DNA of 64,000 bases, taken from contig CAINCU010000028.1 in assembly GCA_903847155.1 (NCBI GenBank), positions 62,001 to 126,000 on the forward strand. Reading direction: 5' to 3'. The notes under the pieces were generated by a model. That model worked only from the letters and a program-made list of their open reading frames with translations. It was not told the DNA's origin and made no database searches. This stretch comes from an uncultured Gallionellaceae bacterium (lineage in GTDB: Bacteria; Pseudomonadota; Gammaproteobacteria; Burkholderiales; Gallionellaceae). Each line of letters opens with the position of its first letter. Positions within the stretch are counted from its first letter, which is position 1. The position numbers and the translations under genes were made by a program. Positions 1-64,000 of the stretch are shown here, piece after piece.

Positions 1-985
1 TGCCGGCGAAACCGCTTGCGCTGCCTGTGACTTTAGCGGCTTGCACGTTGGCACTTGATGTCAACACGACAGAGGCAATGCCGCTTGCGTTAGTTGTTGC
101 GCTTGCTGCCGACAAAGTGCCAGAGGTAGTGGAAAATGCAACGGTTGCACCCTGAATAGGTTGCAAGGCGGTATCCAGTACTTTAGCGTTTATCGTAGAA
201 GTGCCGCCGCCAGCCGCAATCACAGACATGGTTGGTGTAACCGATATTGATCCGACCACCGCGATGTTGCTGGCTACCGTTAGAGTCGCCGTGCCGGAGA
301 TGCCGTTCGATGCCTTGGCTGTCAGAGTTTCTGTTCCCGCTGTATTGCTAGCGATGTAACTGACCGATGCACGGCCATTCGAATCTGTTGGAACACTCGT
401 TGTGTTGAATGTTCCAGCTGCAGTAGTAGTGAAATTGATGGGCTGACCTGCGGCCACTGAATTGCCGTTCGCATCAACTACGGCTATGCTCAGTGTCGTC
501 GTGCCGCTCGGCAAGACGCTTGATGGTGCGAGGTTTGTGCCAATCGCAGCCACGGCTCCTGGCAGGAAATTAACAGTGACAGGGGTAGATGCTGCTCCAC
601 CATAATTTGCAGTCATGGTCGCAGTGCCAGTGATGATTGGCGCTGTTAATGAAACTTGTGCTATACCGGACGAATCGGTAGTGGCAGAAGTCGCCGAAAG
701 CGTTCCGGCTGTGGTTGCAAAATTTACAGATTTGCCGCTCATCGCCACGCCAGCTGTATCTATAACGGTTGCGCGCAAAAAGATTGAACTAGCGCCATCC
801 GCTGTGATGCTGGGTCCACCTGAAGCTAGCGTTACGCTCGCCACAATGCCTGTTCCCGTCGTACCGCCACCTGTCGTACCGCCGGTTGTAGTTGTTCCCG
901 AGCCGCATCCTGAAAGGATTGGCAAAACGATTAGCAATAACAACCAGGACGAAAAAATAGAGCTGTAGTGTTGGAAGAGACGCAT
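1..985 (-). CDS. Secreted lipoprotein with bacterial Ig-like (invasin/Big_1-type) repeats, 5' part only
   Basis: The reading frame is open from an ATG at 985 to the window edge, so at least 328 residues are present and the C-terminus is missing. The start is supported by a GGGGAA ribosome site just upstream. The N-terminus has a basic and hydrophobic signal ending in the lipobox LSGC (Cys27), so export and lipidation are expected. After a Gly/Thr-rich linker (about residues 28-45) there are about three copies of a roughly 95-residue Ser/Thr/Ala/Gly-rich beta-sandwich module with the recurring pattern of Thr-rich strands, 'G.A..S' turns and 'TAT.TV' ends typical of Big_1 domains. Such proteins act as surface adhesins or structural proteins. 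The function of this one is inferred only from the repeats. Confidence 0.8.
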   Translation of the reverse strand, partial: MRLFQHYSSIFSSWLLLLIVLPILSGCGSGTTTTGGTTGGGTTGTGIVASVTLASGGPSITADGASSIFLRATVIDTAGVAMSGKSVNFATTAGTLSATSATTDSSGIAQVSLTAPIITGTATMTANYGGAASTPVTVNFLPGAVAAIGTNLAPSSVLPSGTTTLSIAVVDANGNSVAAGQPINFTTTAAGTFNTTSVPTDSNGRASVSYIASNTAGTETLTAKASNGISGTATLTVASNIAVVGSISVTPTMSVIAAGGGTSTINAKVLDTALQPIQGATVAFSTTSGTLSAASATTNASGIASVVLTSSANVQAAKVTGSASGFAG

Positions 986-1025
986 TTTTGATTCCCCTTT
1001 ACGCGGCTGGTTGTTAGTTATATGA

Positions 1026-1054
1026 ATCGTACACTACAACAAAAGTTTACTCAA
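1026..1054 (-). promoter_or_regulatory. Candidate sigma-70 promoter for the Ig-like lipoprotein
   Basis: Read on the minus strand there is TTGAGT, a 17-bp spacer, then TACGAT, about 40 bp before the ATG at 985. An exact 12-bp palindrome, GTTAATATTAAC (1076-1087), lies just upstream of the -35 and could be an operator. Both are calls by eye. Confidence 0.4.
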
Positions 1055-1132
1055 CACAACAAGTTATCGTCGTTAGTTAATATTAACATTCATGAGAAAT
1101 TAACCTTAGTTCATCACCCAAATAACCATTTC

Positions 1133-2251
1133 CTATTCCACCGCAAATAACCTTCGATGCTCTCTAATTGCATAGCGGTCAGTCATGCCTGCGATGTAGT
1201 CTGCAACTTGGCGAGCCTGTTTGGCTTCATCTTTAGCTACAAATTGCGGCGGCAGAAGGCGCGTGTCGCCCGTGAATGCCTGAAACAAATCGCTGATGAT
1301 GCGGCGCGCTTTGGTGCTCATGCGCATCACGCGGTAATGCCGGTATAGATGCGTGCGCAAGAAAACTTTGAGTTCACGGTTGAGTTCTTGCATTTCCGTA
1401 CTGAACGCTACCAGCGGCGGCACGGTTCGCACATCGTCCACATTTTGTGGCGTACATGTGCCTATGTTGTGTTCAGTCTGCGCTATCAGGTCGGTAACCA
1501 GAATGTTAATCATGCGGCGCACGATTTCGTGGATCAAGCGTCGTTCTGCCAGATTAGGATATTCCGCACGCACCACATTCAATTGGCTTGCGAACAGGCG
1601 TACTGAGGCAAGTTGGTCGATCGTGATTAAACCGGAACGCAGCCCGTCATCCACGTCGTGGTTGTTATAAGCGATCTCGTCCGCTAGGTTGGCGATTTGC
1701 GCTTCCAGTGAAGGTCGCTTGTCGTTGATAAAACGCGCCCCAACATCGCCCAATTGTGCTGCGTGTTCCAATGAACAGTGCTTCAAAATGCCTTCGCGCG
1801 TTTCAAAGCATAGGTTCAAACCGTCGAACGCAGCGTAGCGCTCTTCCAGCACATCGACTACGCGCAGGGATTGCAGATTGTGCTCGAAACCGCCGTGATC
1901 TTTCATACACGCATTCAATGCTTCTTGCCCAGCATGACCAAACGGTGTATGCCCCAGATCGTGCGCAAGCGATATTGCTTCAACTAAGTCTTCATTCAAG
2001 CGCAAATGGCGCGCAATGGAGCGTCCTATTTGCGCCACTTCAATGCTGTGCGTAAGACGGGTACGGAATAGGTCGCCTTCGTGGTTGACGAAAACCTGTG
2101 TCTTGTATTCGAGGCGACGGAATGCACCGGAATGAATTATGCGATCTCGGTCACGTTGGAATTCGCTGCGCCCCAATGGGGCTGGTTCAGCAAATTGTCT
2201 ACCATGCGCACTGACGCTGACTGCATAGGGAGCTAGCGTTTTTTCAGGCAC
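1133..2251 (-). CDS. dgt: Deoxyguanosinetriphosphate triphosphohydrolase-like HD-domain protein
   Basis: A 372-residue HD-superfamily phosphohydrolase. The metal ligands are visible as H68 (TRLTHSIEV) and H97-D98 ([11 protein letters not shown]), with the conserved HNLQSLRV segment further on. Family members hydrolyse dNTPs to deoxynucleoside and triphosphate. This short (about 370-residue) group is the Dgt-like type 2 family rather than the 505-residue E. coli enzyme. The GTG start at 2251 overlaps the aroKB stop by 8 bp and has GAGG six bases upstream, indicating translational coupling. It is the last gene of this minus-strand run. Confidence 0.9.
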
Positions 2252-3926
2252 TACACGCCTCTATTGTCTGCTCTAGAAGCATTTGGGGAACTTCGCTGGA
2301 CATTACCGCATGCCCCAACGATTTCAACAGCACGAAACGTATCTTGCCATCATCCACTTTTTTATCCAGCCTCATCAGTTGCAGATATTTGTCGGTACCC
2401 ATTTTGGGTGAGACGACAGGCAAATCCGCAAGTTCAAATAGTTTTCGTACTCGAAGTACGTCGTCCGCAGTCAGCCATCCAAGTCGTTGTGAAAGATCGG
2501 CTGCCATAACGGTTCCCGACGCTACCGCCTCTCCATGCAACCATGCGCCATAGCCCATGCCGTTTTCAATGGCATGCCCGAAGGTGTGCCCCAAGTTCAG
2601 CAAGGCGCGTTCGCCGCTTTCGCGTTCGTCTACACCAACCACCTCTGCCTTGTTCTCACAACTTCGCGCGATAGCATATTGCAGTGCCGCTGTATCGCGC
2701 GCCAGCAATTTTGCCATGTTGGCTTCCAACCATTCGAGAAAGGGCAAATCGCGAATAAGTCCGTATTTGATTACTTCTGCAAGCCCAGCTCGTAACTCGT
2801 TGTCCGGCAATGTACTTAATACGGAAGTATCTGCCAGCACAACCAATGGCTGATAGAACGCGCCTATCATATTCTTACCTAGCGAGTGATTGATGCCTGT
2901 CTTGCCGCCAACCGATGAGTCCACTTGTGATAGCAGTGTCGTAGGTATTTGAATAAACGGTACTCCACGCAAATAGGTGGCCGCAGCATAGCCCGTAATA
3001 TCGCCAATGACGCCGCCTCCCAACGCGATGAGAGGCGTGCTACGTTCGCTATGGGATTTAAGCAAGGAATCATAAATGAGGTTCAACGAATCGGCGCTTT
3101 TATACTGTTCGCCGTCTTGCAGCACTATACTTTGTACTTGAATACCGCGCTGAGATAGCCCTGAGCTCAGTCGCTCAAGGTACAGCGGAGCTACCGTTGT
3201 ATTGCTCACGATCACCGTGCGTTTTTGAGGAATGTGCGGGAGCAAAAGTTCAACCTTGTCCAGCAATCCACTGCCTATATATATCGAATAGCTGCGTTCG
3301 GACAGCCCGACTGTCAAAGTCTGCATAGATTCTTGTTCTCCGATTTTGACTGGATTTTGAAATGTGTTCAATTTTTGTTGTAGATTTAACAGCAATATAT
3401 GCACACTCTGTTTTCCGGTATGCATCACGATGTCGGCGACTTCTGAATAGAGGGGGTTGCGTTGTTCATACAACTCCTGCAATTTCCCGCGCGGATCGTA
3501 GGTTTGTAGAAGTGGTCGATTAACATCATGACGAGTGCGCTGCCAAAGATCATGTACGTTACTTTTCAGATATATGACTACCCCGCCTTTCTTGAGCATC
3601 TCTCGATTTTTAGAACTTATTACAGCCCCTCCACCGGTTGCCAATACAATATCGTGGCGTTTCATTAAATCTTCCAATACTGCACTTTCTCGTTGGCGAA
3701 ATCCAAACTCACCTTCAACATCAAATATGTGAGGAATGGTGACGCCTGTTCGACACTGGATTTCTTCGTCACTGTCGATAAAAGTTTTGCCTAGCTGCTT
3801 AGCCAGCAGCTTGCCCACCGTAGTCTTGCCAGCACCCATCATCCCTACAAGAATGATGTTGTTTATGGTTCGCTTGTTTGATGATTTTTCAGCCATGATT
3901 AGAATTGTAGCGGAAATCTTTAACAC
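2244..3926 (-). CDS. aroKB: Fused shikimate kinase / 3-dehydroquinate synthase (AroK-AroB)
   Basis: One uninterrupted frame of up to 560 residues encodes two shikimate-pathway enzymes. Residues about 22-190 are shikimate kinase: P-loop GMMGAGKTT, the D-S-D shikimate motif, the LATGGGAV segment and the lid around R133. Residues 201-560 are a full-length NAD-dependent 3-dehydroquinate synthase with GGGVIGD, the metal-binding EVIKYG region and [12 protein letters not shown]. The genes are usually adjacent but separate in proteobacteria. An internal ATG at 3326 (M201) with GGAG 11 bases upstream could also produce free AroB. The start is uncertain: GTG at 3926 has GGGGAA directly abutting it, and ATG at 3893 (MAEKSSNK) fits family starts but lacks a clear ribosome site. 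Confidence 0.9.
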
Positions 3927-3930
3927 TTCC

Positions 3931-3959
3931 CCAAAACAAAAGCCCGGAGTTCCCGGGCT
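3931..3959 (-). terminator. Rho-independent terminator after pilQ
   Basis: On the minus strand a 7-bp GC-rich stem (AGCCCGG / CCGGGCT, 5-base loop, 3941-3959) is followed by TTTGTTTT. It lies between the pilQ stop and the aroKB start, so it should end or reduce pil operon transcription before aroKB. Confidence 0.75.
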
Positions 3960-4036
3960 CTTGTTTGCGCTTTTGCTTTCAGTTCAAAGCTACTTAGTAG
4001 CTAGCTTAACTTCCTAAATTTGAGCAAGTTCATTGT

Positions 4037-6100
4037 CTACAATATTTTAGGTGTAATAAAAATTAGCAACTCTTCTTTGCTATCACTCTTAGCATTGTTC
4101 TTGAACAGCCAGCCTAAAACGGGAATATCCCCTAACAACGGAACCTGACCACCACCATCAGATTGTTTTTGTAAAAATATTCCACCAATTACGACCGTGC
4201 CACCATTTTCAACTAATACTTCAGTAGTTACCTTTTTTGAGTTGATGCTCGGTACGCTACCGCCACCAAGGTTTGCTCCTGGCTCATCTTGGCTAGCATC
4301 CACTTTCATGCTGATATGGTCATCCGGCGTGATTTGCGGAGTCACATTAAGGCTGAGTGTTGCAGATACAAAAGCTGTGCTGGTGGCTCCGCTGCTAGTG
4401 GCCTGTTGATAAGGAATTTGCACACCCGACGATATAGAGGCTGCTTGTTTATCCGACGTTACTACGCGCGGACTAGAAATATTTTTGGTTACGCCTTCTG
4501 TCTCAGAGGCGGTTAATTCTAACGTTAATACTTTGGTGGCTGCTTGGTTGAACAACGCCAATGCCAAACCTCCAGAGCCAGAAGTGGTAGGTAAATTCAC
4601 ATTGGTGGTACCACTCCCCCCACTGCCCACCGCAAAATTGGCTTGCGTTGCACCTCCGGCAGGAACCGTGCCTTGGCCGTTATAGCCTAATTTACCGCCC
4701 AGGTTTCTCGTATACGAATTTGTAGCCTGAACAAAACGCGCCTCGATAAGCACCTGTCGTACGGGCACATCCACAAGTTTGATTAATTTTCTTACCTCTT
4801 CGAGGCTCTTTGGAGCGTCCTTTACAAACAGCATATTGGTTCGTACATCGAAGTTTGCACTTCCTCTTTTAGATAGTATTTTTTGTTTATCGTCAGAAAT
4901 CAATTTGACGATGTCAGCCGCTTTTGCATATGAAAGCGAGAAGTTCTCTGTATTCAGTGGCTCGAGTTCTGCAATATCCTGCCGTGAAGAAAAGTCAATT
5001 TTCTCTTTAGCTGCAATTTCTTCTCGAGGTGCGACTTGGATAACATTGCCGTTCTTGCGCATATCCAAACCCCTGCTCTGCAGGATAATGTCAAATGCCT
5101 GATCCCAAGGAACATCTTTCAAGCGTAGCGTCAAACTACCTGTCACCGTATCACTAATCACCATGTTCAACCCGGTAAAATCGGCAATCACACTTAATGC
5201 TTCGCGGGTTGTTATATTTTGGAAATTCAGGGTCAGTTTCTCTCCAGAGTATCCAGGGACGCCCCCCTTAACCAACTTATTAGGGTCTTCCGTAACTGAT
5301 TTCACTTCAACGATGAATTTGTTGTCAGTCTGATATGCCGAGTACTCCCACATTCCTTTCGGCTCTATCGAAAGACGAGCATCCCCTCCCTGCACAAATG
5401 CATCAATTAATTGCACCGGAGTTGCGAAATCTGAAACGTCCAGCTTTCTTTGCAAATTTCTTGGCAAATTCGTATGTTGGAAATCAACAACAAGTGCTTT
5501 GCCCTGTTGTTTAATGTCAATTCCTATGTCTGCATCAGACAAATCGATTTGCACCCGCCCTTCACCATTTTTTCCTCTATGGAAATCTATATCGCGCAGG
5601 CTATGCTTTTGCGAACCTGCCAAAGCATCCGCGAAATGCGTCGCAGCAACCGGTTGTGTTCCACCCCCAACTCCCTTGGGTTGTAAAGTAATCAATATAT
5701 TATCGCCCTCTATATGCGTATCGTAACTAAGCATTTGAGCTAAATTAATCACCAATCGTGTGCGGTTTCCAGCTTGTACGATGTTTGCACTGCGCAAGTC
5801 GCCTTCACCAAATTCTTGGAGCGATTTCCCAAGCCCGTTTCCGGTATTAGGAAAGTCAAATGCAATACGCGGCGGGGTATTGATTGTAAATGCCGCAGGT
5901 TGAGTATTTGGCGCAGTTTTCAGACCAATTCTGATCACAAATTTTCCTCCCGTTTCACTGGAGGCGCTAATGGATTGAATACTATTGGAATAATCTACGG
6001 AATTTGCCCCTTCTTGAGCTTGGACAGTTAGTGAAATCATTAAAAACAGAATTGCAAATAATTGAACGGCCACGCATGCAACCTTGTTGTATTGTTTCAT
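4037..6100 (-). CDS. pilQ: Type IV pilus secretin PilQ
   Basis: A 687-residue outer-membrane secretin forming the pore for the type IV pilus. It has a signal peptide (cleavage after TVQAQ, about residue 30), one or two AMIN peptidoglycan-binding domains in the first 250 residues, an STN/N0 domain (LNFQNITTREALSVIADFTG), an N1 domain, and the C-terminal secretin core ending in VPLLGDIPVLGWLFKN. The start was set at ATG 6100 because AGGAG lies seven bases upstream; a GTG at 6118 overlaps the pilP stop and has no such site. It is the last gene of pilMNOPQ. Confidence 0.97.
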   Translation of the reverse strand: MKQYNKVACVAVQLFAILFLMISLTVQAQEGANSVDYSNSIQSISASSETGGKFVIRIGLKTAPNTQPAAFTINTPPRIAFDFPNTGNGLGKSLQEFGEGDLRSANIVQAGNRTRLVINLAQMLSYDTHIEGDNILITLQPKGVGGGTQPVAATHFADALAGSQKHSLRDIDFHRGKNGEGRVQIDLSDADIGIDIKQQGKALVVDFQHTNLPRNLQRKLDVSDFATPVQLIDAFVQGGDARLSIEPKGMWEYSAYQTDNKFIVEVKSVTEDPNKLVKGGVPGYSGEKLTLNFQNITTREALSVIADFTGLNMVISDTVTGSLTLRLKDVPWDQAFDIILQSRGLDMRKNGNVIQVAPREEIAAKEKIDFSSRQDIAELEPLNTENFSLSYAKAADIVKLISDDKQKILSKRGSANFDVRTNMLFVKDAPKSLEEVRKLIKLVDVPVRQVLIEARFVQATNSYTRNLGGKLGYNGQGTVPAGGATQANFAVGSGGSGTTNVNLPTTSGSGGLALALFNQAATKVLTLELTASETEGVTKNISSPRVVTSDKQAASISSGVQIPYQQATSSGATSTAFVSATLSLNVTPQITPDDHISMKVDASQDEPGANLGGGSVPSINSKKVTTEVLVENGGTVVIGGIFLQKQSDGGGQVPLLGDIPVLGWLFKNNAKSDSKEELLIFITPKIL

Positions 6101-6114
6101 ATTATTACTCCTAA

Positions 6115-6627
6115 TCACTCAACCAATTGCAAACTGCTTTCACGTTCCGACCAATCTCCAGCACTGTCTTGCACCATTTCTTTTATCTTAACTTCGGTTT
6201 CCTTAACTAGAGTTATCTGCCCGAAATTCGTACCCATATAATTGCCTGCTTTAACTGTATACAACTTGCCCTCGGAAGAACGAATAACCGCATGGCCCAC
6301 CTTGTGCTGGTACAAGTAACCGACCATCTTTAGGGTTTCCAGCGGATAATCCTCAAGCTCTTCCTTGGGGCGATCCAAGTCGGGCTGGTTTTGTCCAGTC
6401 CGGCTCGCGTTCCGTGATTCCTGCTTGCGTGGTTTAAACGGGTCAGGTAATGAGGTGGAATTATCATAAGTAAACGGTTCGTAAGGCTTAATATCCGGCG
6501 GAGGCGCGACTTTCCCGCGCATGTCAGCTCCTGCGTTTTGAACAAAGTCACGTAAGTCCTGGAATTCTTCACCACCGCAACCGCCAAGCAGCAAAATGGA
6601 CAGAAGTACTGAGTATGACCACCTCAT
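6115..6627 (-). CDS. pilP: Type IV pilus assembly lipoprotein PilP
   Basis: A 170-residue inner-membrane lipoprotein. Signal and lipobox LLGGC (Cys17) are clear. A flexible Pro-rich linker (about 35-90) leads to a C-terminal beta domain (LKMVGYLYQ... GNYMGTNFGQI) of the type that contacts the PilQ periplasmic domains. Its ATG overlaps the pilO stop (ATGA) and pilQ begins 14 bp downstream, so the order and coupling match the conserved alignment subcomplex operon. Confidence 0.96.
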   Translation of the reverse strand: MRWSYSVLLSILLLGGCGGEEFQDLRDFVQNAGADMRGKVAPPPDIKPYEPFTYDNSTSLPDPFKPRKQESRNASRTGQNQPDLDRPKEELEDYPLETLKMVGYLYQHKVGHAVIRSSEGKLYTVKAGNYMGTNFGQITLVKETEVKIKEMVQDSAGDWSERESSLQLVE

Positions 6628-7250
6628 TTTTTAGCCCCTGTCTGTTTGGAAGCTTTCTTTTGAGCCGCCAGTTCGTTTTCGTCAAGGTAGCGATATGTCT
6701 TTGCTGTTGCATCCATTGAAAGCATCCCTCCAGCGGGATTGATGCTAATGTTATTAAGGGTAACAATGCGCGGTAGCTGCGAAATATCACTCGCAAAGTT
6801 CCCTAAATCATCATAATTTCCGCTCACTTTAATTACAATCGGTTGCTCTGTGAACACTCCGGTCGCAATTTCTGCACCTGGGCGGAAGAGATCAAATTGC
6901 AATCCTCGCCCGAGGCCAGCTTGATTTATATCCGTTAACAATGCATCCATTTCTGATTTGCTTGGCAATTGCTTAAGCAGTGCACCGAAAGACTCTTGGG
7001 TATTAATCAACTGCTTCTTGATAATATCTAGGTTGATGGCTTCTCGTTTTTTTGCCAAAAAAGTATCACGTAGCTTTTCCTCCTCCTGCTTAACATTGGT
7101 ATATTGTTGCCACTGACTTTGCCAATCGAAAAGCGCTCCCAAAACAACCACGATTAAGAAAATAGATACGAACGCAGCCAACTTGACCAACCACGGCCAA
7201 CTCCCCGGCTTTTTGGGGTCAATGTTCTTTAATTCTTCGAGAAAATTCAT
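6624..7250 (-). CDS. pilO: Type IV pilus inner-membrane protein PilO
   Basis: A 208-residue protein with a short cytoplasmic N-terminus, one transmembrane helix (about 20-42), a coiled-coil (about 45-100) and a periplasmic ferredoxin-like domain, the usual PilO architecture. It forms a heterodimer with PilN and links PilM to PilP. ATG 7250 is preferred over GTG 7256 because AAGG lies seven bases before it. The stop overlaps pilP. Confidence 0.95.
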   Translation of the reverse strand: MNFLEELKNIDPKKPGSWPWLVKLAAFVSIFLIVVVLGALFDWQSQWQQYTNVKQEEEKLRDTFLAKKREAINLDIIKKQLINTQESFGALLKQLPSKSEMDALLTDINQAGLGRGLQFDLFRPGAEIATGVFTEQPIVIKVSGNYDDLGNFASDISQLPRIVTLNNISINPAGGMLSMDATAKTYRYLDENELAAQKKASKQTGAKK

Positions 7251-7259
7251 TTTCACACC

Positions 7260-7847
7260 TTAACTCTTTCCGCTCGTTTTGCCTGGCAATGGTGAGGCGG
7301 AACTTGTCGTTTTAGTCAGATTGAAAGTAAGCGAAAACTCGCTTAGTCGCGCCCCGCCTGTACCGACCGCATGGATTTCAATCAATGTTGGTGTATCCAG
7401 CCAAGGTGAATCTTCAATCGAACGCATCAAAGTTGAAATACGGGCATTGGATTGTGCATAGCCATTCAGACTAATGACATAGCCTGTTTGTCTGACATTT
7501 TTCAAATATATCCCATCCGGCAGGATACGTAGTAATTGGTCCAGCAAATGCACCACATCGGAGCGAGTAGATTGTAGATCTTCAACCACATTCTTTCTTG
7601 CTAGCAATGCCTGCGTTTGCTCTCGTAATTTTTTGATCTCTGAAATTTGCTTATCCAAAACAGTAATTTCTTGGTTCAGGTAAGTGTTGCGCCGTTCCTG
7701 ATAGGATATTCTTGTGCTAATGGCCACATGCACCAAACCAACAACCACTGCCCCAAGCACCAGTGAAATAACACTAAGCACTATAAATTGTAATTGTTGA
7801 GTGCGACGTTTTTCCTCGCGGTGGGGCAACAGATTAATGCGTATCAT
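7260..7847 (-). CDS. pilN: Type IV pilus inner-membrane protein PilN
   Basis: A 195-residue PilN. The N-terminus MIRINLLPHREEKR carries the conserved INLLP motif that docks into the PilM groove. It is followed by a transmembrane helix (about 22-44), a coiled coil and a periplasmic domain. The ATG at 7847 overlaps the pilM stop as ATGA, which fixes the start; 11 residues further upstream are unlikely. Confidence 0.96.
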   Translation of the reverse strand: MIRINLLPHREEKRRTQQLQFIVLSVISLVLGAVVVGLVHVAISTRISYQERRNTYLNQEITVLDKQISEIKKLREQTQALLARKNVVEDLQSTRSDVVHLLDQLLRILPDGIYLKNVRQTGYVISLNGYAQSNARISTLMRSIEDSPWLDTPTLIEIHAVGTGGARLSEFSLTFNLTKTTSSASPLPGKTSGKS

Positions 7848-8944
7848 GATGGGTCGAACCTCCGCATAGCCAAACCACATGCGATCATTAAAGCTGGCGC
7901 ATCAGTTTGCAACTGCCGCGGCTTGATGCGGCTCGACAAGGTCATCAACTCAAAAGGATTCGCTACAAGCGTACTGACTTGAGTGCGAGTCGCCACAGTC
8001 TCGTCAAGCCCTGCTAGAGCTGCACATCCACCAGCCAATACTATGTAATTGACTTCGTTGTATTGTGTCGAAGTAAAAAAGAACTGTAGTGCGCGCGAAA
8101 CTTCCATCGCCACATTTTCTCGGAACGGTGACAGTACATCACTTTCATAATTTTCTGGCAATCCGCCATTTCTTTTAGCTGCTTCAGCTTCTTCAACAGA
8201 TAACCCAAATGAACTTTGTATTTGCTGGGTAAGTTGGATGCCGCCAATTTGTTGGTCGCGCATATACACTGACTGTCCATTGCGCAATACATTCACATTC
8301 ATTACGTTTGCACCAATATCCACCACGGCAACGCACTGATCGACTGCACCATTGGGGAACTGGGTTCTAATTTGTTCAAAAGCTGCTTCCGCCGCATATG
8401 GTTCTACATCTACCACAACTGCCTTTAGGCCAGCCGACTGTGCTGCAGCCACTCGGTCTTCGACATTGGCTTTGCGCGAGGCAGCCAGCAATATCTCAAC
8501 CTCATCAGGGTTGTTTGGAGAAATACCTATTACTTGAAAATCCAGGTTTACTTCTTCCAATGCGAACGGAATATATTGATTGGCTTCAGACTCGACTTGG
8601 TATTCCAAGTCATCTTCGCGAAGACCTGCGGGCAACATGATTCTTTTACTGATCACCGCTGCCGCAGGCAAAGCTAGACTGACATTTTTTATACGTGTTC
8701 CCATCCGCTTCCATGCTCGCCGCAAGGCGTCGGACACGGCATCCAGATTATTTATGTTGCCGTCACTTACAGCATCAGATGGAAGTGCTTCAATGGCATA
8801 CCGCTCAACGATGTACCCTCCTTTTTTTGGCGCCTCACTCAATTCCAATAACTTGACGGCGGAGGCACTGATGTCCACCCCGATCATAGGGGGTGTCGAC
8901 GTCTGTAAAAAGTCTAACGGGATGTCGAAATTTCCTTTAATCAT
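7844..8944 (-). CDS. pilM: Type IV pilus assembly ATPase-fold protein PilM
   Basis: A 366-residue actin/FtsA-like cytoplasmic protein, first gene of pilMNOPQ. It shows phosphate-binding signatures IGVDISASAVKLLEL near residue 21 and AVVDIGANVMNV near residue 205, and the C-terminal ILAGG-type segment (VLAGGCAALAG). It binds ATP and the PilN N-terminus to anchor the inner-membrane platform. No good ribosome site precedes the ATG at 8944, but the alignment with family N-termini supports it. Confidence 0.96.
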   Translation of the reverse strand: MIKGNFDIPLDFLQTSTPPMIGVDISASAVKLLELSEAPKKGGYIVERYAIEALPSDAVSDGNINNLDAVSDALRRAWKRMGTRIKNVSLALPAAAVISKRIMLPAGLREDDLEYQVESEANQYIPFALEEVNLDFQVIGISPNNPDEVEILLAASRKANVEDRVAAAQSAGLKAVVVDVEPYAAEAAFEQIRTQFPNGAVDQCVAVVDIGANVMNVNVLRNGQSVYMRDQQIGGIQLTQQIQSSFGLSVEEAEAAKRNGGLPENYESDVLSPFRENVAMEVSRALQFFFTSTQYNEVNYIVLAGGCAALAGLDETVATRTQVSTLVANPFELMTLSSRIKPRQLQTDAPALMIACGLAMRRFDPS

Positions 8945-8980
8945 AGGATGGTTAGAGCTTTTTCATACAAAGTGGTTTAA

Positions 8981-9009
8981 ATCCTAGCAATAACTCCCAA
9001 GTGTGTAAA
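8981..9009 (-). promoter_or_regulatory. Sigma-70-type promoter for pilMNOPQ
   Basis: On the minus strand, TTTACA (9004-9009), exactly 17 bp, then TAGGAT (8981-8986), with the pilM ATG 37 bp downstream. Position and spacing in a 140-bp divergent intergenic region make this a good candidate. Confidence 0.6.
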
Positions 9010-9046
9010 GTTTTTTCTATAAACGCACTTCCCTAACCTTGCGAGA

Positions 9047-9052
9047 TATAAT
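9047..9052 (+). promoter_or_regulatory. Candidate -10 box for the PBP1a gene
   Basis: A perfect TATAAT 32 bp before the PBP1a ATG. No convincing -35 hexamer lies at the right distance. Confidence 0.35.
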
Positions 9053-9084
9053 TCGCGACGCACATTTTTTAAAGATTATCAGTT

Positions 9085-11397
9085 ATGACTTCTCGCTGGT
9101 GGTTCTATCCCGCAATGGGTATTTTGACTCTGCCTTTATTTCCCATATTGCTGCTGGTATTTGCAGCTATTCTAACTTATCCAACGCTGCCATCACTTGA
9201 AGCTTTGACCGATTATCGTCCGAAAATGCCATTGCGAATTTTCAGCGCTGAAGGAGTATTGATTGGTGAGTTCGGTGAAGAGCGACGCGAGTTGGTCAAA
9301 ATAGATGATGTTCCAATACTGATGAAAAAAGCTATTTTGGCGGCGGAAGATGACCGTTTCTATGAACATGGCGGGGTGGACTACATCGGCGTATTACGTG
9401 CAGCTTATTTTAATTTTACCTCAGGCGGAGTCAAACAAGGTGCCAGCACGATCACCATGCAGGTAGCGCGTAATTTTTTCTTGTCTAATGAAAAAACATT
9501 AACTCGCAAGTTCAATGAAATGTTGCTTTCCTTCAAAATTGAGCACAACCTTACCAAAGACGAGATTCTTCAGCTTTACATCAACCACATTTATTTAGGT
9601 CAACGTGCATACGGCTTCGGTGCCGCTGCACAAGCTTACTATTCCAAGCCACTTAAACAACTCAGCCTGGCCGAAATGGCCATGCTCGCTGGTTTACCAA
9701 AAGCACCCGGCGCTTACAATCCTGTAGTCAATCCCAAGCGCGCCAAGTTGCGCCAAGAATATGTGCTGCGGCGCATGCATGATTTGGGCTACATCAGCAA
9801 GGAAGAATTTGAATCCGCCCAGAATGACACCATCCAAACCAAGCAAGCTGCATATCACCAGGAATTTTCGGTCAATGCAAACTATATCGCCGAATTAGTT
9901 CGGCAGGAAATGTATGACCAGTATCAGGAAGATGCCTACACACAAGGTTACAGTGTGTACACTACCATTCGCGCTAAAGACCAGGCAGTTGCTTATTCTG
10001 CATTGCGCAAAGGTGTGATGGACTATGATCAGCGCCACGGCTACCGCGGTCCTGAGGGTTATGTGGATTTACAGAAAAACAATACTGATGAGCTGTTGGA
10101 AGACGCGCTACAAGATGTTCCAAACAGCGATGATTTGATTCCCGCTGTTGTACAGTCGGTCAATACCAAAGGTATTAGTGCGTACATCAAAGGCGGACAA
10201 ATCATTGAGATTCGCGGAGATGGTTTGCATTTCGCGCAACAGACGCTTGGGGATAAACTCGCGCTAAACCACCGCATTCGCAAAGGCTCGTTGATTCGCG
10301 TTCACAAGAACGAAAAGGACTATTGGGAAATCACACAACTGCCTCAAGCTGAAGCGGCGTTTGTATCGGCCAATCCGCGCAATGGTGCTATTTATGCTCT
10401 AGTTGGCGGTTTTGATTTCAATAGAAGCCAGTTTAATCATGTAACTCAAGCTTGGAGACAGCCTGGTTCCAGTTTCAAACCGTTTATTTATTCCGCCGCA
10501 CTAGAAAAGGGTTTTACCCCCGCTTCCGTCATCAATGATGCGCCACTTGTTGTTGATCCCATCGACACAGGCGGTGAGCCGTGGGAACCAAAGAATTTTG
10601 AAGGAGAATTCGAGGGGCCCATGCGTATGCGCCAAGGTCTTATCAAATCTAAGAACCTAGTTTCCATACGCATTTTGCAATCCATCGGTACTGACTACGC
10701 GCAAGACTACGTCACTAAATTTGGCTTTGACAAAGACAAGGTTGGACACTATTTGACCATGGCCTTGGGTGCAGTCAATGTCACTCCTTGGCAAATGTTA
10801 GGCGGCTATTCAGTTTTCGCTAATGGCGGTTACCGCGTTACACCCTATTTGATACAACGCGTTGAAGATGGGCAAGGAAATATCATCAGTCAAGCCACTC
10901 CGGTTGAAGCGGGCAAGGGTGCTGAACAAGTGCTTGATGTGCGCAACGCCTTTACAATGGTCAACATGATGCAAGACGTGGTCAAACACGGCACTGCCAT
11001 TCGTGCTATGTCATTAGGCAGGCAAGATCTTGCGGGTAAAACAGGCACCACTAGCGATTCGATGGACGCTTGGTTCTGCGGTTTTCATCCCACGCTCGTC
11101 GCCGTTACCTGGATTGGTTTCGACACTCCGCAAAGCTTGGGAGAGAAAGAAACAGGGGGAGGGGCGGCACTTCCAATCTGGATGAGTTACATGGGCGCAC
11201 TTCTCAAAGATGTGCCTGAGGTTGAGTACTCCATCCCACAACATATCATCACTGCACGCATCAACGACAATGGACTGCGCGACCCCAACGGAAATCGAAC
11301 GGAGTATTTCTATGAAGAAAATTTGCCGCCCGAACAAAAGAGCGCGCCTGTTGATGTTGCCAAGCCGCTGAGCAGCGAAAGCGACCAACTCTTCTAA
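9085..11397 (+). CDS. mrcA: Bifunctional penicillin-binding protein 1A
   Basis: A 770-residue class A PBP that polymerises and cross-links peptidoglycan. It has a short cytoplasmic tail with one transmembrane helix (about 8-35), then a GT51 glycosyltransferase domain with catalytic Glu88 (AAEDDRFYEH) and the QGASTITMQ motif. An OB-like insert (about 320-430) precedes the transpeptidase with Ser462 (SSFK), SKN at 522 and KTGTT at 652. It is divergent from the pil operon, as in many betaproteobacteria and pseudomonads. The stop codon overlaps the next start (TAATG). Confidence 0.97.
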   Translation: MTSRWWFYPAMGILTLPLFPILLLVFAAILTYPTLPSLEALTDYRPKMPLRIFSAEGVLIGEFGEERRELVKIDDVPILMKKAILAAEDDRFYEHGGVDYIGVLRAAYFNFTSGGVKQGASTITMQVARNFFLSNEKTLTRKFNEMLLSFKIEHNLTKDEILQLYINHIYLGQRAYGFGAAAQAYYSKPLKQLSLAEMAMLAGLPKAPGAYNPVVNPKRAKLRQEYVLRRMHDLGYISKEEFESAQNDTIQTKQAAYHQEFSVNANYIAELVRQEMYDQYQEDAYTQGYSVYTTIRAKDQAVAYSALRKGVMDYDQRHGYRGPEGYVDLQKNNTDELLEDALQDVPNSDDLIPAVVQSVNTKGISAYIKGGQIIEIRGDGLHFAQQTLGDKLALNHRIRKGSLIRVHKNEKDYWEITQLPQAEAAFVSANPRNGAIYALVGGFDFNRSQFNHVTQAWRQPGSSFKPFIYSAALEKGFTPASVINDAPLVVDPIDTGGEPWEPKNFEGEFEGPMRMRQGLIKSKNLVSIRILQSIGTDYAQDYVTKFGFDKDKVGHYLTMALGAVNVTPWQMLGGYSVFANGGYRVTPYLIQRVEDGQGNIISQATPVEAGKGAEQVLDVRNAFTMVNMMQDVVKHGTAIRAMSLGRQDLAGKTGTTSDSMDAWFCGFHPTLVAVTWIGFDTPQSLGEKETGGGAALPIWMSYMGALLKDVPEVEYSIPQHIITARINDNGLRDPNGNRTEYFYEENLPPEQKSAPVDVAKPLSSESDQLF

Positions 11398-11990
11398 TGC
11401 GCAAAGTTCCTTTGCAACGCCGTGACCTCATGCGCGAGCAACTCGCACATCAAGCAGCAAAACTCATGGCAGAGGCAGGTATCTCCGACTATGCCTTTGC
11501 CAAGCGTAAAGCAGCTCGACAGCTCGGTGCCTCTGATACTCAACACCTGCCCAGCAATCAGGAAATAGATGAGGCACTGCACAACTACCGCGCGCTGTTC
11601 CAGCCAGATAGCCATCCTGCAATCCTGCATCAACTACGCGAAGAAGCGCTCGCCACCATGCGCCTGCTGCTGCAGTTCCAGCCCTATCTCACCGGATCGG
11701 TGCTCAGCGGCACTGCCGGCGAAGCATCCGACATAAACATCATGCTTTTCAGTGATGATGCCAAAGCCGTTTTGCTATTCCTGCTTAAACACAACATTCA
11801 ATTTGAAGATGGTGAATGGAAAGTGCGTATAAGCGGGCACGAAGAAAGTGTGCCGAGTTATTCCCTACTTGGAGAATCAGGGACGCAGACACACATCATT
11901 GTTTTGCCCGAAAACGCTCGCCACAGCGGCAGCCGACACCCGGAGACACACGCGGATATTTCAGCTGTAGAAATGTTACTTGCAAGTTAA
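11397..11990 (+). CDS. Nucleotidyltransferase-like conserved protein
   Basis: 197 residues, translationally coupled to PBP1a (TAATG). The N-terminal half is helical and basic with the pattern DYAFAKRKAARQLG, seen in a beta/gammaproteobacterial family that I recognise only by pattern. The middle has a nucleotidyltransferase-like signature: Gly-Ser (TGSVLSG), then D-I-N in the position of the usual D-x-D/E. The second carboxylate is therefore Asn, so catalysis is doubtful. Function unknown. Some relatives carry unrelated ligase names that the sequence does not support. Confidence 0.75.
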   Translation: MRKVPLQRRDLMREQLAHQAAKLMAEAGISDYAFAKRKAARQLGASDTQHLPSNQEIDEALHNYRALFQPDSHPAILHQLREEALATMRLLLQFQPYLTGSVLSGTAGEASDINIMLFSDDAKAVLLFLLKHNIQFEDGEWKVRISGHEESVPSYSLLGESGTQTHIIVLPENARHSGSRHPETHADISAVEMLLAS

Positions 11991-12032
11991 AGCCACAGAA
12001 ATAAATCGCGGCCCAACGCGGTGGTACACCAC

Positions 12033-13206
<1,174 letters not shown>

Positions 13207-13211
13207 GCCTG

Positions 13212-13805
13212 TCAGTTCTTTAGCCAACCCGCAATAACCGCTTCTGCTTCGTCTGCTCCCAGCTTCTTCAAACTGGAAAATAGTTGCGCCGTACATTGCG
13301 GAAAATGCTCTTGCAAGAACTCCTTCACTTCGCGCAAGGTCTTTGTGGACTCCTGACGACTTAGCTTGTCCGATTTAGTGAGCAGGATATGGATGGGTTT
13401 GCCGGTGGGTGCGAACCAACCCAACATACCTTGGTCGCGTTCGGTAAGCGGATGACGCGCATCCATGATGACCACCAGACCGCACAACTCCTCGCGCGTT
13501 TGCAGGTACTCGCTCAACAAATGTTCCCAGTGCGCCTGCACGTCCGGCGGCACTTTGGCATAACCATAGCCCGGCAAATCCACCAGATAGCTATTCTCGC
13601 CCAGCGAAAAATAATTCAGATGCTGCGTACGCCCCGGTGTTTTGCTGGTGAAGGCCAACCGCGTATGGTTAGCCAACGTATTGATGGCGCTCGACTTCCC
13701 CGCGTTGGAACGCCCGACGAACGCCACTTCCTTGCCTCCATGCAGCGGCAGGTCTTTCATGTGATTGACCGTGGTGTAGAACGCCGCTTGCGAAAACAGT
13801 CCCAT
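13212..13805 (-). CDS. engB: Ribosome-biogenesis GTPase EngB (YihA/YsxC)
   Basis: 197-residue Era-like GTPase of the YihA/EngB family, needed for 50S subunit assembly. All G motifs are visible: G1 GRSNAGKSS near residue 32, switch [11 protein letters not shown]3 DLPGYGYA, G4 TKSD and G5 FSS. Its ATG overlaps the hemL stop by one base (TAATG), so it is the last gene of the coupled run thiD-thiE-hemL-engB. No minus-strand terminator follows it. Confidence 0.96.
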
Positions 13806-15088
13806 TATTTCCAGGCCGCGAAAATCTTGTCCGCCGCCGCGACCGTCGCCGCGATGTCGGCCTCGGTATGCGCAGCAGAAACGAAGCCTGCCTCGAATGC
13901 CGATGGCGCGAGATACACACCCGCATCCAGCATGGCATGGAAGAAACGGTTAAACGCTTCCTTGTCGCATGCCATCACCTCGGCGTAACTGGTCGGCACG
14001 GACTTGCTGAAATACAAGCCGAACATGCCGCCGACGGACTGTGCGCAGAACGCAATGCCGTGTTTCTTGGCTGCAGCGCTCAATCCATCTGTGAGCTGCT
14101 TCGCCAGTTGCGACAGGCGTTCGTAGAAGCCGGGGACTTGCACCAGCTTCAGTGTAGTCAAACCTGCTGCCACGGCCACTGGGTTGCCGGACAGAGTGCC
14201 CGCCTGATACACCGCGCCTAATGGCGCCAGGCATTGCATGATGTCGCGCCGTCCGCCGAATGCCGCTGCGGGCAAGCCACCACCCATCACTTTACCCAGC
14301 GTAACGAGATCAGGTTTGATGCCGTAATATCCCTGTGCACCTTGCAGGCTGACGCGGAAGCCGGTCATCACTTCGTCGAGAATCAACACCGCGCCGTGCT
14401 TGGTGCACAGATTGCGCAGTGCATCGAGGAACTCGCGCTTGGGCGTAATCAGATTCATGTTGCCTGCCACCGGCTCGACGATCACCGCCGCGATTTCCTT
14501 GCCCATTTCGGCAAAGGCTTTCTCCAATCCGGCCGCATCGTTGTAGTCCAACACCGTGGTCAGCGCGGCGATCTCAGCGGGCACACCGGAAGAACTGGGC
14601 TGGCCGAAAGTCAGCGCGCCGGAACCGGCTTTGACCAACAAACCATCCGAGTGGCCGTGATAGCAACCTTCAAATTTGATGATGCGTGAACGTCCAGTGA
14701 AACCGCGTGCCAAGCGGATCGCGGTCATGGTCGCTTCGGTGCCGGAGCTGACCAAACGCACCATCTCCAGGCTCGGCAAAATCTTGCACAACATTTCAGC
14801 CATCTCCAGTTCGCTGGCTGTCGGCGCGCCGAAACCCAAGCCTTGTGCGGCGGCGTCTTGTACCGCCTTCACCACTTGCGGATGGCAATGACCGACGATC
14901 ATCGGCCCCCACGAGCCAACGTAATCGGTATATTTTTTTCCATCTGCATCCCACACGTAGGCGCCCTGCCCACGCTGGAAAAACAGCGGTGTACCGCCGA
15001 CCGAGCGGAATGCACGTACCGGCGAATTCACACCGCCGGGAATAATTTGCTGAGATTGTTCGAAAAGGGATTGATTCTGAGAAGTCAT
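13805..15088 (-). CDS. hemL: Glutamate-1-semialdehyde 2,1-aminomutase
   Basis: 427-residue PLP enzyme of aminotransferase class III that makes 5-aminolevulinate by the C5 pathway. Seen are the N-terminal [11 protein letters not shown], the cofactor segment [17 protein letters not shown] and the PLP lysine in [16 protein letters not shown]. It starts three bases after the thiE stop and its own stop overlaps engB. Confidence 0.97.
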
Positions 15089-15091
15089 GAC

Positions 15092-15724
15092 TTATGTCCT
15101 GCTGAATAAAGTTGAAAATTCTTGTGCGCTGGCTTTTATGTCCGATGCATTCCACAGCGCCGAAATGACGGCTAGTGCATCTGCACCCGCTTCTATCAAA
15201 TCCGCACCGTTCAGTTGTGTGATACCGCCGATCGCCACGATTGGCACATGCAATTCACGCCTAGCTGTCTGCAGTAAAGCCACATCTGCTTGCACTGCAT
15301 CCGGTTTGACGCTGGAAGAAAAGAACGCGCCAAATGCCACGTAATTAGCACCTTGCCGCACTGCTTCCATCGCCAGCGGCGCGCGATTATAGCAAGACAC
15401 GCCGATGATCTTTTGCTCGCCTAACAGCGCACGCGCTGCGGCCACACTGCCATCTTCACCGCCCAGATGTACGCCGTCTGCACCCACATTCGCAGCCAAT
15501 AGCGCGTCATCATTGACGATTAAGGTGGCATTGAACTCGCGCGTCAGTTCACGCAAAGCCTGCGCCTGTTGCAACTTCAGTGGCGCAACGGCAGCTTTGT
15601 TACGGTATTGCAGCACGTGCGCGCCGCCTTGCAAGGCGCGCCGGACTTTGCGCAGCAACTCAGCCGTGTTCAATTCATCCGGCGTGATGGCATACAACCC
15701 CTTAATGCCGCGTTTCACTTCCAT
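15092..15724 (-). CDS. thiE: Thiamine-phosphate synthase
   Basis: About 210 residues, TIM-barrel enzyme joining HMP-PP and the thiazole phosphate. Motifs: GLYAITPDE at the N-terminus, QYRNK, LIVNDD and VGADGVHLGGEDG, then GVSCYN, the YVAFGAFF segment and VAIGGI near the C-terminus. Starts at 15742 (GTG), 15739, 15736 and 15724 are all possible; 15724 places the conserved core a few residues after the start. It overlaps the thiD end by 23 bp or more, indicating coupling. Confidence 0.92.
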   Translation of the reverse strand: MEVKRGIKGLYAITPDELNTAELLRKVRRALQGGAHVLQYRNKAAVAPLKLQQAQALRELTREFNATLIVNDDALLAANVGADGVHLGGEDGSVAAARALLGEQKIIGVSCYNRAPLAMEAVRQGANYVAFGAFFSSSVKPDAVQADVALLQTARRELHVPIVAIGGITQLNGADLIEAGADALAVISALWNASDIKASAQEFSTLFSRT

Positions 15725-16541
15725 CTTCTGCTTCATCATCACGCGCCCAGAACATTCTGTCCGGGATGTGTTGTCCCATGCCTGGACGGAAACCGTATTT
15801 CAGCGCTTCCCAAGTGTATTCCTGCGCTTCATGCACGGCCTCTTCCATCGTCAGCCCGTTCGCCAGCAACGCGGCAATAGCCGCAGCCAGTGTGCAACCC
15901 GACCCGTGGTAAATGCCGGGCAGACGCGGCCAAGTATCGCTGCGCACCAAGCCGCGCTCTCCATACAGGTTATTTATGACCTTGGGCGTATTCTCGTGCG
16001 TGCCGGTAATCAGCACATATTCGCTACCCAGTTTCAGGATGCGCTTGGCGCATTCGGACAGGCTGGGATCATCCGCGTCGTTTTCCTCATCCACGATCAG
16101 ACGGCGCGCCTCCATGCTGTTCGGCGTGAGGATGGTAGTCTGCGGCAACAACAATTCGCGCATCGCATCCAGCATATCCTCGTTCGCCAGCTCGTCGCCG
16201 CGACCGGAAGCCAGCACCGGATCGAACACCAGCGGAATATCTGGGTAATCGGAAATCACTTCGGCAATGGCAGCAATGTTTTCCACGCTGCCCAGCAAAC
16301 CGATCTTGAACGCGGCGACCGGCATATCTTCCAGCACCGCACGCGCCTGATCCGCCACCCAATCGGCATCCACCGCCTGCACATCATCCACACCGCTGGT
16401 GTCCTGCACCGTAATGGCGGTAACCACGCACAGCGGATGACAACCCATGCTGGCAATGGTCAGAATGTCGGCCTGCATACCCGCGCCGCTACTGGGATCG
16501 GTGGCGGCAAAGGTTAAAACGAAAGGTGGAATATCAGACAT
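15702..16541 (-). CDS. thiD: Hydroxymethylpyrimidine/phosphomethylpyrimidine kinase
   Basis: 279-residue ribokinase-fold enzyme phosphorylating HMP and HMP-P for thiamine synthesis. FAATDPSSGAGMQADI at the N-terminus, VFDPVLASGRGD, and the anion-hole/catalytic segment GSGCTLAAAIAA are present. It is first in the minus-strand run thiD-thiE-hemL-engB. No TPP riboswitch (THI-box) pattern was seen in the leader upstream of 16541. Confidence 0.95.
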   Translation of the reverse strand: MSDIPPFVLTFAATDPSSGAGMQADILTIASMGCHPLCVVTAITVQDTSGVDDVQAVDADWVADQARAVLEDMPVAAFKIGLLGSVENIAAIAEVISDYPDIPLVFDPVLASGRGDELANEDMLDAMRELLLPQTTILTPNSMEARRLIVDEENDADDPSLSECAKRILKLGSEYVLITGTHENTPKVINNLYGERGLVRSDTWPRLPGIYHGSGCTLAAAIAALLANGLTMEEAVHEAQEYTWEALKYGFRPGMGQHIPDRMFWARDDEAEDGSETRH

Positions 16542-16699
16542 GATGGAACCCCGACTGGCGTTAATCTAATGAGGCGTGATTCTAACTTAAACCCGTGCCG
16601 GAAGTGTTGCGCACAAGAGTGCGGTGCGCAAGCGAACCCGATTACGCTAAAGGAGAATATGAACGGGAATTTGTTACGCGTTCAAAACACAACCTAATG

Positions 16700-16778
16700 G
16701 AGATGCCCGTCAATAGGCAATCTCCATCAAGCGCATGTTGCAGATCGCCTATTGACGGGCGTTTGCGAGAGGTTCGAT
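16700..16778 (-). repeat. Palindromic dispersed repeat, copy 1
   Basis: Exact 14-bp inverted arms GCCCGTCAATAGGC (16705-16718) and its complement (16747-16760), with partly complementary flanks, so a long hairpin can form. It shares the core and flanks such as GGTTCG/GGTTG with seven other copies in the window. It lies upstream of thiD, in a region without large genes. Confidence 0.85.
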
Positions 16779-16902
16779 TTTGAAATCCGCTGCGCAGGCG
16801 CAAAGCCGTCACGCAGCAGCAAAGTATATAGGCCGCTTGGCATATTGACGGCAGCAGGGATGGCGGATAGGGTGCGCAGCAGCAAATTGCGAAAGGGACG
16901 GC

Positions 16903-17010
16903 ATGAGAACAGGACTTGGCAACTTGGCGATTTTGCTAGGCGCAATAGGGATTCCGTTTGGCGCTGCGGCTGCGCCGGAAAACAATCCGAGCCTGACCCC
17001 TTTTTTTTGA
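16903..17010 (+). CDS. Tiny secreted-peptide ORF or truncated gene start (35 aa)
   Basis: An ATG at 16903 with a good AAGGG ribosome site five bases upstream begins a 35-residue frame. Residues 1-24 look like a signal peptide (Arg at position 2, hydrophobic LAILLGAIGIPFG, cleavage motif AAAA before PE). The last codons, CTGACCCC and a T run, match the GGGGTCAGGCTCG-type repeat, which suggests that repeat DNA cut off a longer exported protein. Whether it is translated is unknown. Upstream, a 12-codon frame (16659-16697) also has a strong AGGAG site. Confidence 0.3.
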   Translation: MRTGLGNLAILLGAIGIPFGAAAAPENNPSLTPFF

Positions 17011-17051
17011 ACCTTTTGCCAGTAACTGCAAAAAAATAACGTGGGTAGAGC

Positions 17052-17210
17052 ATGAAAAAAATTTATATTTATTCAATAGGGGGCATATTACTTGGACTTG
17101 TTTATGCGCCTGTTAAATCTGCCTTAGACGGAGGGTGGTGGTTTGTGGGTGTGGCGATAATTTATATTCTAATTTTTCGATTTGTCTCTGAACGATTTGG
17201 TAAACCATAG
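17052..17210 (+). CDS. Small hydrophobic membrane protein (52 aa)
   Basis: A 52-residue frame begins MKKIYIYSIGGILLGLVYAP and ends SERFGKP. It has two hydrophobic segments (about 4-20 and 29-46) joined by a loop with DGGWW, consistent with a two-helix inner-membrane hairpin with basic ends. The base composition is clearly more AT-rich than its neighbours. The ribosome site is weak. It lies alone in repeat-rich DNA between thiD and ksgA. No family recognised. Confidence 0.5.
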   Translation: MKKIYIYSIGGILLGLVYAPVKSALDGGWWFVGVAIIYILIFRFVSERFGKP

Positions 17211-17267
17211 CCCGGTAGGGCAATAACCTACGGGCATCGCGCCGCATGTGTGATGCCTAAACATTTG

Positions 17268-17292
17268 GTGCAATGCGCTACGCTTATTGCAC
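17268..17292. repeat. GTGCAAT inverted repeat
   Basis: GTGCAAT (17268-17274) and ATTGCAC (17286-17292) flank GCGCTACGCTT. This resembles a widespread proteobacterial intergenic element, and related pieces occur near 57085 and 57715. Confidence 0.5.
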
Positions 17293-17316
17293 GAATTCAA
17301 AATCTCATCGCTTGAA

Positions 17317-17377
17317 CATGCCCGTCAATAGGCGATCTGCACGCAGTGCCTGATGCAGATGGCCGTGTTTACTGGCC
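17317..17377 (+). repeat. Palindromic dispersed repeat, copy 2, overlapping the ksgA stop
   Basis: The core GCCCGTCAATAGGC (17320-17333) is followed by GATCTGCA and, after a 12-base loop, TGCAGAT, then GGCCGTGTTTACTGGCC. The TTTA of the repeat's conserved distal end supplies the ksgA stop codon (17369-17371 on the minus strand). Confidence 0.8.
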
Positions 17378-18163
17378 TGCGGGCAAGGCGGGTTTGTCCT
17401 GAAGGTAGTTGGCGATGCACGCGAATTCGGCCACGCCCAGATTCTCGGCGCGCAATTGGGCATTGATGCCAAGCTGCTCGAATTCGCTTTCATTCAGATA
17501 GGGTTTGAGCGTGTTGCGCAAGGTCTTGCGCCGCTGACCGAATGCCGCTGACACGATTTTGGCAAACAGCGTTTCGTTCTTCACCACGATCTTCTCGGCA
17601 GGCAGCGGGATCATGCGCACGATGGCGGAATCAACTTTGGGTGCGGGGCGGAATGATTGCGGCGGCACATCGAGCAACTTTTCCATGTAGAAACGGTATT
17701 GCAGCATCACCGACAAACGACCGTATTCCGGGGTGGAGGGCGCGGCCACCATACGTTCCACCACTTCGTTTTGCAGCATGAAATGCATGTCGGTGATGTG
17801 CGTCGCGTAAGCGGCGAAATGAAACAGCAGCGGCGAGGAAATGTTGTAGGGCAGGTTGCCGACGATGCGCAGCGGTGTGGGAAGTTCGGCCAGATCGAAC
17901 TTCAGTGCGTCACCTTCATGAATGACGATCTTGTCCTGCGGATAGTCGGTCTTCAGCCGCGCGATGATGTCGCGGTCGATCTCCACCACATGCAGCTTGT
18001 TTAACAGCTTCAACAGCGGGCGTGTCAGCGCGCCCAGGCCGGGGCCGATCTCCACCATGGTGTCGTTGGCCTCGGGGCGAATGGCACGCACGATGTCGGC
18101 GATGATCTGTTCATCGACCAGAAAATTCTGGCCGAACATTTTTTTGGCTTTATGCCCGCTCAT
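17369..18163 (-). CDS. ksgA: 16S rRNA dimethyladenosine transferase KsgA
   Basis: 264 residues, SAM-dependent dimethylation of A1518/A1519 near the 3' end of 16S rRNA. Motifs: [10 protein letters not shown] at the N-terminus, [11 protein letters not shown] (SAM motif I), VEIDRD, catalytic [12 protein letters not shown] and the [13 protein letters not shown] region. The ATG overlaps the pdxA stop (ATGA), giving the classic lptD-surA-pdxA-ksgA order. The final residues overlap a dispersed repeat. Confidence 0.97.
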
Positions 18164-19158
18164 GCGGAAGCCCGGTCAAACAGTTTTTCGTGTTGCGCCA
18201 TTGCCATCGCCGCCTTGATCGCTTCCAGCAAGCTGCCGACATTGGCCTTGCCTGTACCCGCTAGTTCCAGCGCGGTGCCGTGATCGACCGAGGTGCGGAT
18301 GATGGGCATGCCCAGCGTGATGTTTACGCCTTCGCCGAAGCTGGCGTGTTTCAGCACGGGCAAGCCTTGGTCATGGTACATGGTGAGCACCGCATCGCAT
18401 TCGCGCAGCCTATGCGCGGCGAATAAAGTATCAGCCGGAATCGGCGCGCTCACCTGCATGCCTTCGGCGCGCAGCTTGTCCAGCACCGGGATCATCACGT
18501 CGATCTCTTCGCGTCCCAGATGGCCGCCTTCGCCTGCGTGCGGGTTGAGCCCGGCAACCAGAATGCGCGGCTGCGCGATGCCGAAGCGGCGTTGCAAATC
18601 TCGCTGCATGATGCGCAGCACGCTTTCCAGCAACGGCGCGGTAATGGCATCCGCCACTTCGCGCAACGCCAGATGCGTGGTCGCCAGTGCCACGCGCATG
18701 CCTCCGCCAACCAGCATCATCACCACCTGCGGCGTGTGCGTCTGCTCGGCCAGAAATTCGGTGTGTCCGGTGAAGGGAATGCCCGCATCGTTGATGATGC
18801 CCTTATGCACGGGCGCGGTGACCATGCCGGCGAACTCGCCCGACTGGCAACCTTGCGCGGCGCGGGTAAGCAGTTGCAACACATATTGACTGTTCGTGGG
18901 ATTCAGCTGACCGGCCTGGACGGCAGCTAGTACTGGAATATGCATCACTTGCAGATGCCCTATTGACGGGGCTTTACAGCCGATGGTGTAGTCGTGCAAT
19001 TGCACATGCAGGCCGAGTTGCGCGGCACGTTGCTGCAACAGCAACTTGTCGGCCAGCACCACCAGCGGTTGCTCAAACTCGTATTGCGCAAGTTGCAGGC
19101 AGAGGTCTGGGCCAATCCCTGACGGCTCGCCGGAGGTGATGACCAGCGGACGTGACAT
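18160..19158 (-). CDS. pdxA: 4-hydroxythreonine-4-phosphate dehydrogenase
   Basis: 332 residues, NAD-dependent enzyme of pyridoxal phosphate synthesis. [38 protein letters not shown] and [10 protein letters not shown] (metal-binding His and substrate loop) are present. ATG 19158 overlaps the surA stop by one base; GTG 19161 is the alternative. Residues 63-70 (APSIGHLQ) are encoded by a stretch almost identical to the palindromic dispersed repeat. Confidence 0.96.
18941..18979 (-). repeat. Palindromic dispersed repeat, copy 3 (partial, inside pdxA)
   Basis: Read on the minus strand, GCCCCGTCAATAGGGCATCTGCAA differs from the family core plus GATCTGCAA only by one inserted C and a G/C swap. It is in frame and encodes APSIGHLQ in a variable surface region of PdxA. 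The distal half of the element is absent. Confidence 0.6.
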
Positions 19159-20450
19159 CACTTGTCTGTATTGCGATATTCGATGAAAGCGCGGTCGCGC
19201 AGTTGGCGCAGCCAGTCTTCAAAGGCTTCGTCGGACTTGAAGCTGCGGATGGAGTTGCGCGCGCGCTGGCGTTTCTGCTCCACCGTCACATCGGTATTGC
19301 GCCGCTCCAGCACTTGTATCAGATGCCAGCCAAAGCTGGACTGCACCAATCCGCTCACTTGCCCGACTTTCAGCGCATCCATCGCGCCCTCGAATTCCGG
19401 CACGGTTTCTCCCGGCGACAGCCAGCCCAGATCGCCGCCTTGGGAGGCACTGCCATCCTCGGAATACAGCCGCGCCTGTTCGGCGAAATCCGCCCCTTTA
19501 TCGATGCGCTGCTTGATCTCCTGCAAGCGCTTCTTGGCCTCGCTTTCGGAAACCAGTTCGCTGGTCTTGATCAGAATGTGGCGCGCATGCGTCTGCACGA
19601 TCACCACCGGCGTATCCTTGCTGCGCCGGTCAATCAGTTTGAGGATGTGAAAGCCGCTGGGGCTGCGCAGGATATCGCTCACCTCGCCCGGCTTCATCTT
19701 TTGCAGGGGCTCGGCGAACAAAGGCGGCAACCGATCCGCCGGGCGCCACCCCAAATCGCCACCATTGAGCGCGTCTTGCGCATCGGAAAATCCTGCCGCA
19801 ACCTGCGCGAACGGCGCGCCCGCGCGTAATTTTTCCAGCGCCTGCTCGGCGCGTTTGCGATAAGTCTGAATTTTGTCCGAACTGGCCTGTTCCGGCACCA
19901 CCACCAGAATATGTGCGAGCTGCAATTCCTCGCCATGACCTTCCTGGAGTTCCTGATTGCTCAGGTAATTATCGACATCGTTTTCACTGATGACCAGCTT
20001 GCTATCGACTTCGCGTTCACGCAGACGCACGGAGATAATCTCGTTGCGGATCTCCTCGCGAAATTTTTTGTAATCGATACCATCTTTTTCCAGCTTTGCG
20101 CGGAATGCGACAACCGAGTCAAATTTATTTTGCTGCGCAATTCGACCCAACGCCTTTTCCAATTGTGCATCGTCCACCCTCAGACCGCTTTCTTTGGCGA
20201 ATTGAGTTTGCAGTATCTCGGTAATCATTCGCTCCAGCACCTGCTTTTCCAAAACTTTCTTGTCTGGCAACAAAGTGCCTTGCTTTTGCAGCTGCTTTTC
20301 GACAGTGGCCATGCGCTGTTGGAGTTCTAGTTGGGTGATGACATCGTCATTTACCACGACGAGGATGCGATCAAGCGTAACGGGCTCTGCCGCCACAGCA
20401 GAAAAAGGCAAACAGCACAGCAGCAAAGCGCAAAACCATTTAATTAGCAT
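19158..20450 (-). CDS. surA: Periplasmic chaperone / peptidyl-prolyl isomerase SurA
   Basis: 430 residues. Signal peptide (cleavage after AVAA, about residue 21), N-terminal chaperone domain ([16 protein letters not shown]...), two parvulin domains (about 175-275 with [11 protein letters not shown] and GGDLGWRP; about 285-385 with THARHILIK and [11 protein letters not shown]) and a short C-terminal helix. It escorts outer-membrane proteins, including LptD, which is encoded just upstream. 12 bp separate it from lptD. Confidence 0.97.
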
Positions 20451-20462
20451 ATCTTTTCCAGA

Positions 20463-22682
20463 TTATTTCAAGCCTTGAACAGGTTGTTCAACTGGCAGGT
20501 CGTTCAATTTAGTGTAGCCGGAGACGCTGTTGCGTAAGGCGGTCAGCGGATCGATGCCAATGCTGACCAGATTGTTCAGTTCCAGCTGGACGAATATTCC
20601 GGTGGTTCTATCCTGCGTCGCAGTGGTAAAACTTTGTGCCACCATACGTAACGTCCAGCAGCCACCATTATACTCAAGCCCGCCCAACGCTTCCAAAATG
20701 CGGTTGTCTTGCAACGAGTAATTGAAGCGCCCCACGCCATGCCAGCGCCCGGAGATCGGCCATTGCGAGGAAATATCCATTTGCCGTAACGTGTTGCGCG
20801 TGTAGCGATAGCCCAGATTGAGCAACTTGCCTGCTTCAGGGTTATAGCGTGCCGCCACGCTATAAGCTTCGGTTTGTACCTGGTTCGGATTGTATTGCAC
20901 GAGACTATCCAGACTCCAGGCGCGCGTCATCTTGCCGCCTATCATCAACAAAATATCGGAGCGGCTGTTGCTGTCGGCTGTCGCCCCAGGCAAAGTCACC
21001 TGGGGCGCTTGGAAACTGAACTGTTGCGCCAGCCCCACACGCAATCTTTCGGTTCCGTCCGCATCATCTATCGCGCGCGAAGTCAGCGCCAGCGTCAGCA
21101 TGTCGGCATCGCCCACTCGGTCACTGCCCAGAAATCGATTCTCGGTAAACATTTGACTGAAACTGAAAGGCGCCTGAGCCGTATCGAAAATTGGGATGTT
21201 ATTTTGATCACGGTATGGAATGCGCACGTAATAAGCGCGCGGCTCCAGCGTCTGCATATAGCTGTTACCGAGGATCAAGTTGTTACGCTCGAACACCATT
21301 CCGCCATCCAGACTAAAAATCGGTAAGGTACGCGTACTATTCGGCAAATCAGCGGAGTTATTGCTGTCCAGCGCATAGCTGGTGTAGTGGGTACCCAGCT
21401 TGGGAGTTAAAAAATATCCGGGCTCATTCAATAACGGATAGCTGAACGAAGGATAAATCACCAGACGTTGTCCGTTAACCTGTGAGGGATGGCGGAAATC
21501 CACATACTCGCTGCTCAACGCCAGCGTGCCGTCAGCCAGCGGATGATGCGCGTTCAGACTGAGCTGTGGCTGGCTGCGGTACGGCTCCACAACCGGCGCC
21601 AGCGGGTCCTGCAAAGTCTGGTAGCGCTGTACCCGTGCTGAAGCATTCACCGATTCGCTGGTATAGGTAGCAACACCTTCGCGTAATAAATTCGTCTGCG
21701 AAGTCACACTTACCGAGTCAGACAAATCGCGAAAATAGGCATCGTCTGAAACGCGTGTCATGTTCAGTGATGCGCCGAATCCATTGCCCAAATTCTGGCT
21801 ATGTTTTAAAGAAAAGAGCGAGCGATCCGTCCCGCTTACCCGGTCGCCGGACAGCATATCCAGATGCAGTTCGCCGCCATATTGCGGCTCCAGATAACGG
21901 AACTCATTATTTAGCTGCGTGCCGCGCTTGCTGATGAAACGCGGGGAGAAAGTCGCATCCATGTTGGGCGAAATGCTCCAATAATAGGGTATGGTAATCT
22001 CGGCACCGCCCGAGTTGGTGCTGCCGGGAGTCGGCCCCAGAAAGCCGGAACGGTTGCCACTGCCTAAGGGGAAGTCCATCCACGGCGTGTACAGCAGGGG
22101 TACACCCTTGAACTCGACCAGCGTGTTGTACGCCACACCGACCTGCGTATTCCGGTCGATTTCCAGTCGGCTCATCTTCATCAGCCAATCATCATTGCCA
22201 ATCGGACAGGTGGTATAGGTTGCATGCTCGAAGGTGTAGTTCTTTTTGCCCTCGATATTTACCGTAGTCGCACTGCCGCGCGAGTGGTTTTCACTAAACT
22301 GGTACTCCGGCTGCGTCATCACGCCCAGATTGGTGTCCAGATTGAGCTTTAATGTGGGGCCGCGCACAAACGAGCCACTTTGATCAATTGTTACATTACC
22401 TTCGGCCACCACGTTTTTGCTGTCCTGGTCGTAGCGCAAATAATCGGCACTGATAACTTGGTTGTCCTGACGCAACTCGACATTGCCATTTGCTTCAAGC
22501 TGCCCGCCTTGCTTGGCTTCCACTCGTTGCGCACTGATAAAAGCCACCGGGCGCTCCTCCGTGGCAGAAAGTCTTTTAAAGGTGCGATCCAGTTTAAGCG
22601 GCAGCGGCTCATCCTCGGCATGGCCCAATGAGGGCAGCACGACAAGAAGGCAGAGAGTGACAAAACGCGGATGAAAAAGCAT
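20463..22682 (-). CDS. lptD: LPS-assembly outer-membrane protein LptD
   Basis: 739 residues. Signal peptide ending near GHAED, N-terminal OstA/LptA-like beta-jellyroll (about 45-170, ISAQRVEAKQGGQLEANGNVEL), then the large beta-barrel. Cysteines in the TTCPIGNDDW and YNGGCWTLR segments are candidates for the disulfides needed for assembly. It inserts LPS into the outer leaflet with LptE. First gene of the minus-strand unit and divergent from amgK. No good ribosome site is visible before the ATG. Confidence 0.96.
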   Translation of the reverse strand: MLFHPRFVTLCLLVVLPSLGHAEDEPLPLKLDRTFKRLSATEERPVAFISAQRVEAKQGGQLEANGNVELRQDNQVISADYLRYDQDSKNVVAEGNVTIDQSGSFVRGPTLKLNLDTNLGVMTQPEYQFSENHSRGSATTVNIEGKKNYTFEHATYTTCPIGNDDWLMKMSRLEIDRNTQVGVAYNTLVEFKGVPLLYTPWMDFPLGSGNRSGFLGPTPGSTNSGGAEITIPYYWSISPNMDATFSPRFISKRGTQLNNEFRYLEPQYGGELHLDMLSGDRVSGTDRSLFSLKHSQNLGNGFGASLNMTRVSDDAYFRDLSDSVSVTSQTNLLREGVATYTSESVNASARVQRYQTLQDPLAPVVEPYRSQPQLSLNAHHPLADGTLALSSEYVDFRHPSQVNGQRLVIYPSFSYPLLNEPGYFLTPKLGTHYTSYALDSNNSADLPNSTRTLPIFSLDGGMVFERNNLILGNSYMQTLEPRAYYVRIPYRDQNNIPIFDTAQAPFSFSQMFTENRFLGSDRVGDADMLTLALTSRAIDDADGTERLRVGLAQQFSFQAPQVTLPGATADSNSRSDILLMIGGKMTRAWSLDSLVQYNPNQVQTEAYSVAARYNPEAGKLLNLGYRYTRNTLRQMDISSQWPISGRWHGVGRFNYSLQDNRILEALGGLEYNGGCWTLRMVAQSFTTATQDRTTGIFVQLELNNLVSIGIDPLTALRNSVSGYTKLNDLPVEQPVQGLK

Positions 22683-22704
22683 GAGAGGTTCAGTTAAATT
22701 AAGA

Positions 22705-22713
22705 TGCTAAAAT
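22705..22713 (+). promoter_or_regulatory. Candidate extended -10 for amgK
   Basis: TG-C-TAAAAT forms an extended -10, 28 bp before the amgK ATG, in the 59-bp divergent lptD-amgK spacer. No clear -35. Confidence 0.3.
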
Positions 22714-22741
22714 CTCACAAAAACACCATTAAGGCAAACCG

Positions 22742-23737
22742 ATGCAACGCCAGAACCAGCTTTCCGCTTGGCTTTTCAGCCTGTACCCCAACCAAACCTT
22801 CACCCTCGCACCTGCTTCCGCCGATGCCAGCTTCCGCCGCTACTTCCGCGTCACCTTCGCTGATAGCACAACGCGCGTGGTGATGGACGCACCCACGCAA
22901 CATGAAGATTGCAAACCGTTTCTTCATGTCGGCCAACTGTTTGAAGCGGCAGGAACGCACGTGCCGCACGTGTATGCGCAAGACCTGACACAAGGTTTTT
23001 TACTGCTGTCTGATCTGGGTAACACCACCTATTTGCAAGCCTTGAAAGCAGACAACGCTCCACAACTTTATAGTGCGGCAACTGACGCGCTCATCAAGAT
23101 TCAACTTGCCACGCGCGAAAACGAATTGCCGCCTTATGACGAGGCGGTATTGCGCCGAGAACTCAATCTGTTTCCCGAGTGGTACATCTCCAAGCATCTG
23201 GGTGTGACACTTACCGCCAAACAGAGCAACTCCCTGGAAAGAGCATTTCAACGCATCCTTGCCAACAACCTCGCCCAGCCGCGAACATATGTGCACCGTG
23301 ACTATCACTCACGCAATCTCATGTTTACTGAACCTAACCCCGGCATCCTGGATTTTCAGGATGCGCTATTTGGCCCGATCACCTACGACCTTGCCTCGCT
23401 GTTCAAGGATGCCTATATCCGCTGGGAAGAAGAGGAGGTTATGGACTGGCTCATTCGTTATTGGGAGAAAGCACGTCAAGCCGGGCTGCCTGTCAGAGAA
23501 GATTTCGGCGAGTTCTACCGCGACTACGAAATGATAGGCGTACAGCGCCACATCAAAGTGCTGGGCATTTTTGCGCGTTTGTATCACCGCGACGGCAAGG
23601 ATGGTTACCTGAAAGACATGCCGCTGGTAATGGATTACTTGCGCCGCGCCTGCGAACGCTATATTGACCTCAAGCCACTGCTAAATCTGCTGAATGAGTT
23701 GGAGCCGCGTACGACACAAACGGGCTATTCGTTTTGA
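22742..23737 (+). CDS. amgK: Anomeric MurNAc/GlcNAc kinase AmgK (APH-fold)
   Basis: 331 residues with an aminoglycoside-phosphotransferase/choline-kinase fold: catalytic loop VHRDYHSRNLM (HxDxxxxN) near residue 187 and metal motif LDFQDALFGPITYDLASL. AAGG lies seven bases before the ATG. The kinase phosphorylates MurNAc at C1 so that MurU can make UDP-MurNAc, a recycling route that bypasses de novo synthesis. The adjacent murU strongly supports this over generic phosphotransferase names. Confidence 0.9.
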   Translation: MQRQNQLSAWLFSLYPNQTFTLAPASADASFRRYFRVTFADSTTRVVMDAPTQHEDCKPFLHVGQLFEAAGTHVPHVYAQDLTQGFLLLSDLGNTTYLQALKADNAPQLYSAATDALIKIQLATRENELPPYDEAVLRRELNLFPEWYISKHLGVTLTAKQSNSLERAFQRILANNLAQPRTYVHRDYHSRNLMFTEPNPGILDFQDALFGPITYDLASLFKDAYIRWEEEEVMDWLIRYWEKARQAGLPVREDFGEFYRDYEMIGVQRHIKVLGIFARLYHRDGKDGYLKDMPLVMDYLRRACERYIDLKPLLNLLNELEPRTTQTGYSF

Positions 23738-23790
23738 GCATGATGCTGCACATCTCTCTCACGCCACAGTTTTTATATGGCATGCCGCGG

Positions 23791-24608
<818 letters not shown>

Positions 24609-24732
24609 ATATTGCCTGTATCCGTCTGGTGGTATTGTTTTGTACAACGTCATAAAATGGATCGGGATTTTTATCACTTATTCAATGGTGCTTCATTGCC
24701 CATCAACACTATCCAATAAGCCTTACCCATTT

Positions 24733-26037
24733 ATGCTCGACATCAAGCCGTACCGCCGCCGTCGTACCCGTCTTGCTGAGAAAATGCAGCACGGTATTGC
24801 CATCATCCCCACGGCACCGGAAGTGGCGCGCAATGCGGACACGCTGTACGACTACCGCCATAACAGTCATTTTTATTACCTGACCGGATTCGCCGAACCG
24901 GAGGCCGTGCTGGTGTTGCTCGCGGGCGACAAAAAGCAAAGTATTCTGTTCTGCCGCGAGAAGAACCTCGAACGCGAGGTGTGGGATGGCTTTCGTTTCG
25001 GCCCGGCTGCCGCCAAGGAAAAATTTTCCTTTGATGCTGCTTATCCCATCGAACAACTCGACGAAAAGCTCATCGAGTTGATGGGTAACCAGCCGGTGCT
25101 GTTTTTTCCGGTGGGTGCAGATGCAGTGTGGGACGCGCGTTTACTCAAGTTACGCGAAGCCCTGAAAGAAAAAGCTCGCGGTGGCATTCGCGCTCCTAAC
25201 AAGATCAGCGATGTGCGCGAACCACTCAACGAAATGCGCCTGATTAAAGACGCGCACGAAACGGACATCATGCGCTGTGCTGCAAACATTTCCTGTGATG
25301 CACACCGCCGCGCCATGCGCGTTACCCGCCCCGGCCAATATGAGTATGAAGTGGAGGCCGAACTGTTGCATGAATTCTGCCGCCACGGTGCGCGTCATCC
25401 TGCCTACACCAGCATTGTCGCTGGCGGCGCAAACGCCTGCACCTTGCACTACGTCGGCAACAACGCGCGCCTTAACAGCGGCGAACTGCTGCTGATCGAC
25501 GCGGGATGCGAACTGGACGGCTATGCCGCCGACATCACCCGCACCTTCCCGGTCAACGGCAAGTTCAGCGCCGCGCAGAAAGAAGTTTATGAAATCGTGC
25601 TCGCCGCACAGGCTGCCGCGATAGCTACCGCAAAACCGGACATACTGTGGAACGCGCCGCATGAAGCCGCGCTGCGCGTGCTGGTGCAAGGTTTTCTCGA
25701 CCTCAAACTATGCCAAGGTTCCGTTGATTCGGTCATTGAAAGCGAAAGCTATAAACAGTTTTACATGCACCGCACCGGCCACTGGCTGGGCATGGATGTG
25801 CATGATGTCGGCGAATACAAGGTCAAGGAGCAATGGCGACCTTTGCAGCCCGGCATGACCCTCACCGTCGAGCCCGGCTGCTACATCCGCCCCAACGATG
25901 CTGTACCGCGCGCCCTGTGGAACATCGGCATCCGCATCGAAGACGATGTGCTGATTACAGAGCAAGGCAATGAAGTGCTCACCCAAAATGCGCCGAAAAC
26001 GGTCAGCGAGATTGAGGAGACCATGCGTCATGAATGA
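24733..26037 (+). CDS. pepP: Xaa-Pro aminopeptidase PepP
   Basis: 434-residue M24B metallopeptidase. The N-terminus MLDIKPYRRRR matches the family, so longer in-frame starts were rejected. Metal ligands of the pita-bread domain: LLIDAGCELDGYAADITRTFP (two Asp), HRTGHWLGMDVHDVG (His), TVEPGCYI (Glu) and GIRIEDDVLIT (Glu). It removes N-terminal residues before proline. As in E. coli, it precedes ubiH; the stop overlaps the ubiH start by 8 bp. Confidence 0.95.
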   Translation: MLDIKPYRRRRTRLAEKMQHGIAIIPTAPEVARNADTLYDYRHNSHFYYLTGFAEPEAVLVLLAGDKKQSILFCREKNLEREVWDGFRFGPAAAKEKFSFDAAYPIEQLDEKLIELMGNQPVLFFPVGADAVWDARLLKLREALKEKARGGIRAPNKISDVREPLNEMRLIKDAHETDIMRCAANISCDAHRRAMRVTRPGQYEYEVEAELLHEFCRHGARHPAYTSIVAGGANACTLHYVGNNARLNSGELLLIDAGCELDGYAADITRTFPVNGKFSAAQKEVYEIVLAAQAAAIATAKPDILWNAPHEAALRVLVQGFLDLKLCQGSVDSVIESESYKQFYMHRTGHWLGMDVHDVGEYKVKEQWRPLQPGMTLTVEPGCYIRPNDAVPRALWNIGIRIEDDVLITEQGNEVLTQNAPKTVSEIEETMRHE

Positions 26038-27190
26038 TCAGAGTTGCGATGTGGCTATCATCGGCGGCGGGCCGGTAGGCGCCGCGCTGGCTATTGCTTT
26101 GCAAGGTAACGACCTGAACGTGGTACTGCTCGAAGCGCGCGAATCCGCGATCAACACCACCGACCCGCGTGCACTGGCATTGTCTTATGGCACGCGCTTG
26201 TTGCTGCAACGCCTGCACGCATGGGACACCATCCCCAATGTGAGCGCCATAGCAACCATCGAGGTTACGCAAAAGAATTCCAGCGGCCGCACGACCCTCC
26301 GCGCGCAGGAAATGCGGGTTGATGCGATGGGTTACGTGCTGCCCTACACCGCGCTGCATGCCGCGTTGCAACAGTCCCTGCATCAGAGCGATGTCACTTG
26401 TTTGTACGGCGCGACAGTGAGCAATCTATCCAGCACGAACGGAGAAGCCGTCATTACCTATCAGCACCAAGGGCAGGAACACGTCCTCCGCGCACGCCTA
26501 GCCGTCGTGGCCGAAGGCGGAAAATTGCTCGAAGCGACGCATCCGCCAAAAATTACAGACTACGGCCAAAGCGGCATCATCGCCCATGTCACCGTTTCGC
26601 AACCAGCCGAGGGGAAGGCTTTCGAGCACTTCACCCCGCAAGGCCCGATGGCGCTGCTGCCGTATCTGGACGGATATGAACTGGTACTGACTGCCGCGCA
26701 TGAAGCCGCGCAAGACATGCTGACCTGGGATGACTCCGCCTTCCTAGGCTATCTGCAGCAGCATTTCGGCGACCGCGTAGGCATCTTCACCAGCGTCGGT
26801 AAACGCAGCTGCTACCCACTACGCTTGAAGCGCGCACCCGACATCACCTTTCCCTACACCGTGCTCATCGGCAACGCCGCGCAAACACTGCATCCGGTGG
26901 CCGGACAAGGTTTCAACATGGGTATCCGCGATGCATGGGAACTGGCGCAAGTCATCCTTGACCACGCGCCGGACAACATCGGCACGGCAACAATGTGCGC
27001 CGCTTACCGCAAATCGCGCCGCATAGACCGCAACGCCGGCATCCGCTTCACCGATGGCCTCGTGCGCCTTTTCTCCAACGACATGCCGCTGCTGGGACAT
27101 GTGCGTTCTGCTGCGCTCACCGTGCTGGATTCCATACTGCCCGTGAAGAAATTTGTGGCTAAAAAGATGATGTTCGGGGCGAATGGCTAA
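26030..27190 (+). CDS. ubiH: UbiH/Coq6-type FAD monooxygenase of ubiquinone synthesis
   Basis: 386 residues. FAD-binding GGGPVGAALA at residue 10, the central AVVAEGG and the C-terminal LIGNAAQTLHPVAGQGFNMGIRDAWEL (GD-type FAD motif) are present. The family hydroxylates the ubiquinone ring; which carbon cannot be told from the sequence, and UbiH is assigned from pairing with pepP. GAGGAGA nine bases before ATG 26030 fixes the start. Confidence 0.88.
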   Translation: MNDQSCDVAIIGGGPVGAALAIALQGNDLNVVLLEARESAINTTDPRALALSYGTRLLLQRLHAWDTIPNVSAIATIEVTQKNSSGRTTLRAQEMRVDAMGYVLPYTALHAALQQSLHQSDVTCLYGATVSNLSSTNGEAVITYQHQGQEHVLRARLAVVAEGGKLLEATHPPKITDYGQSGIIAHVTVSQPAEGKAFEHFTPQGPMALLPYLDGYELVLTAAHEAAQDMLTWDDSAFLGYLQQHFGDRVGIFTSVGKRSCYPLRLKRAPDITFPYTVLIGNAAQTLHPVAGQGFNMGIRDAWELAQVILDHAPDNIGTATMCAAYRKSRRIDRNAGIRFTDGLVRLFSNDMPLLGHVRSAALTVLDSILPVKKFVAKKMMFGANG

Positions 27191-27337
27191 ATCGCTGGAG
27201 TCATTGCGCATTTACCAGACCTGCCACAAACTTTTTACAAAGTTGTGGGACAATATTAACCTTCGCCCATACGGGTCATAGACTATTCCCCGTTTTAGCT
27301 ATAACTTATCTCTAATCTACTTTCTGAAAGGGAAGAA

Positions 27338-27769
27338 ATGTTTAATAAGTTAATTTCCGTGTTTGGCCGCGGTGAGTCTGGAAATGAAGTCGGTCAGGTA
27401 ATAAATGTTTATGACGCTGTGCTGGCGCACAGAGCTTGGAAGAGCCGGTTGGCGGACTATCTTGAAGGCCGCTCCAAAGAGGATTTACAGCCCGCTAAAA
27501 TCGGCGTGGATAATCTTTGTGTAATAGGCAAGTGGATACACGGCAGCGGCAAAGCTCAATTCTGGGATCAGCCAGATTTTGTCAATCTTGTGGAAGAGCA
27601 CGCAAAATTCCATGTGCATGCCGCCAATGTTGTCGAAGCGCATCAAAAGGGCGACGACAAACTTGCCAAGGAAATCCTGACCGGAGCGTTTGATGAACAA
27701 TCCAGAAAAACGGTGGCCTGTCTGGCGAAGCTGCATGCTCTGGTAGAAGAGCACGAGAAGAAATCATAG
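27338..27769 (+). CDS. Stand-alone CZB (chemoreceptor zinc-binding) domain protein
   Basis: 143 residues, almost all one CZB domain. The zinc ligands expected for the family are H31 (LAHRAWKSRL), C61 (NLCVIGKWIHG), H88 and H92 (EEHAKFHVHA). No transmembrane, HAMP, MCP or GGDEF domain is present, unlike most CZB proteins. It probably senses zinc or an oxidant through the Cys/Zn site and acts on a partner in trans. AAGGGAAG precedes the ATG. It follows ubiH by 147 bp and converges on mpl with only 2 bp between the genes. Confidence 0.85.
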   Translation: MFNKLISVFGRGESGNEVGQVINVYDAVLAHRAWKSRLADYLEGRSKEDLQPAKIGVDNLCVIGKWIHGSGKAQFWDQPDFVNLVEEHAKFHVHAANVVEAHQKGDDKLAKEILTGAFDEQSRKTVACLAKLHALVEEHEKKS

Positions 27770-27771
27770 GG

Positions 27772-29106
27772 TCAATGAAAGCGTTTCAACAGCTTCTCGT
27801 GTATCCCGCCGAAGCCGCCGTTGCTCATCACCAGAATCTGGTCGCCTGATTCCGCCGCCACTGCAATGGCCTCAATCAATTCGTTGAGGTCGTCTTTCAC
27901 TATAGCCTTGTCGCCCAGCGGCGCAAGCGCGCCGCGCGCATCCCAACCGAGGTTTCCTGCATAGCAGAACGTCAGGTCGGCATGCTTGAGGCTGCCGGGT
28001 AATGCGTCTTTCATCACCCCCAGTTTCATTGTATTGGAGCGCGGCTCCAGCACCGCGAGGATGCGCGCCCTGCCAACCTTTCGGCGCAAGCCTGCAACAG
28101 TCGTCTCGATCGCGGTGGGATGGTGCGCGAAGTCGTCATACACGGTGATGCCGTTGACCGTGCCGCGCACTTCCATGCGGCGCTTAACGTTCTTGAATTC
28201 GGATAAGGCCGCCAATCCTTGATCTACAGACACTCCGGCATGGCGTGCAGCGGCCAGCGCGGCCAGCGCATTCATGCGATTGTGTTCGCCCATCAAGTCC
28301 CAGTGCAGCGTGCCTTGCACTTTACCGTCCTGCGAAACCTGATCGTTGACATCAATATTCCAGCCATCGTCGCAGCCGAACTTCTCCACCGGCGTCCAGC
28401 AACCGCGCTTGATGACACGCTGTAACGATGCTTCGCGCCCGTTGCTCACCACCAAGCCGTTGCCCGGCACGGTGCGCACCAGATGGTGGAACTGCGTTTC
28501 GATGGCTGCTAAGTCAGGAAAAATATCGGCATGGTCGAATTCCAAATTATTCAAAACTGCAGTGCGCGGATGGTAGTGCACGAATTTGGAACGCTTGTCG
28601 AAGAAGGCGGTGTCATATTCGTCGGCTTCGATCACGAAGAACGGTGTATCGGTAATACGCGCCGAGATGCCAAAGTTCTGCGGCACACCGCCGATCAGAA
28701 ATCCGGGATTCAGCCCCGCGTATTCCAGTACCCACGCCAGCATCGACGAGGTGGTAGTCTTGCCGTGCGTGCCCGCCACACCCAGCACCCACTTGTCGCG
28801 CAACAGCGTATCCGCCAGCCATTGCGGGCCGGAGGCATAAGGCAAGTTGCGATTCAGAATCTCTTCCATCAGCGGATTGCCGCGCGACACCACGTTGCCG
28901 ATGACGAACACATCCGGCTTGAGTGCAAGCTGCTCCACGCCGAAGCCCTCAATCAACTCGATGCCCTGCGCCTCAAGCTGCGTGCTCATCGGCGGATACA
29001 CATTGGCATCGCAACCGGTGACGCGATAGCCGGATTGTTTGGCGATAGCCGCGATGCCGCCCATGAAAGTGCCGCAAATGCCGAGAATGTGAATGTGTTT
29101 TTGCAT
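27772..29106 (-). CDS. mpl: UDP-MurNAc:L-Ala-gamma-D-Glu-meso-DAP ligase Mpl
   Basis: 444 residues, Mur ligase that attaches recycled tripeptide to UDP-MurNAc. HIHILGICGTFMGG at the N-terminus, ATP loop GVAGTHGKTTTSSML, EADEYDTAFFDKRSKF and the C-terminal YDDFAHHPTAI segment are typical. The start is ATG 29106 with GGA eight bases upstream; a longer frame to 29250 merely translates a dispersed repeat. Together with amgK and murU it makes a peptidoglycan-recycling neighbourhood. Confidence 0.95.
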   Translation of the reverse strand: MQKHIHILGICGTFMGGIAAIAKQSGYRVTGCDANVYPPMSTQLEAQGIELIEGFGVEQLALKPDVFVIGNVVSRGNPLMEEILNRNLPYASGPQWLADTLLRDKWVLGVAGTHGKTTTSSMLAWVLEYAGLNPGFLIGGVPQNFGISARITDTPFFVIEADEYDTAFFDKRSKFVHYHPRTAVLNNLEFDHADIFPDLAAIETQFHHLVRTVPGNGLVVSNGREASLQRVIKRGCWTPVEKFGCDDGWNIDVNDQVSQDGKVQGTLHWDLMGEHNRMNALAALAAARHAGVSVDQGLAALSEFKNVKRRMEVRGTVNGITVYDDFAHHPTAIETTVAGLRRKVGRARILAVLEPRSNTMKLGVMKDALPGSLKHADLTFCYAGNLGWDARGALAPLGDKAIVKDDLNELIEAIAVAAESGDQILVMSNGGFGGIHEKLLKRFH

Positions 29107-29141
29107 GTATTCGTCCAAATGCTTTTTGAAACTTTTTAACT

Positions 29142-29214
29142 CCGTTCGCCCTGAGCTTGTCGAAGGGTGAACGAGCGCGCAGTGTTCATGCTTCGACAAG
29201 CTCAGCACGAACGG
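29142..29214. repeat. Inverted pair of the CCGTTCGCCCTGAGCTTGTCGAAG element
   Basis: Two oppositely oriented copies (about 29142-29168 and 29191-29214) can form a long hairpin just upstream of mpl. When translated it gives the familiar spurious peptides (FVLSLSK / STSSGRTE). It recurs at 37536, 37816, 48182 and 61001, with a degenerate copy at 40365. Confidence 0.85.
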
Positions 29215-29221
29215 ATATTTT

Positions 29222-29575
29222 TCAAGTTCTAAAAATAAAATACACCGCACCCATCAGGCACAGCCCCGCATACAAAAAATCCATCTTCAACGGCTGGTTC
29301 ATATACAGCACCGCAAACGGCACGAAGATCGTCAGCGTGATGACTTCTTGCAAAATCTTCAACTGCCCGAGATTCATCACCGAGTAGCCGATGCGGTTGG
29401 CAGGCACTTGCAGCAGATACTCGAACAGCGCGATACCCCAACTCACCAGCGCCGCCACATACCACGGCGAAGACGCCAGATTTTTCAAGTGCCCGTACCA
29501 CGCGAAAGTCATGAACAGATTGGACACCGCCAGCATCAATGCGGTGACCAGCAGCGGGTTGGAAATCAGGTTCAT
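29222..29575 (-). CDS. DUF486 small multidrug-type membrane protein
   Basis: 117 residues with four transmembrane helices (about 7-26, 37-56, 70-92, 98-115), matching the DUF486 family, a relative of DMT/SMR transporters. Conserved features include FMTFAWYGHLK and the central GYSVMNLGQLKILQEVITL. Transport substrate unknown. The ribosome site is weak. It lies 18 bp downstream of the FKBP lipoprotein gene in the same direction. Confidence 0.85.
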   Translation of the reverse strand: MNLISNPLLVTALMLAVSNLFMTFAWYGHLKNLASSPWYVAALVSWGIALFEYLLQVPANRIGYSVMNLGQLKILQEVITLTIFVPFAVLYMNQPLKMDFLYAGLCLMGAVYFIFRT

Positions 29576-29593
29576 CGCTCGAATGCCGGATAC

Positions 29594-30046
29594 TTAATTC
29601 ACGCCCAACAATTCCACTTCGAACACCAGCGTCGCATTCGGCGGAATCGCGCCGCCCGCACCGCGCGCGCCGTAGCCCATGTTCGCGGGGATAATCAGTG
29701 TGCGCTGTCCGCCCACCTTCATGCCTTCCACGCCCACATCCCAACCCTTGATGACATGGCCTGCCCCGAGCGGAAATTCAAAGGACTGATTGCGGTCGCG
29801 CGAGCTGTCGAACTTCTTGCCCTTGTTGTCAGGTGCTGCTGCGTCATACAGCCAACCGGTGTAATGCACGGACACATATTGCCCGGCTTTGGCTTCAGCG
29901 CCTGTGCCCAGTTTGGTGTCGGTTTTGATAAGTTCGGTCATAGGTTTAGTTTCCTTTGGTGGTAATGCCTGTTGCGTGCAGGCGGTAATTGAAATCAAAC
30001 TGATTGAAATCAGCAAGGCCAGCGGCACGAATGTGATGCGTTTCAT
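29594..30046 (-). CDS. FKBP-type peptidyl-prolyl isomerase, lipoprotein
   Basis: 150 residues. A signal peptide with lipobox SITAC (Cys about 23) is followed by one FKBP domain (about 45-148) with [48 protein letters not shown] and the C-terminal LVFEVELL. The active-site aromatic and Asp positions are kept. GAGGAG lies eight bases before the ATG. It likely folds exported proteins. Its domain is closely related to those of the neighbouring two-domain gene, pointing to local duplication. Confidence 0.93.
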
Positions 30047-30118
30047 AATTATTTCTCCTCAATATTTTCACAGGGAGCAATGCCTGTTGGTTATTGCCCC
30101 GCGCTAGTTGGAACGGCG

Positions 30119-30805
30119 TTAATTTACTTCAAGCAACTCCACCTCGAACACTAGCGTCGCATTCGGCGGAATCACGCCGCCTGCACCCTGCCTGCCGTAG
30201 CCCATCTCCGGCGGGATCACCAACATGCGCTGACCGCCCACCTTCATGCCCTGCACGCCTTCGTCCCAGCCCGTGATGACCTCGCCCATGCCGAGCTGAA
30301 AGTCGAACGGTTCGTCGCGGTCGCGTGAACTGTCGAACTTGGTGCCCTTGTTCTCCGGCGCGTTCTTGTCGAATAACCAGCCGGTGTAATGCACGGAGAC
30401 CTCTTGCCCTGCTTGCGCCTCAGCACCTTCGCCGAGCTTGGTATCGACCATATCCGTTTTGATGACTTTCAACAGCTTCACCTCGAACACCAGCGTCGCG
30501 TTCGGCGGAATCACCCCGCCCGCACCGCGCGGACCGTAGCCCATCTCCGGCGGAATTACTAGCGTGCGCTGCCCGCCTTCCTTCATCCCCGCCACGCCCT
30601 CGTCCCAGCCCTTGATGACGCGCCCGCCGCCGAGCGGAAAGTCGAACGGCGCATTGCGGTCGAGCGAACTGTCGAACTTCGTGCCTTTGTTCTCCGGTGC
30701 GTTCGCGTCGTACAGCCAGCCGGTGTAATGCACGATTACGGTTTGTCCGGCTTGGGCTTCTGCGCCTTCGCCTAGTTTGGTGTCGGTTTTGATGAGGGTG
30801 GTCAT
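30119..30805 (-). CDS. Tandem two-domain FKBP peptidyl-prolyl isomerase
   Basis: 228 residues made of two near-identical FKBP domains (about 1-114 and 119-228). Each starts with a KTD(M)..[13 protein letters not shown] segment, keeps [21 protein letters not shown] and ends with [11 protein letters not shown]. No signal peptide, so cytoplasmic. The domains resemble each other and the lipoprotein next door more than typical FKBPs would, so the locus carries three successive copies of one module. Both active sites look complete. Confidence 0.92.
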
Positions 30806-30869
30806 GCTAATAGCTTTCTTGAGTGGATAATGTTTATTAGTGCAGATTTGGTCAACGCGAATAACTTAT

Positions 30870-31301
30870 TTACTTGGCAGAATTTCTGTTGAGAAATGCA
30901 GCAACAATTGCCTGTGTTTCACAAATGAAATATGCCAAGGTACAAAGGGTTGCTGATATATATAAAGCAACACCTAGCGGAATGCCTGACAAGCCACTTT
31001 TTCCTCCATCAAGGGAAATAATTACATAGCCACCAATTGCGACTATGGGAAGGGCTAAACAAAAATAACTGAACATGGCCATGCCACCCGAATACTCTTC
31101 TGGCACAACAATAGAGCGATGCTTAATAAACAAGTAGATTCTGTATATCAATAGCAGACCAATAAATTGAGAAATTAGGGCAAAGAATTGGAATAGCGAA
31201 TAGAAAGATCCAAAGTTATTCAAATTTCTTGTCACAGTTCCTGCCGTTGTTGCTCCATAAAATCCAAACACCATCAGCAAAAGGAAACTCAGTTTCTTCA
31301 T
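30870..31301 (-). CDS. Hypothetical four-helix membrane protein
   Basis: 143 residues. Signal-like first helix (KKLSFLLLMVFGFYGATTAG), then hydrophobic segments around 35-57, 75-95 and 108-130. The start at ATG 31301 is chosen for the AAGGAG site six bases upstream; 31328 is an in-frame alternative. The DNA is AT-rich compared with metH and the FKBP genes, suggesting acquisition. No family recognised. Confidence 0.65.
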   Translation of the reverse strand: MKKLSFLLLMVFGFYGATTAGTVTRNLNNFGSFYSLFQFFALISQFIGLLLIYRIYLFIKHRSIVVPEEYSGGMAMFSYFCLALPIVAIGGYVIISLDGGKSGLSGIPLGVALYISATLCTLAYFICETQAIVAAFLNRNSAK

Positions 31302-31329
31302 TTTCTTCTCCTTAGCTATCAACTTCAAA

Positions 31330-35052
<3,723 letters not shown>

Positions 35053-35209
35053 GGTGCGCGCTTTCTAAAGGGGCGCGGATTTTAACATGCGGGAACTGCT
35101 GCTTTAACGTTAGAACTACTGCGCCCGTGAAATCTGCGAACCGTTGCAGTACACTTGCCTTCGCATCAGGGAGGTTCTTCTATAACGATTTACAAGTGAG
35201 GAGAGACAC

Positions 35210-36562
35210 ATGCAGCAAACCAAGATTCTGCTGGACGAAGCCGATATTCCGACACACTGGTACAACGTCGTCGCCGACATGCCCAACCCGCCGACTCCGC
35301 CGCTGGGGCCGAACGGGCAACCCATCGGCCCGGAAGCCTTGACGGCGATCTTCCCAATGGCTTTGATCGAGCAGGAAGTCTCGGCGCAACGCTGGATACC
35401 GATTCCCGAGCCGGTGCGCGAAGCTTTGAGCATGTACCGCCCCTCGCCGCTGTTCCGCGCGCACAGGCTGGAAGCCGTACTCGGCACGCCAGCAAAGATC
35501 TATTACAAATACGAAGGCGTTTCTCCCGCTGGTTCGCACAAGGTCAACACCGCCATCCCGCAGGCGTATTACAACAAGCAGGCGGGTATCAAGCGCCTCT
35601 CCACCGAGACCGGTGCGGGTCAATGGGGTTCGGCGATCTCGCTGGCCGGACACATGTTCGGTCTGGAAGTGCGCATCTTCATGGTGCGCGTAAGTTACGA
35701 CCAGAAGCCGTTCCGCCGTTCCATGATGCAGACTTGGGGCGGACAAGTGTTCGCCAGCCCGAGCATGGAAACCAACACCGGACGCGCCATTCTGGCGAAA
35801 GACCCGAACAATCAAGGCTCGCTCGGCATCGCCATTTCCGAAGCGGTGGAAGAAGCCGCTTCGCGCGCCGACACCAACTACGCGCTGGGCTCGGTGCTCA
35901 ACCACGTGTTGCTGCACCAGACCGTCATCGGACAGGAAGCCAAAAAGCAATTTGCAAAAGTTGGCGATTACCCGGACATGATCTTCGCGCCGTGCGGCGG
36001 CGGTTCCAACTTCGGCGGCGTGGCCTTCCCGTTCTTCGCCGACAAGGCGGCGGGCAAGAACATTCGCCTGGTCGCGGTCGAACCGACTTCGTGTCCGACG
36101 CTGACCAAAGGCGTGTATGCCTACGACTTCGGCGACACCGCCGGCTTCACGCCGCTGATGAAAATGTACACGCTGGGTCACGACTTCATGCCGCCCGGCA
36201 TCCATGCGGGCGGTCTGCGCTATCACGGCGATTCGCCGCTGGTGTCGCAGCTGTATCACGAAGGCTTGATCGAAGCGGTGTCGGTGGCGCAACTCGCCAC
36301 CTTTGCGGCGGGTGTCCAGTTCGCGCGCGCCGAAGGCATCATCCCCGCGCCCGAATCCAACCATGCCATCTGCGCCTGCATCGACGAGGCACTGCGCTGC
36401 AAGGAATCCGGCGAAGCGAAAACGCTGTTCTTCAACCTGTCCGGCCACGGCCATTTCGACATGGCCTCTTACGACAAATATTTCGCCGGAGAACTGGATG
36501 ACTTCCACTATCCAGACTCGGCGATACAAGCGTCGCTGGCGAATCTGCCGAAGGTGGGGTGA
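35210..36562 (+). CDS. trpB2: TrpB2-type tryptophan synthase beta-like protein
   Basis: 450 residues, the longer TrpB2 class rather than the usual 400-residue TrpB. PLP lysine K111 in SPAGSHKVNTA, substrate segment ETGAGQWGSA, phosphate-binding APCGGGSNFGG. It can make tryptophan from indole and serine, probably without the standard TrpA partner; no trpA is nearby. Strong GAGGAGAG ribosome site. Divergent from metH. Confidence 0.93.
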   Translation: MQQTKILLDEADIPTHWYNVVADMPNPPTPPLGPNGQPIGPEALTAIFPMALIEQEVSAQRWIPIPEPVREALSMYRPSPLFRAHRLEAVLGTPAKIYYKYEGVSPAGSHKVNTAIPQAYYNKQAGIKRLSTETGAGQWGSAISLAGHMFGLEVRIFMVRVSYDQKPFRRSMMQTWGGQVFASPSMETNTGRAILAKDPNNQGSLGIAISEAVEEAASRADTNYALGSVLNHVLLHQTVIGQEAKKQFAKVGDYPDMIFAPCGGGSNFGGVAFPFFADKAAGKNIRLVAVEPTSCPTLTKGVYAYDFGDTAGFTPLMKMYTLGHDFMPPGIHAGGLRYHGDSPLVSQLYHEGLIEAVSVAQLATFAAGVQFARAEGIIPAPESNHAICACIDEALRCKESGEAKTLFFNLSGHGHFDMASYDKYFAGELDDFHYPDSAIQASLANLPKVG

Positions 36563-36572
36563 TTTACCTGCA

Positions 36573-36600
36573 AGGGTGGGCACGCTGTTTTGCCCACCCT
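36573..36600. repeat. Hairpin element after trpB2
   Basis: AGGGTGGGCA (36573-36582) pairs with TGCCCACCCT (36591-36600) around an 8-base loop. No T tract follows, so it is better called a repeat/mRNA 3' stem than a classic terminator. A related stem lies at 56869-56891. Confidence 0.6.
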
Positions 36601-36604
36601 GCGC

Positions 36605-36680
36605 CAAGCCAATAGGCACGGGCATCTCCATCATGCGAAGTGTGCGGATCGCCTATTGACAGGCATCTTCAGAGGGTTGG
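36605..36680 (-). repeat. Palindromic dispersed repeat, copy 5
   Basis: In minus orientation: left end GCCAATAGGCACGGGCATCTCC, right end GATCGCCTATTGACAGGCATCTTC (split here as GATCGCC and TATTGACAGGC), followed by the family tail GGGTTGG. It is downstream of trpB2 and downstream of the convergent phosphoesterase gene. Confidence 0.8.
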
Positions 36681-36709
36681 CTAACTGGAAACCTCTGGCG
36701 CAGCAGTCA

Positions 36710-37582
36710 CTAGCCCGGCGTTTTCCACACGTCAGCAATCATCTTCTCGCCTGCGCTTTTACCCATGAGCGGCAAGCCGTACATTGCCGAAATGGTACGC
36801 AACACGGTGTAGTGGTTGATGCGCTGCGCCGATTTGCCGGGCTGCACCGTCGCACCAACGAAGAGGGTGGCGATGCGATTGCCTTCCGAGTTATCGTCTT
36901 CATCCCACGTCACGATCAGCAAGCTGTTGTGCGCTAGTGCCCACTGCGCATAACGTTCGATGTTCTGCGCCAGCCACGCATCGCCCTGCGCGATGCTGCC
37001 GTCGTGCATATCGTTGCGTTGATCCGGCACCAGCAAAGACACCGTCGGCAGTTTGGAAAAATCCTGCGGGAAAGCGCTGAATGGTTGGTTGAACGCTGCC
37101 AGCTCCTGCCAGTCCGCCGCCGGATTATGTTTGCGCATGTAAGCGTCATTACTGCATTCAGTAAAGCCCGCCTGCGGCATGGATTCCGAGTAAGTGGCGA
37201 AGCTCAGGCCATGCGCAATCAACGCACTGGCCAGATTCTCGCCCTGCATCTCCAACGGGCATGCATCGTCGCGCACGCCGCGCGTTGAACCGGAAAACAG
37301 CGCCAGATAATTCGGCTGACTGGGATGGGTGACACCGAACGAATTAGTGAACAGCACGCCGCGTTGCGCCAGTGCGTTGATGAAAGGCGCGTCCGCGTTG
37401 CCGATGATCTTGGAGAACGGCTTGTTCTCTTCGATAACGATGACGATGTGATCGGGGCGCGGCAAGGGATGCGCCGCTGCACTGGCGGCTGGCACAAAAC
37501 CCAACATCGCCAACGCCAGCAACGCAGTACAAAATCCGTTCGCCCTGAGCGAAGTCGAAGGGCGTTGTGTAAACGTCATCAT
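36710..37582 (-). CDS. Secreted phosphoesterase (AcpA / phospholipase C-like family)
   Basis: 290 residues. The signal peptide ends near AASAAA (about residue 36). The catalytic fold follows: HIVIVIEENKPF near residue 46, the nucleophile region GVTHPSQPNYLALFSGST, and the metal-binding VTWDEDDNSEGNRIATLFVG near the C-terminus. This matches alkaline-phosphatase-superfamily phosphoesterases; the substrate is unknown. Residues 8-16 (PSTSLRANG) are the translation of a dispersed repeat inserted in the signal-peptide n-region. Confidence 0.85.
   Translation of the reverse strand: MMTFTQRPSTSLRANGFCTALLALAMLGFVPAASAAAHPLPRPDHIVIVIEENKPFSKIIGNADAPFINALAQRGVLFTNSFGVTHPSQPNYLALFSGSTRGVRDDACPLEMQGENLASALIAHGLSFATYSESMPQAGFTECSNDAYMRKHNPAADWQELAAFNQPFSAFPQDFSKLPTVSLLVPDQRNDMHDGSIAQGDAWLAQNIERYAQWALAHNSLLIVTWDEDDNSEGNRIATLFVGATVQPGKSAQRINHYTVLRTISAMYGLPLMGKSAGEKMIADVWKTPG
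37536..37564 (-). repeat. Dispersed CCGTTCGCCCTGAGC element inside the signal-peptide code
   Basis: The repeat (variant CTGAGCGAAGTCGAAGGGCG) is fully inside the 5' coding region of the phosphoesterase and kept in frame. Confidence 0.8.
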
Positions 37583-37588
37583 GATTTT

Positions 37589-37786
37589 TTATTCCTGCGG
37601 TTCAGCTTGTTGATCGCCGGTTGCTGGTGATTCCGCTAACGGCGTTTTCTTAGGTCGGTTCTTGCTCGGATCGGCAAAGCGAAAACGCCCGAACAGCACG
37701 CATCCCTTCATGCCCATGTCGCACGGAATATTGTTCACGCGCAAACAAATGCCATCAACCTCGTGCGGACAACCCCAGCCACTCAT
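37589..37786 (-). CDS. Small conserved-looking cysteine protein (65 aa)
   Basis: 65 residues starting MSGWGCPHEVDGICLRVNN. Four cysteines (C6, C14, C22, C29) in the first half could bind metal; the second half is Lys/Pro/Glu-rich and probably disordered. AAGGA lies nine bases before the ATG. It stands 6 bp upstream of the phosphoesterase start region, same strand. I know no function for it. Confidence 0.6.
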   Translation of the reverse strand: MSGWGCPHEVDGICLRVNNIPCDMGMKGCVLFGRFRFADPSKNRPKKTPLAESPATGDQQAEPQE

Positions 37787-37815
37787 TTTCCAAATCCTTC
37801 AGCTAAACAAAAATG

Positions 37816-37848
37816 CCGTTCGCCCTGAGCCTGTCGAAGGGTGAACGG
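37816..37848. repeat. Dispersed CCGTTCGCCCTGAGCCTGTCGAAG element
   Basis: Single copy with self-complementary ends (CCGTTC ... GAACGG), between YjdM and the small cysteine protein. Confidence 0.8.
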
Positions 37849-37859
37849 ATAACAATCTA

Positions 37860-38201
37860 TCAAGCCTTCTTCACAAACTCAGTCTTCAACTGCATCGCGC
37901 CGATGCCGTCTATTTTACAGTCGATGTCATGGTCGCCATCCACCAGCCGGATGTTCTTCACCTTGGTTCCCACCTTCACCACCGACGACGAACCCTTGAC
38001 CTTCAAGTCCTTGATCACCGTCACCGAATCGCCATCCACCAGCACATTGCCGAACGCATCCTTGTAAACGCGAGCCTGCTCGCCGCTGTCGGCTGGCGCA
38101 TCCTTGGCCCACTCGTGCGCGCACTCGGGACAGACGTAATTGCTGCCGTCTTCGTAGGTGTATTCGGAACTGCATTTGGGGCATTTGGGTAAAGCGGTCA
38201 T
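37860..38201 (-). CDS. yjdM: YjdM/PhnA-type zinc-ribbon protein
   Basis: 113 residues. An N-terminal zinc ribbon (CPKC near 8-11 and CPEC near 24-27) is followed by a beta-rich C-terminal domain ([26 protein letters not shown]). This is the PhnA/YjdM family, historically tied to alkylphosphonate genes, but no phn genes are nearby. AGGA before the ATG supports the start. Confidence 0.92.
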
Positions 38202-38232
38202 GGTGATTCCTGTTAATGATTTGAAAAAATAG

Positions 38233-38298
38233 GTAGCCTGGATGAAGCGCAGCGAAATCCGGGAGAGATCAACCCGGATTACATTTCATCCGGGCTAC
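38233..38298. repeat. GTAGCCTGGATGAAGCGCAG-type inverted repeat
   Basis: Left half 38233-38263 (ending AAATCCGGG) and right half 38273-38298 (CCCGGATT ... ATCCGGGCTAC) form a long imperfect hairpin. This element type is widespread in proteobacterial intergenic DNA. Confidence 0.75.
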
Positions 38299-38317
38299 GC
38301 GTAGCTACTACGCAGCG

Positions 38318-39064
38318 CTAGTCCTTGGCATCAGCATTCGTCTGTAATGATTGTTGCGGATTAGCATATAAGCCAAGCAGTTGCTTGGCCAACTCTGCTG
38401 TAGTTCTGTGTTTTAACTCTGAATTTGCGTCGGGGATGCTTGAGATAACCTGAACTGCCATACCTACAGCATTGATGCGTTCCAATACTGTCACATACTC
38501 CTTCGACTGAGAAAGGATAGAGCGGTAGATCAGTAAGAACGAACCACCAATGAAGCTAATAAGAACACCAGAAGCAGATGCGATGATTGACACAGGCAAC
38601 CTGTCAGGGTTCTGTGCTACTTGCAAAAGACCGTACATTACAAATCCAAACCCGCAAAACATCACCAGCAGAGTAAGCCAGTAAATGGAACGAACTTGGC
38701 TAAGATTTCGATCTAGATAGCTCTCAAGCTTTGCTCTGGCCAAATCCCAAGCAAGCTGTGGCCTCTCAGGATGTTCTCGCAATCGTTCTTCAACAAGTTC
38801 TACTTTTTTTTCTCTAACCTGTTGCTCAATCAAATTTTGGTAGGCGATAACTCCTGCTGTAATAACCCCTGAAGCAACTCCTACTGTGAACACAAATAGC
38901 CTAGCAAAATTCTTATCTAGAACTCCTATTTCGGAGAGCAGGCCGACACCAAGCGCAAGCGAACCAAGAATGGCAACGGCAACTAACGATCTACGGATGT
39001 GAGTCTTGTCGCTCTGCCACGCCTTCAGAAGCAAGGCGGGCATCGACATGTAGGAATTGAGCAT
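38318..39064 (-). CDS. Membrane protein resembling TRADD-N-associated membrane domain proteins
   Basis: 248 residues. Two N-terminal transmembrane helices (about 27-47, 55-75), a charged helix (EQQVREKKVELVEERLREH), then two more helices (about 127-150, 158-180). The stretch ESYLDRNLSQVRSIYWLT... with SGVLISFIGGSFLLIYR and a following coiled segment resembles the membrane domain described beside TRADD-N domains in predicted NTP-dependent conflict systems (recalled from the literature, not searched). Neighbours are a BrnT-type toxin-antitoxin pair, which fits an accessory role. AT-rich compared with ubiE. Start uncertain (39064 or 39049). Confidence 0.6.
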   Translation of the reverse strand: MLNSYMSMPALLLKAWQSDKTHIRRSLVAVAILGSLALGVGLLSEIGVLDKNFARLFVFTVGVASGVITAGVIAYQNLIEQQVREKKVELVEERLREHPERPQLAWDLARAKLESYLDRNLSQVRSIYWLTLLVMFCGFGFVMYGLLQVAQNPDRLPVSIIASASGVLISFIGGSFLLIYRSILSQSKEYVTVLERINAVGMAVQVISSIPDANSELKHRTTAELAKQLLGLYANPQQSLQTNADAKD

Positions 39065-39073
39065 GAGAAAGAG

Positions 39074-39313
39074 CTAACCCACTTTTCGCTTGGCACTTGC
39101 GTGCGGCGTTAAGCCCGCAGACTTGGCTATTTGCAACAAGCCAAGCAGGGCTTCGTTAACGGCTGTAGCAGTGGGAAATGCTTTGGCGACCTTATCGTCC
39201 AGCAATACGAGGTTCGTTCCTTTTGCATAGCGTGCGGCATATTTACCGCGAACGCCTTTTCCCAAATCTTCGCGACGATACTCGGGGCGCATTTCATCTT
39301 TATCCTTGCTCAT
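39074..39313 (-). CDS. Antitoxin partner of the BrnT-type toxin
   Basis: 79 residues from ATG 39313 (alternative 39328). The sequence EMRPEYRREDLGKGVRGKYAARYAKGTNLVLLDDKVAKAFP followed by VNEALLGLL matches a common antitoxin pattern with an N-terminal toxin-binding stretch and a C-terminal ribbon-helix-helix-like segment. It overlaps the toxin end by about 14 bp, with GAGG five bases before the ATG. Confidence 0.75.
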   Translation of the reverse strand: MSKDKDEMRPEYRREDLGKGVRGKYAARYAKGTNLVLLDDKVAKAFPTATAVNEALLGLLQIAKSAGLTPHASAKRKVG

Positions 39314-39575
39314 ATATTCCTCGCTCATGTCGTGTTGCCTTGCGGGCACTGATAATGCGAATGCTGCGACTTTCATCAAGATACACAACTGCTAGCACTC
39401 GATTTTTGTTTGAAATTCCAAAGGTCAGCAAACGATGTTCACCAACTGAATGATCCGGGTCATTGAATGTATAGGACAGCGGGTCACTGAAAACGGTAGC
39501 TGCTTCTACAAAAGTGATGTTGTGTTTGCCTTTGTTAGCTAATGCCTTTGCCTCATCCCATTCAAACTTTAGCAT
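39300..39575 (-). CDS. brnT: BrnT-type ribonuclease toxin
   Basis: 91 residues. FEWDEAKALANKGKHNITFVEAA, then DPLSYTFNDPDHSVGEHRLLTFG, VYLDESRSIRIISARKATRHER: these are the BrnT hallmarks, including the conserved KH, the EHR segment and the R-x-I-S-A-R-K-A catalytic strand. The family is a type II RNase toxin. It precedes and overlaps its antitoxin gene, the usual BrnT order. It probably controls its own operon together with the antitoxin. Confidence 0.87.
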   Translation of the reverse strand: MLKFEWDEAKALANKGKHNITFVEAATVFSDPLSYTFNDPDHSVGEHRLLTFGISNKNRVLAVVYLDESRSIRIISARKATRHERGIYEQG

Positions 39576-39610
39576 TGGATAAACTTTCCAAACTTGTTAG
39601 GTTGGAAGAA

Positions 39611-40342
39611 TCATAGCTTATAGCCTCTATGCACCGCCACCACCCCGCCCGTCATATTGAAATACTCAACCCGCTCCAACCCCGCGTCGATCATCATCTG
39701 TTTCATCTCTTCCTGTCCCGGATGCATACGGATGGATTCGGCGAGGTAGCGGTAGCTTTCAGAATCGTTGGCGATGAGTTCGCCCATCTTGGGCAGCAGC
39801 TTGAAGGAATACAGGTCGTAGATCTTTTCCAGCGGTTTGGCGATCTTGGAGAATTCCAGCACGATGACGCGGCCACCGGGTTTGAGCACGCGCTTCATTT
39901 CGCGCAGGGCAGCATCTTTGTGGGTGACGTTGCGCAGGCCGAAGGCGATGCTGACGCAGTCGAAATAGTTGTCGGGGAACGGCAGGTGTTCGGCGTCGCA
40001 TTGCGCGGTGGGGATGGGGCTGCCGTCGTCTATCATGCGGTCGCGTCCCACGCGCAGCATGGCGTTGTTGATGTCGGTGAGTACCACTTGTCCGGTGCGC
40101 CCGACTTTTTTCAGGAACAGTTTGGTCATGTCGCCCGAGCCGCCCGCCACGTCCAGCACGCGCTGGCCTTCGTGCACGTTGGCCAAGCCCACGGCGAACG
40201 GCTTCCATAGGCGGTGCAGGCCGCCTGACATGAGGTCGTTCATGATGTCGTATTTGCTGGCGACGGAGGTGAACACGCCCGCGACGTGTTTGGCCTTTTC
40301 TTCTTCGGCGACGGTTTTGAATCCGAAATGGGTGTTTGCCAT
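39611..40342 (-). CDS. ubiE: Ubiquinone/menaquinone C-methyltransferase
   Basis: 243 residues. [42 protein letters not shown] (SAM motif I), [26 protein letters not shown] and [14 protein letters not shown] are typical. It methylates the quinone ring precursor. AGGAG seven bases before the ATG. It is the last gene of the lpoA-to-ubiE run; ubiH lies 12 kb away. Confidence 0.97.
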
Positions 40343-40364
40343 GTTGATGCTCCTATGCTGTTGG

Positions 40365-40396
40365 CGTTCAACCCTTAGCCTGGCTCAGGGCGAACG
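40365..40396. repeat. Degenerate CGTTC...GAACG hairpin between DUF971 gene and ubiE
   Basis: CGTTC-CCCT-AGCC pairs with GGCT-AGGG-GAACG with single-base bulges. It is related to the CCGTTCGCCCTGAGC family. Confidence 0.6.
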
Positions 40397-40405
40397 ACCT
40401 TTCAT

Positions 40406-40756
40406 TTATTTATCGCGCGATGCGCCCGCTGCTTCCAGTTTGTTCAGATATTCCTGCCAGATGGCGTCCTGATATTTGCCCAGTTCGTACAGATATTCCC
40501 AGGTGAACAGGCCGCTGTCGTGGCCGTCGTCGAACACCAGTTTGACGGCGTAGCTGCCGGCAGGTTCGATCTCCACCAACAGCACGTTGCGTTTGCCGAC
40601 TTGCAGCGTCTCTTGTCCGGGACCGTGGCCGCGCACTTCGGCGGAGGGCGAATTCACGCGCAGGAATTCGAACGGCAGCTTGAATCGTGAACCTTCATCG
40701 AAGGCGATCTCCAGCATTTTGGATTGTTTGTGCAAGGTGATTTCAGTAGGGATCAT
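40406..40756 (-). CDS. DUF971 protein (GBBH-like N-terminal domain)
   Basis: 116 residues, single DUF971 domain: P.EI.LHK.S..LEI.FD.G..F.LP.EFLRV.SPSAEVRGHG and FDDGHDSGLFTWEYLYELG. The same domain occurs N-terminal in gamma-butyrobetaine hydroxylase and is often encoded beside ubiE in betaproteobacteria; its biochemical role is not settled. Its ATG overlaps the hldC stop (ATGA). Confidence 0.92.
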   Translation of the reverse strand: MIPTEITLHKQSKMLEIAFDEGSRFKLPFEFLRVNSPSAEVRGHGPGQETLQVGKRNVLLVEIEPAGSYAVKLVFDDGHDSGLFTWEYLYELGKYQDAIWQEYLNKLEAAGASRDK

Positions 40757-41238
40757 AGTGAGCGTATTTTCTTGAGTAATAAGGTTGTGGAACGTTCATG
40801 CAGGAACGGGATGCTGTGGACGGTGCCGCCCCAGCCTTGCACTTCTTTGCTGCCGACAATGTTTTCCGGTTTCCAGTCGCCGCCCTTGACCAGCACATCG
40901 GGATGGCAGGCAAGGATAAGGTTGAGCGGTGTGTCTTCTTCAAACACTACCACCAGACTGACGGCTTCCAGCGCGGCCAGCACGGCGAGGCGATCGCCCT
41001 GCTGGTTGATGGGACGGTCATCGCCTTTGCCCTGACGCTTCACCGAAGCATCGCTGTTCACGCCGATGATGAGCGATGCGCCGAGGGCGCGGGCTTGTGC
41101 CAGATAGGTGACATGACCGCGATGCAGCACATCGAAGCAGCCGTTGGTGAACACCAGCGGGCGCGGCAACGCGGCAACTTTCGCCGCGAGATCTTGCGCC
41201 GTACAGATTTTGTTTTCGAAAGCGGGAGTCGGGTACAC
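40753..41238 (-). CDS. hldC: D-glycero-beta-D-manno-heptose-1-phosphate adenylyltransferase (HldC/RfaE2)
   Basis: 161 residues, stand-alone nucleotidyltransferase half of HldE. VFTNGCFDVLHRGHVTYLAQA carries the HxGH motif, then GVNSDASVKR, and ISSKVEx-like tail region replaced by IPFLHERSTTLLLKKI, which keeps the STT segment. It makes ADP-heptose for LPS inner core. Starts with GTG one base after the dolP stop codon, GGA five bases upstream. Confidence 0.93.
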   Translation of the reverse strand: MYPTPAFENKICTAQDLAAKVAALPRPLVFTNGCFDVLHRGHVTYLAQARALGASLIIGVNSDASVKRQGKGDDRPINQQGDRLAVLAALEAVSLVVVFEEDTPLNLILACHPDVLVKGGDWKPENIVGSKEVQGWGGTVHSIPFLHERSTTLLLKKIRSL

Positions 41239-41239
41239 G

Positions 41240-41790
41240 CTAATCCATATACTCGAACACGCGCACGACTTTCTGTACGCCCGTCGTGGTGCTGGCTATT
41301 TCAGATGATGCATCCGCTTCGGCATGGGTCACGATGCCCATGAGATAAACCACGCCGCTTTCGGTATAGACTTTGATGTGATCGCGGTTGAAAGCTTTGC
41401 TGCTCAGGAAGCGCTTTTGCACGTCGCCGGTCACGCCGGAATCGCTGCTGCGCGCACCGCTGCTGGACACGCCCGCCACTTGCAGTTCATTGGCGATACC
41501 TTTCACCGGCGGGATGCCGCCGACAGTGCGCTCGATGTCGATCTTGGCCGCCTCATTGGGAACCTGACCGGTGATCAGCGCATAGCGATTGAAGCAAGTC
41601 ACATGCGTCTGCGCGTTGAATTTGTATTTCTCCGCGATGCGTTGTTGCGCTTTGGATTCGATGTTCTGGTCATCCAGCACCGTACCTTGAGTGCGCCGTT
41701 CGTTTGCGGCATTCAAACCGCCGCCCATCTGCGCACAACCTGACATGACTCCTGCCGCCAGCAATACCGCCAATATCCATACATTACGCA

Positions 41791-41791
<1 letters not shown>
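41240..41791 (-). CDS. dolP: BON-domain outer-membrane lipoprotein (DolP/YraP-like)
   Basis: 183 residues. Lipobox MSGC (Cys about 19), then two BON domains (about 45-112 and 118-183; VYTESGVVYLMGIVTHAEAD in the second). DolP supports outer-membrane integrity and BAM function in enterobacteria. GGAGG six bases before ATG 41791 fixes the start, and the ATG shares a base with the diaA stop. The order lpoA-yraN-diaA-dolP equals that of E. coli yraM-N-O-P. Confidence 0.92.
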
Positions 41792-42384
<593 letters not shown>

Positions 42385-42422
42385 TCAGTTGATGAGTGTT
42401 AATGAATGCGCCGAATTCTACC

Positions 42423-42767
42423 TTAAACCTCGAAAGCGTTCTTCAGCCACTCGATACCCGACTTGCCATCGGCAGCAGTCAACAGCAGCGCATCGAAACG
42501 ACAGGGCGGAATGCGCGGCAGGCTGGCGAGGTAATGTTGTGCGGTATGAATGAGTTTGGCTTGTTTGCGCGCATCAATGCTGGCGGCGGCTCCGCCGAAG
42601 TCGCTGCTACCGCGCAGTCGCACTTCGGCAAACACCAGCGTTTCGCCTTCGCGCAGGATCAGGTCGATCTCGCCCATGCGGCAGCGGTAATTGGCTTGCA
42701 CCAGCTGCAATCCGCGCTGCTGCAAGTAGCGCGCGGCAGTTTGTTCGGCCTGCGCGCCGGGCTTCAT
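42423..42767 (-). CDS. yraN: YraN/UPF0102 family nuclease-like protein
   Basis: 114 residues. GAQAEQTAARYLQQRGLQLVQANYRCRMGEIDLILREGETLVFAEVRLR shows the restriction-endonuclease-like core E..A..yL...G...l..N.R...GEIDLI....lVFVEVK; here the usual VEVK ends as AEVR. ATG 42767 overlaps the lpoA stop (ATGA), fixing the start; a longer frame runs through lpoA in another phase. Cellular role unclear. Confidence 0.93.
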   Translation of the reverse strand: MKPGAQAEQTAARYLQQRGLQLVQANYRCRMGEIDLILREGETLVFAEVRLRGSSDFGGAAASIDARKQAKLIHTAQHYLASLPRIPPCRFDALLLTAADGKSGIEWLKNAFEV

Positions 42768-44008
42768 TGCGGCGATTTGCTGTCCGTTGTTTGTGGCTTG
42801 AGTAACGGCGGCAGCAGTTTGCTGTCGAGCGCAATGCCTTGACCTTGACGCAATACCGATGCCACGCCTTCGCGCTGAAACAGATGGTCGCTCAGAGTCA
42901 CCTTGCCGGTTACACCATCCAGCGGCAGCGCGCTGTGGGTAGTGTGCCGGGACAGCAACAGCAACAAGCGATAGGCGTCGATGCCAAACGCATACAGCCG
43001 CTCCATTTCCTGCGGCAACGGCGGCGTGGCACGCGGATAGACCATGACAGCTGCATGATCCGGCTGCACGACCCACGGCATATCCACAAAATGGACTTCG
43101 GCCAGATCGTAATTGACCAGATTGTTGGCATTGCCGCCGAATATCTGCGAAGTGGCATACACCGGCAGCAAGCTGCTGATGTAGGGGCGCAGCAAGCGCG
43201 CCTGATCGACTTCCGCCGCCAGGAACACCATGTTGCCCGGGGCGGTGGGGATCAACTGCAATGAATCGGGATCGCCGCTATAAACAATTTCCGATTTGAT
43301 GGTACCGCGCGCGCGCTTCCAGCTTTCCGCAAACTCCTGCGCCAGACGTTTGGACAGGTAGGTATTGGTGCGCACAATGGTGGCACTGAGCATGCCTGCT
43401 TTGGTGGCCAACTGTGCGATTTGGCGTGCTTCCTGTTCCGGCGGCAAACCGAAGAAATACAATTCATCGACGCGCTTGGATTCGATTACATTCAGCGCCA
43501 GCGTGGGCACTATGATATTCGGAATGTTCGCCAATGCCGCCACGCCGTTGCGCGTAAGCGGGCCGGCCACGGCAACAGCGCCTGCATTTATTGCCTGCTG
43601 GTATAGCGCTTTGACTTCGATTTTTTCATCGTTACAGGGATAGACGCGCACCGGCAAACCATTCGCTTGCAATTTCGCCGCCGCGAGAAAACCTTGCTGC
43701 ACAGCTTCAGCCGCATCGCCGAACACCGGCGATTTCAGCGGCAGAATCAGCGCGATATGCGCTTCGGCCGACGCGGCTCCCGCTACCGGGGCGACTGTTA
43801 TCACCACGGGTGCAGGCTCGGCAACCACACCCGTGACTACGGGCGGCGGCACGGCGGCAGGTGGTGGCAAAGGTGCTTGTGCCGCCGGCGCAGGTGCGGC
43901 TACGGGTGGCGTTGGTGCCGGCGCAGTGGCGCAGCCAAACATGCTCACGTATAGTGCGGCGAGCAATAAACCGCGAGTCCATTTCAGTACAGAGGCCATA
44001 GTTTGCAT
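42764..44008 (-). CDS. lpoA: Penicillin-binding protein activator LpoA/LppC-like lipoprotein
   Basis: About 414 residues. Lipobox MFGC follows a short signal, then a Pro/Ala-rich linker of about 60 residues and a periplasmic-binding-protein-like C-terminal domain (HIALILPLKSPVFGDAAEAVQQGFLAA, VAVAGPLTRNGVAALA, AFGIDAYRLL). LpoA activates PBP1a, which is encoded at 9 kb. The long TPR N-terminal domain of E. coli LpoA is missing, as usual in betaproteobacteria. Start at 44008 or 43999; 44026 is also in frame. Confidence 0.88.
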   Translation of the reverse strand: MQTMASVLKWTRGLLLAALYVSMFGCATAPAPTPPVAAPAPAAQAPLPPPAAVPPPVVTGVVAEPAPVVITVAPVAGAASAEAHIALILPLKSPVFGDAAEAVQQGFLAAAKLQANGLPVRVYPCNDEKIEVKALYQQAINAGAVAVAGPLTRNGVAALANIPNIIVPTLALNVIESKRVDELYFFGLPPEQEARQIAQLATKAGMLSATIVRTNTYLSKRLAQEFAESWKRARGTIKSEIVYSGDPDSLQLIPTAPGNMVFLAAEVDQARLLRPYISSLLPVYATSQIFGGNANNLVNYDLAEVHFVDMPWVVQPDHAAVMVYPRATPPLPQEMERLYAFGIDAYRLLLLLSRHTTHSALPLDGVTGKVTLSDHLFQREGVASVLRQGQGIALDSKLLPPLLKPQTTDSKSPQ

Positions 44009-44869
44009 ATCAAAACCAAACAACAATTAGAGTGCGCATTATATGTAGTCGCTACTCCGATTGGAAATCTAAGTGACATCACCCTGCGCGCACTGGAGGT
44101 GTTGGGCGCTGCCGATGTGATTGCGGCGGAGGACACGCGCAACAGCAAACACCTGCTGCAACACCACGGTATCAGCGAGGCGCGGCTGCTGGCGCTGCAC
44201 CAGCACAACGAGCGCGGCGCGGCGGAAAAAGTCATCGCCCTGCTGCAGCAAGGGCAAAGCGTAGCGCTGGTGACCGATGCCGGAACTCCGGCGGTGAGCG
44301 ATCCCGGCGCAGTGTTGGTGGCGGCTGTACGCGTCGCAGGTTTCCGCGTGATTCCGATTCCCGGTGCAAGTGCTGCAGTCACTGCGCTGTCCGCTTCCGG
44401 TTTGGCGGCGCCGCATTTTCTGTTCTATGGTTTTCTGCCGAACAAGTCCGGCGCGCGGCGCACGGCTTTGCAGGCGCTGACCGAACATCCTTACACGCTG
44501 GTTTTCTATGAAGCGCCGCACCGTATCCTCGAATGCACCGAAGATTTGCTGGCAGTATTCGGCGCTGAACGCGAGATCGTATTTGCGCGCGAGATCACCA
44601 AATTGTTCGAGAGCATCCACCGCTGCAAATTGGGCGAGGCGATGGAATGGTTGCACAACGATGCCAACAATCAGCGCGGCGAATTTGTGCTGCTGATTTC
44701 TGGCGCATTGCCGCACGAAGGACTGGATGCCGAAGTCGAGCGCACGCTGCATGTATTGCTGGAACAACTGCCGCTCAAGCAAGCTGTGCAACTGGCGGTG
44801 AAGATCACCGGCGCGGGCAAGAACGAGCTGTATCAACGCGCACTGCTGCTGAAATCTGTAGTGGAATAA
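44003..44869 (+). CDS. rsmI: 16S rRNA 2'-O-ribose C1402 methyltransferase RsmI
   Basis: 288 residues, tetrapyrrole-methylase fold. ALYVVATPIGNLSDITLRAL, AEDTRNSKHLLQHH, LVTDAGTPAVSDPG, IPIPGASAAVTALSASGL, YEAPHRI and FAREITKLFE are family hallmarks. The only in-frame start candidate before the conserved core is TTG 44003, without a clear ribosome site. It overlaps or abuts the divergent lpoA start, so the regulatory signals must lie within coding DNA. Confidence 0.95.
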   Translation: MHIKTKQQLECALYVVATPIGNLSDITLRALEVLGAADVIAAEDTRNSKHLLQHHGISEARLLALHQHNERGAAEKVIALLQQGQSVALVTDAGTPAVSDPGAVLVAAVRVAGFRVIPIPGASAAVTALSASGLAAPHFLFYGFLPNKSGARRTALQALTEHPYTLVFYEAPHRILECTEDLLAVFGAEREIVFAREITKLFESIHRCKLGEAMEWLHNDANNQRGEFVLLISGALPHEGLDAEVERTLHVLLEQLPLKQAVQLAVKITGAGKNELYQRALLLKSVVE

Positions 44870-44945
44870 TCGACGTGCGCACAGGGTTGCCATCCGCCGA
44901 TAAAGTGTTAGGCTTTACGCACTATCGACAAAAAGGGGGAGCATC

Positions 44946-45539
44946 ATGGCGAACATCATCGTGGTTTATCACAGCGGTTACGGACATACTGCCAGACAGG
45001 CCGAGGCCGTAGCGGCGGGCGCCAGCGCCATACTCATCGCGATCAACGCCGAAGGCAACCTGACCGACAACGAATGGTCGGCGCTGGAAGCGGCCGACGC
45101 CATCATCATGGGCTCGCCCACCTATATGGGCATGGTGAGCTGGCAGTTCAAAAAATTTGCCGATGCCTCCTCCAAGCCGTGGTTTGGCCAAAAATGGAAA
45201 AATAAAATAGCTGCCGGTTTTACTAATTCCGCCACCATGAACGGCGACAAACTTTCCTCGCTGCATTACATGTTCACTCTGGCCATGCAGCACGGCATGA
45301 TCTGGACGGGCATGGGCATCCTGCCCTCTAACAACAAAGCGGCACAGCGCAACCACGTGAACTACGTCGGCTCGTTCTGCGGCGCAATGTCCACCACGCC
45401 TGTGGATGCCTCGCCCGGCGAAATGCTGCCCGGCGATCTGGAAACCGCGAAACTATTCGGACAGCGCGTGGCGGAAGTGGCTACGCAGTGGATCGCGGGA
45501 AGCAAGAAGGACGCTTCATTCAGCAAGTTCATCGATTAG
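44946..45539 (+). CDS. Flavodoxin-family NAD(P)H-dependent oxidoreductase
   Basis: 197 residues, flavodoxin fold. FMN phosphate loop YHSGYGHTARQAEAV, MGSPTYMGMVSWQFKKFAD and GFTNSATMNGDKLSSL match WrbA-like and related NAD(P)H:quinone reductases, but the C-terminal half differs enough that I do not give the wrbA symbol. Strong GGGGGAG ribosome site. Probably a single-gene unit; a weak TTGCCA / TAGGCT pair lies upstream. Confidence 0.87.
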   Translation: MANIIVVYHSGYGHTARQAEAVAAGASAILIAINAEGNLTDNEWSALEAADAIIMGSPTYMGMVSWQFKKFADASSKPWFGQKWKNKIAAGFTNSATMNGDKLSSLHYMFTLAMQHGMIWTGMGILPSNNKAAQRNHVNYVGSFCGAMSTTPVDASPGEMLPGDLETAKLFGQRVAEVATQWIAGSKKDASFSKFID

Positions 45540-45548
45540 CAAAAGCCA

Positions 45549-45673
45549 CGTCATTCCGGCGCAGGCCGGAATCCAGCAAAAAGATGCATCCCGCAAAGCG
45601 GACAAAACTGGATGTTGTATCGCTGCGCGGGTTTGTTTAATTAACTGGATTCCGGCCTGCGCCGGAATGACGG
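45549..45673. repeat. Inverted pair of CGTCATTCCGGCGCAGGCCGG elements
   Basis: Left arm about 45549-45576 and its complement about 45648-45673 bracket about 70 bp. Each arm also contains its own palindrome (CCGGCGCAGGCCGG). This is a common proteobacterial repeat. It fills the gap between the flavodoxin gene and pyrC. Confidence 0.85.
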
Positions 45674-45729
45674 ACTGATAAACAATCCTGTTTCAAATAC
45701 ACACCCCGCCAACTGCTAGAATGCCAAGC

Positions 45730-46764
45730 ATGAAAACACTCACCCTCACCCGCCCCGACGACTGGCACCTGCATCTGCGCGATGGCGCCTTGATGCAATC
45801 CGTGCTGCCCGACACCGCGCGCCAATTCGCCCGCGCCATTGTCATGCCCAACTTGCGACCGCCGGTCACCACCACTGCGCAAGCGCTGGAATACAAGGCG
45901 CGCATCCTCGCTGCGTTGCCGGCAGGCATGAAGTTCGAACCGCTGATGACGCTGTACCTTACCGACAACACTAGCGCCGAAGAAATCAGGAAAGCCAAAG
46001 CCAGCGGCTTTGTGCACGCGGTGAAGCTGTACCCGGCGGGTGCCACCACCAACTCCGACGCGGGCGTGACCGACTTGCGCAAGACCTACGCCGCGCTGGA
46101 AGAAATGCAACGCTGCGGCATGCCACTGCTGGTGCATGGTGAAGTGACCAGCGCCGACATCGACATCTTCGACCGCGAAGTCGTGTTCATCGAACGCGTG
46201 ATGCAACCGCTGTTGAAAGATTTGCCCAAGCTGCGCGTGGTGTTCGAACACATCACCGCCCAGGAAGCCGCGCAATTCGTCATCAGCGCACCGGACACCA
46301 TCGCCGCCACGCTCACCCCGCAACACCTGCTATACAACCGCAACGCCATGCTGGTCGGCGGTATCCGCCCGCACTACTACTGCCTGCCGATCCTCAAGCG
46401 CGAGACGCACCGCGCAGCCTTGGTGCAAGCCGCCACCAGCGGCAACAAGAAATTCTTCCTCGGCACCGACAGCGCCCCGCACGCGCAGCACACCAAAGAA
46501 AACGCCTGCGGCTGCGCCGGTTGCTACACCGCGCACAGCGCCATCGAGCTGTATACCGAAGCGTTCGAGGCGGCGGGCGCGCTGGACAAACTGGAAGGCT
46601 TTGCCAGCTTTTATGGCGCGGATTACTACGGCTTGCCGCGCAACACAGACAGCATCACACTGCGGCGCGAAGAGTGGCAAGTGCCGCAGTCGGTGGGGTT
46701 TGGCGAGCATAGGCTGGTGCCGCTGAGGGCTGGGGAAAAGATGAAGTGGAAGTTGAATGTGTAA
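45730..46764 (+). CDS. pyrC: Dihydroorotase
   Basis: 344 residues, class II dihydroorotase of pyrimidine synthesis. Metal ligands: [12 protein letters not shown] (HxH), [11 protein letters not shown] (carboxylated Lys), LVHGEVT and FEHIT (His), and GTDSAPH (Asp). ATG 45730 gives the canonical [15 protein letters not shown] start; ATG 45721 is in frame. No other pyr gene is nearby. Confidence 0.96.
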
Positions 46765-46808
46765 CGCAATGGTCAATTTTTCATAATTTTATTTAGTTAG
46801 GATTTCCA

Positions 46809-47351
46809 ATGGGCGGATTTTCATCAACAGCTCCACAGCCAATTTCTTATGAAAGAGCAATGGTTTTTATCGATGGCTCAAATATTTTCCCAAACCTTCG
46901 CGAATTTAACTTGGTGGTTCCAAATTTCTATAAATTGGGGCGGTTTGCAATCGGCTCACGCCAATTAACGCGGGTTTATGTCTATACCAGTGAAGAAAAG
47001 CTTGAAAGCGCAAAGACAAGCAATGGCCAAGAATGTTTTTCAGGTTGCAGAATTGTATTAGGAGATAGCATCCCTTTAAATAATGGAGGACATCGTGAAA
47101 AGGGGGTTGACGCTTTATTAGTTGCAGATCTTGTATATCACGCTGCGATGAAAAATTTTCAATATGCCGTGGTTATTTCTAATGACACTGACTTTGCAGT
47201 AGCTTTAAAGCGAGTAGAGGATTTTGGCTGCCGAACGGGTGTTGTGAGTGTTGTTAAGAAAGCATCACAGCGATTAATTGATGCTTGTGATGATTTTCAA
47301 TTCGTGAATGATAGTGCTCTTTGCCAAGCAGGAATAGCGCGTATAGCTTAA
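46809..47351 (+). CDS. NYN-domain (PIN-like) ribonuclease protein
   Basis: 180 residues with a NYN domain: MVFIDGSNIFPNLREF (first Asp and SN), EKGVDALLVADLVYHA (second acidic centre) and VVISNDTDFAVALKRVEDFG (SxDxDF). These acidic residues would bind metal for RNA cleavage, so a nuclease is inferred. It is clearly more AT-rich than pyrC and the carbonic anhydrase gene and is flanked by repeats, suggesting transfer. AGGA precedes the ATG. It has no attached binding domain. Confidence 0.85.
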   Translation: MGGFSSTAPQPISYERAMVFIDGSNIFPNLREFNLVVPNFYKLGRFAIGSRQLTRVYVYTSEEKLESAKTSNGQECFSGCRIVLGDSIPLNNGGHREKGVDALLVADLVYHAAMKNFQYAVVISNDTDFAVALKRVEDFGCRTGVVSVVKKASQRLIDACDDFQFVNDSALCQAGIARIA

Positions 47352-47364
47352 GGGATTCAGCCGA

Positions 47365-47413
47365 GTAGGGTGCGCTTGCGCACCTTTTGCCATGGTGCGT
47401 AAACGCACCCTAC
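47365..47413. repeat. GTAGGGTGCGC inverted repeat after the NYN gene
   Basis: GTAGGGTGCGCTTGCGCACC and GGTGCGTAAACGCACCCTAC form a stem of about 18 bp; each half is itself palindromic. A common proteobacterial intergenic element. Confidence 0.8.
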
Positions 47414-47430
47414 TTGTTTCAGAACTGCCC

Positions 47431-47492
47431 GAAGATGCCCGTCAATAGGCGATCTGCAAGCAGCGATGGTTGAAGATGGCCGTATTCAGGGC
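47431..47492 (+). repeat. Palindromic dispersed repeat, copy 6
   Basis: GAAGATGCCCGTCAATAGGC followed by GATCTGCAAGCAG and, at the right end, GATGGCCGTATTCAGGGC. It is the closest relative of copy 2. Between it and the carbonic anhydrase gene is GGGGCCAGGCTCG...GGGGTCAGG DNA (47521-47580) of a type often found near REP/Y1-transposase elements; no transposase gene is present. Confidence 0.85.
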
Positions 47493-47612
47493 GTTACGAA
47501 GAAGGTAGCAAAATAGCAAAAGGGGCCAGGCTCGAATTGATTATGAAACTTCATATCAAGATGAACTATTGGGGTCAGGTTAAAATTAAACTTTCTAGCA
47601 CTAAAATTCATC

Positions 47613-48152
47613 ATGCCAATTTCAAACTACCTCAGCACCTCCCCCATCCTCGGTGAGCGCGTCTTTCTTCATCCTTCCTGTCAGGTCATCGGCGATGTGA
47701 CCATCGGCGACGACAGTTCCGTGTGGTGCAACACGGTGTTGCGCGGCGATGTGAACCGCATCGTGATCGGGCGCGGCACCAATGTGCAGGATCTAACCAT
47801 GGGCCATGTGACGCACAAATCGGCGGACAAGCCGGACGGTTCGCCGCTCATCATTGGCGATTACGTGACCATCGGCCATTCGGTGATTTTGCACGGTTGC
47901 ACCATCGGCAACGAATGCCTGATCGGTATGGGCTGTCTGATCATGGACGATGTGGTGATTCCCGACCGCGTGATGATAGGTGCGGGCAGTCTGGTGTCGC
48001 CGGGCAAGACGCTGGAAAGCGGCATGCTGTATATGGGCCGTCCGGCCAAGGCGGTGCGCGCGCTGAGCGAGGAGGAGATCGGCAAGTTGCGTTATTCCGC
48101 CGAACATTATGTACAGGTGAAGGACGATTACTTGAACGCAACGAAAGCGTAG
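47613..48152 (+). CDS. Gamma-class carbonic anhydrase-like hexapeptide-repeat protein
   Basis: 179 residues, left-handed beta-helix built of hexapeptide repeats (IGDVTIGDDSSVWCNTVLRGDV...). The three zinc-His positions are candidates in MGHVTHKS, IGHSVILHGC, and the Gln/Arg active-site surroundings resemble YrdA/PaaY/CaiE proteins. Carbonic anhydrase activity is known for some members only. No clear ribosome site. Confidence 0.9.
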   Translation: MPISNYLSTSPILGERVFLHPSCQVIGDVTIGDDSSVWCNTVLRGDVNRIVIGRGTNVQDLTMGHVTHKSADKPDGSPLIIGDYVTIGHSVILHGCTIGNECLIGMGCLIMDDVVIPDRVMIGAGSLVSPGKTLESGMLYMGRPAKAVRALSEEEIGKLRYSAEHYVQVKDDYLNATKA

Positions 48153-48181
48153 GCTTTGTTGTTCAAAAAATAATAATTAAT

Positions 48182-48294
48182 CCGTTCGCCCTGAGCTTGT
48201 CGAAGGGCATGTGGTTCGACAGGCTGTGCGTGAGCTGTTGGGGCGAATGCCCCTTACAGCCACGGCCTACTCCTTGCGAGTACACCACGAACGG
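48182..48294. repeat. Inverted pair of CCGTTCGCCCTGAGCTTGTCGAAG elements
   Basis: The left copy is intact (48182-48208); an internal GGTTCGACAGGCTG and terminal CACGAACGG form a decayed opposite copy. It occupies most of the gap before the DUF2288 gene. Confidence 0.75.
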
Positions 48295-48338
48295 CACCAC
48301 AATTTTTGCACCAACACTAAATTGAAAGATTGTCGAAC

Positions 48339-48653
48339 ATGACAACAAGCAACCTTGAAGAAATCACCCGCACCAAAATCAATATGGAGACTTCGCGCAT
48401 CGCTTGGCGCGAGTTGCAGCGCTTCTTCGCCAACGGTACGGCAATCGTAGTGAGTGCCGAACTCGATCTGGTCGAAGTGGCGTACCAAATCTATGCAGAC
48501 AACCGCGCGCAGGTGAAGCGTTGGATGGAAGACGGAGTGGTCGCGCGCGTGTCGGATGAGCAGGCGCAGGCGTGGTACGAGGCGGACAGCATGGTGTGGG
48601 CGGTGGTGGTCAGCCCGTTCGTGCTGGTGCAAGCGGAGAAAAAGCTGCATTAG
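48339..48653 (+). CDS. DUF2288 protein
   Basis: 104 residues matching the DUF2288 pattern: TSRIAWRELQRFFANGTAIVVSAELDLVEVAYQIYADN and WYEADSMVWAVVVSPFVLVQ. Small, soluble, function unknown. A TTG nine bases upstream is in frame, but ATG 48339 is more likely. Confidence 0.85.
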   Translation: MTTSNLEEITRTKINMETSRIAWRELQRFFANGTAIVVSAELDLVEVAYQIYADNRAQVKRWMEDGVVARVSDEQAQAWYEADSMVWAVVVSPFVLVQAEKKLH

Positions 48654-48663
48654 AACTTGGCCG

Positions 48664-48735
48664 CAAGCCAATCAACACGGCATTCTCCATCAAGTGCATC
48701 GCGGAGATCGCCTATTGACGGGCATCTTCACGAGG
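48664..48735 (-). repeat. Palindromic dispersed repeat, copy 7
   Basis: Minus-strand copy: GCCAATCAACACGGCATTCTCC at the left and GATCGCCTATTGACGGGCATC (as GATCGCC plus TATTGACGGGC) at the right, with the family tail CACGAGGTTG. It lies between the convergent DUF2288 and PPK2 genes. Confidence 0.85.
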
Positions 48736-48743
48736 TTGTGTAT

Positions 48744-50237
48744 TCAGTCCTTGGGAATTTTCTTCATCGCCGTTTCGATGCGCTGACATAGCGTCTTCAA
48801 AATCTTGATGCGCGCAAAGTTCTTGTCGTTGGCTTCAACCAATGTCCACGGTGCGATCTCGGTGCTGGTTCTATCCACCATGTCGCACACGGCGCGCTCG
48901 TAGTCATCCCATTTCTCGCGGTTGCGCCAATCTTCTTCGGTGATCTTGAAACGCTTGAAGCCGATCTTTTCGCGCTCCTTGAAGCGGCGCAGTTGTTCTT
49001 CCTTGGTGATCGCCAACCAGCATTTCACCAGCACGATGTTGCTGTCCACCAGTTGCTGTTCGAAGTCGTTGATCTCGCGGTAGGCGCGCATCCAGTCCGC
49101 TTCCGAGCAATATTTTTCCACGCGTTCGACCAGCACACGTCCGTACCAGGTGCGGTCGAAAATATTGAAGTGGCCGGTGTGCGGGACGTAGCGCCAGAAG
49201 CGCCATAGATAAGGTTGTGCGCGCTCTTCCTCGGTGGGCGCGGCGACCGGAATGATGTGGTAATAGCGCGCATCGAGCGCACCGGTGATGCGACGAATCG
49301 CTCCGCCTTTGCCGCCCGCGTCCGAACCTTCGAATGCGGCGATGACCGACATTTTGCGGAAGCGCGGATCGCGCGTGAGCAGATTGAGTTTGCCTTGGTA
49401 TTTCTCCAGCTCGGCATTGAATTTCTTCTTGTCGAGCTTCTGCGCCATGTTCAATTTGTCGAGCACATTGAGATGGTCGATCGGCTCATGCAGCGGCGCG
49501 ACATCCTTCGCGGAAGGTTTGTTTGCACTGTCGATGCGTTTGCGCAGCGCTTCCAGCAATATCTTGCCCACGGTCAGGTTGCGGTAGCGTGTATCTGCGC
49601 CTTCCACCACGATCCACGGCGCTTCGGCGGTGCTGGTTTCGCGCAAGGCATGTTCCGATACTTTGCGGAATTTGTCGTAACTTTTGAAACGTTGCCAATC
49701 CAGCTTGGTCACGCGCCAGCGCGTCTTGGGGTTTTTCTCCAGCGACTTCAGGCGTTTTTCCTGAGCGTCTTTGGACAAGTGAAACCAGAATTTGATGATT
49801 AGCGTGCCTTCATCGGTCAGCATCTTTTCAAAGTGATTGATCTGTTCGATGCTCTGATTGAGCATCGCCGCGCTGGTTTGTTTCAGCACACGCCGCACGA
49901 TGGGCGCGGTGTACCAGGAGCCGAAGAACACGCCGATTTTGCCTTTGGGCGGCAACGCGCGCCAGAAGCGCCACATCGGCGGATGCCGTTGTTCCTCGTC
50001 GGTTTTTTCACCCATGGCATGCGCCTGAATAAAACGCGGATCCATCCACTCGTTGAGCAGGTTCACCGTCTCACCCTTGCCTGCGCCATCCACGCCGCCC
50101 GCCAGAATGATCACAGGAAATTTGCCTTTCTGCGACAGATCGAATTGCGCATTGAGCAACGCTTCGCGCAACGTGGGCACTTCCTTGTCGTAAGTGGCTT
50201 TGTCTATCTTGTGTCCGAGTTCGGCAGATTCAAACAT
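48744..50237 (-). CDS. pap: Two-domain PPK2: polyphosphate:AMP phosphotransferase
   Basis: 497 residues with two PPK2 modules. N-terminal P-loop GGVDGAGKGE near residue 50, C-terminal P-loop EGSDAGGKGGAIRR near residue 320; lid arginines follow each (FFGSWYTAPIVRR; FDRTWYGRVLVER). Tandem PPK2 proteins phosphorylate AMP to ADP with polyphosphate. AAGGAG five bases before ATG 50237. It sits 18 bp downstream of sixA and near ppk1, forming a polyphosphate group. Confidence 0.92.
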   Translation of the reverse strand: MFESAELGHKIDKATYDKEVPTLREALLNAQFDLSQKGKFPVIILAGGVDGAGKGETVNLLNEWMDPRFIQAHAMGEKTDEEQRHPPMWRFWRALPPKGKIGVFFGSWYTAPIVRRVLKQTSAAMLNQSIEQINHFEKMLTDEGTLIIKFWFHLSKDAQEKRLKSLEKNPKTRWRVTKLDWQRFKSYDKFRKVSEHALRETSTAEAPWIVVEGADTRYRNLTVGKILLEALRKRIDSANKPSAKDVAPLHEPIDHLNVLDKLNMAQKLDKKKFNAELEKYQGKLNLLTRDPRFRKMSVIAAFEGSDAGGKGGAIRRITGALDARYYHIIPVAAPTEEERAQPYLWRFWRYVPHTGHFNIFDRTWYGRVLVERVEKYCSEADWMRAYREINDFEQQLVDSNIVLVKCWLAITKEEQLRRFKEREKIGFKRFKITEEDWRNREKWDDYERAVCDMVDRTSTEIAPWTLVEANDKNFARIKILKTLCQRIETAMKKIPKD

Positions 50238-50254
50238 GATGGCTCCTTTCAGAA

Positions 50255-50707
50255 TTACAGTTGATCTGGTGCGATGGCGAGACGCAGTATGGTCTGATAA
50301 TCGCCCTCGCGTTCGCGCCGACTGAACCACCAAACAGCGCCTTTTTTGATGCTCCAGTATTCCACGCGATTGGTCAGCAGCAAGGCAGCCAACTCGCCCA
50401 GCCAGGGCTGATGGCCGACCAGCAGCACTGCGCCGCCCGTTTTCGGCCAGCCTGCGGCGGCGATGGCGGTCTGCGGTGTGGCGTGGGTGCCGATGTTGGA
50501 TGCAGTGATGAATTGTTCGGTGAGGGCGGCAGCGGTTTGCTGTGCACGCAACGCGGGACTGACCAGAATGCGAGTTTTTTGCGGTAATCTGCAGGAAAGG
50601 AAGTTTGCCATGTGTTCGGCTTGGCGGCGGCCTTTTGCAGTCAGTGGACGCGCATCGTCAGGAGTTCCATCTGCCGCTTCGGCGTGCCGCCACAGAATCA
50701 GTTCCAT
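50255..50707 (-). CDS. sixA: SixA-type phosphohistidine phosphatase
   Basis: 150 residues, histidine-phosphatase fold. Catalytic RHAEA at residue 7 (WRHAEA), LVSPALRAQQTA and VGHQPWLGELA carry the RHG-type active site. SixA removes phosphate from His in HPt/PTS proteins; relatives next to ppk genes are common. ATG 50707 gives MELILWRHAEA, with GGAGG very close; ATG 50719 is in frame without a site. Same direction as the PPK2 gene. Confidence 0.9.
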   Translation of the reverse strand: MELILWRHAEAADGTPDDARPLTAKGRRQAEHMANFLSCRLPQKTRILVSPALRAQQTAAALTEQFITASNIGTHATPQTAIAAAGWPKTGGAVLLVGHQPWLGELAALLLTNRVEYWSIKKGAVWWFSRREREGDYQTILRLAIAPDQL

Positions 50708-50742
50708 TTCCTCCCCCATTTATTACACTATCGGGCGTCAGG

Positions 50743-50755
50743 ATATACCGTATAT
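50743..50755. promoter_or_regulatory. ATATAC-c-GTATAT palindrome in the divergent sixA / histone-like spacer
   Basis: Perfect 6-bp arms around one base, 35 bp before the histone-like ATG and 36 bp before the sixA start; it overlaps TATACT, a possible plus-strand -10. It could be an operator for one or both genes. Confidence 0.35.
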
Positions 50756-50789
50756 ACTGTTTTTACCACATTCACTTTTGGAGACAGAC

Positions 50790-51131
50790 ATGGACGATTC
50801 TACCCCGCTCAAACCCGCTGCGAAAAAGACTGCTGCTGCATCCAAGCCCGCCAAGGCCAAGGCCGCTGCCAAACCGGCGAAGAAGTTGAAAAAAGAAAAG
50901 AAGGAAAACGGCAAGGTCAAAGTGGTGCGCGACAGCTTCACCATGCCGCAGGCGGATTACGATCTGATCGCGGAGCTCAAGCTGAAGGCGTTGAACACCG
51001 GACTGCACGTGAAGAAAAGCGAGCTGTTGCGCATAAGCTTGCAGGCTTTATCCAAACTGACCGAAGCGCAACTCAAGAAAGCGGTCTCGGGCTTGGAAAA
51101 AATCAAGACCGGACGGCCAAAGAAAGACTAA
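50790..51131 (+). CDS. Lys/Ala-rich histone-like protein with RHH-like C-terminus
   Basis: 113 residues. Residues about 8-42 are Lys/Ala/Pro-rich (AAKKTAAASKPAKAKAAAKP), like the tail of histone H1-type bacterial proteins. Residues about 47-85 (DSFTMPQADYDLIAELKLKALNTG, KKSELLRISLQAL) look like strand-helix-helix of a ribbon-helix-helix domain. DNA binding is inferred. GGAG six bases before ATG. Its last 4 bp overlap the convergent ppk1 stop. Confidence 0.75.
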   Translation: MDDSTPLKPAAKKTAAASKPAKAKAAAKPAKKLKKEKKENGKVKVVRDSFTMPQADYDLIAELKLKALNTGLHVKKSELLRISLQALSKLTEAQLKKAVSGLEKIKTGRPKKD

Positions 51132-53215
51132 CTCTCGGCAGCCACGAACGGCTGCCCGAGTTCCTGCAGCAGAGTCGTTTGCGCGCAAACTTCTGCACCG
51201 CGACCGGGTGTCTTGCGGTGCCAGAAGCCGTTGCAGTCCATCTCCCACGCCTGTTTGTTGTCTTTCAGGTAAATCTTCAACCCTTCGTCGATCACGCGTT
51301 TTTTCAGTTTGGCATCAAGCAGCGGAAAGCAGGCTTCGATGCGGCGGAAGAAGTTTCTATCCATCCAGTCTGCACTGGATAGATACACATCGTTCGCCGT
51401 GTCGTTGCGGAAATAGAAGATGCGCGTGTGTTCAAGGAACCGCCCGATTATGGAGCGCACGTGAATATTCTCGGACAATCCGGCGACGCCGGGACGCAGA
51501 GCGCACACGCCGCGCACGATCAGGTCTATCTTCACTCCGGCCTGCGAAGCTTCATACAGCGCGGTGATGATTTCCGGCTCCAGCAGCGCGTTCATCTTGG
51601 CGATGATTTGCGCGCGCTTGCCTTCCTTGGCCAGTCTGGTTTCGTTGCGTATGGCTTGCAGCACGTTGGCATGCAAGGTGAACGGCGATTGCCACAAGTG
51701 TTTTAACTTGCTGGCCTTGCCCAGACCGGTGAGTTGCGTGAACACTGCGTTTACATCTGAACACACTTCTTCGTTGCTGGTGAACATGCCGAAATCGGTA
51801 TAAAGCTTGGCGGTGCGCGGGTGATAGTTACCCGTGGCGAGATGCACATAACGCCGCAGTTTGCCGTCTTCGCGTCGCACCACCATCAGCATCTTGGCGT
51901 GGGTCTTGTGTGCGACCACGCCGTACACCACATGCGCGCCCACTCCTTCCAATCGCCCTGCCCAGTTGATGTTGGCCTCTTCGTCGAAGCGCGCCAGCAG
52001 TTCCACCACCACGGTCACCTCCTTGCCGCCGCGTGCCGCGTTGATAAGCGCTTCCATCAATTCCGAATCGGTACCTGTGCGATATACCGTCTGCTTGATG
52101 GCCACCACATTGGGATCAGCGGCGGCTTGCTGGATGAAATCGATTACCGGCTTGAACGACTGGTAAGGATGGTGCAGCAGCACGTCGTTCTTGCGCAGCA
52201 CCTTGAACATGTCCTCGCCTTTTTTTTGCAGCAAGAGCGGCATGCCGGGCACAAAGAGCGGGAATTTAAGGTCGTCGCGCGCCACCTGGTCGGGGATGCG
52301 CATCAGGCGCACCAGATTCACCGGTCCTTTGACCTTGAACAGATCTTCCGCCTTCAACTCGAATTGCTGCAACAGAAATTCGGACATGGCTTGCGGGCAG
52401 TTTTCAGCGACTTCCAGACGCACGGCATCGCCAAAATGGCGCTGCGGCAATTCACCCTGCAGGCTGACGCGCAGGTTCTTCATTTCCTCTTCATCCACGA
52501 ACAGGTCGCTGTTGCGCGTGACGCGGAACTGGTAACAACCCAGCACCTCCATGCCAGAGAACAACTCACCGACGTGCGCGTGCAAGATGGAAGAAAGAAA
52601 CACGAAGCCATGCGGGCAGCCGGAGACTTCGGGTGGCACCGGGATGGCGCGCGGCAACAAACGCGGTGCCTGCACGATGGCCTTGGCGGAATTGCGCCCG
52701 AAGGCATCCTTGCCTTGCAGCTCGACAGCGAAATTCAAACTCTTGTTAAGTACGCGCGGGAATGGATGCGCCGGATCAAGCCCGATCGGCGTGAGCACCG
52801 GCATCACCTCGCGCATGAAGAAATCCTTGACCCAGATTTGCTGCGCCTCGTTCCAATGCGTGCGGCGCAAAAACTTGATGCCTTGCGCAGCGAGTGCGGG
52901 AACCAGTTCTTCGTTGAACAACTGATATTGCCGCGCAATGAGTTGGTGCGTCGGCGCGTACAGACGCTTGAGGATTTGCGTGGCCTCCAGCCCGTCCGGG
53001 CCGGTGGCGAGTCCGCCCAGCTTGGCCTGCTCTTTCAACCCGGCGACGCGAATCTCGAAGAACTCATCCAGGTTGCTGCTGACAATGCACAGATATTTCA
53101 AGCGTTCCAGCAAAGGAACCGTGGCGTCTTCCGCCTGGGCAAGCACACGGCGGTTGAACTCCAACAAGCCGAGTTCGCGGTTTAGAAAATTCTGCGCGGG
53201 ATAAGTTTTGGCCAA
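51128..53215 (-). CDS. ppk1: Polyphosphate kinase 1
   Basis: 695 residues, full length. N-terminal NRELGLLEFNRRVL and SNLDEFFEIRVAGL, ATP-binding DPAHPFPRVLNKSLNFA, the catalytic His in VHLATGNYHPRTAKLYTDFG and the C-terminal phospholipase-D-like domain with VRGVCALRPGV and YLSSADWMDRN. It polymerises the gamma-phosphate of ATP into polyphosphate, the substrate of the PPK2 encoded 1 kb away. Confidence 0.97.
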   Translation of the reverse strand: MAKTYPAQNFLNRELGLLEFNRRVLAQAEDATVPLLERLKYLCIVSSNLDEFFEIRVAGLKEQAKLGGLATGPDGLEATQILKRLYAPTHQLIARQYQLFNEELVPALAAQGIKFLRRTHWNEAQQIWVKDFFMREVMPVLTPIGLDPAHPFPRVLNKSLNFAVELQGKDAFGRNSAKAIVQAPRLLPRAIPVPPEVSGCPHGFVFLSSILHAHVGELFSGMEVLGCYQFRVTRNSDLFVDEEEMKNLRVSLQGELPQRHFGDAVRLEVAENCPQAMSEFLLQQFELKAEDLFKVKGPVNLVRLMRIPDQVARDDLKFPLFVPGMPLLLQKKGEDMFKVLRKNDVLLHHPYQSFKPVIDFIQQAAADPNVVAIKQTVYRTGTDSELMEALINAARGGKEVTVVVELLARFDEEANINWAGRLEGVGAHVVYGVVAHKTHAKMLMVVRREDGKLRRYVHLATGNYHPRTAKLYTDFGMFTSNEEVCSDVNAVFTQLTGLGKASKLKHLWQSPFTLHANVLQAIRNETRLAKEGKRAQIIAKMNALLEPEIITALYEASQAGVKIDLIVRGVCALRPGVAGLSENIHVRSIIGRFLEHTRIFYFRNDTANDVYLSSADWMDRNFFRRIEACFPLLDAKLKKRVIDEGLKIYLKDNKQAWEMDCNGFWHRKTPGRGAEVCAQTTLLQELGQPFVAAES

Positions 53216-53230
53216 GGATTTTGCGTTACT

Positions 53231-53503
53231 TCAGTTTTTCGGCGGAACGTAGCCGTTGGGCATTTGTGTGCCTTCACCGAAGAAATAATTCTCCATCTGC
53301 TGCGCCAGATACTGGCGCGCCTTGATGTCGCCCAAATTGAGGCGGTTCTCGTTCACCAGCATAGTCTGGAATTTGATCCAGCCTTGCCACGCTTCTTTCG
53401 ACACGTTATCAAATATGCGCTGACCCAACGCACCCGGATAGGTTGGACGCTCCAGACCTTCCGCCTCTCGACCCAACTTCACACACTGCACCATTCTTGT
53501 CAT
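53231..53503 (-). CDS. yggX: Fe(II)/Fe-S trafficking protein YggX
   Basis: 90 residues. [24 protein letters not shown] carries the single conserved Cys7; [22 protein letters not shown] and the C-terminal YFFGEG follow. It protects Fe-S proteins from oxidation. GGAG before ATG 53503 fixes the start; upstream in-frame codons are not conserved-looking. Confidence 0.96.
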
Positions 53504-53564
53504 TTTATTCTCCACAACTAATTGATAATAGATGCGCAATATTACACGCAGATGAAACTGCCTT

Positions 53565-54896
53565 TTACTTCAAATTTTTCACAAACACCTTGGAGCGGCG
53601 CTGGTAGTTGTACAGCTCCTTTTTTTCCTTGGGCAGTTGATTGATGCCTGCCTCCTTGAATTCTCGTTCAATGAACCAGTGCGCGGTACGCGTGGTCAGC
53701 ACGAACAACTTCTGCATGCCCTGCGCCTTGGCGAGATTGCTCATGTGCATAAGAATCGCCTCGCCATAGCCCCGGTCGCGGCATTGCGCATCCACCGCCA
53801 GACAGGCCAGTTCAGCCGAATCCTCGTTCGGAAACGGATACAGCGCGGCACAACCCACGATGCGGTGGTCGTGTTCCAGCACTTCGAAACGCACGATCTC
53901 ACGCTCCAGCAATTCGCGCGAACGGCGCACCAGAATGCCCTCTTCTTCCAGTGGCCGCAGCAATTGCAGAATACCGCCCACGTCTTCGATAGTTGCCGCG
54001 CGCAATGTATTGAGCGTGGATTCCACCACCATGGTGCCGATGCCTTCGTCGCTGAACAATTCCTGCAACAGTGCGCCGTCGGTGTGGCGGCTGATGAGGT
54101 GCGTGCGCGCCACACCCGCCTCACAGGCACGGATCGCACACGGCAGGAACAACGCCACGTCATCCGGCAGTGCGCGTTTTTTATCGAGCACCGCCTGCGC
54201 CTGCGCAATGGTCAGCTCCTTGGCCAGCTTGCCCCTCTTTTCCTGCACGCCGTCGGTGTCCATCATGAACACCAGTTTGTCGGCATCCAGCGCGATGGCG
54301 GTGGCAGTGGCGATGTCTTCCAGCGTGAGGTTGAACACTTCACCCGTGGGCGAATAACCCAGCGGTGATAACAACACCACTTCGCCGAATTCCATGCGGT
54401 CGCGCAATGCCGCTACATCCACCTTGCGCACCCTGCCGGTATGTTGCAAATCCATACCGTTGATGATGCCGATGGGTTGCGCCGTAATGAAATTGCCGCC
54501 CGCCACGCGGATGTCGGCATTCGCCATCGGCGAATTCGCCAGCCCCATCGACAGCAGCGCCTCGATCTCCAGCCGCACGCGACCGACTGCTTCTTTCACG
54601 CATTGCAAGGCTTCGGCATCGGTCAGGCGTATGCCCTGATGAAACGTGCCCGCCAAGTCGTTGCGCGCCAGATGCTGCTCGATCTGCGGCCGCGCGCCAT
54701 GTACCAGCACCAGCCGGATGCCCAGCGCGGCGAGCAGATTGAAATCGTGCGTCAGCTCGACGAACTTACCATCCGCCACCACCTCGCCGCCGAACGCCAC
54801 CACAAACGTCTTGCCGCGAAAGGCGTTGATATACGGCGCAACGGAACGGAACCACGCAACGAAATCGGGCGAAGATCTAAGGGGGACGGCAGGCAT
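53565..54896 (-). CDS. argA: N-acetylglutamate synthase ArgA
   Basis: 443 residues: amino-acid-kinase domain (about 20-280, [26 protein letters not shown]) plus GNAT acetyltransferase domain (about 295-440, [18 protein letters not shown]), the classic ArgA fusion performing the first step of arginine synthesis. ATG 54896 has AAGGAG 13 bases upstream, a long spacing; a TTG at 54929 is in frame. Confidence 0.95.
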
Positions 54897-54949
54897 GGTG
54901 ATTGGATTACTCCTTGAATCGGTGGACAAGCCAAAGAATTGTTCGCAGC

Positions 54950-54955
54950 ATTATA
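54950..54955 (-). promoter_or_regulatory. Candidate -10 box for argA
   Basis: Perfect TATAAT on the minus strand, 54 bp before the argA ATG. No good -35. No clear ARG box was recognised in this 188-bp divergent gap. On the plus strand a TTGACA (about 55034) lies before the kinase gene without a matching -10. Confidence 0.35.
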
Positions 54956-55084
54956 TTTCAAATCACGAGCATGGACGGAACGAGAACACGCTGCGGATTT
55001 CCCTTCAGCGTTCGACAGCGCACAGAACTGTCTTTGACATTTACCTAGGATGAACTGGAGCATTGTCAGTCCGGAAAAATTTCC

Positions 55085-56092
55085 ATGAGCAAAGTCTATC
55101 TGGGTCGCCTGCCGCAGAGCGATCCTATGCACAACTATCTGCAACACAATATTCAGCCGCAGATCAGCGGCGATTCTGGCGATTCGACGTATCGCGTATT
55201 CGGGCTGAATGGCTCGAACGACGTGTATATGTACGAAGACCGCAATACCGGCAGCAAGGTCATCGGAAAATTTTTCCTCTCTGCGCGGAAGCGCAACGCG
55301 GACAAGGCGGCAACGCGCCTGACGCGCGAGTTCGACAATCTGTGCATGATGCGGAATTACGGGATGACCGGGCACCACCACGTGGTCAGGCCGCTTGGTC
55401 GCCACTATGCGATGAACGCGCTGCTGGTCACCGAATACAGCGACGGGCAACTACTCAGCGAAGTCATCACAGATGCGATCCGAAACGGCGACCACGGCAA
55501 ACTGTATTACAAGCTCACCGCACTTGCGTACTTCCTGTCATCCTTTCACAACCGCACCGCCAACGGCGAAGGTGTCGCATTCCACGAAGACTGCGACTAC
55601 ATGGATAGCCTGATAGACAAACTGCGCGAGCAATGGGCGACCGGCGGCGACGAGGCGCAGGAACTGTACTGGCTGCGCGACCAGTGGCGCAATCAGCCGC
55701 GCATGTGGCAAGACCAGCAGGTGATGGTGCATGGCGACGCGACACCGGAGAACTTCATGTTCGGCAATGGCCTGGAAGTCATCGCATTCGATCTGGAACG
55801 AGCCAAACGCGCAGATCGCATGTTCGACACGGGACGCATCGCCGGAGAACTGAAACATTTCTTCATGCGCGCCACCGGAGACAGGAATGCCGCCGACCCT
55901 TTCATCGGCCATTTTCTGTGGGAATATGCATGCCACTTTCCCGACCGCGAAAATGCCTTCCGAGCAATCACTGGCAGAGCGCCGTTTTACATTGGCATCA
56001 CGCTGCTACGCATCGCGCGCAACAGCTGGATTGACGCGGCCTACCGCCGCCGTCTCATCGACGAGGCGAAAGAATGCCTGAGGAGATTTTGA
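55085..56092 (+). CDS. APH-fold small-molecule kinase of unknown substrate
   Basis: 335 residues. An N-terminal lobe with a Gly-poor nucleotide strand (VYMYEDRNTGSKVIGKFF) precedes the catalytic loop VMVHGDATPENFMFG (HGDxxxxN) near residue 218 and the metal motif IAFDLERAKR, with a C-terminal helical region. All catalytic residues are kept. The adjacent gene is a HAD hydrolase one base apart, so a kinase/phosphatase pair acting on one metabolite is inferred. Not close enough to AmgK to share its role. Confidence 0.82.
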   Translation: MSKVYLGRLPQSDPMHNYLQHNIQPQISGDSGDSTYRVFGLNGSNDVYMYEDRNTGSKVIGKFFLSARKRNADKAATRLTREFDNLCMMRNYGMTGHHHVVRPLGRHYAMNALLVTEYSDGQLLSEVITDAIRNGDHGKLYYKLTALAYFLSSFHNRTANGEGVAFHEDCDYMDSLIDKLREQWATGGDEAQELYWLRDQWRNQPRMWQDQQVMVHGDATPENFMFGNGLEVIAFDLERAKRADRMFDTGRIAGELKHFFMRATGDRNAADPFIGHFLWEYACHFPDRENAFRAITGRAPFYIGITLLRIARNSWIDAAYRRRLIDEAKECLRRF

Positions 56093-56833
56093 ATGAGCAT
56101 CAAAGGCATTATTTTCGACATCAACGGCACGCTATCGGATATTCATACCAACGAATGGCACGACGATATTTATCGAGTGCTGAGCAATCTATTGTCATAT
56201 CAAGGCATATCGCTCGATGCAGATGCAGTGAAGAGTCTCTATTTCGAGTTTATGAAAAAGCAGCGCACAGCAAACGCTGATCGGCATCAGGAATTCGATG
56301 CTGTCGCCATCTTCCGCGACATCATCGCCCAACATGCCACCGACTTCACCCGCGCTTTACCGAAAGAAAAACTGCAACAACTTCCGCTCATTCTTGCCGA
56401 AACACACCGCGCCGCATCGCGCTTCCATTTGCATCTTTATCCCGGCGTGGCCGACACTATCCGCCAACTACAGCAGAAATATCACCTTGCCATCATTTCC
56501 GATGCGCAGTCCGCTTACGCGCTCGCAGAACTGCATGCCGTCGGACTCTCCGGTTATTTCGACCCCATCATCATCTCGGGCGACTACGGTTATCGCAAAC
56601 CAGAGTTACGCCTGTTCATCGCCGCCTTGAGCGCCATGAAAATGGACTCGACAGAAGTGGTCTTTGTGGGCAACGACATGTACCGCGACGTTTACGGCGC
56701 GCAAAGACTCAAAATGAAAACTGTCTTCTTCAAGTCCAACCAAGGCACGCAAGAAAAAGCGGGCGTGAAGCCCGACTACATCATCTACAATTTTCCGGAG
56801 TTGCTCAACGCGATCAGCTTTTTCGAGAAGTAG
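56093..56833 (+). CDS. HAD-superfamily hydrolase with D-x-N motif I
   Basis: 246 residues. HAD motif I is FDINGTLSD, where the usual second Asp (acid/base) is Asn; motif II ISDAQSA (Ser/Asp region), motif III Lys in YGYRKPE, motif IV VFVGNDMYRDVYGA. The helical cap at 20-110 places it with subfamily IA. The D-to-N change should weaken phosphatase activity, so binding or a different reaction is possible. The ATG directly follows the kinase stop. Confidence 0.85.
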   Translation: MSIKGIIFDINGTLSDIHTNEWHDDIYRVLSNLLSYQGISLDADAVKSLYFEFMKKQRTANADRHQEFDAVAIFRDIIAQHATDFTRALPKEKLQQLPLILAETHRAASRFHLHLYPGVADTIRQLQQKYHLAIISDAQSAYALAELHAVGLSGYFDPIIISGDYGYRKPELRLFIAALSAMKMDSTEVVFVGNDMYRDVYGAQRLKMKTVFFKSNQGTQEKAGVKPDYIIYNFPELLNAISFFEK

Positions 56834-56868
56834 TAAAGAAGGAAAAGGTATTCTGGCAGAGTCGTAAG

Positions 56869-56891
56869 GTGGGCACGTTTTATGTGCCCAC
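56869..56891. repeat. GTGGGCAC hairpin after the HAD gene
   Basis: GTGGGCAC (56869-56876) and GTGCCCAC (56884-56891) flank a 7-base loop. No T tract. Similar to the element after trpB2. Confidence 0.55.
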
Positions 56892-57062
56892 GCGATTAAC
56901 GATCCACAATCAACTAAAACGAAACAAGATATTTCAACCAAGCAGATTTACACAAACGTGGCACGCGAACGACTGTAGGTGCTTTGTGCGATGCAGCATC
57001 CGAGAGGTTGAGTTAGTTAATGCAACGCTCCCGATCTAATATTTTTATAGCTTCTCCGCAAG

Positions 57063-57123
57063 GAAATGCCCGTCATTAGGCACTCTGCAATGCTTATTGC
57101 ACGGAGACGCTCGTATCTATTGT
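57063..57123 (+). repeat. Palindromic dispersed repeat, copy 8 (diverged)
   Basis: AATGCCCGTCATTAGGCACTC at the left and GAGACGCTCGTATCTATTG at the right align with the family ends; the middle contains GCAATGCTTATTGCAC. Confidence 0.65.
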
Positions 57124-57193
57124 CTTTCAGGCAAGCAATATTTATAGATTTAAGAACCAGTTGTTCGTCCAAATGCCCTCACAAATAATCCGT

Positions 57194-57211
57194 TGTTCCA
57201 TTTGTGGAACA
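57194..57211. promoter_or_regulatory. TGTTCCA-TTTG-TGGAACA palindrome
   Basis: Perfect 7-bp arms around four bases, about 185 bp before the CDGSH start. The shape resembles operators of IclR-type regulators, but no regulator gene is near. Confidence 0.3.
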
Positions 57212-57394
57212 GCCTGTTTCGTTTCAAGCACTTTATAAATTTTGGCGATACACCTAACATACACTCGCTTTCTTCCACTGATTCCGGATTAACCAGAAGG
57301 CCGGGGCAGCGCTGTTCTGCTGTATGTGCAAGGTTTCCCTTCAGCTCGATGACATAGAGTTTTGACGGGGTGCCGCAGTAATCAGAGGATTAAT

Positions 57395-57640
57395 ATGACC
57401 AACCAGAAACCCCATATCGCCCAAAAATCGCCTTGCGCCGTTGCCGTTGAAGCGGGCAAGAGCTATTGGTATTGCACTTGCGGCAAGAGCGCCGGACAAC
57501 CTTTTTGCGACGGCAGCCACAAAGGCAGCGAGTTCGTGCCCAAGGAGTTCAAGGCGGAGAAGTCCGAGACTGTCCATTTTTGCGGCTGCAAGCATAGCGC
57601 CAATGGTATGACTTGCGACGGAAGCCACCAGAAGTTGTAA
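57395..57640 (+). CDS. CDGSH iron-sulfur domain protein with two CDGSH motifs
   Basis: 81 residues. Two [2Fe-2S] motifs: CTCGKSAGQPFCDGSH (about 28-43) and FCGCKHSANGMTCDGSH (about 62-78), each with the C-x-C, C and H ligands. This is the two-motif MitoNEET-like type common in bacteria, probably redox or iron related. AGAGGA five bases before ATG 57395. Single-gene unit. Confidence 0.93.
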   Translation: MTNQKPHIAQKSPCAVAVEAGKSYWYCTCGKSAGQPFCDGSHKGSEFVPKEFKAEKSETVHFCGCKHSANGMTCDGSHQKL

Positions 57641-58028
57641 TTTTTCAAACTTGGCTGCGTTGTTGGATGTGACCACCACTGTGCATTGCACCAAATGAGT
57701 AGCAGTAAAATCCGGTGCAATGCGCTGCCCATTCAATAATTTCAGGCTTGCGATAGACCTGTCCGCCCAATAGCCGCTGATCGTCAGCCACCTGCAATGA
57801 TGGTGCGCGGATCACTCACGTCATCCTCGCTAGAATAATTCGACCTTCCGGCAAGGGTCAAAATCAAGTTGCTTCTATCAACTAGGCACCGCTTTCCGAA
57901 ATCTGCTTTGCGCGGTTTGCGTGTGCATCGCTCTGTAGATATGGCGATCGGGACCATTGCGCACGACGCTGATTGCGTCCACACTGTTTAATGTAGAAAC
58001 GGTACTCTCAATGGGCGCGCAGCTACCA
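57641..58028. other. 388-bp stretch without a recognised gene
   Basis: Contains a TGCATTGCACC / GGTGCAATGCGC inverted pair (about 57683-57727). The remainder has no convincing frame. It may hold the promoter of the deacetylase gene, but none was identified. Confidence 0.5.
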
Positions 58029-58793
58029 ATGAAACAGTTTCTTTTATCTATATTTGTTATTTCGTTTGCCACGCTATCTGCGGGCATAGAGCAGCGACCT
58101 GTCGAAATTCATGACCTGCTGGTTGCACAAGCCGAACCCAACAAGAAGATCGCCCTGACTCTGGATGCCTGTTCTGGAAAATACGACGGCGATCTAATCA
58201 ATTTTCTAATCGCCAACCGAATTCCGGCAACAATCTTTGCAACCCAGACATGGCTTAAACAAAATCCTTATGGGCTGTCTGTCATTAAGGCACATCTTGA
58301 TTTGTTTGATGTTGAAGATCATGGTGCAAAACATATTCCGGCTGTCATCGGTGTCGGCAGAAAAGTATATGGAATTCTCGGTGAACCGGACGTTATCCAT
58401 CTGCAACGCGAAGTGCTGGAAGGGGCATCAGCCATAGAAGTAGCCATCGGCGTCGCCCCGCATTGGTACAGAGATGCCACTGCCGAGTACGACACTCAAT
58501 CAATTGATGCAATCGCCAAGTTGGGCTACAAGATCGCGGGCTTTTCTGTGAATGCAGATGAGGGAGCGACGCTTAAAAAGATTGCCATAGAAAAAAGGCT
58601 AGAACACATCAAAGCTGGCGACATCATCATCGCTCATATGAACAAACCCGCGTCCGACACCGCCGAAGGTCTTGCTGTCGGGTTGGCTTATCTGCTCAAA
58701 GCCGGATTTATATTCGTACGTTTGGACCAAGTAGAGATCGAAGAGATACCGATGCGATTAGACAAGAATCTAAAATTTCGAAGAAAGCGCTGA
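58029..58793 (+). CDS. Secreted polysaccharide deacetylase-like (NodB) protein
   Basis: 254 residues. Signal peptide (MKQFLLSIFVISFATLSAG) then a NodB fold: IALTLDACSGKYDGDLINFL (motif 1, with D-A in place of the usual D-D), EDHGAKHIPAV (H-x3-H metal motif), WYRDATAEYD (motif 3) and GDIIIAHMNKP (motif 5). Carbohydrate N-deacetylation is inferred; one metal Asp is replaced. Start 58029 chosen for the signal peptide; 58011 is in frame. Convergent with the methyltransferase gene. Confidence 0.83.
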   Translation: MKQFLLSIFVISFATLSAGIEQRPVEIHDLLVAQAEPNKKIALTLDACSGKYDGDLINFLIANRIPATIFATQTWLKQNPYGLSVIKAHLDLFDVEDHGAKHIPAVIGVGRKVYGILGEPDVIHLQREVLEGASAIEVAIGVAPHWYRDATAEYDTQSIDAIAKLGYKIAGFSVNADEGATLKKIAIEKRLEHIKAGDIIIAHMNKPASDTAEGLAVGLAYLLKAGFIFVRLDQVEIEEIPMRLDKNLKFRRKR

Positions 58794-58804
58794 TCGGAAA
58801 TTCC

Positions 58805-59425
58805 TTACGAACCCACCCTGCGGCAATAGCAATACACGAACGACTGTGCAGCCCCGGAGGGGGTGTGATGTTCTTCCTTGCGGTGATCCAGAAGCACGAA
58901 TGTCTCGCCGAACTGGTCGTGCAATTCGCCTGGCCGGTAGCGCATGACGGGCAAGCCGCTGCATTGAAGCGGGCCGTCTTCGGCAAAGGTGGCGACGATG
59001 ACGTGGCCGCCCGGTTTCACCGAGCGCAGCACGGTGCGCACATAAGCGGCGCGGTCTGCCGGGTCGGTGAGGAAGTGGAATACGGCGCGGTCGTGCCAGA
59101 TGTCGTAACGGTTGGTGGGCAACTCCACCTGAGTGATGTCGGCTTCTATCCAGTGTACCTGGCTGGCTCTTTCACCAAGGCGTTGGCGTGCCGCATTCAG
59201 CGCGGCGCCTGACAAATCGAGCACGGTCAGGTCGGTGTATCCATTCGCCACCAGATCATCGATCAGCGTAGAAGCTCCGCCGCCCACATCTATGATGCCC
59301 GCATCGTGTCCCAGCAGCGTGGAACGAATCAGGCCGAGCGACACATCGGCATGCGGCTGGAACCAGCTCACCGCGTCGGTGGCTTTGGTCGCATAGACGT
59401 TTTCCCAATGAGCTTTGGATTGCAT
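58805..59425 (-). CDS. Class I SAM-dependent methyltransferase
   Basis: 206 residues. HWENVYATKATDAVSWFQPHAD at the N-terminus, IIDVGGGASTLIDDL (SAM motif I), VLDLSGAALNAARQRLG, DIWHDRAVFHFLTDP, LKPGG-like VKPGGHVIVATF. The pattern resembles thiopurine-methyltransferase-like or tellurite-resistance-type families, but the substrate cannot be told. Confidence 0.85.
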   Translation of the reverse strand: MQSKAHWENVYATKATDAVSWFQPHADVSLGLIRSTLLGHDAGIIDVGGGASTLIDDLVANGYTDLTVLDLSGAALNAARQRLGERASQVHWIEADITQVELPTNRYDIWHDRAVFHFLTDPADRAAYVRTVLRSVKPGGHVIVATFAEDGPLQCSGLPVMRYRPGELHDQFGETFVLLDHRKEEHHTPSGAAQSFVYCYCRRVGS

Positions 59426-59445
59426 GCTGTTCTCCCGCTAAAAAG

Positions 59446-60354
59446 TTATACCCAATCCTTTGGCACCAGAAATTTCTCGTACAACTCCGCTTCCGGCGTA
59501 CCCTTCTCGGGGTGCCAATCATAGCGCCATTTCACCAGCGGCGGCATGGAGAGCAGGATGGATTCGGTGCGGCCATTGGATTGCAGGCCGAAAATGGTGC
59601 CGCGATCCACCACCAGATTGAATTCGACATAGCGTCCGCGTCGGTAAAGTTGGAAGTCGCGCTCGCGTTCACCGTAGGGCGTGTCTTTGCGCTTTTCCAG
59701 AATCGGCAGGTAAGCATCGAGGTAGTGGTTGCCGACGCTTTGCATGATGGCGAAACAAGTATCGAAATCCGGCTCGCTCAAGTCGTCGAAAAAGATGCCG
59801 CCCGTACCGCGCGCCTCGTTGCGGTGTTTGAGGAAAAAATATTCATCGCACCATTTTTTGAATTTCGGGTGCAGCGACGGATCAAACGGAGCGAGTGCGT
59901 TCTTGCAAGTCTGGTGGAAATGCGCCACATCTTCCTCGAAGCCATAATACGGAGTGAGGTCCGTACCGCCGCCGAACCAGAATACCGTGTCGCCATCCGG
60001 CTTGTACGCCATGAACATGCGCACGTTGGCATGCGAGGTCGGCGCGTAGGGATTGCGCGGATGCATCACCAGCGACATGCCCATCGCTTCCCATCTGCAT
60101 CCGGCCAGTTCGGGCCTGTGCGCGGTGGCGGAGGCCGGCATGTTGTCACCCTGTACATGCGAGAACGCCACCCCGCCGCGCTCGATCACATTGCCTTCCT
60201 CGATGATGCAACTGATTCCCTCGCCAATTGTTCCCTTACCGGATGGACGCTGCCATTTGTCGCGCAGGAACTGCTTGCCATCGACTTGTTCGAGGCGTTC
60301 GACAATGCGCTGTTGCAGGTCGAGCAAGTAGGTTTTGACGGCGTTGCTATCCAT
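59446..60354 (-). CDS. hemF: Oxygen-dependent coproporphyrinogen III oxidase
   Basis: 302 residues. [65 protein letters not shown] and [35 protein letters not shown] are hallmark stretches. It needs O2, so the haem route here can run aerobically. GGAG five bases before ATG 60354; longer in-frame sequence upstream translates a repeat. Confidence 0.97.
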
Positions 60355-60370
60355 GTTTACTCCGGTGATT

Positions 60371-60400
60371 CCGTTATTCCGGCCTGCGCCGGAATAACGG
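60371..60400. repeat. Perfect 13-bp-arm palindrome (ATTCCGG family)
   Basis: CCGTTATTCCGGC and its complement around CTGC. Same family as the pair at 45549-45673. It sits in the hemF leader 17 bp before the start. Confidence 0.85.
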
Positions 60401-60409
60401 GTTGTAAAT

Positions 60410-60973
60410 TTAATTGCGAATGATCTTACCACCCACCCACGCACGTATTGTCGAAGGCTGTTTGCGCTTGCCCACGCGTCCGCGCATGACCCACACGCTA
60501 TTGCCAAACAAGCGCTGGCATTCGGCATAAGTCTTCGCTGGGCGTTGTCCGCTGCGGTTGGCGCTGGTGGAAACCAGCGCGCTGTTGGCGCGACGGCAAA
60601 GGCTCTTGGCGAATGAGTGCGCGGTGAGGCGCACCGCCAGAGTGTCATGTTTTCCGCGCAACCAGCGCGGGCAGGAAGGCTTGACTGGTAGTAGATAAGT
60701 GATTGCCTGCGCGCCGTCATTTTTTAATTTCACTTGTTCATCCGGCATGAGTGGTCGCAAGTAGCGCGCAACTTGCGGGTAGTGCGACGCGATCAGGATT
60801 AAGCCTTTGCGTTGCGGGCGCTGCTTGAGTTTGAGGATGCGTAGCACTGCTTTACGATTGGCCGGATCACAGCCGAGGCCGTAGCAGGACTCGGTGGGAT
60901 AAGCGATGAGGCCGCCGCGTTTGAGGTGGGCGGCGACTGATCGGGCAGATGCAGTTGAACGATACAAGAGCAC
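60410..60973 (-). CDS. tsaC: Threonylcarbamoyl-AMP synthase TsaC (YrdC/Sua5 domain)
   Basis: About 187 residues. [65 protein letters not shown] and [11 protein letters not shown] are YrdC signatures. It makes threonylcarbamoyl-AMP for tRNA t6A. Start is GTG 60973 or, better spaced from AGAGG, TTG 60967. Confidence 0.93.
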
Positions 60974-61000
60974 CTCTAGCTATTGAGACGAAGATTTATT

Positions 61001-61082
61001 CCGTTCGTGGTGATCTTGTCGAACCATAAGCGGATTAAATCACCTTGATGTCGTCGCCCTTCGACAAACTCAGGGCGAACGG
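61001..61082. repeat. Inverted pair of CCGTTCG...GTCGAA elements
   Basis: CCGTTCGTGGTGATCTTGTCGAACC and the opposite copy CTTCGACAAACTCAGGGCGAACGG, in the tsaC-purD spacer. Confidence 0.8.
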
Positions 61083-61086
61083 ATTT

Positions 61087-62358
61087 TTATTTGCGCCCGA
61101 TGGCGCGATAACCGATATCTCTACGCATCTGGTTGCCGTCAAAATGAATGCTGTCGGCGATCTCATAAGCGCGTTGCTGAGCGTGCTTCACCATATCGCC
61201 GAGGGCAACCACGCACAGTACGCGCCCGCCGTTGGTGACCACCTTGCCATCCTGCATGGTGGTGCCGGCATGGAACACATGTGCATCCTCAGGATTCTTC
61301 GGCAGGCCGCTGATGACATCGCCCTTACGCGGCGTATCGGGATAATTGGCGGCAGCCATCACCACGCCGAGCGCGGTGCGTCTGTCCCACTCAGCCTCGA
61401 CCTTGTCCAAGGTGCCGGCGATGGCGTGTTCGACGATCGCGGCGTAGTCGCTCTTCAAGCGCAGCATGATCGGCTGCGTCTCCGGGTCGCCCATGCGGCA
61501 GTTGAATTCCAGCACTTTGATGCTGCCGTCGGGCGAGATCATCAAGCCTGCGTACAAAAATCCGGTGTAGGTGATGCCTTCGCTGGCCATGCCGTGCATC
61601 ACGGGCATGATGACTTCGCGCAAGGCACGCGCATGCACTTCGGGCGTGACCACGGGTGCTGGCGAATACGCGCCCATGCCGCCGGTGTTGGGGCCTTGGT
61701 CGCCGTCGAGCAAACGTTTGTGATCCTGACTGGTGGCCATGGTCAGCACGTTCTTGCCGTCGGCCATCACGATGAAGCTGGCTTCTTCGCCCGTGAGGAA
61801 TTCTTCGATCACCACGCGCGCACCGGCGTCGCCCAGCTTGTTGTCGGACAGCATCATGTCGATGGCGGCGAACGCTTCATTCTTGCTCATCGCCACCACT
61901 ACGCCTTTGCCCGCTGCCAGACCGTCGGCCTTGATCACGATAGGCGCACCGTGTTTTTCAACATAGGCTTTGGCCGGGGTAATTTCGCTGAACGTCTCGA
62001 AGAACGCCGTGGGAATCTTGTGGCGCGTCATGAAGCGCTTGGCGAAATCCTTGGAAGATTCCAGTTGCGCCGCCGCTTTGGTTGGGCCGAATATTTTCAG
62101 CCCTGCCGCGCGGAACGCATCCACCACACCCGCCGCCAGCGGCGCTTCCGGGCCGACTACGGTCATGTAGATGTCTTCACGTTTGGCGAACTCGATCAGT
62201 TCTGGAATGGCCGTGATGGCGACATTCTCCACTCCGTCTTCCAGCGCCGTGCCCGCATTGCCGGGCGCAACAAACACCTTCTGCACTTTTGCGCCCTGCG
62301 CCAAGCGCCATGCCAATGCATGTTCGCGTCCGCCGTTACCGATAACCAGAATCTTCAT
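61087..62358 (-). CDS. purD: Phosphoribosylamine-glycine ligase
   Basis: 423 residues, ATP-grasp enzyme of purine synthesis. [72 protein letters not shown] and [13 protein letters not shown] (metal site) are present. It follows purH on the same strand with 153 bp between. Confidence 0.97.
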
Positions 62359-62436
62359 TTCAATCCCTTTGCCACATAACCAGCGACTTGGCTGGCGTCT
62401 TTTGCCAGCTTAGTCGAATGGCTATTTGTTTTACCA

Positions 62437-62497
62437 AGAGAACACCAAGCGCACAGAGAAGGGGTTAATGGTTTGCTCTGTGAACTCCGTGTTCTCT
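62437..62497. repeat. AGAGAACAC...CACAGAG inverted repeat between purH and purD
   Basis: 62437-62458 is complementary to 62476-62497 at about 17 of 22 positions. The sequence type (ACAGAGAACACGGAGTTCACAGAG) is a frequent bacterial intergenic element. Confidence 0.65.
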
Positions 62498-62511
62498 GTG
62501 GCTAAATGTTT

Positions 62512-64000
62512 TTAATGCCTGAAGTGACGGAAGCCCGTAAACACCATCGCCAGCCCATGCTCATCCGCTGCCGCGATCACTTCTTCATCGCGCATGGAAC
62601 CGCCCGGTTGAATGACGGCCTTCGCGCCTGCTGCTGCCAGCACGTCGATGCCGTCGCGGAACGGGAAGAAGGCATCGGACGACACGACCGATCCGGCCAA
62701 ACTCAGTCCGGCGTTCTGCGCCTTGATGCTGGCGATGCGCGTGCTATCCACGCGACTCATCTGGCCTGCGCCCACGCCCAGTGTCTGGCCGCCTTTGCAG
62801 AATACGATGGCATTCGACTTCACGTATTTCGCCACGCGCCAGGCGAACAGCAGGTCGGTTAGCTGTTCCTTGCTCGGCTGAACCTTGCTCACCACTTTGA
62901 GTTGCGCCAGTTGCACGTTAAGGGTGTCCGGTGTCTGCACCAGCAGGCCGCCGCTCACGCGTTTGAAATCGAACTGATTATGCGCATTGGACAGAGGCAC
63001 GCTGAGCACGCGCACGTTCTGTTTGGCGGCGGTGATCTTCAATGCGGCTTCGCTTGCGCTTGGCGCGATGATGACTTCGACGAACTGGTTGGCGGTGATC
63101 TGCGCGGCGCTCTCGGCATCCAGTTCGCGGTTGAAGGCGATGATGCCGCCGAAGGCGGACGTGGTGTCGGTGGAGTAGGCCAGCTTGTAGGCGTTCAGCG
63201 CGCTGTCGGCAATCGCCACGCCGCACGGGTTGGCGTGTTTGACGATGACGCAGGCAGGCTGGTCGAAGGTCTTCACCAGTTCCCACGCCGCATCGGAGTC
63301 ACCGATGTTGTTGTAGGAAAGTTCCTTGCCTTGCAACTGGGTGTAGCCGGAGATGCTGCCCGCCAACGGAATCAGGTCGCGGTAGAACGCGGCTTGCTGG
63401 TGCGGATTTTCTCCGTAGCGCGTCTCCTGTACTTTGGCGAAGTTGAAATTAATCTGTGCCGGGAACGCGCTCTTGCTGCCGTCGCTGTTGATCGCGGTGA
63501 GGTAGTTGCTGATCATGCTGTCGTAGGCAGCGGTATGCGAGAAAGCTTTCTTCGCCAGATCGAAACGAGTGGCTTCAGAAACCGTGCAGCTATTGGTCTG
63601 CATTTCCGCCAACACGTCGGCGTAGTCTGCCGGGTCGGTGACGATGGCGACGTGCGCGTGGTTCTTGGCAGCGGAGCGCACCATGGTCGGACCGCCGATG
63701 TCGATGTTCTCGATCGCGTCTTCCAGCGTGCAGCCGGGCTTGGCGATAGTTGCCGCGAACGGATACAGATTCACCACCACGAGATCGATGGTCGGGATGT
63801 TGTGCTTCTTCAGCGTGGCCACATGCTCGGCAATATCGCGGCGCGCCAGAATACCCGCATGCACTTTCGGTTGTAGCGTCTTCACGCGGCCATCGAGCAT
63901 CTCGGGGAAGCCGGTGTAGTCGGCCACTTCGGTGACCGGAATGCCGTTGTCGGCAAACAGCTTGGCCGTGCCGCCGGTGGACAAAATCTTTACGCCGAGC
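62512..64000 (-). CDS. purH: Bifunctional AICAR transformylase / IMP cyclohydrolase PurH, 5' end cut
   Basis: The frame is open to the window edge; at least 496 of about 520 residues are present. N-terminal MGS-like cyclohydrolase ([28 protein letters not shown]) and AICARFT domain ([63 protein letters not shown]). It makes the last two steps to IMP. The internal Met near 63984 is not the start, since the family N-terminus with [11 protein letters not shown] continues beyond. Confidence 0.96.

Follow-up and report, generated by a model that had tools for sequence, protein, structure and literature searches.

ERIC-like elements and other MITEs are imperfect palindromes of ~100-130 bp in intergenic DNA. 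REP sequences in general, as outlined in the available text of two reports (PMC8266576, PMC2817692), have a palindromic unit of 20-50 nt, occur in >100 copies per genome and are mostly intergenic. In the accessible part of a study of CGTC REPs (Di Nocera 2013, PMC3733652), these are given an unpaired CGTC at one end, an 8-9 bp stem starting with A/T pairs, a loop of 4-5 nt and a CCA-like tail, and REP families without a recognised mobilising enzyme are reported, the CGTC REPs among them.

Here we describe a dispersed repeat in a 64-kb window (the whole stretch of DNA analysed) of a 3.08-Mb genome, G000, for which G021 is a sister and G028 a more distant relative. The sequence-only reading likened the repeat to REP elements, and the likeness is supported by a short palindromic unit (arm L, ~36 nt), >100 copies per genome (168 exact cores in G000), an intergenic location at gene 3´ ends (4/115 elements lie inside ORFs) and an arrangement as inverted, head-to-head dimers (112 pairs against 52 unpaired arms); the stretches behind the gene-placement, arm R, site-occupancy and 1.43-Mb arm counts were partly chosen for holding cores, so these counts and densities lean to intact copies. 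GTAG REPs and REPINs share the short hairpin unit, high copy number, intergenic position at gene 3´ ends, head-to-head dimers and singletons resembling broken dimers, but the present repeat has no GTAG tag next to its stem (the column profile of the bases preceding the core lacks GTAG), has an 8-nt loop and shows strong conservation in one arm with much less in its partner; unlike for GTAG REPtrons, a RAYT gene flanked by the repeat was not seen in G000. Judged by description, ERIC-like MITEs are similar in being intergenic imperfect palindromes of ~100-130 bp, whereas our repeat is built of separable half-units and showed no target duplication. With the CGTC REPs, as far as the accessible text of PMC3733652 describes them, the repeat shares its location pattern, head-to-head dimers and the lack of a dedicated transposase, but its CGTC sits in the 8-nt loop, CGTCAATA, not in an unpaired end tag, and its stem, loop and tail differ from theirs. 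No named family matching the repeat was found in Rfam or in the literature searched, which bears out, within those sources, the earlier remark that the core resembled none. The family consensus had no match in plasmids or phages, and an exact 19-mer was absent from viral contigs.

Copies in the window and in related genomes

The exact 12-base core, GCCCGTCAATAGGC, occurs 168 times in G000 against once for the reversed control. Two sister Sideroxydans genomes have 117 and 223 occurrences, and 58 other relatives have 0-3. The closest other relatives, whose candidates were scored by model, hold weak remnants only, and a de novo 12-mer count over 400 kb of G028 found no 12-mer with >7 copies. Model scoring covered 25 candidates per genome in one round with stricter filters, and 113 and 150 in two others, and the resulting counts for G000, G017 and G021 are lower bounds. 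The repeat family is genuine, and its copies number in the hundreds across three iron-oxidising Sideroxydans species that are close relatives; the family noted in the window is confirmed genome-wide by the G000 search, and of the adverse outcome that had been envisaged, few copies in the genome and no covariation, just the second part came about. Within the window, 10 cores are present at ≤3 mismatches, a count that 9/100 shuffles (mean 5.9) reach and that is not significant alone. The core is perfect in five places (16705+, 16747-, 17320+, 47437+ and 48710-) and has one mismatch in three (23795+, 36651- and 57068+).

Seven of the eight listed copies are genuine. The presumed partial copy at 18941 was rejected: it is coding sequence inside pdxA (PF04166), and the aligned G021 stretch, of equal length, is element-free with similar coding sequence. 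Copy 1 (16680..16788, minus strand), which has two L arms (LL), precedes a kinase gene (PF08543) by ~140 bp and folds as a long hairpin (fold z -7.7), and an LL copy also stands at the matching G021 site. Its arms, previously described as 14-bp, are present but longer: two 52-nt arms (16681-16732 and 16733-16784), 75% complementary and with no spacer. The other copies pair one L arm with one R arm (LR). Copy 2 (17292..17400, plus) overlaps a ksgA-like gene (PF00398) at its 3´ end, and the element is absent from this site in G021. Copy 4 (23767..23875, plus) has an APH-family gene (3´ end 23737) on one side and a nucleotidyltransferase gene on the other; a simple ORF caller made its surroundings convergent by way of a small ORF, but sequence and Pfam indicate a tandem neighbour. 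Copy 5 (36584..36692, minus) is between convergent genes, with copies at the matching G017 and G021 sites, and copy 6 (47409..47517, plus) is ~58 bp past an NYN-domain gene. Copy 7 (48643..48751, minus) separates convergent ORFs, with PPK2 on one side, and its site in G021 holds the L half only. The degenerate copy 8 (57040..57148, plus) lies ~207 bp past a HAD-family gene.

Anatomy, conservation and placement of the elements

A full element of ~105 bp (100-110) consists of two facing arms, with the core on arm L and arm R as its diverged partner. Two further features noticed in the window are real: the GATCTGC extension is where arm L ends on its inner side, and the distal end like GCCGTGTTTATTGGC is a portion of arm R. 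The ~36-nt unit of arm L is a small imperfect hairpin, GTGaAGATGCC-[CGTCAATA]-GGC(G)ATCTnCA, whose loop contains the CGTC, and the stem is preceded by CnTG, which is conserved in part (C 87%, T 68%, G 86% in the column profile). Over 1.43 Mb of two genomes we counted 90 LR and 22 LL pairs, 0 RR pairs, 39 solo L and 13 solo R arms. The core-blind runs (G000 C5 1-180000 and most of C28 1-246000 with the window; G021 C22 1-400000) gave 38 LR, 9 LL and 0 RR, or 47 pairs against 26 unpaired arms. Many solo L halves terminate at the element centre. When places were located via arm R alone, an L core (≥14/21) was found at about the right spacing in 75/78 (44/48 in the core-blind runs), and in these 75 places the core kept a mean of 19/21 positions. 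Between random family pairs, identity is 86% in the core and 55% in the remainder.

The description of the repeat as palindromic holds for the consensus and for LL copies but not for most copies, which are LR and weakly palindromic; fold z was < -2 for 32/91 full-length elements against 11/91 flanks. The alignment used holds 91 of 99 full-length rows, four L190 variants, window 18898 and three others being omitted. Pairing of the consensus stem in the L unit is 66.8% against 27-41% when slid, but shuffling predicts 67.6%, and a second named structure is paired at 72.7% against 72.6% shuffled, and neither shows covariation; RNAalifold found no consensus structure.

Divergent gaps hold 5/109 intergenic elements and 17.7% of intergenic bases (p 4e-5), whereas convergent gaps hold 36/109 elements and 18.2% of bases (p 1.5e-4). 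The median distance to neighbouring gene 3´ ends is 26 bp; the observation that most copies lie just past such ends holds, though it fails for copy 1, upstream of its kinase gene. Relative to tandem neighbours, 36 elements have the same and 32 the opposite orientation, with no preference, and LR orientation was unbiased with respect to the GC skew of the stretch (44 vs 36).

Comparison of matching sites

Elements occupy sites where relatives have far less DNA. Copies 1 and 2 share a site of ~0.8 kb in G000 that spans ~27 bp in G024 but 22 bp in G028, and the site of copy 4 measures ~200 bp in G000 against a 19-bp gap without the element in G021 and 44 bp in G017. Site occupancy was scored in 38 element-to-genome rows from 174 elements, some sharing an element or site: comparable G000 sites were occupied in G021 in 6/10 cases and in G028 in 0/8, and G021 sites were occupied in G028 in 1/8. 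Four G000 and five G021 rows (the pdxA row aside) were element-free although the gap in the relative was about as long or longer, and because of that length they count as absence, not insertion. At these divergences no clean single-insertion junction was readable. A search for target-site duplications over 91 elements (many offsets, lengths 2-9) gave at best 3 seen against 0.14 expected, unremarkable among ~22,000 combinations. Loci L091-L177, picked by exact core, entered the matched-site-pair and junction work and lie outside the placement, arm R, occupancy and arm counts.

Origin of the family

We favour, at a probability of about 0.72, an untagged, REP-like, non-autonomous family consisting largely of relics of amplification in one Sideroxydans clade. 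The LR and LL pairs would have spread mostly in the ancestor of that clade, with copying presumably done in trans by an enzyme that we assume to be a transposase. Most copies may have inserted at the 3´ ends of genes, where they do the least harm, the 3´-end bias then reflecting survivorship, and would since have decayed in place. Against this reading, neither a mobilising enzyme nor a target-site duplication was found, and conservation is much higher in the core than elsewhere, a contrast not expected from decay alone unless the core was common to the copies that spread. The repeat is apt for an enzyme hunt, and for asking whether a conserved core marks copying or use; it offers good search ground because it is clade-restricted and abundant, and sister genomes nearly lacking it are at hand.

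It is rather unlikely that the repeat forms a third REP class, with the loop-borne CGTCAATA in place of an end tag as its recognition motif, copied by a non-RAYT enzyme that needs at least one L arm per pair; the demand for an L arm is based on LR and LL pairs occurring while RR was never seen.

It is unlikely that the tyrosine transposases of these genomes mobilise the repeat in trans, as a RAYT- or TIRYT-driven REPIN. Y1_Tnp matches above the curated cut-off number 4 in G000, with more matches in G021 and G017; a 250-aa enzyme in G017 has an element ~0.2 kb off on each side, of which the downstream copy carries a variant core, and a few such genes in G021 have an element within ~250 bp on one side. 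However, the G000 and G021 orthologues lack two-sided element flanks, and orthologues 79-86% identical occur in G007, G009 and G012, which have no core and, among the candidates scored, no model match. The RAYT driver suggested by the sequence-only reading is not supported in G000, where none of five Y1-transposase matches (one at a contig end, with flanks seen on one side only) is flanked by the repeat: the core (≤2 mismatches) was absent from the fetched flanks, and the nearest profile matches lay >1 kb off. The GGGGTCAGG fragments taken as a hint of such a driver do fit GGGGWSAS, the motif that the accessible text of Di Nocera et al. (PMC3733652) assigns to the ends of genes for other tyrosine transposases (TIRYTs). 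GGGGWSAS sites also lie near the ends of several transposase genes here, a point against these enzymes as drivers of the repeat. The tie of the fragments to the repeat is weak: 5/29 GGGGWCAG sites fall within 200 bp of it against 2.1 expected if uniform.

Quite improbable is a MITE of a DDE-type insertion sequence, with the arms as its terminal inverted repeats. The ~52-nt arms of copy 1 with their TTCAAAA-like ends, which recur weakly in the family, suit it, but no target-site duplication was found over the 91 elements, and solo L halves often end at the element centre, as REP singletons do. A search for a parent IS with the same ends, covering part of each genome, noticed no transposase-like gene between 15 element pairs 250-2200 bp apart, as judged from first residues.

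Equally doubtful is a dispersed binding site of a chromosomal protein, with the core kept by selection at each site, to which the high core conservation next to arm R would point. In the five best-matched site pairs the core differs at 7/105 positions and the rest at 63/324 (p 0.001), but these pairs were picked after looking and several involve loci selected by exact core. Seven G000-G021 pairs (six from core-blind runs) are alike at 131/147 core and 282/449 outer positions, a contrast little above that of random family pairs, and the weak remnants in the closest other relatives also speak against per-site selection.

A selected 3´ RNA element (mRNA stabiliser, attenuator or terminator) is very improbable, even though the elements sit close to neighbouring 3´ ends and a third of copies fold well, and the general stabiliser or attenuator role proposed earlier is not supported, given pairing at the shuffled expectation, the lack of a consensus structure from RNAalifold and the absence of an orientation preference.

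A coding reading of the element was dropped after inspection by eye. The window also holds a CGTC-type REP pair, at 45549-45673.

Arms and folding of the repeat

Conservation of the repeat rises above background from ~28 bp before the 12-base core and fades at ~105 bp. The arm that carries the core (arm L) has a consensus of roughly AACCTCGTGaAGATGCCCGTCAATAGGCGATCTnCA and its diverged partner (arm R) one of roughly TTGATGgAGATgGCCGTaTTTATTGGCTTGCGGGCAAGG; because the reverse complement of arm R aligns by eye with arm L, the arms face each other. Separate L and R profiles, run on 1.43 Mb of G000 (the 3.08-Mb genome to which the window belongs) and its Sideroxydans sister G021, in stretches partly chosen for holding cores, gave 90 LR, 22 LL and no RR pairings, with 39 L and 13 R arms unpaired. 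Core-blind runs, taken regardless of cores (424 kb of G000 and 400 kb of G021), gave 38 LR, 9 LL and no RR, with 16 L and 10 R arms unpaired; element density in these runs was 37 per genome, ~1 per 11 kb. A decayed partner was clearly present beside some unpaired arms, and many unpaired L arms ended, by eye, right after GATCTnCA, the centre of the element. At places located by arm R alone, an L core with at least 14 of 21 positions lay near the expected spacing in 75 of 78 cases (at least 18 of 21 in 64), while control stretches 300 bp upstream scored 6-11, one control falling off its stretch end; the core-blind figures were 44 and 37 of 48.

The sequence-only reading had described the family as palindromic. 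This is true of the consensus, which holds a dyad, and of copy 1 in the window, an LL pair with 52-nt arms joined at the centre and a strong hairpin (fold z-score -7.7), but only 32 of 91 full-length elements folded with z < -2 (13 with z < -4; median -1.47), the flank control folds having a median of -0.17 with 11 below -2. RNAalifold returned no consensus structure for the repeat. In the consensus dyad, 72.7% of cells were paired, compared with 31-43% when slid and a mean of 72.6% when shuffled, and the small hairpin within arm L was 66.8% paired, compared with 67.6% when shuffled; the covariation that the same reading had proposed to look for was thus found in neither. With pairing above the slid value but equal to the shuffled one, the dyad is a property of the consensus, and individual copies diverge without compensatory change.

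Genomic setting and classification

Stretches of G000 and G021 totalling 0.85 Mb, again partly chosen for holding cores, contained 115 elements: 68 in tandem gaps, 36 in convergent and 5 in divergent gaps, 4 within ORFs and 2 at the end of a stretch. Judged by how much intergenic sequence each gap type contributes, divergent gaps were under-used (p 4e-5) and convergent gaps over-used (p 1.5e-4). Median distances were 26 bp to adjacent 3´ ends and 119 bp to 5´ ends, and orientation in tandem gaps was balanced (36 same, 32 opposite). A matching location pattern is described for REPs in general by Di Nocera et al. (PMC3733652).

In the window, the core occurs five times exactly and three times with one mismatch. 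Seven of the eight copies originally counted are genuine; the place at 18941 sits inside pdxA, and the aligned G021 stretch is equal in length and without the element. The proposed position just past gene 3´ ends fits six copies, overlapping the gene end to ~207 bp away, but not copy 1, which lies upstream of a kinase gene. Other dispersed repeats were seen at 17209-17292, with copies in G021 and the relative G024, and at 48210-48296, with at least three copies in G024 (88-93% identity). An Rfam match to anti-hemB (RF02837, 57.1 bits) at 13118-13206 (+) adjoins the hemB gene at 12033-13040 (-).

The suggestion that the core fits no named family is supported within the searches made: no Rfam family reached threshold at the copies, and no published description of the repeat emerged from literature searches on Gallionellaceae repetitive extragenic palindromic sequences and with the core as text; 10-mers of the core occur in the literature, with no 12-mer among the matches listed. 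The weak Rfam microRNA matches on copy 1 reflect its hairpin. By most general tests the repeat behaves as a REP. The tag tests place it in neither REP superfamily, and by the duplication test it does not behave as a MITE. The CGTC REPs of S. lithotrophicus, a name that we take to mean Sideroxydans, are of a different kind. S. lithotrophicus is CGTC-positive according to PMC3733652. The repeat is classed here as an untagged REP-like family. At 45549-45673 the window also contains two CGTC-type REPs arranged head to head (CGTCATTCCGGCGCAGGCCGGAATCCAG and its inverse), members of a known superfamily, with dozens of relatives in G021 and the second sister genome, G017, and others in G024 and G028.

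Spread, age and mobilisation

The sequence-only reading would have been undermined by a genome-wide search finding only the few copies of the window, without covariation; G000 instead holds 168 exact 12-mer cores (78 and 90 by strand), compared with one occurrence of the reversed pattern. Among 60 relatives, the exact core occurred 223 times in G021 (Sideroxydans sp. STB_48) and 117 times in G017 (DeMMO3_12), the named relatives with the repeat among the matches listed, one to three times in ten of the remaining 58 and in none of the rest. A sequence-only model run on 34 genomes gave strong matches in G000, G017 and G021 (at least 113 candidates each), weaker matches in a further nine Sideroxydans genomes (17 in G028, 10 in G024, 6 in G029, 5 in G013, 4 in G004, 3 in G023, 2 in G019 and 1 each in G011 and G003) and none in 22. 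Five remnant-bearing genomes were the closest after G017 and G021, at 85-86% identity, in a ranking by the whole marker region, over which some other genomes align in part only. An order-wide search of 150 genomes under strict filters found matches, besides G000, in G050 (1) and G104 (2) only. An exact 18-mer also occurs, among the matches listed, in the Gallionellales genome GWA2_60_142, with flanks resembling those around a G000 half-copy. G021 looks rich in short repeats, and other abundant 12-mers in its stretches L071-L090 (385 kb) include ATTCGCACCTAC (39 times) and CCCGCAGGCGGG (31 times).

Counting a site as occupied when any element lay between matched flanks, sites of G000 elements were occupied in G021 in 6 of 10 cases (1 empty, 3 without element) and in G028 in 0 of 8 (3 empty, 5 without element), the pdxA place being one of those without element in each. 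Sites of G021 elements were occupied in 7 of 8 cases in G000 and 1 of 8 in G028; for the few weak G028 elements, the counts were 2 of 3 rows in G021, both one site, and 0 of 1 in G000. Copies 1 and 2 share one gap, the counterpart of which spans ~27 bp in G024 (G028: 22 bp); for copy 4 the counterpart gap spans 19 bp in G021 (G017: 44 bp). These comparisons are most simply explained if most copies arose between the split of the G028 lineage and the separation of G000 and G021, with some gain or loss since. Several occupied-site pairs were only as alike as random copies, and independent gain in the same gap is therefore possible.

The RAYT flanked by the repeat that the sequence-only reading had envisaged did not emerge in G000: none of its five Y1_Tnp matches (four of them above cut-off) has a core in the fetched flanks, and the nearest profile hits lie >1 kb away; one of the five is located at a contig end. 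The best hint of a RAYT is a 250-aa tyrosine transposase of G017 (stretch L190, contig C24, 1777-2529) that is flanked on each side by repeat elements, some of which carry a variant core; a stretch that precedes the gene is repeated after it. Neither the G000 nor the G021 orthologue is flanked in this way, and species without the repeat also have close orthologues. GGGGWSAS sites near several tyrosine transposase genes and two window copies are consistent with TIRYT ends. Nothing between adjacent elements in the stretches read was recognised as a transposase.

Conservation of the core

Between two random members of the family, 86% of core positions agree versus 55% elsewhere. Either a need in copying or use by a protein may explain this. 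If a protein uses the core, it would be kept in place, and an in-place comparison of five chosen site pairs leans this way, the core differing at 7 of 105 positions versus 63 of 324 elsewhere. However, these pairs were picked after inspection, several from core-selected loci, and seven other G000-G021 pairs hardly exceed the family-wide contrast. If instead copying needs the core, spread copies would share it. The core also occurs in the loop of two small hairpins flanking one gene of G021 (stretch L077, 18119-18150 and 19671-19718), as TGTAGATGCCC-GTCAATA-GGGCATCTACA.
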